Source of the DNA: an uncultured Actinomycetes bacterium
Lineage (GTDB): Bacteria; Actinomycetota; Actinomycetes; Nanopelagicales; Nanopelagicaceae
Length of the DNA: 49,114 nt
Reading direction: 5' to 3'
NCBI GenBank assembly: GCA_903899375.1
Contig: CAIUIT010000043.1
Span: forward strand, 1 to 49,114
Shown here: in pieces, positions 1 through 49,114 of the stretch
How the letters are laid out: each line of letters opens with the position of its first letter
Numbering within the stretch: the first letter of the stretch is position 1
Translations under genes and position numbers: made by a program
The notes under the pieces: model-generated
Seen by the model: the letters and a program-made list of their open reading frames with translations, nothing else
Databases searched by the model: none
What the model was told of the DNA's origin: nothing

Positions 1-1
1 C

Positions 2-769
2 TTGGTCCTCTCTTCAGATAATGATGAGCCTTCACTTCTTTACATTCGCAAGAATGGCGAAGGAGTAGTAACTGGTGCGGATATCGCAACACCAGCTGGC
101 GTAACGGTTCACAATCCAGATCTCCATATCGCAACCCTCAATTCAAAGGCCAAGTTCGAAGTCGAACTGACCGTTGAACGCGGTCGCGGATATGTCACTG
201 CTGTAGCTAACAAGGCTGCTGGCGGAGAGATCGGCCGTATTCCAGTTGACTCTATCTATTCACCTGTATTACGCGTGACCTACAAGGTCGAAGCAACACG
301 CGTAGAACAGCGCACAGACTTTGACCGTTTAATCGTCGATGTTGAGACCAAGCCATCAATGAAGCCAGGAGATGCTATGGCATCTGCGGGCAAGACATTG
401 GTTGAGCTCTTCGGACTTGCTCGCGAATTGAACGTCAACGCTGAAGGTATCGAAATGGGACCCTCTATCCAAGATGCTGCGCTCGCTGCTGATCTCGCTC
501 TTCCAATCGAAGATCTTGATCTCACCGTCCGCTCATACAACTGCCTCAAGCGCGAAGGTATTCATACCGTCGGTGAGCTTGTCGGCCGTTCAGAGGCAGA
601 CCTCCTCGATATCCGTAACTTCGGTTCTAAGTCGATCGATGAAGTGAAGGCAAAACTTCACAGCATGGGTCTACAACTGAAGGACAGCCCAATCGGATTC
701 GATCCAACACAACACCACAACTACGGAACTGAAGTCGACGAAGATCTCGTCGAATCAGAGCAGCTCTAG
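2..769 (+). CDS. rpoA: DNA-directed RNA polymerase subunit alpha (3' part)
   Basis: The gene enters from the left edge, so the N-terminal residues and start codon are missing; 255 codons are visible. What remains is the rest of the N-terminal assembly domain, including the segment around [12 protein letters not shown], which in the family contacts beta and beta-prime, followed by a linker and the C-terminal domain at about visible residues 168-230 (ends of two helix-hairpin-helix units: [18 protein letters not shown] and [17 protein letters not shown]). That domain binds UP-element DNA and activators. The acidic tail is typical of actinobacterial RpoA. rplQ follows 9 bases later, the usual order. 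Confidence 0.98.
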
Positions 770-778
770 GAGAACGCC

Positions 779-1135
779 ATGCCAACACCAAGTAGAGGAC
801 CTCGTCTCGGAAGCGGTCCAGCACACGAGAGATTGTTGCTAGGCACACTCGCAGAGCAACTCTTCGAACACGGCAAGATCAAGACCACTGAGGCAAAGGC
901 CAAGCGCCTACGTCCATTGGCCGAAAAGTTGATCACAGCTGCTATCGAAGGTGACTTAGCTGCGCGTCGTCGCGTCATGGAGACAATCCAGAACAAGAGC
1001 GTTGTCCATACACTCTTTACTGAGATTGCACCTCGTTTCGCAACACGTCCAGGTGGTTACACCCGCATTACAAAGGTTGGTCCACGTAACGGTGACAATG
1101 CCCCAATGGCAGTCATCGAACTCGTCAACGACTAA
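779..1135 (+). CDS. rplQ: 50S ribosomal protein L17
   Basis: This 118-residue protein of the large ribosomal subunit lines the exit-tunnel surface. It opens with the conserved L17 signature [20 protein letters not shown], followed by the helical segment with [16 protein letters not shown], and ends with the conserved [20 protein letters not shown]. The ATG start is supported by the Shine-Dalgarno AGGAGA at 768-773, which overlaps the rpoA stop codon, so the two are cotranscribed and probably translationally coupled. Length is normal for the short actinobacterial form without a long C-terminal extension. Confidence 0.97.
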
Positions 1136-1162
1136 TTATTTGTAACACGGTAAGAAAAGTTT

Positions 1163-2029
1163 ATGATCGAACCCGCTCTCAATCCTGAGAGCGGGTTTCG
1201 TCGCTTACGCCTTGAGTTGGCATACGACGGAACAAATTACGCCGGGTGGGCAAAGCAGCCCGATCAAAGAACGCTGCAGGGTTCGATTGAGGATGCTCTA
1301 GCAAAGCTGGTACGCACCCCTGTAAACACCGTTGTTGCGGGTCGTACCGACGCGGGAGTCCATGCGACAGGTCAGGTGCTGCACGTTGATATTCCGGAAG
1401 GGCTAGAGGCATCGCGCTATCGCCCAGAGAAAGATATCTGGGATTTTGACCACTTTAAATTCCGACTCAATCAGATGCTCGAGGAAGATATTCGCATCCT
1501 GCGCGTAGATCTCGCGCCCGTAAACTTTGATGCTCGCTTCTCCGCCAGCGCGCGGCACTACCGCTACAAATTGCTCGATAACAATCGAGATCTCATGCCG
1601 CTGCAAAGATTTGATACCGCCACCTGGTTTCGTCCACTTGATATTGATCTGATGAATCAAGCGAGCGCCGCGATGCTGGGGAAGCACGATTTCTTCACCT
1701 TCTGTCGTTACCGCGAGGGGGGAACCACTGAGCGGACCTTGTTGGAATTCATGTGGAACCGTGATGCCTCCGGATTAGTTATCTGCGATATCGCTGCAGA
1801 TGGCTTTGGCTGGAACATGGTGCGCAATCTGGTGGGAGCCGCCGTCTGTGTTGGTGAAGGTAGATTTAAGGCGGGCTGGATGGTTGAGATTTTGGAGCAG
1901 ACCACCCGGGTCTCGGACTCCTATGTCTTCCCAGCGCGCGGGCTTACCTTGGCCCAAGTGGATTATCCAGATGCCGCTGCCCTGGCCAGTATTACGCTCT
2001 CGGATTACCTCGCCGAACCCTCATTTTGA
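1163..2029 (+). CDS. truA: tRNA pseudouridine(38-40) synthase TruA
   Basis: TruA isomerises uridines 38-40 in the anticodon arm of many tRNAs. The 288-residue sequence has the first strand and loop LELAYDGTNYAGWAKQP and the catalytic motif AGRTDAGVHATGQV with the nucleophile Asp at about residue 63; the C-terminal half carries FDARFSASARHYRYKL and GFGWNMVRNLVGA. Length is close to the family norm. The gene follows rplQ by 27 bases, a common actinobacterial order. The ATG at 1163 lacks a clear Shine-Dalgarno and its first codons contain a strong hairpin. No later ATG, GTG or TTG keeps the first conserved beta strand, so I retain this start. Confidence 0.95.
   Translation: MIEPALNPESGFRRLRLELAYDGTNYAGWAKQPDQRTLQGSIEDALAKLVRTPVNTVVAGRTDAGVHATGQVLHVDIPEGLEASRYRPEKDIWDFDHFKFRLNQMLEEDIRILRVDLAPVNFDARFSASARHYRYKLLDNNRDLMPLQRFDTATWFRPLDIDLMNQASAAMLGKHDFFTFCRYREGGTTERTLLEFMWNRDASGLVICDIAADGFGWNMVRNLVGAAVCVGEGRFKAGWMVEILEQTTRVSDSYVFPARGLTLAQVDYPDAAALASITLSDYLAEPSF
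1169..1198 (+). terminator. Strong hairpin just after rplQ, inside the first codons of truA
   Basis: AACCCGCTCTC at 1170-1180 pairs perfectly with GAGAGCGGGTT at 1187-1197 around a six-base loop, with a G-U pair (1169/1198) below. It is followed by T-rich but not oligo-T sequence. It lies 34 bases past the rplQ stop, where a terminator of the rpo operon is expected, yet it falls at codons 3-12 of truA. It may be a partial terminator or a structure that dampens truA expression. Confidence 0.5.
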
Positions 2030-2156
2030 CCCCAAGGGGCTCTGGAAGGTAACCTGCTCCTCTGCCTGTGTGTTGGATTCAGCTCTGGGCTGATTCTTAA
2101 AGCACCTAGCTTTGATGAAGTAAGAGTTTAACTAAGACTAGAAAGAGAGAGACCTC

Positions 2157-2612
2157 GTGCGCACATTTACACCGAAAGCTGGTGACGTCACCCGCAAGTG
2201 GCATGTCATCGACGCTGAAGGAGTTGTCCTTGGTCGCCTTGCTAGCCATGCAGCCGTCCTTCTTCGCGGCAAACATAAGACCACCTTTGCACCACATATC
2301 GACATGGGCGACTTTGTCATTGTGATCAATGCAGAGAAGATTGTTCTTACTGGTCAGAAAGCCGGCAAGAAGTTTGCTCACCATCACTCCGGTTATCCAG
2401 GCGGCATGACTTCTATCGTTTACGCAGACTTGATCAACCAGGATCCAACTCGTGTTATCGAGAAGGCCATCCTTGGAATGATTCCTAAGAACAAGCTAGG
2501 CCGTTCAGTCGGTTCAAAGCTCAAGGTATACGCCGGTCCTGCGCACCCACATGCTGCACAGAACCCAACACCATATGTATTTACTCAAGTTTCTCAAATC
2601 GTGAAGAAGTAA
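2157..2612 (+). CDS. rplM: 50S ribosomal protein L13
   Basis: L13 is an early-assembly protein of the large subunit. The 151 residues (about normal length) start with [20 protein letters not shown], then [20 protein letters not shown], and contain the conserved [21 protein letters not shown] near the C-terminus. Translation starts at GTG, preceded by the purine-rich GAAAGAGAGAGA; GTG is the only start that keeps the actinobacterial N-terminus. The 127 bases between truA and this gene hold no gene and presumably the promoter of the rplM-rpsI operon; I cannot assign -35 and -10 boxes with confidence. Confidence 0.97.
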
Positions 2613-2621
2613 GGGATAGAC

Positions 2622-3107
2622 ATGTCAGATTTAGATACAGTCATCGATGGCGAAGAAGAAGTTCTAACTTCATACTCTTCTTCAACACCAGCTGCTTCAA
2701 CCAACCGTCCAGCAATCAAGGCTCCAGGAGGCGGCACCGGTCGTCGTAAGGAAGCTGTTGCTCGCGTCCGTTTGATTCCAGGAACAGGCAAGTGGGTTGT
2801 TAACGGCAAGGCACTCGATGTGTACTTCCCAAACAAAGTTCACCAACAATCAGTCTCTGAACCTTTCCGCACCGTAGGTGCCGAGAATCAGTACGACGTA
2901 TTTGCTCGCATCAATGGCGGCGGAACATCTGGCCAAGCTGGTGCGCTTCGCCTCGGAGTTGCTCGCGCGCTCAATGAGATTGATCGTGATGCTAATCGTC
3001 CCGCACTTAAGAAGGCTGGCTTCCTTACTCGTGACCCACGCGTCATCGAGCGCAAGAAGTACGGTCTGAAGAAGGCACGTAAGCGTTCTCAATACAGCAA
3101 GCGTTAA
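2622..3107 (+). CDS. rpsI: 30S ribosomal protein S9
   Basis: S9 sits in the head of the small subunit and its C-terminal tail reaches the P-site tRNA. The S9 fold starts at about residue 38 ([19 protein letters not shown]) and ends with the basic tail [13 protein letters not shown], which carries the invariant terminal SKR. The first 37 residues form an acidic, Ser/Thr-rich, low-complexity extension of the kind known in actinobacterial S9 proteins. The gene lies 9 bases after rplM, the universal partner order. Confidence 0.97.
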
Positions 3108-3134
3108 TTCTTCTTTACGCGATTGCCTTATTAA

Positions 3135-4475
3135 ATGGCGCTCTTTGGCACCGATGGTGTCCGAGGACTTGCTAACGGTTTCCTAACCGCAGAACTAGCT
3201 GTTGATCTTTCGATCGCTGCTGCGCATATTCTTGGAGAACTCGGCGCCTTCGAAGGACACCGCCCTAAAGCAATCGTTGGACAAGATTCGCGCGCATCTG
3301 GTGAATTCTTAGAGGCAGCTGTCGTTGCCGGTTTAGCTAGCGCTGGAGTCGATGTTTATCGCGTCGGCATTCTTCCAACACCTGCCATTGCGCATCTCGT
3401 AGCTGAAAGTGGCGCAGACCTTGGCGTAATGCTCAGCGCATCGCACAATCCCATGCCAGATAATGGAATTAAATTCTTTGCCAAGGGTGGCGGAAAACTT
3501 GATGATGCACTCGAGGCCGCTATTGAAAAACGAATGGGTGAAACCTGGCAGCGTCCGACTGGCCGCAATGTAGGCCGCGTAATTAACGATGACTCCGCGG
3601 CAGAACGCTACATATTTCACCTCTTGAACTCGCTGACCATGAATCTAAATGGAATCAAGGTCGTTGTCGATTGCGCGAATGGTGCTTCCTCGCGGGTCGC
3701 TCCAAAGACTTATACTCGTGCTGGCGCAGAAGTGATTGCTATTTCTCATGAGCCAGATGGTTGGAATATCAATGAAAATTGCGGATCAACTCACCTCGAA
3801 AATATTAAGGCCAAGGTCCTCGAAACTGGAGCCGATCTAGGAATTGCTCATGATGGAGATGCCGATCGCTGTCTAGCAATCGACAGCAATGGCAATGAAG
3901 TTGATGGAGATTTCATTATGGCAATCTTGGCTCAAGATTGGCAGAGTAGGGGTTTGCTCACGAATGAGACCATCGTTGGAACAGTGATGAGCAATTTGGG
4001 ATTTTTTAAGGCCATGGAAGCTCTCGATATAAACGTTGAAACGACCGCAGTTGGCGATCGTTATGTTCTTGAAAAAATGTTGGCAGATGATTTTGTTTTA
4101 GGCGGAGAACAATCAGGTCACATAATTATGCGCCACTATGCAAATACCGGTGATGGGTTATTGACCGCTCTTCATCTGATGCAAACAATCAAATCCAGCG
4201 GAAAGTCTCTTTCCGAGTTGAGCGCTGTGATGAAGCGTTTTCCTCAAGTATTGATAAATGTAAAGAATGTATCCAAAGAGAAGCTATCGATTTCGGAAAA
4301 GATAAAGAGCGAGATTGACCTGCGCCAAGCAGAACTAGGAGCTTCCGGGCGAATTCTGGTTCGCGCATCGGGAACTGAGAGCTTGGTTCGTGTGATGGTG
4401 GAGGCGCAAAGTGCTGAGCTGGCTGCGCAGATAGCCGAAGAATTGGCCGCTCTAGTAAGATCTGAACTCTCGTAA
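3135..4475 (+). CDS. glmM: Phosphoglucosamine mutase
   Basis: GlmM converts glucosamine-6-phosphate to glucosamine-1-phosphate on the way to UDP-GlcNAc for peptidoglycan. The 446 residues are full length. The N-terminus FGTDGVRGLAN is diagnostic; the phosphorylated serine is Ser103 in MLSASHNPMPDNGIKFF; the metal-binding loop is HDGDADRC; the sugar-phosphate clamp RASGTESLVRVM lies near the C-terminus. It sits 27 bases after rpsI and 24 before glmS, the enzyme that makes its substrate. There is no convincing Shine-Dalgarno before this ATG, which begins the conserved MALFGTDG sequence and so is surely the start. Confidence 0.97.
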   Translation: MALFGTDGVRGLANGFLTAELAVDLSIAAAHILGELGAFEGHRPKAIVGQDSRASGEFLEAAVVAGLASAGVDVYRVGILPTPAIAHLVAESGADLGVMLSASHNPMPDNGIKFFAKGGGKLDDALEAAIEKRMGETWQRPTGRNVGRVINDDSAAERYIFHLLNSLTMNLNGIKVVVDCANGASSRVAPKTYTRAGAEVIAISHEPDGWNINENCGSTHLENIKAKVLETGADLGIAHDGDADRCLAIDSNGNEVDGDFIMAILAQDWQSRGLLTNETIVGTVMSNLGFFKAMEALDINVETTAVGDRYVLEKMLADDFVLGGEQSGHIIMRHYANTGDGLLTALHLMQTIKSSGKSLSELSAVMKRFPQVLINVKNVSKEKLSISEKIKSEIDLRQAELGASGRILVRASGTESLVRVMVEAQSAELAAQIAEELAALVRSELS

Positions 4476-4499
4476 CCACCTCTTAAAGGAGTAACCGCC

Positions 4500-6320
4500 A
4501 TGTGTGGCATTGTCGGATACACCGGTAAGGCCCTGGCACTCTCTCCAGTCCTTGAGGGACTGCGTCGCTTGGAATATCGCGGATACGACTCTGCTGGAAT
4601 AGCCCTTGTCATCGCAAAGGGGGAGCCGCTCTGGATAGAAAAGCGCGCCGGCAAACTCTCAAATCTTGAAACCTCTCTCGGCGAAACAAACCCCATTTCT
4701 CACTCTGGTATCGGCCATACGCGTTGGGCTACTCACGGGGGACCGACCGATATCAATGCGCATCCACATTTAGACAATGATGGAAAGCTTGCTCTCATTC
4801 ATAATGGAATTATCGAAAATTATGTTGAACTGCGCGAACTTCTAGAAAAGCGCGGACATGTATTTAAATCTGAAACTGATACCGAATCAGTAGTGCACTT
4901 ACTGAGCGATGCGCGCAAATCCCATGATGGGGATCTCGCTGCGGCTATGCGAGAAATCTGCGCTCAATTGCGTGGTTCTTTTACCCTACTTGCAATACAT
5001 AGCGATGAACCGGGTCGGATCGTCGGCGCTCGCCGCAATTCACCGCTCGTAGTTGGCGTTGGAGATGGTGAAAACTTTCTAGCTTCTGATGTTGCTGCTT
5101 TTATCTCACACACCAAGCACGCCTTAGAACTTGGTCAGGACGAGATCGTGGACATCACAGCCACTTCAATCACCGTGACCGATCTGGCCGGGAAGGTAGT
5201 GCAACCCCGCGAATTTGAAATCTTGTGGGATGCCTCGGCAGCAGAGCGCGGCGGATATCCCCATTTCATGCTTAAAGAGATTTATGAGCAACCTAAAGCG
5301 ATAGCCGATACCTTAATTGGGCGCACTACTGGTTTAAACGAAGAAATTGTTGGCGGAATCAATTTAGAAGGAATTTCAAAGGTCGTCATCATCGCCTGCG
5401 GTACTGCTTACCATGCTGGACTTGTAGGCAAGTATGCGATCGAAAAGTGGGCGAATGTTCCCGTTGACGTAGAACTGGCATCTGAATATCGCTACCGTGA
5501 TCCGGCAGTAAATTCATCGACTCTTGTTATTCCGATCTCGCAATCTGGCGAGACAATGGATACTTTGATGGCTCTGCGATATGCCAAGTCTCATGGAGCT
5601 CGGGTCTTCGCCGTATGTAATACTAATGGTTCGACAATTCCACGCGAATCCGATGCCGTCTTGTACACACATGCGGGACCAGAAATTGCAGTTGCTTCCA
5701 CCAAGGCTTTTGCAACCCAACTTATTGCCATGTATTTGATTGCGTTGCACCTAGGCCGAGTCCGGGGAACTATTACCGAAGAGTTTTACGCTTCCATTGG
5801 AGCCGAGATTGCAGATCTCCCTGGAAAGGTAGAAACAGTTCTCGAGACTGTGGAGTCGCTGCGCGAGCTCACCCGACACTTTAAAGATTCCACTTCAGTC
5901 TTATTTCTCGGCCGCCACGTTGGGTATCCAACCGCGCTAGAAGGTGCTCTTAAACTTAAAGAGCTGGCTTACATGCATGCCGAAGGTTTCGCTGGTGGAG
6001 AGTTAAAGCATGGACCGATTGCGCTCATTGATGATGGAACTCCCGTGGTTGCCATCATGCCACCGCTCAACACTCCGCTCTATGAAAAAATGGCGAGCAA
6101 TGTGCAAGAGGTTAAAGCGCGTGGGGCGATCGTAATTGCAATTGGCGATAGCGACTTGGCTAGCGCAACTCATAATATTCGAATTCCGACCTCCCACGAT
6201 TTCTTGCAACCAGTATTGGCCGTTATCCCGTTGCAGGTTATTGCCTACGAGATGGCTGTAGCCCGCGGAAATGATGTCGACCAACCACGTAATCTAGCAA
6301 AGTCGGTCACGGTCGAATGA
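4500..6320 (+). CDS. glmS: Glutamine--fructose-6-phosphate aminotransferase
   Basis: GlmS makes glucosamine-6-phosphate from fructose-6-phosphate and glutamine, the entry to amino-sugar synthesis. The 606 residues begin MCGIVGYTG, so Cys2 becomes the N-terminal glutaminase nucleophile after Met removal. The glutaminase domain spans about 1-220, including GHTRWATHGGPTDINAHPH. Two SIS sugar-isomerase domains follow, with CGTAYHAG, SQSGETMDTL and the C-terminal GNDVDQPRNLAKSVTVE. A Shine-Dalgarno AAAGGA at 4485-4490 serves the ATG. The stop codon overlaps the next start (ATGA). I see no glmS ribozyme signature upstream, and the 24-base gap is too short for one. Confidence 0.98.
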   Translation: MCGIVGYTGKALALSPVLEGLRRLEYRGYDSAGIALVIAKGEPLWIEKRAGKLSNLETSLGETNPISHSGIGHTRWATHGGPTDINAHPHLDNDGKLALIHNGIIENYVELRELLEKRGHVFKSETDTESVVHLLSDARKSHDGDLAAAMREICAQLRGSFTLLAIHSDEPGRIVGARRNSPLVVGVGDGENFLASDVAAFISHTKHALELGQDEIVDITATSITVTDLAGKVVQPREFEILWDASAAERGGYPHFMLKEIYEQPKAIADTLIGRTTGLNEEIVGGINLEGISKVVIIACGTAYHAGLVGKYAIEKWANVPVDVELASEYRYRDPAVNSSTLVIPISQSGETMDTLMALRYAKSHGARVFAVCNTNGSTIPRESDAVLYTHAGPEIAVASTKAFATQLIAMYLIALHLGRVRGTITEEFYASIGAEIADLPGKVETVLETVESLRELTRHFKDSTSVLFLGRHVGYPTALEGALKLKELAYMHAEGFAGGELKHGPIALIDDGTPVVAIMPPLNTPLYEKMASNVQEVKARGAIVIAIGDSDLASATHNIRIPTSHDFLQPVLAVIPLQVIAYEMAVARGNDVDQPRNLAKSVTVE

Positions 6321-6994
6321 TCTGGGGCTCGCTGGAAATTCATCGCCGGCAGCAACGCAACCGTGCGATAAAGGTTTCTCTCGCGCTCTTCGTAGCCTTT
6401 GTGATAGTTACCGAACAAGTTCTTACAAAGAGTTACCTATTCCGCCTCGATGAAAGAATCAAGGCCATTAGACATCACACCTTTAGGGGAATGTCTAGTC
6501 ATTTGCTGCTCGCCCTAGATGATCTGGGTCTACGTAGCCTTACAGCCACTTGCCTACTTGTAACTGCAGTGCTCATTACATATAAATACAAATCCTGGCG
6601 TCCTATCAATTTCTCGCTCGCTGCGTTGTTGCTTCTCAACGGGGTCGTCGGAGTTGCAAAGATTGTTTTTGGCCGCACCAAACCGCGCTTAAATGTTGAT
6701 ATTTACCATAGTGGGATTGTTGGTTCGTACCCAAGCGGGCACTCTTCCAATGCGCTGCTAACGTGGGGCGCTTTGGCCTACTTGATTTACCGGTACACCG
6801 CATTTGGAGCGAAAAGATCGCTCGCCCTATATTCGATCGTCGGAGTGATAACAGCTACCGTCTGCTTAGTTTCGCTCATCCGCAATACGCATTGGTTTAG
6901 CGATCTTATTGGTGGCGTTTTCCTCGGAGGTTCCATCCTGGTCTTCCTCATCGCTGCAGATCGTGCCTGGCCATCTTTAAGGCAGCCATCATGA
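6317..6994 (+). CDS. PAP2-family membrane phosphatase
   Basis: This 225-residue integral membrane protein has several hydrophobic helices and the three PAP2 phosphatase motifs: KIVFGRTKPR at about 115-124, YPSGHSSN at 138-145 with the catalytic His in PSGH, and RNTHWFSDLIGG at 189-200 with the second His and Asp. Family members remove phosphate from phosphatidic acid, undecaprenyl diphosphate or similar lipids at the outer membrane face. The substrate cannot be told from sequence. Its place between glmS and acpS/alr would suit undecaprenyl-phosphate recycling for peptidoglycan, but that is inference. It is coupled on both sides by ATGA overlaps. Confidence 0.9.
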   Translation: MIWGSLEIHRRQQRNRAIKVSLALFVAFVIVTEQVLTKSYLFRLDERIKAIRHHTFRGMSSHLLLALDDLGLRSLTATCLLVTAVLITYKYKSWRPINFSLAALLLLNGVVGVAKIVFGRTKPRLNVDIYHSGIVGSYPSGHSSNALLTWGALAYLIYRYTAFGAKRSLALYSIVGVITATVCLVSLIRNTHWFSDLIGGVFLGGSILVFLIAADRAWPSLRQPS

Positions 6995-7335
6995 TTGAAG
7001 GTATTGGGATAGATGTCGTCGACATCGCTCGTTTTCAAGAATCACTAGATCGCACTCCAGCAATGCGAGAACGCATCTTTACGGAGAATGAAGCGCTCCT
7101 CAAAGTATCGTCTCTGGCCGCTCGCTTTGCCGCCAAAGAGGCGCTCGTTAAGGCGCTTGATGCCCGTGATCTTTTCTCGTGGCATGATGCTGAAGTGATT
7201 AATCAAGAATCTGGTAAGCCGACATTCATTTTCACTGGTGCACTTGCAGCCAGGGTCGCAGGCCTTCGCATTCATCTAACCCTTTCGCACGATGCAGGTA
7301 TTGCCTCGGCGATGGTCGTTATTGAGAGAATCTAA
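6991..7335 (+). CDS. acpS: Holo-[acyl-carrier-protein] synthase
   Basis: AcpS moves 4'-phosphopantetheine from CoA onto the serine of acyl carrier protein and so activates fatty-acid synthesis. The 114 residues match the family length and contain GIGIDVVDIARF (metal-binding Asp8) and ARFAAKEALVKAL (Glu49), the two signature motifs, plus LSHDAGIASAMVV at the C-terminus. Its ATG overlaps the PAP2 stop codon by four bases and alr starts two bases after its stop. The acpS-alr pairing is common in Gram-positive bacteria. Confidence 0.96.
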   Translation: MIEGIGIDVVDIARFQESLDRTPAMRERIFTENEALLKVSSLAARFAAKEALVKALDARDLFSWHDAEVINQESGKPTFIFTGALAARVAGLRIHLTLSHDAGIASAMVVIERI

Positions 7336-7337
7336 CG

Positions 7338-8435
7338 ATGCGCGCTCTCGTTCAGATTGACCTCGATGCCATCGCACATAATATTGCCGAGGTTAGAAAA
7401 CGGACCATTGCTCCGATATTGGCGGTAGTGAAAGCAGATGCCTACGGTCACGGCCTTGTTCCAGTTGCAACGACCGCGATTGATTCAGGAGCGACATGGC
7501 TAGGGGTAGCGCTTCTAGAAGAAGCGATTTCCTTGAGGGAAGCGGGAATCGAAGTTCCCATAATCGCTTGGCTGACGCCACCCCACGATGACTTTGAAGC
7601 CGCTTTAAAAAATAATATTGATCTCTCGGTATCTTCGGTGCAATTGTTCGAAGAGATTTTGCAGGTCGCTCAAGCTTTAGATATCAAGCCCCGGTTGCAT
7701 TTCGAGGTAGATACTGGAATGCGACGCGGAGGAGTACTTGAAGACTGGGATGAGTTTCTAAAGTTTGCCTCTGATCATAAATCTGAATTCGAACTCGTCG
7801 GATTCTGGTCTCACTTTGCTCGGGCTGATGAACCCGAGTCAGAATTCAATTTCACCCAGATGTTTGAGTTCAAAACCAAGTTAATTGCTCTCGAAGAGGC
7901 TTGGTTGATTCCGACCACCGTGCATCTTTCAAATTCCGCTGCGATCTTGAGTAACTCCGCAGCTCATCACTCTATGGTGCGCCTTGGGATTGCGATGTAC
8001 GGTCTTAGCCCAGACGTTCATAACATGGGCTCGGGCAGCGAATTCAATTTGCGACCGGCGATGACGATAAAAGCGCAGCTGCATTTGGTAAAGAGCGCCA
8101 AGGCAGGCGATGCTGTGGGTTATGGGGGTACTGAAATTCTTTCCCACGATACGAAACTTGGAGTGGTAGCAATGGGTTACTCCGACGGACTCCCTCGATC
8201 GACATCCAACTCTGTAGGGGTTTCCTTTGCCGGGCGAAAAGCGCCTCTCGTCGGCCGGATCTCGATGGATCAATGCGTTGTTGATCTGGGTCGGGATTCT
8301 CAGGCGCAAGCCGGAGACTATGTAACGGTTATGGGGGGAGATGGCTATTCGATTGATGAATGGGCCGCTGCTGCGCGCACCATTAATTATGAAATAGTCA
8401 CTCGTATCGCGCCTCGAGTACCTAGAATTTACTAA
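7338..8435 (+). CDS. alr: Alanine racemase
   Basis: Alr interconverts L- and D-alanine with pyridoxal phosphate, supplying D-Ala for peptidoglycan. The PLP lysine is Lys32 in AVVKADAYGHG. The N-terminal TIM barrel is followed by the C-terminal beta domain with the catalytic Tyr region GYGGTEIL and the substrate-channel motif GRISMDQCVVDLG. The 365 residues are full length. It is the last gene of the glmS-PAP2-acpS-alr block, which is dominated by cell-envelope functions. The next operon starts about 34 bases further on. Confidence 0.96.
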   Translation: MRALVQIDLDAIAHNIAEVRKRTIAPILAVVKADAYGHGLVPVATTAIDSGATWLGVALLEEAISLREAGIEVPIIAWLTPPHDDFEAALKNNIDLSVSSVQLFEEILQVAQALDIKPRLHFEVDTGMRRGGVLEDWDEFLKFASDHKSEFELVGFWSHFARADEPESEFNFTQMFEFKTKLIALEEAWLIPTTVHLSNSAAILSNSAAHHSMVRLGIAMYGLSPDVHNMGSGSEFNLRPAMTIKAQLHLVKSAKAGDAVGYGGTEILSHDTKLGVVAMGYSDGLPRSTSNSVGVSFAGRKAPLVGRISMDQCVVDLGRDSQAQAGDYVTVMGGDGYSIDEWAAAARTINYEIVTRIAPRVPRIY

Positions 8436-8469
8436 TTAGTTGTGAGCTCAATAATGAGGGGTGGATGTA

Positions 8470-9234
8470 ATGCATGACCCCGCAGCGCTACGGCTTGAAT
8501 CTGTCACTGTAGATTTTGGAGGGCTGCGAGCCCTTAACGATGTTTCAATTGAAATCAATCCAGGTGAAGTAGTAGGCATCATCGGGCCCAACGGTGCAGG
8601 TAAGACAACCCTCTTCAATGTTTTGAGTGGATTAGTGACCCCCACTTCTGGATCTCTCTATATAGGGGGAGTAAAACGTAAGTGGCCCAAAGTCCATGAG
8701 TTAAATGGCCTAGGACTTTCCAGAACCCTGCAAGGAGTGGGGTTGTTTAGCGAATTGTCTGTCGCCGAAAATCTCTTGGTGGGGGCGACCAATTCAAAGA
8801 AACCCAATTTTCTTAAGGCGCTACTCGGTCTATATGGAGGTTCAGAGAGAAAGCTCGATTCGGGCGTTCAACGTATCTTGGAAGAGCTTGAAATTTCCGA
8901 TTACGCGCAGCAAATTGCATCCTCTCTGCCCTACCCAATTTCAAAGCGAGTTGCCCTTGCTCGAGCATTGATGTGTGATCCAAGTACTCTCCTTCTCGAT
9001 GAGCCCGCTGGGGGATTGGGAGCGCAAGACATTGCTTGGCTAAAGCAGTTCGTACTTAATTTTCGGATAGGTAAGTCGGTCTTACTCGTAGAGCATCACA
9101 TGGATGTCATTATGAATGTATGTGACCGAATCTATGTATTGAATTTTGGTCAACTAATTGCACATGGCACACCAGCTGAAATCCGCGATAACCCCGAGGT
9201 AATTACTGCGTACTTAGGCAATGGGGCTCACTGA
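8470..9234 (+). CDS. livG: ABC transporter ATPase, LivG type (branched-chain amino acid family)
   Basis: One of two cytoplasmic ATPases powering the importer encoded downstream. Walker A is GPNGAGKT at about 39-46, Walker B TLLLDEPAGG at 173-182, and the H-loop LLVEHHMD follows. The ABC signature is aberrant: LPYPISKRVALARAL, with proline where LivG proteins have the glycine of LPYG or LSYG. The in-frame GTG at 8461 is possible, but GAGGGG at 8456-8461 lies at ideal distance from the ATG at 8470, so I choose that ATG (254 residues). livF overlaps the stop by one base. Confidence 0.92.
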   Translation: MHDPAALRLESVTVDFGGLRALNDVSIEINPGEVVGIIGPNGAGKTTLFNVLSGLVTPTSGSLYIGGVKRKWPKVHELNGLGLSRTLQGVGLFSELSVAENLLVGATNSKKPNFLKALLGLYGGSERKLDSGVQRILEELEISDYAQQIASSLPYPISKRVALARALMCDPSTLLLDEPAGGLGAQDIAWLKQFVLNFRIGKSVLLVEHHMDVIMNVCDRIYVLNFGQLIAHGTPAEIRDNPEVITAYLGNGAH

Positions 9235-9950
9235 TGAAGCTTGGATTGGAAGTAATTGATTTTTCAGTTGAATACGGTGCAGTACGTGCCATTCAAGATC
9301 TCTCTTTACATGTTGTTCCAGGTGAATTAGTAGCGGTTATCGGCTCTAATGGCTCGGGAAAGAGCACACTTATCCGAGCGCTAAGTGGCCTGATCGCTCC
9401 ATCGCATGGCAGCGCAAGTTGGAATGGAATATCGATCTTGGGCAAGAAGCCGGAGGAGCTGGTGAGGCAAGGGATTGTCCATATTTCTGAGGGCAAATCG
9501 GTTATTCCAGAACTTACGGTCGCGGAAAACCTCGCTCTCGGCGGGCTGTGGAGGAGAGACAAACTAGATGTAGCCATTGCAACTCAGGAATCACTCGCAA
9601 TCTTTCCTGTTCTAGCTTCCCGCTTGGGCCAACGCGCGGATTCACTCTCTGGGGGAGAGCGTCAGATGTTGGCGATAGCGCGGGCGTTAATTTCCCGCCC
9701 ACAACTTTTACTTCTTGATGAACCATCACTTGGGCTTGCTCCGCTCATAATCGAACAGATATTTCTCGCCATAAGTCACTTACAAAGCCAATTTGGGTTG
9801 ACGGTGCTTCTCGTAGAGCAGAATGCGATGAGTGCGTTAAAGATTGCTGATCGAGGGCTCATTCTCAACCTTGGAAGATTGATTAAGACTGGGACACCTG
9901 CGGAGCTTCTCGCAGATTCTCAACTCCGAGCCGCTTACTTGGGGTTCTAA
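9234..9950 (+). CDS. livF: ABC transporter ATPase, LivF type
   Basis: This is the second ATPase of the importer, 238 residues. It shows Walker A GSNGSGKS at 37-44, a canonical signature LSGGERQMLAIARAL, Walker B LLLLDEPSLGLAP and the H-loop LLVEQN typical of LivF. Because the partner LivG has a degenerate signature while this one is intact, the two nucleotide sites of the dimer may not be equivalent. The start overlaps the livG stop codon (TGATG) and livH follows after three bases, so the proteins are made together. Confidence 0.94.
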   Translation: MKLGLEVIDFSVEYGAVRAIQDLSLHVVPGELVAVIGSNGSGKSTLIRALSGLIAPSHGSASWNGISILGKKPEELVRQGIVHISEGKSVIPELTVAENLALGGLWRRDKLDVAIATQESLAIFPVLASRLGQRADSLSGGERQMLAIARALISRPQLLLLDEPSLGLAPLIIEQIFLAISHLQSQFGLTVLLVEQNAMSALKIADRGLILNLGRLIKTGTPAELLADSQLRAAYLGF

Positions 9951-9953
9951 AGA

Positions 9954-10844
9954 ATGTTTATTGACACGCTTCTTATCGGAATCAGTAGCGGAGCCATTTA
10001 TTCCCTGATGGCCCTAGCTCTGGTACTTGTATGGAGGTCGACCCGCGTTGTTAACTTTGCGCAATCGGGCCAAGCCGTTCTCTCGACATATATAGGGTAT
10101 GAAATTTGTCTACATACGCATAACTATTGGATCTCACTTCCGCTAGCGATCTTTGCTGGAGCAATTGTTGGCTCTCTTGTTGATTTACTATTTATGCGGT
10201 TATTAATTAGTAGAGCGAAGTCAGGTCCAATTGCAGAGATCGCCCCAGTTATTGCAACCTTGGGTCTCCTCGGCCTGATACAAAGTTTTATCGGGTTGGT
10301 TTGGGGTAACACTTTTCAACAATACCCTTCACCTCTTTCGGGCAAGGGTTTCACATTTGGAAGCCATGTAATCCCTTTCTCCCCTCAAAACCTATTTATC
10401 GTCATTGCATCTGCGGCGGTACTCGCAATTTTTGGAATTATTTTCAAATATACAGATTTAGGACTGGCGCTGCGTGCCGCCTCCTTCCAACCCGAGATAG
10501 CTCAACTCGCCGGTGTTCGTGTGAGTCGTGTCCGAAATATTGGCTGGGCATTTGCCGGTGCTGCCGGTGCTGTTGCTGGTGCGGTCATTACACCAACATC
10601 AACCTTGTCACCGAACTCTCTTGATCTGCTCTTCGTCTCAGGATTTATTGCAGCAGTCATCGGCGGTTTGGATTCTTTGGTCGGCGCGGTCGTTGGAGGG
10701 CTAGTCCTTGGAATCGGCTTCTCATTTATTTTGCAATACATCGGTGGATCTGTAACTTTCTTAGTTGGCTTTGTCATTCTGATGGTGGTCTTGTTAATTA
10801 GACCTCAAGGAATATTTGGCCACAAGGTGAACCGCCGTGCGTAG
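9954..10844 (+). CDS. livH: ABC transporter permease, LivH type
   Basis: A membrane channel subunit of 296 residues with about eight hydrophobic segments. It begins MFIDTLLIGISSGAIYSLMA, and the region RSTRVVNFAQSGQAVLSTYI matches the conserved LivH N-terminal motif (VVNFAHG-like). The stretch GLALRAASFQPEIAQLAGVR is the cytoplasmic coupling loop that contacts the ATPases. It pairs with LivM to form the translocation path. It overlaps the livM GTG start by eight bases. Confidence 0.93.
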   Translation: MFIDTLLIGISSGAIYSLMALALVLVWRSTRVVNFAQSGQAVLSTYIGYEICLHTHNYWISLPLAIFAGAIVGSLVDLLFMRLLISRAKSGPIAEIAPVIATLGLLGLIQSFIGLVWGNTFQQYPSPLSGKGFTFGSHVIPFSPQNLFIVIASAAVLAIFGIIFKYTDLGLALRAASFQPEIAQLAGVRVSRVRNIGWAFAGAAGAVAGAVITPTSTLSPNSLDLLFVSGFIAAVIGGLDSLVGAVVGGLVLGIGFSFILQYIGGSVTFLVGFVILMVVLLIRPQGIFGHKVNRRA

Positions 10845-11835
10845 TCGCCATTTATCCCCCCGCACCCGAGCCTTGCTCTTTTTGGTTATCGGAGCTGTAC
10901 TTCTGACGGTTAGCGGATTTATTGGTGAGTTGCGCACTTATCAAGGGGCGCAGGTTGCAGTTTATATGATTGCTATTGCATCAATTATTTTATTGACGGG
11001 CTACTCGGGACAAATCTCTCTTGGGCATGGTGCGGTTATGGCCGTTGGTGGCTACGGAGCCGCTCTTTCATTTAACTTGTGGCACTTTCCTTTTGCGATT
11101 GCCTTGCTCTTCGGTGTACTAGTTGGAGCGTTTGGTGGTTTTGTATTAGGTGTAGCTGCCGCACGACTCAGCGGGCCGTATCTTGCAGGAACAACTCTTG
11201 CTCTAGCAGTTGGACTCCCAACGATTGCTGATCAATTTCATGTGCTCGGGGGCGAGCAAGGTTTGAATTTTGATATCGGAGATCCACCTCGATGGGTGGT
11301 TCGCCTCGAAGGAGGTGATTTCACTCAATATAAATGGTTCTTCTGGATATCAATTGTGGTGGCGCTCGTTGCATTATGGGGTATAACGAATTTGTTACAC
11401 AGCAGTTATGGTCGAAACTGGAGAGCGGGAAGAAATAACGCGGTCGCCGCAGGTTTAGCAGGAATCAATGTAGCAAGAGGCAAAGTTTTGGCGTTTACCG
11501 TCAGTTCAGCGCTGGCAAGCCTTGCTGGAGCCCTCTTTGCTCTACTTCTTGGCTTAGTCACCCCAACTGCCTTCCCATTGTCCTTATCATTTGCGATTGT
11601 GACTGGTGCGGTACTTGCGGGAGTAGGCAATCTCGCGGGTAGCATTGTCGGCGGTGTAGTTCTGGTTGCCATACCTGAACTTTCAGGTTCGCTTACAACG
11701 CACCTGGGAAATTCGCAGAAGGTATCGGCAAATCTTCCTGGACTTGTAATGAGTTCTTCACTGATTCTGGTAGTCCTATTTATGCCAAATGGGTTGCGAA
11801 TCAGAAAATTTAAGAAGCAGGTTAAAACTCAATAA
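10837..11835 (+). CDS. livM: ABC transporter permease, LivM type
   Basis: The second permease, 332 residues, with about nine or ten hydrophobic segments. It contains the family motif LLTGYSGQISLGHGAVMAVGGY near residues 50-70 and a coupling loop around SSYGRNWRAGRNNAVAAGLA. The GTG start at 10837 overlaps the end of livH. A 48-base gap separates it from the binding-protein gene, the only notable gap in this operon. Confidence 0.93.
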   Translation: MRSRHLSPRTRALLFLVIGAVLLTVSGFIGELRTYQGAQVAVYMIAIASIILLTGYSGQISLGHGAVMAVGGYGAALSFNLWHFPFAIALLFGVLVGAFGGFVLGVAAARLSGPYLAGTTLALAVGLPTIADQFHVLGGEQGLNFDIGDPPRWVVRLEGGDFTQYKWFFWISIVVALVALWGITNLLHSSYGRNWRAGRNNAVAAGLAGINVARGKVLAFTVSSALASLAGALFALLLGLVTPTAFPLSLSFAIVTGAVLAGVGNLAGSIVGGVVLVAIPELSGSLTTHLGNSQKVSANLPGLVMSSSLILVVLFMPNGLRIRKFKKQVKTQ

Positions 11836-11883
11836 GGAAAAACTGCAAGCATCTCCTGGAATACCCTCAATGAAAGGAAGAAT

Positions 11884-13194
11884 ATGCTCGTTCATCGTCG
11901 CACGAAGCGCGGAAAACTTGCCATAACTTTAGTAGCAACAGCTGCTTTAGCAATTAACGTTCTACCGGCACATGCAATAAACCTTCATAAGGTAGATGGC
12001 GTTTCTCAGTCAACAATTACTCTGGGCATCACCTCACCACTCACTGGCGCTGCAGCTCCGGGCTATAACAAAGTCCCATATGCAATGCAGGCTTACTTCA
12101 ACTATGTAAATGACAATGGTGGAGTAAACGGCCGTAAGATCAAATTGATTATTAAAGATGATGCATACAACCCGGTCTTGGCAAAATCTGTCACCAATGA
12201 TCTCGTGCTGCAAAGCAAAGTACTAGCCCTGGTTGGCACCTTAGGTACAGCCGAAAACGAAGCAACGACTCGTTTTGTTAATGACCATGGCGTACCCCGC
12301 CTCTTTGTAAATACGGGGTATAGCGGTTTCGCAAATGCAACAAAGTATCCAACGACGTACACCCTGTTACCTTCTTATGTCATGGAAGCGAAGATCATGG
12401 GTCAGTACATCAAGGATAATTTTGCAGGCAAATCCGTCGCAATCATCTATCAAGATGATGATTTTGGTGCCGATGCGCTCAAGGGCTTTGCGATCGCCGG
12501 TACAAAATTCGTTACCAAGATTGCCTATCCAAGTGGATCGCAAGCCGACCCAACTGTCGTTGGGAAATGGATTGGTGGCCTAATGGCCGCGAAGCCAGAT
12601 GTCACCATTATGTTCGGTGTCTCATCTGCTACAGCAGCAGCCCTTGGTGGTTCATACAAGGCAGGGTTTAAGACTCAATGGATCCTCGGATCTGTCGGTG
12701 GAGATGGAACAACCATCGCGACCGTTGCCGGACCAACAGCTGTCGGATTGCTCTACGGAGCTATTGGTGCATCCTTCTTGCCTGCACCCACTGACACCAC
12801 AGATCCTTACATCGCTCAATTCCAGGCCATCAACACAAAGTACAACCCAGGGGTCGTCTTTGATAACAATGTGCTTGTTGGAATGAACTCTGCAATGTTG
12901 ACCGTCGAGGCTCTTCGAGCAGCGGGTCCAACATTAACTCGAGCTTCATTGCTCAAGGCAATTGCTAAAAGTGGTTCAACCTTTGCATCTGCAGGTTTTG
13001 CACCTCTTGGATATAGCGCAACTAGTCATGTTGGTTATAACGGTTATTGGTTTGGTACATATGGTCCAACTGGAGCAATCAAACCTATAGGCGGTACCTA
13101 CTCGCTTTACACGACCGACTCTGGAACTGGGGCGGTAGTTAAAGCCACCAGCACCCGTCCAGCAATGCCACTGAAGGGATTGCCAAACAACTAA
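11884..13194 (+). CDS. Periplasmic-type substrate-binding protein (LivJ/Peripla_BP_6 family)
   Basis: A secreted binding protein of 436 residues. The N-terminus is a classical signal peptide (basic MLVHRRTKRGK, hydrophobic core, cleavage after AHA at about residue 31); there is no lipobox cysteine. The mature part starts in the style of LivJ-type proteins: STITLGITSPLTGAAAPGY, then AYFNYVNDNGGVNGRKIKL and a Rossmann-like two-lobe pattern. Ligands in this family include branched-chain amino acids, amides, urea and aromatic acids, so the substrate is open. A good Shine-Dalgarno (AAAGGAAG at 11873-11880) precedes the ATG. A -10-like TACCCT at 11862-11867 may give this gene extra transcription over the permeases. 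Confidence 0.9.
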   Translation: MLVHRRTKRGKLAITLVATAALAINVLPAHAINLHKVDGVSQSTITLGITSPLTGAAAPGYNKVPYAMQAYFNYVNDNGGVNGRKIKLIIKDDAYNPVLAKSVTNDLVLQSKVLALVGTLGTAENEATTRFVNDHGVPRLFVNTGYSGFANATKYPTTYTLLPSYVMEAKIMGQYIKDNFAGKSVAIIYQDDDFGADALKGFAIAGTKFVTKIAYPSGSQADPTVVGKWIGGLMAAKPDVTIMFGVSSATAAALGGSYKAGFKTQWILGSVGGDGTTIATVAGPTAVGLLYGAIGASFLPAPTDTTDPYIAQFQAINTKYNPGVVFDNNVLVGMNSAMLTVEALRAAGPTLTRASLLKAIAKSGSTFASAGFAPLGYSATSHVGYNGYWFGTYGPTGAIKPIGGTYSLYTTDSGTGAVVKATSTRPAMPLKGLPNN

Positions 13195-14819
13195 TGAAAA
13201 ATCTAATGAGTATGAAGAGAATCGCAATTTTGGGAAGCGCAGTTCTAGCTTTTACGGCGCTAGTAGCCATCCCTACCAACGCCTCTGCCGCACCTCTCTG
13301 CGATAAAGGATTCCCAGTTCAATCATGTATTGGTGCTACCAGCGATGGAGCGCCATATTCGATGATGGTGCCTGCCAACTTCAATGGCACGGTTTATCTC
13401 TGGTCGCATGGATACCGCTACAACGTGGATATTCCAGCAGCTATGCCACTTATTGGTGGCTACAAGATCACAAATACGCCTGAGCCTGGACCCGTTATTG
13501 GAAAAGATACCTCTGTCATCAAGTATCTGCTCAGCAAGGGATTTGCTGTCATGGGTTCTGGATTTGCTCGTCAAGGTTGGAACGCTGATTCCGGCGTTGC
13601 TACCGATGAAGAACTGATCACTACCTTTAAATCCCAATTCAAGAGCACAACTCATGTCATCGCATGGGGCGCTTCTCTTGGTGGATTTATCACCCAGACT
13701 CTCGCAGAGAAGGACGGGGCTGCACTTTCTGCTGCTGGTCCACTCTGCGTTGCTTCACCTTCCGTTGAAGCAGAACTCACAATGGCTGGAGATTTCCTCT
13801 GGGGAGTAAAAACGTTCTTCGATCCATCCATCAAAGCCGGTAATTATTCCGCTGGCGCTGCAGGTTATGCAGAAGCAATGGGAGATCTTGGAAAGGTCTT
13901 TACAGTCCTTGGAAAGTTGCAAGCTGGAATGGCGTCAGGTGCTTGGCCTGATACAACACCTGCTGCAATTCACGCTGTGGGCTTAGATCAAGTTCCAAGT
14001 CGTTCTGCACTACTGCTACTTGGTTTGATGGCCGGATTGCCAACTCAAAGCGCTCACTTCGATTCAACAACGGGTCCAGGATCTGTGAACAGCAACTCCT
14101 ACACATCCTTTGCTGCTGCAGCGAGTCCTGCGCTAGCGATTTTGGAAAATGGAGCAACGGCGGCCGCACTTGCCGTTCTTGTTACTTATGATGTTGAACA
14201 ACAATCAGGTGGTTCGATCTTCGATAATACGAAGACTGATTACGCTGCTCGCGTTGCATCAGAAGCTACCGTTTACAACGCGGCTCTCAGTGGTTCTACT
14301 GCTACTGCAGGTCTCTTGGGTTACTTAGCACAGGCACCACGTGCTACTGCTACCCCAGCAGCGCTTACAAAGATGCGTTCACTCGCGCAATGGACAGGCA
14401 AGATCACCGTACCTACAGTCGCTATGACCGGAGTAGCAGATCCTGTTACACCTGCCGGTGATTTGACCTACATGGCGCAGCAATATGCCAAGCAATGGCA
14501 GGCTGAACGCGTAGCAACACTAGGTAAGGGTCGTCCAGCGTATGACTTGATCGCACTCTTCGGTGTGACTCCTGCTCACTACACAACGTTTAGCGCGCTC
14601 GGTGCTCCAATCACGAGTACAGCAGCGGCTAATGGAACAAATCACTGTAACTTCAATGTGAAGCAATACATTGCGGTCGCAGATATGTTGGCTTATGCCT
14701 CAGCAAACGGCAAGGATCTTTCTGGAGGTGCCCTCAACACTGCAGTACGCAAGATGGGTGGTACTACAAAGGATCTGCAATTTGCTCCCGCACTTCCAAA
14801 GTTCTACGCCGAGGATTAA
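13194..14819 (+). CDS. Secreted alpha/beta hydrolase, last gene of the ABC importer operon
   Basis: A 541-residue exported protein with signal peptide (MKRIAILGSAVLAFTALVA core, cleavage near ASA, residue 32). It has an alpha/beta hydrolase pattern: WSHGY at 70-74 as oxyanion-loop candidate, nucleophile elbow WGASLGG with Ser161, probable acid Asp416 in TGVADPVTP, and probable His484 in GTNHCNF. The alanine-rich middle (about 200-400) is probably a lid or cap. I cannot name the substrate; peptide, amide or ester hydrolysis are all possible. The start overlaps the binding-protein stop by one base (TAATG), and a terminator follows. ATG codons at 13206 and 13212 are alternative starts that keep the signal peptide. 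Confidence 0.75.
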   Translation: MKNLMSMKRIAILGSAVLAFTALVAIPTNASAAPLCDKGFPVQSCIGATSDGAPYSMMVPANFNGTVYLWSHGYRYNVDIPAAMPLIGGYKITNTPEPGPVIGKDTSVIKYLLSKGFAVMGSGFARQGWNADSGVATDEELITTFKSQFKSTTHVIAWGASLGGFITQTLAEKDGAALSAAGPLCVASPSVEAELTMAGDFLWGVKTFFDPSIKAGNYSAGAAGYAEAMGDLGKVFTVLGKLQAGMASGAWPDTTPAAIHAVGLDQVPSRSALLLLGLMAGLPTQSAHFDSTTGPGSVNSNSYTSFAAAASPALAILENGATAAALAVLVTYDVEQQSGGSIFDNTKTDYAARVASEATVYNAALSGSTATAGLLGYLAQAPRATATPAALTKMRSLAQWTGKITVPTVAMTGVADPVTPAGDLTYMAQQYAKQWQAERVATLGKGRPAYDLIALFGVTPAHYTTFSALGAPITSTAAANGTNHCNFNVKQYIAVADMLAYASANGKDLSGGALNTAVRKMGGTTKDLQFAPALPKFYAED

Positions 14820-14840
14820 TTTCGGCTAAGACTTAAGCGT

Positions 14841-14879
14841 AAAAGGGCCTTGTGAGAAATCGCAGGGCCCTTTTCTATT
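14841..14879 (+). terminator. Intrinsic terminator of the ABC importer/hydrolase operon
   Basis: AAAAGGGCC at 14841-14849 pairs perfectly with GGCCCTTTT at 14866-14874 around a 16-base loop, followed by CTATT. It lies 21 bases after the hydrolase stop codon. Confidence 0.88.
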
Positions 14880-14884
14880 AACCT
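14879..14884 (+). promoter_or_regulatory. -10 box of a leaderless tsaE promoter
   Basis: TAACCT ends exactly six bases before the ATG at 14891, which puts the transcription start at the A of the start codon. It immediately follows the upstream terminator and settles the tsaE start in favour of ATG 14891 over the in-frame TTG at 14885. Confidence 0.65.
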
Positions 14885-14890
14885 TTGCCC

Positions 14891-15322
14891 ATGTCAGGCG
14901 CTACTCGCATCATCTCCTCGGTCTCCGCAATGGAGGATTTAGGATCATTGCTCGGTAGCAAACTCGCCGCAGGTGCTGTTCTATTACTGAACGGTGGATT
15001 GGGAGCAGGGAAGACAGCGCTCACCCGGGGTATTGGACGCGCGCTTGGAATCAACGATGTCACATCCCCAACTTTTGTTATTTCGAAAATCTATCCTGGT
15101 CGCATTCCGTTGGTTCATGTAGATGCCTATCGCCTGATTGGGCAAGAGCTCGCGGTATTTGATGATCTTGATCTCGAACTTTGGATTCCGCAGTCGGTGA
15201 CCGTCATAGAGTGGGGTGCAGGATTTGTGGAACGATTGAGCGCTGCCTTTATTGAGATTGATATTGAATTCGGGACTAACCCCGACGAGCGAGTGGTCAC
15301 GATCAAAGGCATTGAACTATGA
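14891..15322 (+). CDS. tsaE: tRNA t6A37 threonylcarbamoyladenosine synthesis ATPase TsaE
   Basis: TsaE is the P-loop ATPase that works with TsaB and TsaD to install t6A at position 37 of ANN-decoding tRNAs. The 143 residues carry Walker A GGLGAGKT at 35-42 and the family motifs SPTFVISKIYPG and HVDAYRL; IEWGAG lies near residue 110. It begins a three-gene run with four-base overlaps (tsaE, tsaB-rimI, tsaD), so all bacterial t6A proteins except TsaC are here together. The start is set by the leaderless promoter directly upstream. Confidence 0.95.
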   Translation: MSGATRIISSVSAMEDLGSLLGSKLAAGAVLLLNGGLGAGKTALTRGIGRALGINDVTSPTFVISKIYPGRIPLVHVDAYRLIGQELAVFDDLDLELWIPQSVTVIEWGAGFVERLSAAFIEIDIEFGTNPDERVVTIKGIEL

Positions 15323-16305
15323 GGACGATTTTGGCAATCGATACCTCCACCGACCGCACCACGGTTGGAGTTGTACGAGATGGCGTGGTCATTAAAGAAT
15401 TACATCACGATGATCCGTTGGCACACGGAGAAATTCTTCCCAAATTGGTTGAACAATTGCTCGAGGCGTCAAGTGAAATTGATCTTGTTGCTATCGCGAT
15501 GGGACCTGGCCCCTTTACCGGATTGAGGGTTGGCATCGCCTTTGGACAGGCCTTTGCGTTAGCTCGTGAAATTCCTTGGGTTGGAGTATCAACACTGGCA
15601 GCGATGGCGCTGGCTCACACCGAACCAGAATTTGTTGTTGCAATTGATGCTAGACGAAGAGAGTTTTTCTGTGAGCATTACTCGATGGGAAAACTGTATG
15701 CGCCTCCTATCACGGTCCAGCGCGAAGAGATTGCACTAGTGCCCTTTCCGATCTTTTACGATCCTCCCACAGCGCAAGATATTGCGACGCTCGCTGCAAC
15801 AGCTATGGGGGTTCAAGAACCGATCTATATCCGCAAGCCCGATGCGTATCCGGCTCCCAAGGGCGTGAAGTTCCGCCCGTGGACTCACATGGATCTTGTT
15901 GACATTTATGCTCTGGAAAAATCGATTTACCTGGATGATCTGTGGAGCATGGAGCAATTTAAGGAGGAACTGGCCGGCAAAGGGCGCCAGTATTTAGTAG
16001 CAGAATTTGCGGGCAAAGTAGTTGGTTATGCGGGAATTATGCTCGCTGGTGATGTCTCAGATATTTTGACCCTTACTGTTGCACCGGAATTTCGTCGTCG
16101 CGGAATTGCGCGAGAATTTTTAAAACGGATGGTGGATTGGTCGCGCAATCAAAAAGTAGATGCCATGATGCTTGAGATGCGAGTCGGGAATCTCGAGGCT
16201 GAACCGCTTTATTTAGCTCATGGATTTAGAAAGATCTCTGAGCGCGTTGATTACTACGGCCCAGGACTTACAGCGATCGTGATGCGAAAAGAGTTGGGCA
16301 AATGA
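15319..16305 (+). CDS. tsaB-rimI: TsaB-RimI fusion: t6A scaffold protein joined to ribosomal-protein S18-type N-acetyltransferase
   Basis: A single 328-residue protein made of two enzymes that are separate in most bacteria. Residues 1 to about 180 are TsaB ([19 protein letters not shown], then [20 protein letters not shown] and the end motif YIRKPDAYP), the ASKHA-fold partner that dimerises with TsaD. Residues about 184-328 are a GNAT acetyltransferase of the RimI type, with the acetyl-CoA loop [15 protein letters not shown] at 254-268 and the C-terminal [17 protein letters not shown]. RimI acetylates protein N-termini such as S18. Fusion of this pair is known in Actinobacteria. The gene overlaps both neighbours by four bases. 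Confidence 0.93.
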
Positions 16306-17321
16306 GTAACCAACCTTTAGTTCTAGGAATAGAAACTTCGTGCGATGAAACAGCTGTCGGAATTGTTCGGGGAAGAACTCTGCTTGCCAATGTGATCGCT
16401 TCGAGCGTGGAAGAACATGCACGATTTGGGGGAGTAGTTCCTGAAATCGCCAGTCGCGCGCATCTAGAAGCGATGCCCGCTGTGATCAAACAAGCGCTCC
16501 TTGAAGCTAAAGTTTCTTTCCGCGATCTCGATGCGATCGGGGTAACTGCAGGACCTGGATTAATCGGTGCACTTTTGGTTGGAACCAGCGCAGCGCACGG
16601 ATTGGCCCTTGCCCTCAATAAACCCATTTACGGTGTTAATCACCTCTCATCACATTTGGCGGTTGATGCGCTCGATGAATCAAGACCACTTCGACCGGCG
16701 ATTGGTTTACTCGTGAGCGGGGGGCACAGTTCAATCATTCAAGTGATCGATATGGCGCGTGGAGTGAAAGTTCTAGGGGCAACCATCGATGATGCAGCCG
16801 GAGAGGCATTCGACAAGATTGCGCGTATCCTCGAACTGGATTTTCCTGGTGGGCCAGCAATCGACCGTTTGGCGCTCACGGGCGATCCCACCGCGATCGA
16901 CTTTCCGCGCGGATTGCAGAGTTCGGATTACAACTTCTCGTTTAGTGGTTTAAAGACCGCGGTCTCTCGTTACTTACAACAGACCCCATCGGCGCATAGA
17001 GCCGATGTCGCCGCCTCCTTTCAAGAGGCGATCGTCGATGTACTTCTGACCAAGGCCTTACGCGCGAGTGCTGAAACCGGGATCGACTCCCTGATCATGG
17101 CCGGCGGGGTAGCTGCTAACTCTCGCCTCCGAGCCGAGGCCGCTCGCCGCTGCGCCCTGGCCAAGGTAGAGCTGCGCACCCCGCCACCTCTTCTCTGTAC
17201 CGACAATGGGGCCATGGTGGCTGCCATGGCCTCATTGGCCGTCAGTGCGGGCGTAGCGCCCAGTACACCCGGGTTCCCCACCCTCTCGACAGTTCCGCTG
17301 GATCAGCCCACCTGGGTTTAA
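16302..17321 (+). CDS. tsaD: tRNA N6-adenosine threonylcarbamoyltransferase TsaD
   Basis: TsaD transfers the threonylcarbamoyl group from TC-AMP to A37 of tRNA. The 339 residues are full length: [16 protein letters not shown] at the N-terminus, the metal-binding histidines in [24 protein letters not shown], and the C-terminal [11 protein letters not shown] and CTDNGAMVA. It ends the tsaE operon. About 50 bases separate it from the groEL control region; a weak 5-bp stem at 17334-17348 is the only terminator candidate. Confidence 0.97.
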
Positions 17322-17340
17322 ACAGCCCCGTCCCCTTCGA

Positions 17341-17370
17341 TTGGAAGGCTTTTGCCCCATTCGCTAGAGT
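17341..17370 (+). promoter_or_regulatory. Probable groEL promoter
   Basis: TTGGAA at 17341-17346 and TAGAGT at 17365-17370 are separated by 18 bases, a reasonable housekeeping pair. The CIRCE operator begins four bases later and so would cover the transcription start. Confidence 0.5.
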
Positions 17371-17374
17371 TTGG

Positions 17375-17401
17375 TTAGCACTCACCAAGGGTGAGTGATA
17401 A
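17375..17401 (+). promoter_or_regulatory. CIRCE operator (HrcA binding site)
   Basis: The sequence reads TTAGCACTC, nine bases, GAGTGATAA, which differs from the CIRCE consensus (TTAGCACTC-N9-GAGTGCTAA) at one base of the right arm. HrcA binds this inverted repeat and represses chaperonin genes until heat shock. The hrcA gene is not in the window. Confidence 0.93.
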
Positions 17402-17421
17402 AGATTCTTAAAGGGAGATAA

Positions 17422-19047
<1,626 letters not shown>

Positions 19048-19064
19048 GAGTTTATTAACGCTTA

Positions 19065-19097
19065 AAACGGCCTCCCGGTTTTCTCGGGAGGCCGTTT
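19065..19097 (+). terminator. Intrinsic terminator of groEL
   Basis: AAACGGCCTCCCG at 19065-19077 pairs perfectly with CGGGAGGCCGTTT at 19085-19097, a 13-bp stem with a seven-base loop, 18 bases after the groEL stop. The A and T runs at the base make it a good terminator in the forward direction. Confidence 0.9.
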
Positions 19098-19102
19098 CGC
19101 AT

Positions 19103-19108
19103 TACCCT
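19103..19108 (+). promoter_or_regulatory. -10 box of a leaderless promoter for the DUF3027 gene
   Basis: TACCCT ends exactly six bases before the ATG at 19115, so transcription should start at the start codon. It comes directly after the groEL terminator. Confidence 0.65.
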
Positions 19109-19114
19109 AGCCCC

Positions 19115-19786
19115 ATGACCGACAAATTTAGCGCCCTAGAAATCGCTCGCAACGCCGCGATCGAAGATTCCGGCAACTCGAAATTTGTAGGCGAGCTGGT
19201 CTCGATTGACCAAGAAGATGAACGAATCGCCACCTACCTCTTTGAATCGTCGCTTCCTGGCTACGGAGGTTGGCGTTGGGCCGTCACCATCATCAAGGTT
19301 GATGATGCAGCTCCAGCAACGATTGCCGATGTAGTCCTGCTTCCTGGCACAGAATCACTAGTTGCACCAGAGTGGATCCCTTACAAAGAACGGCTCGAAC
19401 CAGGTGATGTTGGCGTAGGAGATATCGTGCCAACTTCTGCTGATGATCTCCGCCTTGTGCCTGGATTTGAAGCACTTCCTGGAGATGAAGAGCTAGTTCT
19501 GGCTGAACAGATTGAGCTAGGTCTCGGGCGCGCTCGGGTGCTCTCGATCGTCGGTCGAGATGCCGCAAGTAAACGCTGGTATGAAGGCGACCGCGGACCA
19601 AATACTCCTATTGCACAATATGCGCCGCTGCCGTGTCATGGATGTGGCTTCTTCATCCCGATAACGGGCTCACTCCGTTCCGCCTTTGGCGTATGTGCCA
19701 ACGCGCTCTCCCCCGAAGATGCCCGCGTAGTCTCGGTCGATCATGGATGTGGTGCGCACTCGCAAGCCCTCATTGTTCCGGAATAG
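19115..19786 (+). CDS. DUF3027 family protein
   Basis: A 223-residue soluble protein of a family found throughout Actinobacteria with no assigned function, as far as I know. Visible features are a central block with PGYGGWRWAVTI and EWIPYKERLEPGDVGVGD, and a C-terminal cysteine/histidine cluster (CHGCGF at about 176-181, a Cys in FGVCANAL, HGCGAHS near 213-219) that looks like a metal-binding site. The open frame continues upstream into groEL, but the terminator and the leaderless -10 box fix the start at 19115. The neighbouring cold-shock gene and this family commonly occur together in Actinobacteria. Confidence 0.85.
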   Translation: MTDKFSALEIARNAAIEDSGNSKFVGELVSIDQEDERIATYLFESSLPGYGGWRWAVTIIKVDDAAPATIADVVLLPGTESLVAPEWIPYKERLEPGDVGVGDIVPTSADDLRLVPGFEALPGDEELVLAEQIELGLGRARVLSIVGRDAASKRWYEGDRGPNTPIAQYAPLPCHGCGFFIPITGSLRSAFGVCANALSPEDARVVSVDHGCGAHSQALIVPE

Positions 19787-19821
19787 CCTTATTCTCTGTA
19801 CGGGTGGGGCACTTCATCCGT

Positions 19822-19827
19822 TAAACT
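19822..19827 (+). promoter_or_regulatory. Candidate -10 box for the cold-shock gene
   Basis: TAAACT lies 75 bases before the cold-shock start codon and would give a 5' leader of roughly 70 bases. The leader contains short inverted repeats (for example GCCAG at 19837-19841 with CTGGC at 19850-19854). No clear -35 is visible. Confidence 0.3.
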
Positions 19828-19902
19828 AAACCTCTTGCCAGCCCAAGCACTGGCCTTATTAACGCCCCAGGCGCTAATTGTGAGCACAAGAAGGGAAAGC
19901 TA

Positions 19903-20286
19903 ATGCCTATTGGTCGCGTTAAATGGTTCAGCCTCGAAAAGGGATTTGGCTTCATTTCATCGGAAGAGGGCGAAGATGTTTACCTCGCTGCCTCTGCTCT
20001 CCCAACTGGAGTTCCAACGGTTAAGCCAGGAACCAAACTTGAATTCGGAGTTGCCGAGGGCCGTCGTGGTCCACAGGCGCTTTCCGTTCGAATCATCGAC
20101 GAGCCCGCCTCGGTTGTGGCCAATACCCGTATCAATGCTGATGACCTTGCAACAATTATTGAGGACAGCATCAAGATGCTCGACAAGGTTGGCAATGGCC
20201 TGCGTCATGGGCGCTACCCAACCAACGTTGAAGCTGAACGCTTAGGAAAAGTATTACGCGGAATTGCGGGACAGATCGAGGGATAA
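19903..20286 (+). CDS. cspB: Cold-shock domain protein, CspB type with C-terminal extension
   Basis: Residues 1 to about 66 are a cold-shock domain with RNP1 KGFGFIS and a modified RNP2 region EDVYLAASALPTG, followed by GRRGPQALSVRII. These bind single-stranded RNA or DNA. Residues 67-127 are a helical extension (INADDLATIIEDSIKMLDK and HGRYPTNVEAERLGKVLRG) that matches the long mycobacterial CspB rather than the 66-residue CspA type. The start codon has a Shine-Dalgarno AAGGG and a longer leader than its neighbours, fitting post-transcriptional control. It ends four bases before the convergent DUF2530-like gene. Confidence 0.92.
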   Translation: MPIGRVKWFSLEKGFGFISSEEGEDVYLAASALPTGVPTVKPGTKLEFGVAEGRRGPQALSVRIIDEPASVVANTRINADDLATIIEDSIKMLDKVGNGLRHGRYPTNVEAERLGKVLRGIAGQIEG

Positions 20287-20290
20287 ACCC

Positions 20291-20476
20291 TCAAATATCT
20301 TCTCTGCGTTTCCTACGCATAGCGCGCACGATGTATGCAGTTCCGAAGAGGCCTAGCCCAATCCCAACGAGGCAGATCCACACTGATGTGCTCTTGGCGT
20401 TGGTTGCTAATTCAATGACGAGTGCAATGAACCAAGCCGAGGTTCCCAAGATCACAATCGGAAGCGTCTGTCTCAC
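20291..20476 (-). CDS. Small two-helix membrane protein, DUF2530-like
   Basis: A 61-residue protein with two hydrophobic segments (VILGTSAWFIALVIELA and SVWICLVGIGLGLFGTAYIV) and a strongly basic tail AMRRKRREDI. Size, topology and position beside an MFS gene and the cold-shock gene fit DUF2530, but I assign the family only tentatively. The frame could extend to a TTG at 20533, which would overlap the MFS start. The GTG at 20476 is preceded by TATGCT exactly six bases upstream, the leaderless pattern seen elsewhere here, so I choose it. Function is unknown. Confidence 0.65.
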   Translation of the reverse strand: MRQTLPIVILGTSAWFIALVIELATNAKSTSVWICLVGIGLGLFGTAYIVRAMRRKRREDI

Positions 20477-20482
20477 CAGGCG

Positions 20483-20520
20483 AGCATACTTCCTGTCTCC
20501 ACAGGGAACGCTTGTAGACT
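20483..20520. promoter_or_regulatory. Divergent leaderless promoters of the DUF2530-like and MFS genes
   Basis: On the minus strand TATGCT (20488-20483) ends six bases before the GTG at 20476. On the plus strand TAGACT (20515-20520) ends six bases before the ATG at 20527. Both boxes lie in a 50-base gap. Confidence 0.6.
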
Positions 20521-20526
20521 CAAGAT

Positions 20527-21753
20527 ATGTCAACCGATGAAGGCGCTTTGCGCTCCTTCAAGCATCGTAACTTTCGCCTCTTTTTCACCGCCAATTTGAT
20601 TTCGAATATTGGCACGTGGGCGCAGCGGGTAGCACAAGATTGGCTGGTTGTCAGCGATCTTCACAGAGGTGGATCAGAACTGGGAATTGTCACTGGGCTG
20701 CAATTCCTGCCGATGTTACTTTTTAGCTTATATGCCGGTTCGCTCGCTGATCGATTAGATAAACGCAAGCTACTAATAATTACAAATGCTGGTGGAGGTA
20801 TGACCGCTGTCATCATGGGATGGCTGATAATTTCGCATCGGGTAAACCTCACCGAAGTCTTCATCTTGGCCTTTGCCTTGGGGCTCTTTGGAGCGCTTGA
20901 TGCGCCAGTGCGTCAAGCCTTTACCTCTGAGCTTGTTGGCAAGAGCGACATAGGTAATGCAGTGAGTCTCAATGCTGCCAACTTTAATTTGGGAAGACTA
21001 ATTGGCCCCGCCGTCTCCGGAATTTTGATTAAGTATTTCCATACTGGACCATCCTTTTTGCTTAATGCAGGCTCATATTTCTTTGTAATTATTGCGTTGG
21101 TGTTGATGCGCCCAGAAGAGCTACATCGGTTGCCCAAAGATGATAAAGATCGCAAGATCATGGAAGGTCTGCGCTATATCAAAAGCAGACATGACTTAGT
21201 CGCAATTATCGCAACAGTCTTCTTTGCCTCAACCTTTGGCTTGAATTTTCAGATTTTTAACGCACTGATGTCCACAAAGATATTCCACAAAGATGCTGGG
21301 GCCTTTGGATTACTGGGCAGCGTTTTGGCAATCGGATCGCTCGGTGCTGCGATCGTCTCTACCCGTTTGGATCAAAAGCGAAAACCGCTCTTTATTATGA
21401 CTTTCTCTGCTATTTTTGGATTGTTTTTAATAGCACAGGCTTATATGCCCAACTACTTAACTTTCGCTCTGATGCTGCCATTCTGTGGATTCTTTGCATT
21501 GACGACAATGATTTCAGCCAACACCTATGTTCAAACGACGACACCACACGAGTTACGTGGACGAGTCATGGGTTTTTATCTGTTGATCTTTATGGGCGCT
21601 ACTCCCATAGGCTCCCCATTTATTGGCTGGCTAGCGGATGCACTAGGGGTACGAGCAACCGTTGCCATTTGCGGTGGAATTACTACTTTGGGCGGTTTGC
21701 TTATATATTCTTTGATGAGAAAGCGATTATTTAAGTACTCCTACGCTGCCTAG
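20527..21753 (+). CDS. MFS transporter, EntS/MFS_3-like
   Basis: A 408-residue polytopic protein with about 12 hydrophobic helices. The start FKHRNFRLFFTANLISNIGTW and the loop YAGSLADRLDKRKLLI (the MFS motif A between helices 2 and 3) match the MFS_3 exporters related to EntS. The second half repeats the pattern (TTTPHELRGRVMGFYLL). Members export siderophores, drugs or metabolites, and the substrate here is unknown. The start is supported by a leaderless -10 box. Its last 27 bases overlap a small ORF on the other strand. Confidence 0.88.
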   Translation: MSTDEGALRSFKHRNFRLFFTANLISNIGTWAQRVAQDWLVVSDLHRGGSELGIVTGLQFLPMLLFSLYAGSLADRLDKRKLLIITNAGGGMTAVIMGWLIISHRVNLTEVFILAFALGLFGALDAPVRQAFTSELVGKSDIGNAVSLNAANFNLGRLIGPAVSGILIKYFHTGPSFLLNAGSYFFVIIALVLMRPEELHRLPKDDKDRKIMEGLRYIKSRHDLVAIIATVFFASTFGLNFQIFNALMSTKIFHKDAGAFGLLGSVLAIGSLGAAIVSTRLDQKRKPLFIMTFSAIFGLFLIAQAYMPNYLTFALMLPFCGFFALTTMISANTYVQTTTPHELRGRVMGFYLLIFMGATPIGSPFIGWLADALGVRATVAICGGITTLGGLLIYSLMRKRLFKYSYAA

Positions 21754-21818
21754 TACTGCAAGCAAAAATAGCAACATCAAGACACCTATAGTTACCCGTC
21801 TTCGCATTTTATGGCTCA

Positions 21819-21819
<1 letters not shown>
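21727..21819 (-). CDS. Predicted 30-residue single-helix membrane peptide coupled to serC
   Basis: A short ORF that starts inside the serC stop codon (TGATG, one-base overlap), so ribosomes finishing serC could reinitiate on it. It encodes 30 residues: a basic start MSHKMRRR followed by a continuous hydrophobic stretch (VTIGVLMLLFLLAVLGSVGV) and a final Leu-Lys, the layout of a small transmembrane protein. The last 27 bases overlap the 3' end of the MFS gene. No family is recognised. Conservation in related genomes would be needed to call it real with confidence. Confidence 0.45.
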
Positions 21820-22952
<1,133 letters not shown>

Positions 22953-22960
22953 AGGCATAC

Positions 22961-23638
22961 CTACGGGTGCAAACGGGCGAGTTGCCACCCCGAGCCAGTG
23001 GAGGTGAAGATCAAACGATCGTGAAGTCGAGAGTATCGTCCCTGCCAAAATTCTATGGAGCGCGGCGTAACTAGGTATCCACCCCAATGCGGTGGCATCG
23101 GTACAGCGCTCCCTTGCGGAAACTTTGCGGCAAATTCATCGAAGCGATCCTGCAAGTGCTCTCGCGATTCCAAATTTTGAGATTGCGAACTAGCCCATGC
23201 GCCTATCTGGCTACCCCATGGCCTTGTTGCAAAGTATTCGCTACTCGATTGCGGAGAGACTTTATCCGCAGCGCCACGGATGATTACCTGGCGCTCCATC
23301 GCGTACCACGGGAAGAGAAGAGAAACATTGGGATTGGCTGCGATCGCCCTGCCCTTATTCGACTCATAATTGGTAAAGAAGGAGAAACCCAGGTCAGAGA
23401 CATCTTTTAACAAGACGGTGCGCGATTGTGGGCCGTTTGCATCGACAGTTGAGAGGACCATTGCATTTGCTTCGACAATTACTGGATTGAGCGCCGCCTC
23501 TGCGAGCCAGTTACGAAATTGAATGATTGGGTCGGCGGCAAGATCTTCTTCTGCGAGGCCTTTCTCCCCGTAGGAGCGGCGCATCGCCCGAATGTGATCG
23601 CGGCCGAGGCCAGCGCTGGAGTCCATGGGAGTGGTCAT
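22961..23638 (-). CDS. pdxH: Pyridoxamine 5'-phosphate oxidase
   Basis: PdxH is the FMN enzyme that oxidises pyridoxine or pyridoxamine phosphate to pyridoxal phosphate, the cofactor of SerC next door. The 225 residues hold the FMN-binding region NAMVLSTVDANGPQSRTVLLKD, FFTNYESNKGRAIAANP, RGAADKVSPQSSSEYF, RPWGSQIGAWAS and the C-terminal EFWQGRYSRLHDRLIF, all hallmarks of PdxH. I choose the ATG at 23638; the frame is open further upstream to 23701, but a -10-like TAGATA/TTAGAT just before this ATG suggests a leaderless start, and the extra residues are not like PdxH. Confidence 0.95.
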   Translation of the reverse strand: MTTPMDSSAGLGRDHIRAMRRSYGEKGLAEEDLAADPIIQFRNWLAEAALNPVIVEANAMVLSTVDANGPQSRTVLLKDVSDLGFSFFTNYESNKGRAIAANPNVSLLFPWYAMERQVIIRGAADKVSPQSSSEYFATRPWGSQIGAWASSQSQNLESREHLQDRFDEFAAKFPQGSAVPMPPHWGGYLVTPRSIEFWQGRYSRLHDRLIFTSTGSGWQLARLHP

Positions 23639-23747
23639 AGGTGTATCTAACGTCACTTTCGTCTTTTCGGCTATTTGGGCTCTGGGGTTTGTACCGCGCA
23701 CCTTCTAGCGCGAGAATAGGCGCACCTAATTGTGGAGGGATCTTTCC

Positions 23748-24863
23748 GTGAGCGATGATTTCAAGCCTGGTCTAGAGGGCGTAATTGCCTTTGAGTCAAC
23801 GATTGCTGAACCAGATAAAGAGGGAAGCGCGCTGCGATATCGCGGAGTCGATATTGAAGACCTCGTGGGTCGCGTCACCTTTGGAAATGTATGGGGCCTC
23901 TTGGTTGATGATGAATTCAACCCAGGTCTGCCAAATGCTGAACGTTTTCCGCTTCCAGTTCACTCCGGCGATGTACGTGTAGATGTGCAATCAGCGATTG
24001 CAATGCTGGCACCTGCATGGGGACTAAAGCCACTCCTTGATATTTCAGATGAAGAAGCTCGTTCAAATCTCGCTCGCGCATCGGTCATGGTTCTCTCCTA
24101 TGTTGCGCAGTCTGCACGCGGAGTTATTCATCCCGCTGTTCCTGAAACAGAAATTGATAAAGCTCACACAGTTGTTGAACGCATGTTGATCCGCTGGCGT
24201 GGAGAGCCTGATCCGCTCCATGTTCGCGCCATAGACGCTTACTTTGTTTCAGCGGCAGAACATGGAATGAACGCCTCTACATTTACCGCACGCGTTATTG
24301 CGTCAACCGGTGCCGATGTTGCTGCTTCGCTATCGGGTGCAATCGGCGCCATGTCGGGTCCACTTCACGGTGGTGCACCTGCTCGCGTATTGAGCATGAT
24401 TGAAGGCGTGGAAAAGATGGGCGACGCACGCGCCTATGTAAAAGGAATTATGGATCGCGGAGAACGATTGATGGGCTTTGGCCATCGCGTTTACCGCGCT
24501 GAAGATCCGCGCGCCCGCACCCTGCGTCGCACCGCAAAAGAACTTGGAGCACCTCGCTATGACGTTGCGCTCGCTCTCGAGCAAGCTGCGCTAGCAGAAT
24601 TGCATGAGCGTCATCCAGAGCGCGTGCTAGAAACAAACGTTGAGTTCTGGGCCGCTATCGTTTTGGATTTTGCAGAAGTACCAGCTCCGCTCTTCACTTC
24701 AATGTTCACAGCTGCTCGCACCGCGGGTTGGTCTGCACACATTTTGGAGCAGAAGCGCACCGGCCGATTGATTCGTCCATCTGCTCGCTACGTAGGACCT
24801 GGTCCACGTAGCCCTAAAGATGTAAAGGGTTGGGACGAGACAGTCCACGCACTGCACAATTAA
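23748..24863 (+). CDS. citA: Citrate synthase, short actinobacterial type
   Basis: Condenses acetyl-CoA and oxaloacetate (or possibly propionyl-CoA in methylcitrate synthases). The 371 residues contain the catalytic His regions MSGPLHGGAPARVL and MGFGHRVYRAEDPRA, and the catalytic Asp in LDFAEVPAPLFTSMF. Length resembles mycobacterial CitA, shorter than the roughly 430-residue GltA. Start GTG 23748 is supported by GGAGG at 23734-23738, nine bases away; an in-frame TTG at 23730 is less likely. It is divergent from pdxH, an arrangement I recall from other Actinobacteria. Citrate versus methylcitrate activity cannot be decided by eye. Confidence 0.93.
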   Translation: MSDDFKPGLEGVIAFESTIAEPDKEGSALRYRGVDIEDLVGRVTFGNVWGLLVDDEFNPGLPNAERFPLPVHSGDVRVDVQSAIAMLAPAWGLKPLLDISDEEARSNLARASVMVLSYVAQSARGVIHPAVPETEIDKAHTVVERMLIRWRGEPDPLHVRAIDAYFVSAAEHGMNASTFTARVIASTGADVAASLSGAIGAMSGPLHGGAPARVLSMIEGVEKMGDARAYVKGIMDRGERLMGFGHRVYRAEDPRARTLRRTAKELGAPRYDVALALEQAALAELHERHPERVLETNVEFWAAIVLDFAEVPAPLFTSMFTAARTAGWSAHILEQKRTGRLIRPSARYVGPGPRSPKDVKGWDETVHALHN

Positions 24864-24875
24864 CTAGATTTGCTG

Positions 24876-25895
24876 TTAACCCTTAAGAGGAGCAGTTGAA
24901 TCACCGATTAAAAGTTCGCCAGCCCACAACTCTTGTTTATGCGGGTTGGAGATACCTTCAAGTTCGTCAATAGTTATATTTATTGCAGATGCCGCCATTT
25001 CATAGGCCGGTAGATCAATCGTCGTTAGCCTGGGCCATGACATATTTATTTGGGCTCGAGGAGTGTTTACCGATATCACCGAGAGATCGCCCGGAATAGA
25101 AATTCCTTCCTCGTGCGCGCCATTGATGAAGCCAATAGTTGCAAGATCAGGAAGGGCTAGGACCCCCGTTACTTGTGTATATTTTTTCCGCATCAGTTGA
25201 TAGGCGAGGTGTCCAGAACCAGGATCGTTTCGGCTCGGTATTTCGATCGCCCTCATTTTGTGGCGTTTTGCATGGCTTAAAATTGCAGATTGAAAGCGCT
25301 GATCGACCCCTCGGGGATCTCTCTCCTTCTTCTCTCCCAACTGCGTAAGAAAAGCTATGTTCGTATGCCCTAGTTCATGGAAGTAATCAATCGCGCGTTT
25401 GGCCACCTCTTCAAAATCCCTGTCCACATAGTTGATAGCTCCAGGATCTGCGGTTCTGCCAATCATGGTGAGAGGTACTTGCTGTTCCACCAGATACGCA
25501 ACGCGTTGGTCTTTAAGATGGATCTCCATCAGCAGAACTGCACCTAGCAGTCCAGATTTTGCCAAGGTAACAATCTGTTTCATATCAGCGTTGTCAGCGG
25601 GCCAAAGAATGAGCGCATAGCCGCGAGCGCTAGCTGCGTTTACAGCACCAGTGATGTACTGCAGCGCGACCGGGGATATACCGGCGGCTTTGCCTGGAAA
25701 TAACATGGCCAAGGTCTTTGATTTCCCGCCCCTTAACGCTCCCGCGGCAAAATGCGGTACATAGTTGAGTTCGGCGACAACCTGGAGGATACGTTCTCGA
25801 GTCTCAGGTTTAATAGATCGCTTCCCCGTCAGGGCGTAACTGACTGTGCTGGCTGAGACCCCAGCTTTCTTAGCGACATCTGCACGGGTAACCAT
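24876..25895 (-). CDS. LacI-family transcriptional regulator of the maltodextrin locus
   Basis: A 339-residue regulator with an N-terminal helix-turn-helix (TRADVAKKAGVSASTVSYALTG), a hinge with ALRGGKS near residue 58, and a sugar-binding domain of the periplasmic-binding-protein fold through to the C-terminus. It is divergent from the malEFG-amylase operon, so it is probably the repressor responding to maltodextrins; the ligand is inferred. A 14-bp perfect palindrome with a central CG lies in the 144-base gap between the two genes and is the likely operator. Confidence 0.9.
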   Translation of the reverse strand: MVTRADVAKKAGVSASTVSYALTGKRSIKPETRERILQVVAELNYVPHFAAGALRGGKSKTLAMLFPGKAAGISPVALQYITGAVNAASARGYALILWPADNADMKQIVTLAKSGLLGAVLLMEIHLKDQRVAYLVEQQVPLTMIGRTADPGAINYVDRDFEEVAKRAIDYFHELGHTNIAFLTQLGEKKERDPRGVDQRFQSAILSHAKRHKMRAIEIPSRNDPGSGHLAYQLMRKKYTQVTGVLALPDLATIGFINGAHEEGISIPGDLSVISVNTPRAQINMSWPRLTTIDLPAYEMAASAINITIDELEGISNPHKQELWAGELLIGDSTAPLKG

Positions 25896-25960
25896 TTATA
25901 ACGCTTTCGTCACAATCTTGACTATGAGTGTTGGCTGGCTTCTATTTCCCAGGCTCTGCA

Positions 25961-25966
25961 TATAGA
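25961..25966 (+). promoter_or_regulatory. Candidate -10 box of the malEFG-amylase operon
   Basis: TATAGA (continuing TT) is the best -10-like sequence before malE. It places a start near 25973, just ahead of the palindrome at 25980. No good -35 is visible at the right distance, as can be the case for regulated promoters. Confidence 0.3.
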
Positions 25967-25979
25967 TTACCACCACTGC

Positions 25980-25993
25980 TCGACACGTGTCGA
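25980..25993. promoter_or_regulatory. Palindromic operator candidate for the LacI regulator
   Basis: TCGACACGTGTCGA is a perfect 14-bp palindrome with the central CG typical of LacI-family sites. It lies 47 bases upstream of the malE start and just downstream of the likely transcription start, where a bound repressor would block transcription. Confidence 0.65.
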
Positions 25994-26039
25994 TACCCGC
26001 AATGGTGACTTTGCGGCTAAATAATCCATGGAGGAATGC

Positions 26040-27308
26040 ATGAACAAGAAGAAACTGAGTTTCGTTGGCGTCGTTGCCAGCGCAGCGCTCGTGGTTTCAG
26101 CTTTGCTCGTACCTAGTGCAAATGCTGCAAACAAAACAGTAATTGTTTGGGCCGATAACACTCGCGGACCAAACCTTCAGACAGTTCTCGCCGCAAAGAG
26201 TGACTGGGTTCCAGGAATAACCATCAAGATCGTAACTTTCTCAGGTTTCGATGCTTTGAAGACCGCTTTTGACAACGCAACTGCCCTCACTGGCCCAGAT
26301 ATCGTGGTTGGTGCAAATGACTGGGTTCCAACAGGAGCCAAGCAAGGCAAGTTAGCTCCTGTAACTTTGTCATCATCAGTACGCGCAAGTTTCACTTCTA
26401 ATAACCTCGGGGACCTTACCTATAAGGGCGTTCTTTACGGGGTACCTCTTGATTACAACAATGTAGGGATGATCTACAACTCAAAGCTCACTGGCAAGCC
26501 ACTGACCCTGGGCCAAATGGTTAATTTCTACCTCGCTAACAAGACTGCAGATAAGTTGACTGCAGGTCTCTGTGTCGCGGGTGGCGGAATGTCATTCGGA
26601 GGCGTATCTGTACTAAGTGCTCTCGGTGGCGCTCCTTATGTAATGACACCAAACGGAAGCGTAAGTGCAACTGCAGATCCAGTCCCAGCAGCCACTGTCG
26701 CCGCAAATATCAATAAGTTCTTGTTGGATAAGAAGGGCAAGAGCAACGGCTTCTTCCCAGCAACTGACACTGGTTGCAAGACTGCATTCCTAGCTGGCAC
26801 CGTTCCTTACGCAATCATTGGTAACTGGGAATGGACGGATTACGCGAAAGCCGGTTTTGACATGTCGACTCTGATGCCTGTTCCTGGCGTAAACCACGGA
26901 CAATATGGCTCAGCTTTTGCATCTGTTTCAGGCGCAATGCTCACGGTATTTGCTGCAGCACACGGTGTTGATCAAGGCGCTAAGAGCGTTTTGAACAACT
27001 TCTTTGGATCAGCTGCTGGCGCAGTCGCATATCAGAACGTTGAATTGCGACCACCTGCAAACAAGAAGGCTCAAAAGGATGCTTCAGTTACCGCAGCTCA
27101 AAAGGGTTTCGGAAAATCTGGCGCGATGGCTGGCATTCCACAGATTGGCGCAATCCTTAATGGAGCAACCGGCGGAAAGAGCTTCTGGGATCTTCTCCCA
27201 GCGTTCTGGACCGATGTTCTGGTTAATGGAAAAGATCCACTAACGTCAGCTCAGAAGTTGGACACCTTCTTCCAGGCTAACATTGCTGCTGGAATTCCAC
27301 AGCTCTAA
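26040..27308 (+). CDS. malE: Maltodextrin-type substrate-binding protein of ABC importer
   Basis: A secreted solute-binding protein of 422 residues. The signal peptide (MNKKKLSFVGVVASAALVV core) is cut near ANA at about 29; there is no lipobox cysteine. The mature part starts NKTVIVWADNTRGPN, a family SBP_bac_8/MalE pattern, with GPDIVVGANDWV and YGVPLDYNNVGMIYNSKL further on. The start is ATG 26040, because the GGAGG at 26030-26034 serves it; the ATG at 26028 would overlap its own ribosome site. Neighbouring malF, malG and a secreted alpha-amylase point to maltodextrins as ligand. Confidence 0.9.
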   Translation: MNKKKLSFVGVVASAALVVSALLVPSANAANKTVIVWADNTRGPNLQTVLAAKSDWVPGITIKIVTFSGFDALKTAFDNATALTGPDIVVGANDWVPTGAKQGKLAPVTLSSSVRASFTSNNLGDLTYKGVLYGVPLDYNNVGMIYNSKLTGKPLTLGQMVNFYLANKTADKLTAGLCVAGGGMSFGGVSVLSALGGAPYVMTPNGSVSATADPVPAATVAANINKFLLDKKGKSNGFFPATDTGCKTAFLAGTVPYAIIGNWEWTDYAKAGFDMSTLMPVPGVNHGQYGSAFASVSGAMLTVFAAAHGVDQGAKSVLNNFFGSAAGAVAYQNVELRPPANKKAQKDASVTAAQKGFGKSGAMAGIPQIGAILNGATGGKSFWDLLPAFWTDVLVNGKDPLTSAQKLDTFFQANIAAGIPQL

Positions 27309-27337
27309 ATCCTGCTAATAGTAGGATCAGTTCTATC

Positions 27338-27373
27338 GAAATTGGTGGGCAAGAACCTTTGCCCACCAATTTC
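27338..27373 (+). terminator. Intercistronic hairpin between malE and malF
   Basis: GAAATTGGTGGGCAA at 27338-27352 pairs perfectly with TTGCCCACCAATTTC at 27359-27373 around a six-base loop. The T-tract after it is poor. It likely stabilises the malE message or partly terminates transcription, so that binding protein exceeds permease, a common design in maltose operons. Confidence 0.75.
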
Positions 27374-27418
27374 TCTTACCGTTGTTAATCTGCCCAATTT
27401 AATGAACGGATAGCAAAA

Positions 27419-28960
27419 GTGGAGAAGCTCTTTAACCGCAAGGTCACTGTGACCCTGAAATATCTCGTGGTTGCTTTTGTCTCTTCTCTCATGCTTATGC
27501 TCATAATGAGTTCCTTTGCTAAACGCGAATATGCGATCTCTGGCTTTCTTACCATCGGATTGATTGCAATAGCCCTGACGTACCTCACAAATTATTCCAT
27601 CCCCATGAAGTTCTTTCTGCCAGGGATGCTCTTCCTCTTTGCATTTGTAGTTGGTCCAATTCTTTATACAGTCGCGATGTCCGGTTTTCAGTACTCAACT
27701 GGCAATTACATTTCAAAGCCCGATGCGATATCAAGAATTATTGCTACTGGAATTCGGCCAGATGCCAATCAAACTACCTTTGACATAATCGTGGGTGAAG
27801 ATAGCGCTAAGAATCTAGAAATTTTGGCCTCAGATCCCACCAACAAGGTCTACTTCTTATCGACAGCAACTACGAAAACAGATTTAGATCCAACAGTTCT
27901 GGCAGTTGATGAAAATGGCGATGCCACTAAAGCTCCAGGATTTCATCCGCTTACCCCTGATCAGCAGAATGCGGTTGATCAAAAGATAGCCGATACTCGC
28001 TTTGCATACTCCTCTGCATACTTCATAACCATCGAGGGCAGCAATGTTGCCTCCTTGAAGAGCCAAACGCTCATGTACAATTCATCAACCGACACATTCA
28101 CGAATGTTCAAACCGGCGCCATCTACAAAGATAATGGTGTGGGGGACTACGCAAACGTCGCAAATAAGGTGGAACTCCTGCAGCCGGGCTGGCGCGCCCC
28201 TATCTGGTTCTCTAATTACACAAAGTTATTTACAGATCCTCAAATTCGCAAGCCGCTCGTCAAAGTATTTATCTGGACAATGGTTTTCGCCTCCTTGACG
28301 GTACTGACTCAATTTGCTCTCGGCTTGCTGGTAGCGATGATTATGAATCGCAAGCTCTTCGGCCGCAGAATTTATCGCTCTATCTTTATCTTGCCGTACG
28401 CCATGCCAAGCATCATGAGCATATTGATCTGGGGTGGAATGTTTGACACCGAATTCGGTGCGATCAACCATCTCTTTGGAACGCATGTGCACTGGTTCCA
28501 AAATGCTATGTATGCAAGGGCAGCGGTAATCATTGTTAATCTATGGCTAGGATTCCCCTACTTTTACCTCATCTGTAGTGGTGCGCTGCAAGCAATACCG
28601 GCGGAACTTTCAGAAGCAGCTGCAATAGATGGCGCGACGAATCGCCAAATCTTCCGCAAGATAACAATGCCCCTACTTTTGCAGGTGGTCTCGCCGTTAC
28701 TCGTGGCCTCGTTCGCCTTTAATTTCAATAATTTCAATATTATTTATTTGCTCACAGGCGGTGGCCCATCGAACACATTAGGGGGAGATGTTGCGGGCTC
28801 GACTGATATCTTGATCAGCTATACCTACAAGATAGCTTTCGGCGCAGGAACGCAAAACCTAGGATTGGCAAGCGCAATTTCGGTCGTTATCTTCGTTATT
28901 ATCGCTTCGATTTCACTCTACGGAATCAGAAGATCTAAGGTATTGGAATCATTCAAATGA
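27419..28960 (+). CDS. malF: Maltodextrin ABC transporter permease MalF
   Basis: A 513-residue permease starting at GTG. Two or three hydrophobic helices come first, then a large extracytoplasmic domain at about residues 90-270 that corresponds to the MalF P2 loop which touches the binding protein, then the conserved permease core with the coupling motif EAAAIDGATNRQIFRKITMP and the sequence NNFNIIYLLTGGGPSN. Size and the presence of the P2-like domain match true MalF rather than the smaller sugar permeases of about 300 residues. Its stop overlaps malG by four bases. Confidence 0.92.
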   Translation: MEKLFNRKVTVTLKYLVVAFVSSLMLMLIMSSFAKREYAISGFLTIGLIAIALTYLTNYSIPMKFFLPGMLFLFAFVVGPILYTVAMSGFQYSTGNYISKPDAISRIIATGIRPDANQTTFDIIVGEDSAKNLEILASDPTNKVYFLSTATTKTDLDPTVLAVDENGDATKAPGFHPLTPDQQNAVDQKIADTRFAYSSAYFITIEGSNVASLKSQTLMYNSSTDTFTNVQTGAIYKDNGVGDYANVANKVELLQPGWRAPIWFSNYTKLFTDPQIRKPLVKVFIWTMVFASLTVLTQFALGLLVAMIMNRKLFGRRIYRSIFILPYAMPSIMSILIWGGMFDTEFGAINHLFGTHVHWFQNAMYARAAVIIVNLWLGFPYFYLICSGALQAIPAELSEAAAIDGATNRQIFRKITMPLLLQVVSPLLVASFAFNFNNFNIIYLLTGGGPSNTLGGDVAGSTDILISYTYKIAFGAGTQNLGLASAISVVIFVIIASISLYGIRRSKVLESFK

Positions 28961-29808
28961 AAAAATTCCTGAAGGAAGATTTGTGGCGTCACGCCATTGC
29001 TCTCGTTATATGTTTCTTCGTGCTATTTCCCATCTATTTGGTCTTTCTCTCGGCGCTCAGCCCTTCGGGAAGTCTGCAGGTGACTTCATTTATCCCTAAG
29101 GCGATATCGTTACGAAATTTTCATATGCTTTTTAGCAGTCCTTTGATCCCCTATTTAACCTGGATGAAGAACTCGATCGTTATTGCTGGAATTGTTGCGA
29201 TTCTCTCTGTAGTCATAGGAGCCGCTTCAGCATTCGCTTTTAGCCGTTTACGATTTAAAGGCAAGAAGCAGGGGCTACAACTTCTACTACTTGTGCAAAT
29301 GTTCCCTGCAATTCTCTCTCTGTCTGCCGTCTACGTAATTATGGAGCGAGTCTATTCCTTCGCTCCCCGTATCGGACTCGGTACTCAACCTGGACTGCTC
29401 CTTGTGTATATGGGTGGAGCTATGGGAGTGAATATCTGGCTGCTCAAAGGATTCGTTGATTCGATTCCTCTGGAATTGGATGAAGCGGCACGAGTGGATG
29501 GTGCGAGTGCCGTACAGACTTATTGGTTGATATTCGTACCGCTAGCCGCACCCGTGCTGGCTGTAGTCAGCTTGCTGAGCTTTATTGGAACTTTCAACGA
29601 ATTCATTCTCGCTCGCTTGTTCCTAGTCGATATGCACGCGAGAACGGTCGCAGTCGGTTTGCAAGGTTTCATTAGCGGTCAATATGTATCTAACTGGGGA
29701 CCATTCGCGGCGGGTTCGATCATCGCCTCAATTCCTTTGGTAGCAATATTCCTCTCGCTCCAGAAATACATAATCAGTGGACTCACCGCTGGTTCTGTAA
29801 AGGGCTAA
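28957..29808 (+). CDS. malG: Maltodextrin ABC transporter permease MalG
   Basis: The partner permease, 283 residues, with six hydrophobic helices and the EAA coupling loop LDEAARVDGASAVQTYWLIFVP. The end GSVKG is characteristic of MalG, whose tail reaches the substrate path. It overlaps malF and precedes the amylase by four bases. No ATPase gene (malK or msiK) is encoded in the window, so the importer must share one from elsewhere, as is known for MsiK in Streptomyces. Confidence 0.93.
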   Translation: MKKFLKEDLWRHAIALVICFFVLFPIYLVFLSALSPSGSLQVTSFIPKAISLRNFHMLFSSPLIPYLTWMKNSIVIAGIVAILSVVIGAASAFAFSRLRFKGKKQGLQLLLLVQMFPAILSLSAVYVIMERVYSFAPRIGLGTQPGLLLVYMGGAMGVNIWLLKGFVDSIPLELDEAARVDGASAVQTYWLIFVPLAAPVLAVVSLLSFIGTFNEFILARLFLVDMHARTVAVGLQGFISGQYVSNWGPFAAGSIIASIPLVAIFLSLQKYIISGLTAGSVKG

Positions 29809-29812
29809 AGGT

Positions 29813-31897
29813 TTGAAGAGATTTCGCTTCTTCACTTTCCTGATTGTAATACTGGCATTTGTTGCCTCTGGCTTGCCGGCTAAGGCGGCTTCGGATCCTG
29901 CCGTTCATCCTGAGATGATTTATTTCGTAATGCTTGATCGATTTGAAAATGGAGACCCTTCCAACGATCAAGGGGGTCTTACTGGGCCAGCAACTACTAC
30001 GGGATTTCAACCTTCTGACCCCGGGTTTTATCACGGGGGAGATATTCGCGGTTTGATCAATCGAATTCCGTATATCAAGTCGCTTGGATTTACAGCGATC
30101 TGGGTAACACCCGTCGTTCGCCAACTTCCGGTAGCGGAAGATGGCAAGAGCGCGGCGTATCACGGATATTGGGGTGTGGGCTTTGATCAAGTCGATCCAC
30201 ATCTAGGAACAATTGCCGACTTCAAAGAATTTGTCTCTGATGCGCATTCGCAACAGATGAAAGTTATCTTGGATATCGTGGTCAATCACACTGCGAATGT
30301 GATTCATTATGTCCAAGGTGGGTCATATGTGGGTTTGGCTGACCAACCTTATAAGACGGTCGCGGGCAAAACTTTCGATGCAGTAAAGCTTGCAGGTTCT
30401 TCTGCTTTTCCTGCTCTCGATCAACTCAGCGCAACTCGCAGTTTTCCCAAGACCCCAGTGATTGCACCACAACTTGCAAATATCAAAAGCCCGGCGTGGC
30501 TTAATAACCCTCTGAATTACCACAATCGAGGAGATGTGGGAGCATCGGATGAATCGATGCAATACGGAGACTTCTTTGGATTGGATGATCTCTTTACAGA
30601 GAGTCCGGTGGTAGTAAAAGGTTGGGTAGATGTCTTTAGCAATTGGATAACGCAGACTGGAATAGATGGTTTCCGCATAGATTCATCGCGCCATGTGAAT
30701 AAGGAATTTTGGAAGGTCTTTCTTCCGGCTATGCGCAAGGCCGCATTCTCGCAGGGTAAAGACTCGTTCCCGATGTGGGGAGAGGTATATGACACCGACC
30801 CTCACAATACGTCTTACTGGGTGAAGAACGCCTCTTTCAATGAAGTGCTTGATTTCCCAATCCAAGCCGCGATGGTTGGGTATATAAATAACTTCGACAC
30901 CGCAAATCTCGGGGCATATTTCAATACCGATGATCTTTATACAACGGCGACGACCAATGCCAATGGCTTGGGAACATTTTTAGGTAACCACGACATGGGT
31001 CGCATAGGTTCCTTTATTGTTGCACGTGCTAACGATGCAACGGTGGCCCTGAAACGAGATCAGTTGGCGCATGCCTTACTTTTCACAATTCGCGGGGTGC
31101 CTATTGTTTACTATGGAGACGAGTTCGGCTTGACCGGCGGCAACGACAAGGAAGCTAGACAGGATCTCTTTTCCACTGGGGTGCTCAGTTGGCAATCGCA
31201 ATATCGAATTGGTGGGGATTTCATCGATACCGCAAGCAGCTTTGATACAACCAATCCGCTTCAAGGCACGATTCGTACGCTAACAGCGCTCCGAGATAAG
31301 TTACCAGCGTTGGCGAATGGCAGCCAACGCACAGATTATGCAGATAAGGGAATTTTTGCCTTTAGTCGATTTGATAGGGCGACGCATCAGGAAGTTTTAG
31401 TGGCGTTGAATGCTTATTCCGCGGGATCGGTTGCGACTTTTACAAACAATTCAAGTAATGCCTCGTGGATCCTGCAAAGTGGTCATGGAAATGCGAGCGT
31501 AAAATCTGGAAAGACGACCCTCACTCTTCCATCTCTGAGTTGGGCGGTCTTTGTCGCTAATGCGCCGGTAAAGCAAGCAGCCAAACTTTCGACGGTTGTC
31601 ACCAAAGTGCTACCTGATTTAATGGATTCAACTCAATTAGAGATTGATGCCACCGCCAAAGGATCTCCCTTTGTTGATGTTGCCTTTATGTATCGAATTG
31701 CTGGAGGTGCCTGGCAAAGCTTGGGAGTGGATTCTTCACCGACGTCCTCTCCCGACCCTAAGGCCAGCGGTCTTTATCGTGTATTCCCACTCGTTTCTAC
31801 ATTCCCAAAGAAGTCGGTCATTCAATTGAAAACAATTGCTACCGATTCTTATGGCGTCACGGCAACGAGTTCAATAAAGATCTTTATAAACAAGTAA
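29813..31897 (+). CDS. Secreted GH13 alpha-amylase
   Basis: An exported enzyme of 694 residues: signal peptide to about residue 25 (cut at AKA), then a GH13 catalytic barrel. The four conserved regions are present: DIVVNH (154-159), GFRIDSSRH with nucleophile Asp290, the acid/base Glu324 in MWGEVYD, and FLGNHD with Asp394. YFVMLDRFENGDPSND near the N-terminus is typical of amylases and related cyclodextrinases that act on starch. Residues after about 500 form C-terminal beta-sandwich regions. Start is TTG 29813, served by AAAGGG at 29799-29804. It feeds maltodextrins to the MalEFG importer. Confidence 0.92.
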   Translation: MKRFRFFTFLIVILAFVASGLPAKAASDPAVHPEMIYFVMLDRFENGDPSNDQGGLTGPATTTGFQPSDPGFYHGGDIRGLINRIPYIKSLGFTAIWVTPVVRQLPVAEDGKSAAYHGYWGVGFDQVDPHLGTIADFKEFVSDAHSQQMKVILDIVVNHTANVIHYVQGGSYVGLADQPYKTVAGKTFDAVKLAGSSAFPALDQLSATRSFPKTPVIAPQLANIKSPAWLNNPLNYHNRGDVGASDESMQYGDFFGLDDLFTESPVVVKGWVDVFSNWITQTGIDGFRIDSSRHVNKEFWKVFLPAMRKAAFSQGKDSFPMWGEVYDTDPHNTSYWVKNASFNEVLDFPIQAAMVGYINNFDTANLGAYFNTDDLYTTATTNANGLGTFLGNHDMGRIGSFIVARANDATVALKRDQLAHALLFTIRGVPIVYYGDEFGLTGGNDKEARQDLFSTGVLSWQSQYRIGGDFIDTASSFDTTNPLQGTIRTLTALRDKLPALANGSQRTDYADKGIFAFSRFDRATHQEVLVALNAYSAGSVATFTNNSSNASWILQSGHGNASVKSGKTTLTLPSLSWAVFVANAPVKQAAKLSTVVTKVLPDLMDSTQLEIDATAKGSPFVDVAFMYRIAGGAWQSLGVDSSPTSSPDPKASGLYRVFPLVSTFPKKSVIQLKTIATDSYGVTATSSIKIFINK

Positions 31898-32740
31898 TTA
31901 ACGTTTCAGCCAAAATCTCAACGACTGATTGACGTAACTAGCCCACGAGCGTTCGTTATGACTTGTATGGTTGAATATTGGCGTTGCTAAATCACGCCCG
32001 TATCGATAACCCATAGCCAGCGCTATCTTGTTTGCATACTCTTGGTAGGGCCCGTACTTAGCATCATGAGACTTTGTTCCGCGACTCATCCAGATTCTGT
32101 GATTGCCGGGTTTGGGGAGTGATTTCATGAGCCCTTCGACCAATGGCTCTTTGCCGACAGTCCAATGTGGAGAAAAAGAGAGAGCAGTTCGGTATAAATC
32201 TGGATAACGGGCAATTCCATTGAGCGATGCCAAACCACCCATACTTGCGCCCATCATCGCCGTGTGCTCGGGAAGTATGTTGTGGCCTAGATAATTGCAG
32301 ATGGTTGGAATGATTGCTTCGCTGATCTGCTCTAAGTATGCGTTCCCGCGAAGTTCCGAGAGTGGGAATGTCGGTTCGGGGGTTGGCCAGATTCCCGGGA
32401 AGTTAAGAGTTGGTTCGACTCCATCAGTGAACAAATCTTGCGGCGCTAAATCTTTACCTCGACCATAAGGATCGCTAGGACTTCTTGAATGAAAGACCGA
32501 GATAATAATAGGGGCGGGGATACCTAGTTCCGAAGCGACCTTATTAGCGGTGCCGGCCAACTCCCATGTCCGGTGCCGGCTGGATGTGGATTTATCAAAG
32601 ATATTTTGACCATCATGTGTCACCAACATGTAGGGGGTAGGAGTAGGTGGAGCCCAAAAATCTACAGTCCGACCATCAAAGAGGGCCCGCCTTACTTCGC
32701 CGGGAGCACCTCGAACTTGAAACTGCTTAACGATCTGCAT
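31898..32740 (-). CDS. Esterase of the enterochelin esterase/esterase D superfamily
   Basis: A 280-residue protein without signal peptide, so probably cytoplasmic. It has the fold of PF00756-type esterases: YMLVTHDGQNIFD near the start, the nucleophile elbow MMGASMGGL with Ser166, candidate acid Asp226 in SHDAKYG and His261 in NHTSHNERSW. Relatives cleave esters of siderophores, acetylated sugars or formylglutathione. It is convergent with the amylase, its stop codon directly abutting the other stop. Whether it belongs to starch use is not clear; its own leaderless promoter suggests separate control. Confidence 0.78.
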   Translation of the reverse strand: MQIVKQFQVRGAPGEVRRALFDGRTVDFWAPPTPTPYMLVTHDGQNIFDKSTSSRHRTWELAGTANKVASELGIPAPIIISVFHSRSPSDPYGRGKDLAPQDLFTDGVEPTLNFPGIWPTPEPTFPLSELRGNAYLEQISEAIIPTICNYLGHNILPEHTAMMGASMGGLASLNGIARYPDLYRTALSFSPHWTVGKEPLVEGLMKSLPKPGNHRIWMSRGTKSHDAKYGPYQEYANKIALAMGYRYGRDLATPIFNHTSHNERSWASYVNQSLRFWLKR

Positions 32741-32746
32741 TATGAA

Positions 32747-32752
32747 AGGATA
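32747..32752 (-). promoter_or_regulatory. -10 box of a leaderless esterase promoter
   Basis: On the minus strand TATCCT ends exactly six bases before the ATG at 32740. The same bases read on the plus strand contain the Shine-Dalgarno (AAAGGA at 32745-32750) of the divergent photolyase, so one short segment serves both genes. Confidence 0.6.
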
Positions 32753-32757
32753 ACTGC

Positions 32758-34125
32758 ATGACTACGCGTTCTCTCTTCTGGTTCAGACGCGATCTGCGCT
32801 TGGCTGATAACCCAGCTTTACTCGATGCCCTATCTGCGGCCGATGAGACGCTCCTGCTATTTATTATGGATAATGATGTGGCCGAGCGTGCCGGACCTTA
32901 CCGCCGCGCCTATTTGTCAGATTCTCTTGCTCGATTGGATGAATCGGTAGGTGGGAAGCTCGCGGTTGTATCCGGATCACATGCGCAAGTATTGAGGGAT
33001 CTTTCGCAGCGGTACGGGATTACATCCATTCACGCGGCTCGTGAATTTGCTCCCTATGGAGTTGCGGCGGAACGAGAGATTGCTGCCGCTGGAATAGCCG
33101 TTGAGTACACCGGCTCGAGTTATGCCATTGCCCCTGGGCGTGTACGTAAACCCGATGACACCAACTATCGCGTCTACACCCCTTTCTTTCGGGCCTGGCA
33201 GAACCATGGTTGGCGCGGACCAGCCGCGGCCCCGAGCAACCCACAATTTGTTGAGCTCGAAGGCTCTGAACGCAATCTGCCTACCTGGCCCACGCCGGCA
33301 GGTGTGGACATTCAAGAGGCGGGGGAGAAGGCCGCTCTGGCCCGCTGGAGTGCCTTTAAGGTGGAAGGTTTGTCGGAATATGACGAACAGAGAAACATTC
33401 CAGGCGTAGCGGGGACGAGCCGTTTAAGCCCACACCTGCGTTGGGGTGAGATTCACCCACGGACCTTACTTGCCGGGCTTAATCAAAGAACAGCTCATGA
33501 GATCTTCCGCAAAGAGATCGCCTGGCGCGAGTTCTATGCCGATGTGCTGCACCACAATCCACACACTTCGCGGGATTACTACGCTCCAGCTTTTGCCGCC
33601 ATGCGTTATGACCAACCTGGCGCAAAATTCCAAGCTTGGTGTGATGGCATGACGGGATATCCAATCGTGGATGCAGCAATGCGTCAGTTGCGCGAAGAGG
33701 GCTGGATGCATAACCGGGCACGGATGGTCGTTGCATCCTTCCTGGTAAAAGATCTGCATATTGAATGGCAACATGGCGCGGAACATTTCATGAAATATTT
33801 AATTGATAACGATGTTGCATCCAATTCTCATGGATGGCAATGGACCGCTGGATGCGGAACGGATGCATCGCCTTATTATCGAGTGTTCAATCCAATCGAA
33901 CAGGGACGCCGTTTCGATCCTGATGGAAACTACATCAAACGCTTTGTTCCTGAGCTATCGCATTTATCTGCTCCAGATATTCATACTCCGTGGGATGTGC
34001 TGGATGGTCACCTTCATGATTATCCGCAACCTATCGTTAACCACGCGCTTGAACGTTTAGAGTCACTCGCGCGATTAGCTGAAATTAAGGCTTCCAAAGA
34101 ACCGAACCCCCACCAGCCCGCTTAG
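32758..34125 (+). CDS. phrB: Deoxyribodipyrimidine photolyase
   Basis: A class I CPD photolyase of 455 residues, which uses blue light and FADH to split cyclobutane pyrimidine dimers. The N-terminal antenna domain starts SLFWFRRDLRLADNPAL. The C-terminal FAD domain carries TSRLSPHLRWGEIHPR, WREFYADVL, MHNRARMVVASFL and NDVASNSHGWQWTAGCG with GTDASPYYRVFNP after it, the signature of active photolyases. It would suit a sunlit surface-water organism. Its final 41 bases overlap the end of the convergent diguanylate cyclase gene. Confidence 0.95.
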   Translation: MTTRSLFWFRRDLRLADNPALLDALSAADETLLLFIMDNDVAERAGPYRRAYLSDSLARLDESVGGKLAVVSGSHAQVLRDLSQRYGITSIHAAREFAPYGVAAEREIAAAGIAVEYTGSSYAIAPGRVRKPDDTNYRVYTPFFRAWQNHGWRGPAAAPSNPQFVELEGSERNLPTWPTPAGVDIQEAGEKAALARWSAFKVEGLSEYDEQRNIPGVAGTSRLSPHLRWGEIHPRTLLAGLNQRTAHEIFRKEIAWREFYADVLHHNPHTSRDYYAPAFAAMRYDQPGAKFQAWCDGMTGYPIVDAAMRQLREEGWMHNRARMVVASFLVKDLHIEWQHGAEHFMKYLIDNDVASNSHGWQWTAGCGTDASPYYRVFNPIEQGRRFDPDGNYIKRFVPELSHLSAPDIHTPWDVLDGHLHDYPQPIVNHALERLESLARLAEIKASKEPNPHQPA

Positions 34126-35473
34126 CTTCATACATTGCGGTATCGGCTCGTCGCATGAGTTCATTGCTTCCATCATTGATTACTCGGCCGATACTTACTC
34201 CGACGGTGACTTCATGCCCCTCGACGACAAAAGGGTAACTAACCGTTGAGGATAGCGCCATCGAAACTTCTGAACCATGTCTGGCCCCGCCGGGTATCAC
34301 GACTCCAAATTCATCTCCGCCAAGCCGAGCCAAGAGCGAGCCATGCGGAACCACTCGGGAGAAACGAAGAGAAATTTGGCGTAGAAGATCGTCACCCGCC
34401 CCATGTCCCAAAGTGTCGTTAATAGATTTAAAACCATCTAAATCTAGCAAGAGCAGAGTTCCTGGTTTATTATCCAACAATTCAATCTCGGTCATGAACC
34501 GCCGGCGATTAGCCAAGCCAGTCAATTCATCGATCCGAGAGAGTTCGAGATTGGTCGATGCGCTTCTCGCATCTTTGAGTGCTGCTGCCATTCTGACAAC
34601 CGCCAGCGCGACAGTCGCTATCGCAGGAATCAACGCAACATCTGGCAGATACCCGCGCCGCAGCGCCGAGATAGTCAATATCGCTCCACTAAAAATCATC
34701 GCAATCGTTATAGAGCTTGAAATGATTCGTTCGCTGATTTCTGATTCTCCGCCATGGTGCCACAGAGCCTCGGCCATTAATATCAGCCCCAAGAGCCAAC
34801 CATCATCGGTTAGTTGGGCAAATGTGTAACCGGTTGTGCCAGATTTATAAAGAAAGTAAATGTCGGTAACTGTGAATGAGGCTATGGCCGCCAGGAAGAG
34901 CAGCGATCGCAGGGCTCGGCGTTGCACTATGACAATGATCAAAGCCATGGAGAGCAGGACGACATCACCTATCGGGTAGACGATCGAGAGAAAGACGCTC
35001 GTTGAACTTCCAATAAAGTGCGCCATTGCGCTCTTAAGGAAGAGCGCGGCGATCAAAGTAGAAAAGCCGAAAATAATGATGACCACATCCAGGAGCTCCA
35101 ACGAATGAAATTTGCGATGTGCCGTTAGTGCCCTGATCAATCCAAATAATATGAACGGATAAAAGAGGATGTAACAGAGATCTGAAAGATTAGGCCAGAT
35201 TGTTGGCGTGTAAAAGTCGTTCCAGCCAGTCGCAATCGACCCGATAGCCCAGAGAAATAGTGCTGAACTCAACGCCAGTCTTGCTAGATGGTCGTTAAAC
35301 GTTGGAGCAAAGAAGGCAACGGCTGTACTTAATAGAGCTATCGCGTTATAAATATAAAGATCTGCAAAAACGCTGGGAGTAGGAAATATCAGACGAAGGA
35401 TGACATGAACGATCAGGAGTGCAAATACTGATGCGCGCAGTTTGGCGTAGGCCCGCGCTGTTCCAATTGCCAT
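34085..35473 (-). CDS. Membrane-bound diguanylate cyclase (GGDEF)
   Basis: A 462-residue protein: about eight to ten hydrophobic helices over residues 15-305, then a GGDEF domain from about 315 to the end. The catalytic motif RLGGDEFGVV (GGDEF at 385-389) and the Mg-binding LLLLDLDGFKSINDTLGHGAGDD are intact, so it should make cyclic di-GMP. The RxxD inhibitory site is absent from its usual place before GGDEF. No EAL, HD-GYP or PilZ gene is near. The membrane part resembles uncharacterised actinobacterial sensor domains. The ATG is preceded by TAGCCT with the leaderless spacing of six bases. Confidence 0.92.
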   Translation of the reverse strand: MAIGTARAYAKLRASVFALLIVHVILRLIFPTPSVFADLYIYNAIALLSTAVAFFAPTFNDHLARLALSSALFLWAIGSIATGWNDFYTPTIWPNLSDLCYILFYPFILFGLIRALTAHRKFHSLELLDVVIIIFGFSTLIAALFLKSAMAHFIGSSTSVFLSIVYPIGDVVLLSMALIIVIVQRRALRSLLFLAAIASFTVTDIYFLYKSGTTGYTFAQLTDDGWLLGLILMAEALWHHGGESEISERIISSSITIAMIFSGAILTISALRRGYLPDVALIPAIATVALAVVRMAAALKDARSASTNLELSRIDELTGLANRRRFMTEIELLDNKPGTLLLLDLDGFKSINDTLGHGAGDDLLRQISLRFSRVVPHGSLLARLGGDEFGVVIPGGARHGSEVSMALSSTVSYPFVVEGHEVTVGVSIGRVINDGSNELMRRADTAMYEAKRAGGGSVLWKP

Positions 35474-35479
35474 CGCAAG

Positions 35480-35485
35480 AGGCTA
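35480..35485 (-). promoter_or_regulatory. -10 box of a leaderless promoter for the GGDEF gene
   Basis: On the minus strand TAGCCT ends six bases before the ATG at 35473. Confidence 0.6.
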
Positions 35486-35530
35486 ACTAATTCTCCACAT
35501 GGTGAACAATAGATTTTCTGCCCGTAATAC

Positions 35531-35582
35531 AAAAAAGAACCGCCACGTACTTAGTGCTTAATGCACCAGGTACGTAGCGGTT
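35531..35582 (-). terminator. Intrinsic terminator of the secreted coiled-coil protein gene
   Basis: On the minus strand AACCGC-T-ACGTAC and GTACGT-G-GCGGTT pair as a 13-position stem with one mismatch (bases 35582-35570 and 35550-35538), followed by CTTTTTT. It lies 24 bases after the stop codon. Confidence 0.85.
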
Positions 35583-35606
35583 GAAGTTTTATAACTAGCA
35601 GAGTTC

Positions 35607-36389
35607 TTACAAACCAGCCTTACATGCCAGCGTACGAGCTGATTTTGCCGAAGTAGTTGAAGCCTTTAATTGGACTGTCAATTGCTTTTGCTGCGCAATA
35701 GATCCGTTGACAGTTGAGGTCCATGTGGTGATAGCTGTCTGGTCGTTTGCGATGGAAGAATTAATGCGAGCAACTTGCTTGTTCAAGTTGTCGATGGTGC
35801 TTTGACGGCTCTTGAGCCCAAGTTGGTAATCATTGATAGATTTTTGATCGCTCTTAGCTTGGATGCTACCAACCACGTCCTTTGCTAGGGCTGCGGTGTA
35901 TTTAGCGATTCCGGCCTGGTCCGCGGCTAGCTTTGCGGTGTAAGCCGCGATAGCGGCGTTATATCCAATTGCAGTCACAGAAGGAGTGCGAGTACCTGCC
36001 GTATATTCAATCGGGTACACCTTTGTGTTCATGACGTCAGCAAGCGAGGTCTGCGCGACTGTCAATGCATTCTGGTAAGAAGCGAGCAAGCTTTGTGCCT
36101 GGGTGGTGGCATTGCTGGCATTCTTTGAGTACGTGGCCAGATCCGCAAGACTTCCGAGATAAGCCGTTTGAGCGCTGATGCAATTTGCGTTGGCCCATAC
36201 GAGCTTGTAATTCGATGTGGTTGGGTTGGCGATACAGGTATAAACACCTGACTTAGCGTTCAACTTTGCACAGGAAGTGCCCTGCTTGCCGGCAGCATCT
36301 GCAGAGGCAGTGAATGCAACCGAACCGCCAAGGATAAGCGCGCCTGCTACAAGCACATTCGCGAACTTACGAGAGGTGAGCTTCTTCAT
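35607..36389 (-). CDS. Secreted coiled-coil protein with N-terminal cysteine module
   Basis: I do not recognise this 260-residue protein. It has a clear signal peptide (MKKLTSRKFANVLVAGALIL, cut near ADA at 32). A small module follows at about 36-70 (GTSCAKLNAKSGVYTC and YKLVWANANC) with three cysteines; a fourth cysteine is at 256. The rest is Ala/Ser/Gln/Lys-rich and helical, with heptad-like repeats and Ser/Asn-rich joints, suggesting an extended coiled coil. The C-x-K-L...Y-x-C...LVW module occurs, from memory, in other secreted actinobacterial proteins. Start ATG 36389 is chosen for its Shine-Dalgarno AAGGAG and signal peptide. A cell-surface structural role is a guess. Confidence 0.75.
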   Translation of the reverse strand: MKKLTSRKFANVLVAGALILGGSVAFTASADAAGKQGTSCAKLNAKSGVYTCIANPTTSNYKLVWANANCISAQTAYLGSLADLATYSKNASNATTQAQSLLASYQNALTVAQTSLADVMNTKVYPIEYTAGTRTPSVTAIGYNAAIAAYTAKLAADQAGIAKYTAALAKDVVGSIQAKSDQKSINDYQLGLKSRQSTIDNLNKQVARINSSIANDQTAITTWTSTVNGSIAQQKQLTVQLKASTTSAKSARTLACKAGL

Positions 36390-36533
36390 TTTCGACTCCT
36401 TCGAAAGCCCCAGATCTTCTGCGGCACATGACGATTCTAGAGGGTAGCCTTGCAAATTGATGAGAAGAATTGGCACTTCAGCCGTGAAGTTGATGTGAAT
36501 TTCCCCAATTAAACTAGGCGGACAGCACTCCTA

Positions 36534-36606
36534 GTCCCAGTAGCTCAGTGGATAGAGCAACCGCCTCCTAAGCGGTAGGTCGCCGGTTCAACTCCGGCCT
36601 GGGACA
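36534..36606 (+). tRNA. tRNA-Arg (anticodon CCT)
   Basis: A 73-base cloverleaf: acceptor GTCCCAG/CTGGGAC, D arm GCTC-AGTGGATA-GAGC, anticodon stem ACCGC/GCGGT with loop CTCCTAA (anticodon CCT, reading AGG), T arm GCCGG-TTCAACT-CCGGC, discriminator A. CCA is not encoded. A -10-like TAAACT lies at 36510-36515. Confidence 0.96.
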
Positions 36607-36624
36607 CTCGCAACGCTTACCGAG

Positions 36625-38724
36625 TTAGTGGCTGATTGTGAAGCGTTGGAGAGCCTTCGGGGCCCACCAATTTCGCTCACCAAAAAGCCTCATAAGTGCA
36701 GGAACGAGCAGGGCTCGCACCAGAGTCGAATCCAAGAGGATGGCGAAGGCGACGCCGAAGCCCAAAGTCTTGATATTTGTCACACCGCTGGTTAGAAATA
36801 CTGCGAAGACCACGGCGAGGAGAACAGCCGCTGAGGTAATAATGCGGGCGGAGCGTTGCAGCCCAGTTGCTACTGCATCAATGTTGGATCGGCCGGAATC
36901 ATGCTCTTCCTTAATGCGTGAGAGAAGGAAGACCTCGTAATCCATAGAAAGTCCAAATACGACGATGCATGTCAAAATCACCATGGAGGTGTCGATAGTG
37001 CCGGTCTTCGTAAAGGAACCGACCAACCACCTCATATGTCCCTCAATGAAGATCCAAGACAGCGCGCCGATTGTTGCGCCGAGTGAAAGGATATTGAGAA
37101 CAACGGCTTTAATCGGCAAGATGATCGAGCCGGTGTACATAAAGAGAAGCAACAACACCGACAAGGCGATCCAACCAAGTGCCCAGGGAACGGTCCGCGA
37201 AATTCCAGCCTGCGTATCTGTGTAATCAGCAGCGGTGCCGCCCACAAGTGTTTTGAAAGGCGCTGGAATAGCACGAACCGCATTGATCATGGTTTCGGCT
37301 TGTGTTGTGCGCGAACTAATCGAGAAGGATGCCGATATCCGAACATCGTTACCGACTACTTGAGGTGCAGAAACAGCAACGATGTTCTTCACCTTTGCTA
37401 GATCTGCTGAGTACGTTGCTAGTTGATCTTGATGCGCAGCCCCTCCGGGAATAATTATTTCTATCGGATTGGCGCTCTGCCCATTGAAACGTGCGATAGA
37501 GACCGCGGAAGCTATCGCCGCCTGGTTATTGGCTGGAAGCACCCTGCTATCGACTTCAGAGAAGACAATATTCTTGATCGGGGTGGCGAGGATGGCGAGA
37601 ATCATTAAGACAAAGACCACAACTGCCACGGGACGTTTCATAACAAAGCGGGCGGTTTGGGCCCAGCGGCCATCTTCTTTAGGGGTAATCGCGCTCTTGC
37701 GAACGACAAACTTGTCGATGCGAGTACCCAGCATTGCCAAGATCGCCGGTAGCGGAATGAGCGCGCCGAAGACCGCCATGAAGACCACTCCAATACCCGC
37801 ATATCCAAATGACTTGAGGAACATGAGCGGGAAGAACATCAGCGCTGAGATGGTGACAAGAACCGTAAGACCAGAGAAGAAGACCGTTCGACCCGCGGTA
37901 GCAACGGTGCGCGCTATTGAATCTTCAACTGACTTTCCCGAGTGCAGTTCTTCGCGGAATCGATTGACGATGAGAAGTGAGTAATCGATACCAAGTCCAA
38001 GGCCCATACCAGTTGTGAGGTTCAGGGCAAAGATACTTACTCCGGTAGCCAGGCTGATCAGATAAAGGATGAGGAAGGTACCCAGAATTGCGCTAAGTCC
38101 TACGACTAGTGGCATCGCTGATGCGATGAGGCCGCCGAATATAAAGAGCAAGAGCAGGAAGGTCAGCGGAATCGAAATCGACTCCGCTATTGCAAGGTCT
38201 TTAGAAATCTTTGAGGAGATGGCATAACTGATCGTTGAGAACCCACCGACGTATACGCGGAGCGACTTGTATGTGCCGTCATACTTCTTTTGAATAAGTT
38301 TAGCTAAATCCGTAGATCCACCTGGATCGTTATTTGCAGTGTAAACAAAGAGAAAACCGGCTTTGCCATCGATGCTCTTGAGAGCAGGGGCACCACCAGC
38401 GGACCAATAGGAGAGAACTTTGTTAACTCCAGCTTCACTTGAAATTGCTTTTTCAAGAACGGCGGCATCTGTAACCGTTGTTGGTTCAGTCACTGAGGTT
38501 CTACTATCAACAACAAGCACAAGCGCTGGATCCTTCACATGGAAAGTGGTCGTTAGATAGGCATCTGCCTTCGCTGATTGACTGGCCGGATCGTTATATC
38601 CACCGCTACTTAGCCGCGGGATAAGCAGGGCACTGCTTGCGCCGGCCACAATCAAGATAAGAAAAAAGAACGCTAAAACTGCCTTGCGGCGGCGAACGAG
38701 GCTGTGGCCGAGTTTCTCAAACAT
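36625..38724 (-). CDS. MMPL/RND-family membrane transporter
   Basis: A 699-residue transporter with the MMPL layout: one N-terminal helix (about 14-36), an extracytoplasmic domain (about 40-185), a five-helix block, a second extracytoplasmic domain (about 395-510) and a final helix block. The proton-relay Asp-Tyr pairs are visible in both halves: GLGLGIDYSLLIVNRFREE and FGLSMDYEVFLLSRIKEEH. Family members export lipids, siderophores or drugs in mycobacteria; the cargo here is unknown. The ATG has a Shine-Dalgarno (AAAGG). A divergent TetR gene and an operator on the promoter indicate ligand-inducible expression, which favours efflux. Confidence 0.92.
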   Translation of the reverse strand: MFEKLGHSLVRRRKAVLAFFFLILIVAGASSALLIPRLSSGGYNDPASQSAKADAYLTTTFHVKDPALVLVVDSRTSVTEPTTVTDAAVLEKAISSEAGVNKVLSYWSAGGAPALKSIDGKAGFLFVYTANNDPGGSTDLAKLIQKKYDGTYKSLRVYVGGFSTISYAISSKISKDLAIAESISIPLTFLLLLFIFGGLIASAMPLVVGLSAILGTFLILYLISLATGVSIFALNLTTGMGLGLGIDYSLLIVNRFREELHSGKSVEDSIARTVATAGRTVFFSGLTVLVTISALMFFPLMFLKSFGYAGIGVVFMAVFGALIPLPAILAMLGTRIDKFVVRKSAITPKEDGRWAQTARFVMKRPVAVVVFVLMILAILATPIKNIVFSEVDSRVLPANNQAAIASAVSIARFNGQSANPIEIIIPGGAAHQDQLATYSADLAKVKNIVAVSAPQVVGNDVRISASFSISSRTTQAETMINAVRAIPAPFKTLVGGTAADYTDTQAGISRTVPWALGWIALSVLLLLFMYTGSIILPIKAVVLNILSLGATIGALSWIFIEGHMRWLVGSFTKTGTIDTSMVILTCIVVFGLSMDYEVFLLSRIKEEHDSGRSNIDAVATGLQRSARIITSAAVLLAVVFAVFLTSGVTNIKTLGFGVAFAILLDSTLVRALLVPALMRLFGERNWWAPKALQRFTISH

Positions 38725-38751
38725 AGGTGGTGCCTTTCAGGGGTGGTCGGT

Positions 38752-38770
38752 ATCTGAATAGTGTTCAGAT
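38752..38770. promoter_or_regulatory. Inverted-repeat operator for the TetR regulator
   Basis: ATCTGAA and TTCAGAT form a perfect 7-bp inverted repeat with a five-base centre. It overlaps the -10 end and transcription start of the mmpL promoter, so binding would block it. Confidence 0.7.
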
Positions 38771-38798
38771 TATGGGGTGTCGATTTGAACATTGTCAA
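38769..38798 (-). promoter_or_regulatory. mmpL promoter
   Basis: On the minus strand a consensus -35 TTGACA (38798-38793), an 18-base spacer, and -10 CATAAT (38774-38769). The start of transcription should fall near 38762, inside the TetR operator. Confidence 0.75.
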
Positions 38799-38813
38799 GT
38801 TAAGGGGAATACT

Positions 38814-39461
38814 TTGGGCGTGTCCATAACAAATGTCGTCCGGCGCAAGCGGGTTGCCCGCGAGAATTACCATCATGGTGATTTGGAAGCGGCTCTCATA
38901 GATGCGGCACTTGATCTAGTCCGCCAGACTGGCCCCGACCATCTTTCGCTGCGAGCAGTAGCGCAACAGGTTGGCGTTAGCCCGAGCGCGGTGTATCACT
39001 ACTTTCCGGATAAAGATTCTTTGATCAGCAGGGTCGGCGACAAACTCTTCATTGACCTAGCAAATATGCAGCGGGAAGCGCTCGCACAAATTCCTGGAAT
39101 TTCAGCTCGTGCCGCAAAACTGCGCTACCGCGAATTGGGGCGGACATATTTTCGCTGGGCAAATAAAGAGCCTAATTTATTTCGCTTGATGTTCGGTGGC
39201 TTTTGCAAGATTGAGAGAGAGGGTGACCATCAGGGTAACGATGCCTTCCTCATGCTGACTAAGTGCCTGGATGATTTGTTGGATACCGGAGTGATTTCCA
39301 AGTCAATGCGCAAGTATGGCGAATTGCTTTCCTGGACAGCGGTGCAAGGAGCGTCAACATTAATCGTCGAAGGACATTTACCCGAAGCGGCCTTTGAAGA
39401 TTTGCTTGATGGCTTAGACCTTGCCATGAGGGCAGGCAATATGAGAGCGGGGAGCAAATGA
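38814..39461 (+). CDS. TetR-family regulator, divergent from mmpL
   Basis: A 215-residue regulator. Its N-terminal HTH region (HHGDLEAALIDAALDLVRQ, then LSLRAVAQQVGVSPSAVYHYF and KDSLI) is a clear TetR_N domain. A ligand-binding region follows with a TetR_C-like segment (YRELGRTYFRWANKEPNLFRLMF). The frame is open further upstream, over the operator, so I choose the TTG at 38814, which has AAGGGG six bases before it; GTG 38820 is the alternative. It likely represses mmpL and itself through the inverted repeat upstream. The stop overlaps a small ORF (ATGA). Confidence 0.88.
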   Translation: MGVSITNVVRRKRVARENYHHGDLEAALIDAALDLVRQTGPDHLSLRAVAQQVGVSPSAVYHYFPDKDSLISRVGDKLFIDLANMQREALAQIPGISARAAKLRYRELGRTYFRWANKEPNLFRLMFGGFCKIEREGDHQGNDAFLMLTKCLDDLLDTGVISKSMRKYGELLSWTAVQGASTLIVEGHLPEAAFEDLLDGLDLAMRAGNMRAGSK

Positions 39462-39574
39462 GCGACTCAAATATCTTGCCAAAGGTAACGCAGGATGAGA
39501 TTGATCCGCGCGATGATGATGAAGCCCGACGTGAGGCAGAGATCGCGGCGGATAAGCCTCCGCACCACGGCTAA
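39458..39574 (+). CDS. Small acidic 38-residue ORF coupled to tetR
   Basis: This ORF starts in the tetR stop codon (ATGA) and encodes 38 residues beginning MSDSNILPKVTQDEIDPRD and ending DKPPHHG. It is highly charged, with a DDDEARREAE core, and has no hydrophobic segment, so it should be soluble and largely unstructured. I know no family. Its exact coupling, normal codon use and lack of any other explanation for the segment support expression. Function is unknown; a link to the TetR/MMPL pair is only positional. Confidence 0.55.
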   Translation: MSDSNILPKVTQDEIDPRDDDEARREAEIAADKPPHHG

Positions 39575-39587
39575 GCCTTACTTTTTA

Positions 39588-39788
39588 CTATTCACCTGAG
39601 CTAGTTGCAGCCGGACGAGAATCGTTCTTGTAGAAACCGGTTCCTTTAAAGACCACACCAACATTGGAATAGACCTTGCGGAGTTCGCCTTTGCATTCGG
39701 GGCAGGTCAAAATCGGCTCTTCCGAGAAGGCTTGGAACTGCTCAAACTGGTGACCGCAGTCGGCGCACGCATATTCGTAGGTCGGCAT
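39588..39788 (-). CDS. FmdB-family zinc-ribbon protein
   Basis: A 66-residue protein starting MPTYEYACADCGHQFEQFQA, with two CxxC pairs (CADC and CPEC) forming a zinc ribbon, then KVYSNVGVVFKGTGFYKND, the typical FmdB ending. The family is often annotated as a putative regulatory protein, but its role is not established. On the minus strand TACACT (39801-39796) lies seven bases before the ATG, a near-leaderless arrangement. Confidence 0.92.
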   Translation of the reverse strand: MPTYEYACADCGHQFEQFQAFSEEPILTCPECKGELRKVYSNVGVVFKGTGFYKNDSRPAATSSGE

Positions 39789-39881
39789 GGAGGTAAGTGT
39801 AAAGAGGTGAGAGGATAGGTTCTAATCCACGAGGGATTGAGGGCGGTTTTTGAGGCTCTCCGGCGGAATGAAGGGCTGGCA

Positions 39882-40481
39882 ATGCGCAATCTAGTTCGGA
39901 GCACCCCAGTTCGGATGGCTGTAACTTCGGCTTTGGTTGGACTCAGCGCCTTTTTAGCCCCGAGCGCAGAGGCCAATAGCGTCGTTTCTACAGTTCCAGC
40001 AGTTGGCGCAGTGCTCTCCCAAGCCCCCAATGCAGTTTCCGTCACGGCCGCGACCGCGCTTTTACCCGATGGAAATAGCCTGACCGTTACTGACCCCAAT
40101 GGCCTTAAAGTCGACGATGGCTCTTTGACGATTGCTGATACAACTGCGGTGGTTGGACTCACGCCGCTGAACGTTACGGGAATTTATACCGTTGCCTACA
40201 CGCTTTTGAGCGCAACCGATGCCCCTGTCACCGGTTCGTACACATTTCTCTTTAACGCACCCGCAAGCATTACCTCGCCGAGTGCTGGGCCAATTCCAAC
40301 CGTTAGCTCGCCGGCGATACCAAAGAAGTCAACAGGTAGCTCCTCTGCAAGTATTACGGTCTTTGTTTTTCTGGGGATCGCCACCATCGTTGCTCTCTTC
40401 CTGCTCTGGTATGCCCGCATGATTTGGATCCAGGCCCGCAAAGCGCGTCAACGGCATAAGCATGAAAGAGGCGGGAAATAA
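39882..40481 (+). CDS. CopC-domain protein lacking the usual copper ligands, membrane-anchored
   Basis: A 199-residue protein: signal peptide to about 31 (ending PSAEA), a CopC/YcnJ-type beta-sandwich (NSVVSTVPAVGAVLSQAPN to GSYTFLF, about 32-124), a Ser/Pro-rich linker, a helix at about 157-178 and a basic cytosolic tail. Canonical CopC begins with a copper-binding His and has a second His in a DGHPVSG-like loop; here these positions are Asn32 and Ala114 (ATDAPVTGS). ATG 39882 has AAGGG six bases before it; a longer frame from TTG 39837 is possible. It precedes a CopD-CtaG gene, so a role in copper handling for cytochrome oxidase is expected. Confidence 0.78.
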   Translation: MRNLVRSTPVRMAVTSALVGLSAFLAPSAEANSVVSTVPAVGAVLSQAPNAVSVTAATALLPDGNSLTVTDPNGLKVDDGSLTIADTTAVVGLTPLNVTGIYTVAYTLLSATDAPVTGSYTFLFNAPASITSPSAGPIPTVSSPAIPKKSTGSSSASITVFVFLGIATIVALFLLWYARMIWIQARKARQRHKHERGGK

Positions 40482-40585
40482 TTCTCGAAAGGGCGGCGGT
40501 CAATCTTCAAAACCACCTGCAAAGCTCAAACTCTCTTATTGGATTTCTACTTCCAATCACTAAGGATCTCTATCTTGTCGCGATC

Positions 40586-42391
40586 GTGATCGCCGCCGGC
40601 CTAATTTTTACCATTGGGTTCTTACTCGGCGAGGATCGAGGGAAGTTGAGCCACGAGGCTATACGCATAAAGAATTTAACTCTACTGGCGACGATTGTCT
40701 GGACAGTCTCCAGTGCCGGGGGAGCAATTATTGAAGTGGCGAATTTGCTGGGCGGCAGTTTCTTAAATGCATTTGACTCCTCGACAATATTTACTTTCAT
40801 GCTCTCGACAAGCATCGGGCGCGATTTCGCCTTCCAAATCATTATCGGCATTGGCACTTGGGCGCTGATTGCACGTTCTAGAAAAGTTGGCGCCATTTAT
40901 TTCGCACTTGCCCTGACCATGCTTGCGCTCCTGGTGCCGCTCTTTCAAAGCCATGCTTCCAGCGCGGGGAATCACGGGTTGGCGATCGGTTCTCTGATCT
41001 TTCACGTAGGTGCAGTTTCGCTTTGGGTCGGTGGCATTATCGGCCTCTTGGTTATTTCACCACTCGAAAGAGCGGCCTCGATATCACGCTTCAGCGTGCT
41101 GGCACTTTGGGCCGCGATCATTGTCGGAATTAGCGGCATCGCAAATGCGTGGACGCGCTTGAATTTCTGGGCTGGATGGCAGAGTCGGTACGGCCTCCTG
41201 GTGATAATTAAAGCTGCGCTCTTTCTAATTCTGGTTGCAATTGGTGCAAAACATCGCAGGCATATCGCGGCAAAAATTGAAGGATCACAACAAGTATTTC
41301 GACTTTTGGCGAACGAGAGTGTGGTGATGATTGCCGCAGTGGCTATCGGAGGGTGGTTGAGCACGACTCTTCCACCTATTTCTGCGGCGGGGATCAAAGG
41401 TGCCAGCGACCCATCCATCGGGATCACTGGAATATCAATGCCGAAGGCTCCTACTTTTTGGCGAGTGCTTACTGCTTATTCGCCAGATGGAACGATCTTG
41501 GGCTTCTTATTGCTGATTACGGCACTTTATATCTATGGGGTCGTGACCCTCACAAGGCGCGGTGACAAGTGGCCAGTCGGTAGGACCACGGCCTTTGCAG
41601 TGGCGGTTGGTTTAGTCGATTTTGCAACGAGCGGCGGGATCGGGGTCTATGCGCATTTTGCGTTCTCCTATCACATGCTCGCTCACATGATTCTGGGAAT
41701 GATTGCACCGATTGGTTTTGTCTTAGCGGCGCCCGTGACACTCGCTCTACGAACATTGCCGCAGGGGCGTACATCTCAAGAACGTGGAATTCGTGGCACC
41801 TTCATCACAGTTATCCACTCTAGATATTCAGTAATTATCACCAATCCCGTTATTGCGTTGGGACTCTTTGATGGTTCGCTCTTCCTACTTTATATGACTC
41901 CACTCTTTGGAAAGCTGATGTATTCCCATAGCGGCCATATCTTGATGAATATGCACTTCTTGCTAGCCGGATACCTCTTCTTCTACGTGATCGTCGGTAT
42001 CGATCCCAATCCCCGAAAGATTCCACATATCGTTCGAATCATTGTGCTCTTTGCCGCGATGAGCATCCACGCTTTCTTCTCGATAGCGCTTCTCTCTACG
42101 ACAACTTTGACTGATGGTGGATATTTTGCTTCACTGAATCGTCCATGGAACACCAATCTATTAGCGGACCAGCATGTTGGGGCATCATTGGGTTGGATGA
42201 TGGGTGAAATTCCAATCCTTATTGCGCTCATCGCGACCTTTATTCAATGGATGCGAGATGACTCCAGAGAGGCCAAGCGCATCGACCGCGCCGCAGATCG
42301 CGCTGCGGCGATGGGCGAGGAAGATGAGCTTGCTAAATACAATAAATATTTATCAACACTTGCTAGAGGTGACCTGGAGCATCCCGACTAA
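40586..42391 (+). CDS. CopD-CtaG fusion: copper transport/cytochrome oxidase assembly membrane protein; N-terminus uncertain
   Basis: A polytopic protein of at least 601 residues. The first half (about 1-260) is CopD-like, with LIFHVGAVSLWVGGIIGLL. The second half (about 290-540) is CtaG of the caa3 type, with His-rich helices GVYAHFAFSYHMLAHMILGM, YSHSGHILMNMHFLLAGY and SIHAFFSIALL. CtaG helps place copper in cytochrome c oxidase. A charged cytosolic tail ends the protein. GTG 40586 is the first possible start in frame, but it cuts the first helix and has no Shine-Dalgarno; the frame upstream reads like coding sequence but lacks a start codon. An ATG at 40462 in another frame may be the true start if a frameshift exists. 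Confidence 0.8.
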   Translation: MIAAGLIFTIGFLLGEDRGKLSHEAIRIKNLTLLATIVWTVSSAGGAIIEVANLLGGSFLNAFDSSTIFTFMLSTSIGRDFAFQIIIGIGTWALIARSRKVGAIYFALALTMLALLVPLFQSHASSAGNHGLAIGSLIFHVGAVSLWVGGIIGLLVISPLERAASISRFSVLALWAAIIVGISGIANAWTRLNFWAGWQSRYGLLVIIKAALFLILVAIGAKHRRHIAAKIEGSQQVFRLLANESVVMIAAVAIGGWLSTTLPPISAAGIKGASDPSIGITGISMPKAPTFWRVLTAYSPDGTILGFLLLITALYIYGVVTLTRRGDKWPVGRTTAFAVAVGLVDFATSGGIGVYAHFAFSYHMLAHMILGMIAPIGFVLAAPVTLALRTLPQGRTSQERGIRGTFITVIHSRYSVIITNPVIALGLFDGSLFLLYMTPLFGKLMYSHSGHILMNMHFLLAGYLFFYVIVGIDPNPRKIPHIVRIIVLFAAMSIHAFFSIALLSTTTLTDGGYFASLNRPWNTNLLADQHVGASLGWMMGEIPILIALIATFIQWMRDDSREAKRIDRAADRAAAMGEEDELAKYNKYLSTLARGDLEHPD

Positions 42392-42935
42392 AGCGCAGTA
42401 GTAGTTCTGGAGTGGCCGCAGCGTCAACTTTTTGATCGTGGCTCTCTACTGGTAAATGTTCGCCGGTGAGTTCTTCCGCCCCGACCAATCCAACCTTCCA
42501 GGCACCCAGGCGAGCCAGAGCTCGATCGTAGGATCCGCCGCCTTGGCCCATTCGATTGCCTTCACGATCAATATTCAATGAGGGAACTATTACCGCACCA
42601 ATCGATGCAAGATCCGTAAATGCTTCGCCTATCGGCTCTAAAACTTTGCCATTTCTTTTCAGGGACTCTGCTCTTCCATCCCATGCCACCCATTCGATAT
42701 CTCTATCCGGAAGAGTTCTCGGAAGCAGAAGGACTTTGCCCTCGCGGATTAGGGTGCTATTTATATCTTCAGTTTGTGGCTCAAATCCATATGAGATGTA
42801 GGAGGCAACTATTGGAGTACTTTGGATTTCTCGCGCCTGCACAATGTGTAACCAACTCTGCAGAGTAAAAGTAAGTTCGCGTTCCTGTCGCAACTGCGCG
42901 CGAAGTGTCTTTTTAGTCCTACTGACGCAATCCAC
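42363..42935 (-). CDS. 5-formyltetrahydrofolate cyclo-ligase
   Basis: 5-FCL (methenyl-THF synthetase) uses ATP to turn 5-formyl-THF into 5,10-methenyl-THF, recovering folate. The 190 residues include the N-terminal KKTLRAQLRQER, VASYISYGFEPQT with the substrate site, and the signature GNRMGQGGGSYDRALARL near the C-terminus. Start GTG 42935 has GGGAGG seven bases before it. The end overlaps the CopD-CtaG gene by 29 bases. In Mycobacterium its neighbours are galU, moeA and rimJ; here moeA-like and rimJ follow, without galU. Confidence 0.93.
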   Translation of the reverse strand: MDCVSRTKKTLRAQLRQERELTFTLQSWLHIVQAREIQSTPIVASYISYGFEPQTEDINSTLIREGKVLLLPRTLPDRDIEWVAWDGRAESLKRNGKVLEPIGEAFTDLASIGAVIVPSLNIDREGNRMGQGGGSYDRALARLGAWKVGLVGAEELTGEHLPVESHDQKVDAAATPELLLRFSRDAPGHL

Positions 42936-42970
42936 AGGAGCACCTCCCCGTTAATACCTGACGAAAGAAG

Positions 42971-42976
42971 TAAGGT
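42971..42976 (+). promoter_or_regulatory. -10 box of a leaderless promoter for the moeA-like gene
   Basis: TAAGGT ends exactly six bases before the ATG at 42983. The gene is divergent from 5-FCL with a gap of 47 bases. Confidence 0.65.
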
Positions 42977-42982
42977 TAAACC

Positions 42983-43900
42983 ATGGACTCGCAGATTACC
43001 GTCAAAAAAATGTTGGCGGAGCTACTTGCGATTTCGCATTCGCTCGCCCCCTTTGATATGCCGCTTCTCGACGCTCACGGCGCAACCTTGGCCGATGACA
43101 TCTACGTCGATGATCAGGTAGTCCTCCATAAAGGCACTCGAATTCGATCACCTCAGATTGGTCTGGCAGCATCACTCGGACTCTCTCGTTTACCCACTCA
43201 GCCACATCCCCGCGTAGTTGTTATCTCTGCCGGAGACGACCTGGTCGAACCTGGACAGCCCATCACCGCATCTGCGGAGTTTGAAACTAACTCTTGGATG
43301 TTGGCCACCGCGGCCAAAGAGGCGGGGGCGGTCGCCTACCGCGTTCACACGATTCCAGTGAATAGAGCGCAGTTGAAAGCGGTTATCGAAGATCAGCTCG
43401 TTCGCGCCGATTTGATTGTCATCAGTGGCGAGAGTAACGACGGATCCTTTGAGCTTATAGAAGAGGTCCTGCGCGAAATGGGAGAGATTGCGAGTGTAAT
43501 TCCCAATCTTCTGGGCAGCGCCCGTCACTGCTATGGAACGATTGGCGAGGATGGAATCCCGGTAATTACCCTTCCAGGGGACCCCATAAGCGCGTATGTA
43601 TCCTTTGAAATATTTATCCGTCCCATGATCCGAACTATGCTCGGGGTGAAGAATGTTTTCCGCTCAACAGTGAAAGCAGTTTTGGCCGTTGATCTCGAAT
43701 CACCCATCGGATTTGCCTCGCTCGTTCGTGCAACTCTTTCACCGGGTGGGGAAGGGGAACCTTTTGTCACCCCCATCGCCGAACAAAATCAACTTCTGGC
43801 CCTTTCACAGGCCAGTGCCTTCATCACTGTTTCGGCCGATTCACCGGGCTATCTCAAGGGCGAGATTGCAGAGATCATGATCTTGGATAGAACGCTTTAA
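42983..43900 (+). CDS. Shortened MoeA-like protein, probably not a molybdotransferase
   Basis: A 305-residue MoeA relative, about 100 shorter than MoeA. Residues 1-45 match the MoeA N-terminus, then the sequence jumps to GTRIRSPQIGLAASLGL, so the segment that holds PxxDNSAMDGYA and the rest of domain II is missing. In the MogA-like domain (about 75-220) VVISAGDDLVEPGQP is kept, but GGVSVGD has become GESNDGS and the KPGKP loop is replaced (VIPNLLGSARHCYG); LPGDPISAYVSFE replaces LPGNPVSA. The C-terminal domain IV is present. It probably lost molybdenum insertion and kept another role. It starts at a leaderless ATG. Confidence 0.8.
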   Translation: MDSQITVKKMLAELLAISHSLAPFDMPLLDAHGATLADDIYVDDQVVLHKGTRIRSPQIGLAASLGLSRLPTQPHPRVVVISAGDDLVEPGQPITASAEFETNSWMLATAAKEAGAVAYRVHTIPVNRAQLKAVIEDQLVRADLIVISGESNDGSFELIEEVLREMGEIASVIPNLLGSARHCYGTIGEDGIPVITLPGDPISAYVSFEIFIRPMIRTMLGVKNVFRSTVKAVLAVDLESPIGFASLVRATLSPGGEGEPFVTPIAEQNQLLALSQASAFITVSADSPGYLKGEIAEIMILDRTL

Positions 43901-43902
43901 TA

Positions 43903-44478
43903 ATGGAGCGTTGGCCCTATCGACTCGAAGACCGCGAGCTCTCGCTGCGGCCGATGCGCTATCGAGACCGCGCAGAGTGGCGCAAGGTTCGCCGAACTAA
44001 TCTCGAGTGGCTCGCGCCGTGGGAGGCTACCCGCCCGGCCATTGAATCAGATGCACCTTTGCCAAGCTACTTCGGAATGGTGCGTTATTACAATAAAGAA
44101 GGTCGCGAGCTACGTTCTTTATCCCTGGGAATTTGGCTTAAAGATAAGGGTAAAGAGCGCCTTATCGGGCAGATCACCCTAGGGGGAATTATTTTTGGTG
44201 CTTATCGCGGTGCGCACATCGGCTATTGGATTGATCAAAGTGTTGCCAATATGGGCTACACAACCCGCGCTGTAAAAGCCTTGACCCGCTTCGCTTTTTC
44301 AGAGTTACAGCTCCATCGCATCGAAATAAACCTGCGCCCAGAGAATGCTGCATCTAAGAAAGTTGCAGAGAAGAGCGGCTATGTTTTTGAAGGAGTCCGT
44401 GAGCGATATCTTCACATCGCGGGTGATTGGCGCGACCACCTGACTTTCGTGGCCGAAAACCCCAATAATTTCAATTGA
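43903..44478 (+). CDS. rimJ: RimJ/RimL-type GNAT acetyltransferase
   Basis: A 191-residue GNAT enzyme, likely acetylating a protein N-terminus. It starts WPYRLEDRELSLRPMRYRDRAEW, as in actinobacterial RimJ; the fold includes LIGQITLGGI, HIGYWIDQSVANMGYTTRAVKAL (acetyl-CoA loop region) and HRIEINLRPENAASKKVAEKSGY, then the family end FEGVRERYLHIAGDWRDHLTF. It follows the moeA-like gene by two bases, the same order as in mycobacteria. Targets cannot be inferred here; S5 is the E. coli RimJ target. Confidence 0.9.
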   Translation: MERWPYRLEDRELSLRPMRYRDRAEWRKVRRTNLEWLAPWEATRPAIESDAPLPSYFGMVRYYNKEGRELRSLSLGIWLKDKGKERLIGQITLGGIIFGAYRGAHIGYWIDQSVANMGYTTRAVKALTRFAFSELQLHRIEINLRPENAASKKVAEKSGYVFEGVRERYLHIAGDWRDHLTFVAENPNNFN

Positions 44479-44545
44479 GAGATATTTGGGGACATAAGGG
44501 CTAAATCCCGACTTTTCGCCCAAAACTGAATTATTGTTTCATTCC

Positions 44546-45295
44546 ATGGCATCCGGACTTATTTATCTGATCATCATCGGAATGTGGGTCGCCTATTTTT
44601 TACCGCGGTGGATGCGTCAACATGACACCCAATCTGGGCGTGAGAGCGAAAGATATAAAAGTGCGATGAAGATTGTCGCCTCTACTCCAAATTTTCCTGA
44701 TCTTATCAATCCAGAAGAGCGATCAAAAGCGCTGAAAATACGCCGCCTAGTTCTTGGCGCGCTCACACTGGTGCTCGCAGGGACAGCGCTCGCAAGTGCG
44801 TTGAGTTATGTTCCTCTATTATCAATTTTGATTCCACTTACTGCGCTCTGTATCTACATTATCAATGTGCGTCGCCAGGTCGTCGCCGCAAACATCAAGA
44901 AGCGCCGACTTGCTGCACTTGCCGCGATCACTGCTGTCGAAATTAAAATAGATCCGCAGGCCCGCATTAATCTTTCAAATCGCCAACGTAGAGAGAGCGA
45001 AGTTATCGTGGAGCAATGGATTCCGTTGCGCGAACGAGAACTGAGCTCATCAATCACGATTATTGAAAAACATGAAGAGCGCAGTTGGTCTCCTATAGCT
45101 GTCCCACGTCCAACGTATGCGACCGCTCCTAAAGCAATTAATCCAAAGCGCACCGTTGATTTAACGACACCGGGTAAGTGGAGTGCGGAACAAGAGCGAC
45201 AGAAAGCCCTTGAACTCCCAGAGCGCGATGAACTATTCGATCAGGAGTTGGCAGAGCAAGCGGCGGCCGCACGTGATCAGGCAGTTAACCAATAA
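44546..45295 (+). CDS. Membrane protein of the Rv0996-like family, function unknown
   Basis: A 249-residue protein: one N-terminal helix (about 3-18, LIYLIIIGMWVAYFLPRW), a charged stretch, two further helices (about 66-105, VLGALTLVLAGTALASALS and LLSILIPLTALCIYII), then a long basic, then acidic cytosolic tail. Position after rimJ and before pmt matches the uncharacterised mycobacterial Rv0996. A frame extension to TTG 44534 exists; ATG 44546 seems better, with TATTGT eight bases upstream. The tail, rich in Arg, Glu and Gln, looks disordered with short helices. Function is unknown. Confidence 0.7.
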   Translation: MASGLIYLIIIGMWVAYFLPRWMRQHDTQSGRESERYKSAMKIVASTPNFPDLINPEERSKALKIRRLVLGALTLVLAGTALASALSYVPLLSILIPLTALCIYIINVRRQVVAANIKKRRLAALAAITAVEIKIDPQARINLSNRQRRESEVIVEQWIPLRERELSSSITIIEKHEERSWSPIAVPRPTYATAPKAINPKRTVDLTTPGKWSAEQERQKALELPERDELFDQELAEQAAAARDQAVNQ

Positions 45296-45297
45296 CT

Positions 45298-46659
45298 TCA
45301 GATCCAACTAGGAAACCACATAAGCGAGATCCACTGGTGATAGGTGATCAGGCTGCCAAGATAGAGCGGTAGAAAATAGAAGAAATTAAGAACAATTGCC
45401 GCGAGATATCCGTAACTTAAATATCGGCGAAATTTCGAAACTTCGCCAGATTCGCCGGGCTCTAAAAGTTTCGACAGGGCATAGACAATTATCAAAACAA
45501 GAAATGGTTCAAAGGCGATGGTGTAGAAAGTGAAGACAGTACGTTTCTGCCAATTGAACCAAGGCAAATACCCTGCCGCTAAACTGAGCAATAAGAGACC
45601 GCTCTGCCACTCTCTACGTGCTATCCAATAACCAAAGGTGACGGCAATGGCGATCACTCCCGACCACCAGAGCAACGGCGTGCCGAGCGCTAATATCTCT
45701 TGCGCACAGGCTGAAACGCCACATCCCTTAGGAGATTGATAATAGAAAGAAGTTGGCCTTCCCATAATAAGCCAGCTCCAAGGGTTGGCAGAGTAAGGGT
45801 GAGTAGCTGTTAACGTTGTGTGAAAATTCCACATCTCGGCGTGATAGTGCCAGAGTGAGCGGATCGGTCCGGGTACAAAGTTAAAGAAGCCGTGGTTGTG
45901 TGTATTAGCCCAAGCGCGATCGTAACCTGAGGTATTAAAGAACCAACCCACCCAACTTGCGATGTACACGCCCACTGGAATGACGATGTATTGCAAAACA
46001 CGTTTAAATACTTTTTCGTGAATTAGAGACTTTATTGGGTTTTCAATTTCTAGCGCTCTGTTCTGCCGATAATCAACATAGACAGTAAAAAGCAGGTAGG
46101 CCACTAAATAATAGATTCCACTCCATTTAGTCGCTGCAGCTAATCCAAGGGAAATGCCGGCTGCAAAGTGTTGACTGCGCAGGAGAAAGAGAAATCCCAA
46201 AAGCGTAAAGAACATCAAGAAAATATCGAGCAGCGCGGTTCGCGACATTACCAAGTGCATTCCATCAGCGCTCATCAATACACCAGCGCTCAAAGATAAG
46301 AAGTAATTATTAAAGAGGCGCTTTGCGATGTAGAAAATCATGACGATGGATGCGGTGCCGACGAGCGCTGCGCTGATGCGCCAACCGAATTCGTGATACC
46401 CAAATACTTTTATTCCAGCGGCAATCATCCACTTTCCGATTGGCGGGTGAACTATGTATTGCGCTGCCGCAGTCTTCGGATCAAATTCAACTCCATGGTG
46501 GAGTAAGGAATTGGCATTTTGGGCGTAGTAGGTCTCATCGAAGACGAAGCCCTTAGGGGAACCCAAATGCCAGAGGCGAAAGAGAAGTGCGAAAATGGCC
46601 AGGCCAATTACGCTGGAGCGTTCCCCGCGGCGGTCTTCAACCAGCCCTGGGAGTGTCAT
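45298..46659 (-). CDS. pmt: Dolichyl-phosphate-mannose-type protein O-mannosyltransferase (PMT)
   Basis: A 453-residue polytopic GT39 enzyme that transfers mannose from polyprenyl-phosphate mannose to Ser/Thr of exported proteins. The catalytic first loop FVFDETYYAQNANSLL carries the Asp-Glu pair; HPPIGKWMIAAGIKVFGYHEFGWR follows, and later MLSRTALLDIFLM-like and WSWLIMGRPTSFYY segments. About 10-11 hydrophobic helices are seen. The mycobacterial orthologue (Rv1002c) lies next to the RsmI gene, as here. The ATG is set by TACGCT six bases upstream. Confidence 0.93.
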   Translation of the reverse strand: MTLPGLVEDRRGERSSVIGLAIFALLFRLWHLGSPKGFVFDETYYAQNANSLLHHGVEFDPKTAAAQYIVHPPIGKWMIAAGIKVFGYHEFGWRISAALVGTASIVMIFYIAKRLFNNYFLSLSAGVLMSADGMHLVMSRTALLDIFLMFFTLLGFLFLLRSQHFAAGISLGLAAATKWSGIYYLVAYLLFTVYVDYRQNRALEIENPIKSLIHEKVFKRVLQYIVIPVGVYIASWVGWFFNTSGYDRAWANTHNHGFFNFVPGPIRSLWHYHAEMWNFHTTLTATHPYSANPWSWLIMGRPTSFYYQSPKGCGVSACAQEILALGTPLLWWSGVIAIAVTFGYWIARREWQSGLLLLSLAAGYLPWFNWQKRTVFTFYTIAFEPFLVLIIVYALSKLLEPGESGEVSKFRRYLSYGYLAAIVLNFFYFLPLYLGSLITYHQWISLMWFPSWI

Positions 46660-46665
46660 GGGGTA

Positions 46666-46685
46666 AGCGTAAAGCCTGAGAGAAT
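46666..46685. promoter_or_regulatory. Divergent leaderless promoters of pmt and rsmI
   Basis: On the minus strand TACGCT (46671-46666) ends six bases before the pmt ATG at 46659. On the plus strand GAGAAT (46680-46685) ends six bases before the rsmI ATG at 46692. The gap between the genes is only 32 bases. Confidence 0.55.
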
Positions 46686-46691
46686 TGGTTC

Positions 46692-47531
46692 ATGCTGATC
46701 CTTGCCTGTGGCCCGCTGGGCAACCCTGGGGATACCTCCGATCGGGTGAAGCGCGCCCTGGAGAGCGCTCCGTACATCGCTGCTGAAGACTCTCGCAAAC
46801 TCAGCCGCCTGACGGGCGATTTGGGGATCCGCTACACCGGGAAGGTCATCTCGTATTTCGAAGGCAACGAGAGCGAACGGATCGAACAACTCACAGAGAT
46901 CCTTACTTCTGGCAGTGATCTCTTGGTTATTACCGATGCCGGGGCGCCGGGAATTAGCGATCCGGGTTATCGCCTTATTCAGGTAGCAATCAATAACGGC
47001 ATTCCTATTCAGGTGCTTCCGGGGCCTAGTGCAGTCACTACAGCCCTTCTGCTCTCTGGGCTCGCCACAGATCGGTTCTGTTTCGAGGGTTTTTCACCAC
47101 GAACGCCCGGAGCTCGTAAAAGCTGGTATGAAAAGTTGATCACGGAAGAGCGCACGATCATTTTCTTCGAAGCACCTCACCGTCTCCAGGAATCTCTAGA
47201 AGATGCTCTCGAAGTACTGGGCGCCGATCGACGAGCGGCTATCTGTCGCGAGATGACAAAGAGATATGAAGAGACCGTGCGTGGAACGATAGCGGAACTG
47301 CTGACGTGGAGCACCGATCGAGAAATATTAGGGGAACTCACGATCGTGCTAGCAGGTTTTGACTCTGGAGCCCTTGCATACACGGCAGGCGATTTAGTCG
47401 AGCTGGTCTTAGCACGCGAAGGGGCCGGGGAAACACGCAAGGATGCAATTGCCTCGCTTGCAAAGGAATTAAACCTCCCTAAGCGCGTGGTCTTTGATGC
47501 CATGGTCGGCAACAAAGCCTCGGGTAGATAA
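46692..47531 (+). CDS. rsmI: 16S rRNA (cytidine(1402)-2'-O)-methyltransferase RsmI
   Basis: RsmI 2'-O-methylates C1402 in the decoding centre, using S-adenosylmethionine. The 279 residues have the tetrapyrrole-methylase fold: ILACGPLGNPGDTSDRVKRAL, AEDSRKLSRL, VITDAGAPGISDPGYRLI, VLPGPSAVTTALLLSGLAT and FFEAPHRLQESLEDA. Length is normal. It is divergent from pmt and directly precedes metG, the conserved actinobacterial order. Confidence 0.96.
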   Translation: MLILACGPLGNPGDTSDRVKRALESAPYIAAEDSRKLSRLTGDLGIRYTGKVISYFEGNESERIEQLTEILTSGSDLLVITDAGAPGISDPGYRLIQVAINNGIPIQVLPGPSAVTTALLLSGLATDRFCFEGFSPRTPGARKSWYEKLITEERTIIFFEAPHRLQESLEDALEVLGADRRAAICREMTKRYEETVRGTIAELLTWSTDREILGELTIVLAGFDSGALAYTAGDLVELVLAREGAGETRKDAIASLAKELNLPKRVVFDAMVGNKASGR

Positions 47532-47534
47532 GAT
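47529..47534 (+). promoter_or_regulatory. -10 box of a leaderless metG promoter
   Basis: TAAGAT ends exactly six bases before the metG ATG at 47541. It overlaps the rsmI stop codon (TAA, 47529-47531), so metG can be transcribed independently of rsmI. Confidence 0.65.
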
Positions 47535-47540
47535 CGTCCA

Positions 47541-49109
47541 ATGAGCGCCGAATCTAAGTCCTTTTATCTCACGACGCCGATTTACTATGTCAACGATGCG
47601 CCGCATATCGGCCACGCTTACACAACTGTCGCTGGAGATGTCCTTACCCGTTGGCACCGCCAACGCGGCGAATCAGTCTGGTTCCTTACGGGTACGGATG
47701 AACACGGACAAAAAGTTCTAAACACAGCAAAAGCAAATGGAGCAGAGCCCCAGCAGTGGTGTGACAAGCTCGTAGAAGGCGCTTGGAAGCCGGTCTGGCA
47801 ATCACTCAATATCGCCAATGATGATTTCATCCGCACCACAGAGCCCCGTCACATGGAACGCGTACAACGCTTCCTCTCGGGCCTCAAGGATCAAGGCCAT
47901 ATCTACGCCGGCAAGTATGAAGGCCCTTATTGCATTGGTTGCGAAGAGTTCAAACTGCCCGGAGATCTTCTTGCTGGAGAACTCTGCCCAACGCATTCAA
48001 CCCCGTGTGAAATTCTCAGTGAAGAGAACTGGTTCTTCAGACTTTCGGCTTTCGTTCCTGCTCTTCTCGATCACTATAAGAAAGATCCATCAGCCTGCGA
48101 ACCGACATCGGCACGTAATGAGGTTATTTCCTTCCTCGAAGGGGAAGTTCAAGATCTCTCAATTTCACGTTCGACATTTGATTGGGGAATTCCCGTTCCG
48201 TGGGATACCAAGCAAGTTATTTATGTATGGTTCGATGCGCTCCTTAATTATGCAACCGCTGTTGGTTTGGGTGACGATGTAGGTACTCCTGGAGCGAAGA
48301 AATTTGCGCAGACCTGGCCCGCCGATGTACATCTTGTTGGAAAAGATATCTTGCGCTTTCATGCTGTGATCTGGCCAGCGATGTTGATGGCTGCCGGCCT
48401 ACCGTTACCTAAAAAGGTTTTTGCTCATGGCTGGCTGCTTGTTGGTGGCGAAAAGATGAGCAAGTCAAAACTCACAGGTATTGCACCTGCTGACATCACC
48501 GACCATTTCGGTGTCGATGCATTCCGTTATTACTTCTTACGTGCGATTCCCTTCGGCAGCGATGGATCTTTCTCTTGGGAAGATATGTCGGCACGGTATA
48601 CCTCGGAATTAGCAAATGACTTCGGAAATTTGGCCTCTCGGTTAATTGCAATGATCGAGAAGTATTGCGATGGGGTAATTCCTGCGCTCGCTCACGATGA
48701 TGCATTAAGCGCCGCTCTCAATAGTGCTGCCGAAACTGCAGATGCAGCGATCTGCGCCTTGGACTTTCAAGGGGGCATCAACGCCATTATTGATTTTTGT
48801 AAGCGAGTAAATGGGTATGTCACTGAGCAGGCTCCGTGGGTCTTGGCTAAAGATCCGGCTAACAAGGTGGAGCTCGATAAAGTCTTGTACAACACCGCGG
48901 ATTCAATTCGCGCTTTGGCGGTCTTGCTTCATCCCGTGATGCCCGCGACTACGCAAATACTCTGGGAGAGCCTGGGCGCTCAAGAGACGCTGGGTGATAT
49001 TGGTTTGCAGAAGATTGGCGAAGTTTCCCGCTGGGGACAGTTGCCACCAGGTTCTAAGGTCACGAAAGGCGCGGTGCTCTTTCCGCGATTAGAAGAAAAA
49101 GCGGAGTAG
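47541..49109 (+). CDS. metG: Methionine--tRNA ligase
   Basis: Class I synthetase charging initiator and elongator tRNA-Met. The 522 residues are complete and end five bases before the window edge. HIGH is PHIGHAYTTV (residues 22-25 for HIGH) and KMSKS is GGEKMSKSKL at 305-309. A connective-peptide metal site may be formed by Cys131, Cys134, Cys149 and Cys156 (YCIGCEEF, ELCPTHSTPCE). The C-terminal tRNA-binding/dimerisation domain of long MetG proteins is missing, as in mycobacterial MetG. Its ATG is directly preceded by a leaderless -10 box. Confidence 0.97.
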   Translation: MSAESKSFYLTTPIYYVNDAPHIGHAYTTVAGDVLTRWHRQRGESVWFLTGTDEHGQKVLNTAKANGAEPQQWCDKLVEGAWKPVWQSLNIANDDFIRTTEPRHMERVQRFLSGLKDQGHIYAGKYEGPYCIGCEEFKLPGDLLAGELCPTHSTPCEILSEENWFFRLSAFVPALLDHYKKDPSACEPTSARNEVISFLEGEVQDLSISRSTFDWGIPVPWDTKQVIYVWFDALLNYATAVGLGDDVGTPGAKKFAQTWPADVHLVGKDILRFHAVIWPAMLMAAGLPLPKKVFAHGWLLVGGEKMSKSKLTGIAPADITDHFGVDAFRYYFLRAIPFGSDGSFSWEDMSARYTSELANDFGNLASRLIAMIEKYCDGVIPALAHDDALSAALNSAAETADAAICALDFQGGINAIIDFCKRVNGYVTEQAPWVLAKDPANKVELDKVLYNTADSIRALAVLLHPVMPATTQILWESLGAQETLGDIGLQKIGEVSRWGQLPPGSKVTKGAVLFPRLEEKAE

Positions 49110-49114
49110 ATGTC

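Follow-up and report, generated by a model that had tools for sequence, protein, structure and literature searches.

The window, a stretch of 49,114 nucleotides (GC ~50%) from an uncultured freshwater bacterium of the family Nanopelagicaceae, contains ten genes whose start codon follows a TANNNT hexamer at a spacing of exactly six bases. On the forward strand these are tsaE (TAACCT-N6-ATG, 14879..14893, start 14891), a DUF3027 gene (TACCCT-N6-ATG, 19103..19117, start 19115), an MFS gene (TAGACT-N6-ATG, 20515..20529, start 20527), a moeA-like gene (TAAGGT-N6-ATG, 42971..42985, start 42983) and metG (TAAGAT-N6-ATG, 47529..47543, start 47541), and on the reverse strand a DUF2530 gene (TATGCT-N6-GTG, 20474..20488, start 20476), serC (TAGGGT-N6-ATG, 22938..22952, start 22940), an esterase gene (TATCCT-N6-ATG, 32738..32752, start 32740), a GGDEF gene (TAGCCT-N6-ATG, 35471..35485, start 35473) and pmt (TACGCT-N6-ATG, 46657..46671, start 46659). 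All ten hexamers of the original prediction were found in place, with in-frame starts opening reading frames of 61–522 amino acids, and the gene identities agreed with Pfam (TsaE, DUF3027, DUF2530, MFS, aminotransferase V, esterase, GGDEF, MoCF/MoeA_C, PMT and tRNA-synt_1g). The TAA of the metG hexamer is also the stop codon of rsmI.

Two near misses were likewise as described, namely GAGAAT six bases before rsmI (TGA-GAGAAT-N6-ATG, 46677..46694, forward strand, start 46692) and TACACT seven bases before fmdB (TACACT-N7-ATG, 39786..39801, reverse strand, start 39788). The base at −1 of fmdB is C, so that from position 7 after the hexamer onwards the first purine is the A of its ATG. Furthermore, TGA-GAGAAT-N6-ATG recurs before an alanine racemase gene that had not been listed (7323..7340, forward strand, start 7338). 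Judged by sequence, both near misses appear to be regular, with fmdB a case of the seven-base spacing and rsmI, like the alanine racemase gene, a member of a second putative promoter class, TGN-VANNNT at a distance of six.

We counted TANNNT at each gap, defined as the number of bases between the end of the hexamer and the start codon. Gene starts were called from coding potential with a caller of our own. It picked a start other than the leaderless one for serC (TTG 22946 instead of ATG 22940) and the DUF2530 gene (GTG 20455), and missed fmdB; for the window we therefore used the originally predicted starts of the first two genes, added fmdB, and left out one start at position 2 that has no upstream sequence (48 starts reduced to 47). 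Among these 47 starts TANNNT occurred ten times at gap 6 and 0–1 times at each other gap from 0 to 30, and with the caller's own starts the gap-6 motif was found in 8 of 46 genes. A genome sample, consisting of the window and 20 further stretches (302,791 bases), gave 285 genes with 60 nt of upstream sequence after removal, from 293 called genes, of seven that were open at the 5' end and one with too little upstream sequence, and the same filters were applied to the later samples. Here 48 of the 285 genes had TANNNT at gap 6 and 0–8 at other gaps from 0 to 30, while among the 148 first-in-unit genes it was the most frequent (33 genes) of 64 XYNNNZ patterns at 45 gaps, the runner-up reaching 10. 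In a family sample of 1416 Nanopelagicaceae genes, with membership set by relatives of metG, there were 190 genes at gap 6, 48 at gap 7 and 25 at gap 8, with 2–22 at each of the remaining gaps from 0 to 30, including a weak excess of 22 at gap 9, where the spacer consisted only of pyrimidines in 3. The predicted sharp peak at six bases was thus seen in all three samples. A raw count of TANNNT-N6-ATG over the whole genome (357 on both strands against 333 in a reversed control) was uninformative because chance matches within genes dominate.

It could be argued that the motif acts as a signal for translation or reflects the composition of start regions, and is not a promoter, since it was defined here against the start codon and not against a mapped transcript start. 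We consider this hardly credible: in the genome-sample stretches out-of-frame ATG or GTG codons showed no peak (one gene at gap 6 compared with 58 in frame), E. coli analysed with the same caller showed no gap-6 peak, and the motif was rarer in internal genes (53 of 646) than in divergent ones (91 of 348). In addition, the same motif has been reported 7–12 bp upstream of mapped transcription starts in M. tuberculosis (PMC3898074).

The strict spacing of six bases that had been proposed was borne out as the dominant arrangement but not as an invariant one, as gaps 7 and 8 also occur where pyrimidines fill the added positions. Of the 48 gap-7 genes, 45 had a pyrimidine at −1, compared with 770 of all 1416 (p = 2.3e-9; stretches and orthologs drawn from a single family are not independent samples, which applies to all statistics given here) and with 91 of 221 decoy TANNNT hexamers. 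At gap 8 both extra bases were pyrimidines in 22 of 25 genes compared with 448 of the remaining 1391 (p = 1.6e-8). In three other genomes of the class pyrimidines preceded the codon at gap 7 in 15 of 20 genes, which was not significant (p = 0.16). The start codon would thus begin with the first purine met from position 7 after the hexamer onwards, and the pyrimidines at gaps 7 and 8 are as expected if the transcription start must fall on the codon; E. coli RNA polymerase is reported to favour position 7 past the −10 element and to prefer purines as the starting base (PMC5730371). These longer gaps might alternatively mean that the −10 boxes are real but transcripts begin a few bases off, leaving very short leaders of 1–5 nt, and C. 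glutamicum does have 80 mRNAs with leaders of 1–10 nt (PMC3890552). The pyrimidine bias speaks against such leaders, as does start codon choice, with TTG absent from the 231 gap-6 genes (both classes together) in the family sample but used by 148 of 1185 others (p = 1.5e-12), and we regard them as very improbable. Under the full rule given below, TTG starts one of 305 genes.

The proposed contrast in Shine-Dalgarno sequences stood only in part. The core was scarce in first-in-unit genes with TANNNT (4 of 124) compared with other first genes (150 of 504), but motif-less first genes had it about as often as internal genes (155 of 582), which does not fit the claim that genes inside operons are the ones that carry it. 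The core-tetramer score used for these counts was chosen after the result of a looser one was known, in which any tetramer complementary to the anti-Shine-Dalgarno sequence was accepted and the groups were not separated (TANNNT genes 15 of 48, with 20 of 48 in a far-upstream control; other first genes 55 of 115, with 59 of 115). Across 129 TANNNT genes there was no −35 signal (no position between −42 and −17 exceeding 0.06 bits), although variable spacers could mask a weak box, and the middle bases of the hexamer are open in this lineage (at most 0.3 bits).

The second class, TGN-VANNNT, was present in 41 of the 1416 family genes at gap 6 and in 1–9 at each other gap from 0 to 30, and at gap 7 all nine genes had a pyrimidine at −1. 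Given A at −11 and T at −7 at gap 6, 185 genes had T at −12 without TG, 41 had TG without T at −12 and 5 had both, while the 59 with neither lay within the 34–91 seen at other gaps and were not enriched. These genes thus have TG at −15/−14, lack T at −12 and keep the gap-6 spacing, the arrangement of an extended −10 element; in extended −10 promoters in general, TG and T at −12 substitute for each other. The class has inner bases of its own, being A-rich at −9 and −8 with G at −12, and among rsmI relatives TGN-VANNNT was retained at gap 6 in 64 of 69. Both features would suit an alternative sigma factor or an activator-dependent promoter, an explanation that concerns this class only and does not compete with that of the TANNNT genes. 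We think it unlikely, as A at −11, T at −7, gap 6 and the pyrimidine rule are all kept, TG and T at −12 are interchangeable, and TGN-VANNNT is also found in the three other genomes of the class (13 of 448 genes). Shine-Dalgarno cores were found in 8 of the 41 genes compared with 1 of 41 in the control, and therefore some members of the class may be leadered.

Taken together, the in-frame gap-6 peak, the avoidance of TTG, the few Shine-Dalgarno cores, the absent −35 signal and the joint movement of hexamer and start codon described below make it very probable that the hexamers are housekeeping-type −10 elements yielding leaderless mRNAs. From these features we infer which sigma factor acts, where the RNA begins and how it is translated, as follows. 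Recognition would rely on A at −11 and T at −7 together with T at −12 in the main class (TANNNT) or with TG at −15/−14 in the second (TGN-VANNNT), with no −35 box. The polymerase would start seven positions past the hexamer, shifting to position 8 or 9 where pyrimidines occupy the positions before, a preference that would make the start codon begin at the first purine from position 7 onwards. The first base of the start codon would then be the transcription start, with ribosomes initiating on a 5'-terminal AUG or GUG without a Shine-Dalgarno site. The leaderless interpretation of the original prediction is therefore strongly supported, but besides the strict spacing and the Shine-Dalgarno contrast it overstated the signal as the prevailing one: this full rule fits just 45 of the 148 first-in-unit genes in the genome sample, where decoys lead one to expect 4.0, and 193 of 655 in the family sample. 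In E. coli it fits 3 of 109 genes, with 4.9 for decoys. On this basis, roughly a quarter of probable transcript-first genes should carry a promoter that places the mRNA start on the start codon, and for about one in five genes both start codon and transcript start become predictable from sequence.

Leaderless TANNNT genes are already well known in Actinobacteria, and what is new here is the case of Nanopelagicaceae, part of the acI Actinobacteria, which are described as outnumbering every other group in the majority of freshwater lakes (PMC5301498); a narrow literature search returned no paper on leaderless genes in Nanopelagicaceae or acI. Our genes resemble the TA-led genes of Zheng et al. 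2011 (PMC3160421), who surveyed 953 bacterial genomes and put such genes at ~20% of actinobacterial genes, with TANNNT beginning ~12 bp upstream of the start codon; there, medium-GC groups are given as TAtaaT, whereas the middle bases are open in this lineage. They also resemble mycobacterial leaderless genes (PMC3898074, PMC4633059), which are described with TANNNT, no −35 consensus, [GC][AG]N preceding the hexamer, a purine start with C at −1 and function at the 5' end restricted to ATG and GTG, although the mycobacterial evidence consists of mapped 5' ends and reporters and ours of sequence and comparison alone, and TGN precedes TANNNT in 7% of cases there and in 5 of 190 here. M. smegmatis ANNNT/VANNNT promoters (PMC6448022) share A at −11 and T at −7, a dispensable T at −12 and two dominant spacings, but loss of T at −12 is described there without a tie to TG at −15/−14, while VANNNT without TG was unenriched here. 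Likewise, the ORF-adjacent −10 motif of Deinococcus-Thermus (PMC12340547), in a different phylum and experimentally proven, is TANNNT, mostly without a −35 box, leaderless and at a defined spacing. Within the class, the ratio of gap 6 to gap 7 was 190:48 in the family and 29:20 in the three comparison genomes (p = 0.003), which are GC-rich and have less well called starts, and this gives a weak indication that the family adheres to gap 6, with gaps 6 and 7 in equal use elsewhere in the class. One low-GC genome of the family had the gap-6 motif in none of 37 genes. A phylum sample of 20 genomes, too thin for ranking lineages with a single 20-kb stretch each, gave 4 genes at gap 6 and 7 at gap 7 among 103 in seven genomes of the class, and 5 and 7, respectively, among 233 in 13 others.

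We finally compared orthologs, accepting any in-frame ATG or GTG near the start and excluding loci whose alignment began past residue 25 or whose upstream region was cut, which left 76 loci for metG, 62 for pmt and 69 for rsmI (each of 80). Gap-6 TANNNT was found in 69 of 76 metG relatives, including three loci of other families, none of which has the motif, and in 45 of 62 pmt relatives; an earlier look at the nearest start only, now superseded, had given 67 of 76, 13 of 21 and, for rsmI, 2 of 69. The start corrections that had been drawn from the spacing for tsaE, DUF3027 and serC were backed by family copies, with the motif in 16 of 25, 18 of 29 and 19 of 27, respectively, the window gene itself included (from 26, 29 and 30 loci). 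Start positions of relatives vary by up to 16 codons, with the gap-6 hexamer present at the differing positions. Hexamer and start codon would thus move as one block, so that promoter moves re-cut protein N-termini, a clear example of the N-terminus lengthening or shortening with the promoter. The rule corrects N-termini and tells which near misses are real. We give about even credence to the broader proposition that this lineage uses one compact rule (A at −11, T at −7, and T at −12 or TG, with the first purine from position 7), in which hexamer and start codon move together, N-termini are re-cut and stop codons of the preceding gene double as promoter letters.

As to the last of these, 28 of 1045 gene pairs lay nine bases apart, compared with 4–11 at distances 6, 7, 8, 10 and 11, although other distances were also in excess (18 pairs at 12 and 27 at 2). 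A TAA or TAG stop nine bases before the start read as TANNNT in 13 of the 28 pairs, and the corresponding frequency of T at −7 (13 of 28 compared with 24 of 84) was not decisive; Shine-Dalgarno-like tetramers were present in 8 of the 28. At twelve bases, a TGA stop would supply TGN-type letters in 3 of the 18 pairs.

The original prediction placed hexamers fitting TANNNT exactly six bases before the start codons of ten genes in the window (tsaE, DUF3027, DUF2530, MFS, serC, esterase, GGDEF, moeA-like, pmt and metG), and all ten were found there, in front of an in-frame ATG in nine cases and a GTG in that of the DUF2530 gene, with the assigned gene names matching Pfam. Taking the gap as the number of bases between hexamer and start codon, TANNNT stood at gap 6 in 10/47 window starts and in 0–1 at other gaps, in a set that included two starts from the original prediction and an added fmdB (our own caller's starts give 8/46). 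We then used a same-genome sample from this 1.38 Mb assembly (138 contigs, 90.7% complete), comprising the window and 20 stretches (302,791 bases), where genes were called by codon usage only and starts picked without any upstream signal. Of the 293 genes called, 286 had a closed 5' end, and 285 of these had 60 nt of sequence before them. Counting TANNNT at each spacing gave a sharp peak at gap 6 (48/285 genes), compared with 0–8 at each other gap from 0 to 30. Using the longest start instead gave 51, while considering all in-frame ATG/GTG codons near the start gave 58 genes at gap 6, against 1 for out-of-frame codons. Likewise, among the 148 first-in-unit genes (front neighbour divergent, or on the same strand and at least 60 bases off, or a contig end, as guessed from position and not RNA), TANNNT at gap 6 ranked first of 64 patterns x 45 gaps, with 33 genes and the next pattern reaching 10. 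The gap-6 pattern is real and well above chance.

We also examined a family sample of 1416 genes, which adds stretches of 18 further Nanopelagicaceae genomes, taken at fixed coordinates, some around metG, and not random. TANNNT was present at gaps 5, 6, 7 and 8 in 17, 190, 48 and 25 genes, respectively, and in 2–22 at other gaps up to 30, although the signal was uneven, with 0/37 genes at gap 6 in the low-GC genome G029. Among 448 genes from three other genomes of the class, gap 6 accounted for 29 and gap 7 for 20, and E. coli K-12 gave 1 at gap 6 (three 40-kb stretches, 109 genes, same caller).

A second promoter class, TGN-VANNNT, was apparent at rsmI, where relatives carried TANNNT at gap 6 in 2/69 cases and TGN-VANNNT at gap 6 in 64/69, mostly as TGNGANNAT. 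This class occurred at gap 6 in 41/1416 family genes, with 1–9 at other gaps from 0 to 30, and also in the three other genomes of the class (13/448). In the window, the alanine racemase gene (start 7338) has TGA-GAGAAT-N6-ATG at 7323–7340, inside the end of the preceding gene and identical in its nine letters to the rsmI element. With hexamer T, A and T at -12, -11 and -7, family genes having A-11 and T-7 at gap 6 comprised 185 with T-12 but no TG, 41 with TG but no T-12, a rare 5 with both, and 59 with neither. As this last group was no higher than at other gaps (34–91), either T-12 or TG seems to be needed. Shine-Dalgarno-type cores preceded 8 of the 41 second-class members, which need not therefore all be leaderless. 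Across 129 TANNNT genes no -35 box was detected (≤0.06 bits per position, -42 to -17), and the bases preceding the hexamer leaned to [GC][AG]N (55/129 at gap 6), as in the preference published for M. tuberculosis (PMC3898074).

The claim of a fixed six-base spacing held insofar as gap 6 dominates, but gaps 7 and 8 are also used, with pyrimidines. At gap 7 the extra base was C/T in 45/48 family genes, compared with a pyrimidine at -1 in 770/1416 of all genes and at position 7 in 91/221 decoy TANNNT, and at gap 8 both extra bases were pyrimidines in 22/25 genes versus 448/1391 others. TGN-VANNNT at gap 7 had a pyrimidine at -1 in 9/9, and the three other genomes of the class showed the same tendency (15/20 at gap 7), which was not significant. 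Gaps 7 and 8 are thus used almost only where no purine lies between position 7 and the start codon, as would be needed by a polymerase that initiates at whichever purine comes first at or after position 7; preferences for position 7 and for a purine start are described for bacterial RNA polymerase (PMC5730371). This rule explains fmdB, whose TACACT had been noted as a close case at seven bases and which indeed has gap 7 with C at -1. A small TANNNT excess at gap 9 (22/1416) is accounted for neither by the pyrimidine rule, which 3/22 fitted, nor by an ATG/GTG one codon upstream, present in 0/22. Furthermore, TTG starts were found in 0/231 gap-6 genes of both classes versus 148/1185 others (p = 1.5e-12), and in mycobacteria 5'-end ATG and GTG are reported as functional and TTG scarcely so (PMC4633059). 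From these sequence features, the TANNNT genes are best explained by leaderless transcription of the type already described in Actinobacteria.

To assess conservation, relatives were scored for TANNNT standing at gap 6 before an in-frame ATG/GTG, and this arrangement was found in 69/76 for metG and 45/62 for pmt, and, own gene counted, in 19/27 for serC, 18/29 for DUF3027 and 16/25 for tsaE. Other gaps held 0–6 relatives, the exception being pmt, with 12 at gap 7. Measured against the window gene, these start codons were offset in different species by -2 to +4 codons in metG, -8 to +5 in tsaE, -16 to +2 in DUF3027 and -9 to +13 in pmt (from local alignments, least certain for pmt and DUF3027), and despite these shifts gap 6 remained the standout. 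Relatives without the motif (serC 8/27, DUF3027 11/29, tsaE 9/25) may be leadered or use gaps 7–8. The metG relatives were mainly uncultured freshwater Actinobacteria, including Candidatus Planktophila and Nanopelagicaceae; four MAG records among the close ones (L038, L040, L053, L095) carry apparently wrong organism names (Bifidobacterium breve, Streptomycetaceae, Streptomyces griseus).

Shine-Dalgarno cores were scarce in first-in-unit TANNNT genes of the family (4/124), as had been predicted, with 5/53 in internal TANNNT genes; however, other first genes (150/504) resembled other internal genes (155/582), so the proposed contrast with operon-internal genes did not extend to them. Control windows of the same four groups gave 6–9%. 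The conserved 16S 3' end with anti-Shine-Dalgarno letters has one occurrence in the genome, a match to the 3'-end letters alone, and the lineage thus probably uses both leaderless and Shine-Dalgarno routes.

The full rule (either class at gap 6, or at 7–8 with pyrimidines), counted on the same genes to which it was fitted and with expectation from shifted decoys, captured 66/285 same-genome genes (6.5 expected), including 45/148 first-in-unit (4.0), 36/88 divergent (2.0) and 17/117 internal genes (2.0). It captured 305/1416 in the family (32.6), 61/448 in the three other genomes of the class (4.9) and 3/109 in E. coli (4.9). Leaderless transcription is thus predicted for about one gene in five and one first gene in four, and the signal is not the prevailing one originally suggested, the share being usual for Actinobacteria, where a 19.2% mean (PMC3160421) and, for C. 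glutamicum, 33% of mapped mRNAs (PMC3890552) are reported. A literature search pairing leaderless with lineage names found no report of such genes in the Nanopelagicaceae lineage; our additions are the first-purine rule, read purely from sequence, the rule that leaderless promoters carry T-12 or TG, and the finding that hexamer and start codon shift together.

We finally observed that the rsmI stop codon TAA (47529–47531) forms the first three bases of the metG hexamer TAAGAT. Same-strand pairs exactly nine bases apart were in excess in the family (28/1045), with 4–11 at distances 6, 7, 8, 10 and 11, although distances 12 and 2 reached 18 and 27, respectively. All nine-base pairs had TAA or TAG and 13/28 read TANNNT, although the excess of T at -7 (13/28 versus 24/84) is only suggestive. 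Shine-Dalgarno-like tetramers occurred in 8/28, one of them also with TANNNT, and overlap of stop codons with Shine-Dalgarno sites is a known effect (PMC2784483). A literature search with narrow terms found no description of stop codons as promoter letters. At distance 12, TGA supplied the second-class TG in 3/18 pairs. Separately, a second, 138-base piece at a contig start of the window genome (G000:C103:1-138) encodes the last 46 metG residues at 100% identity and is probably an assembly overlap.
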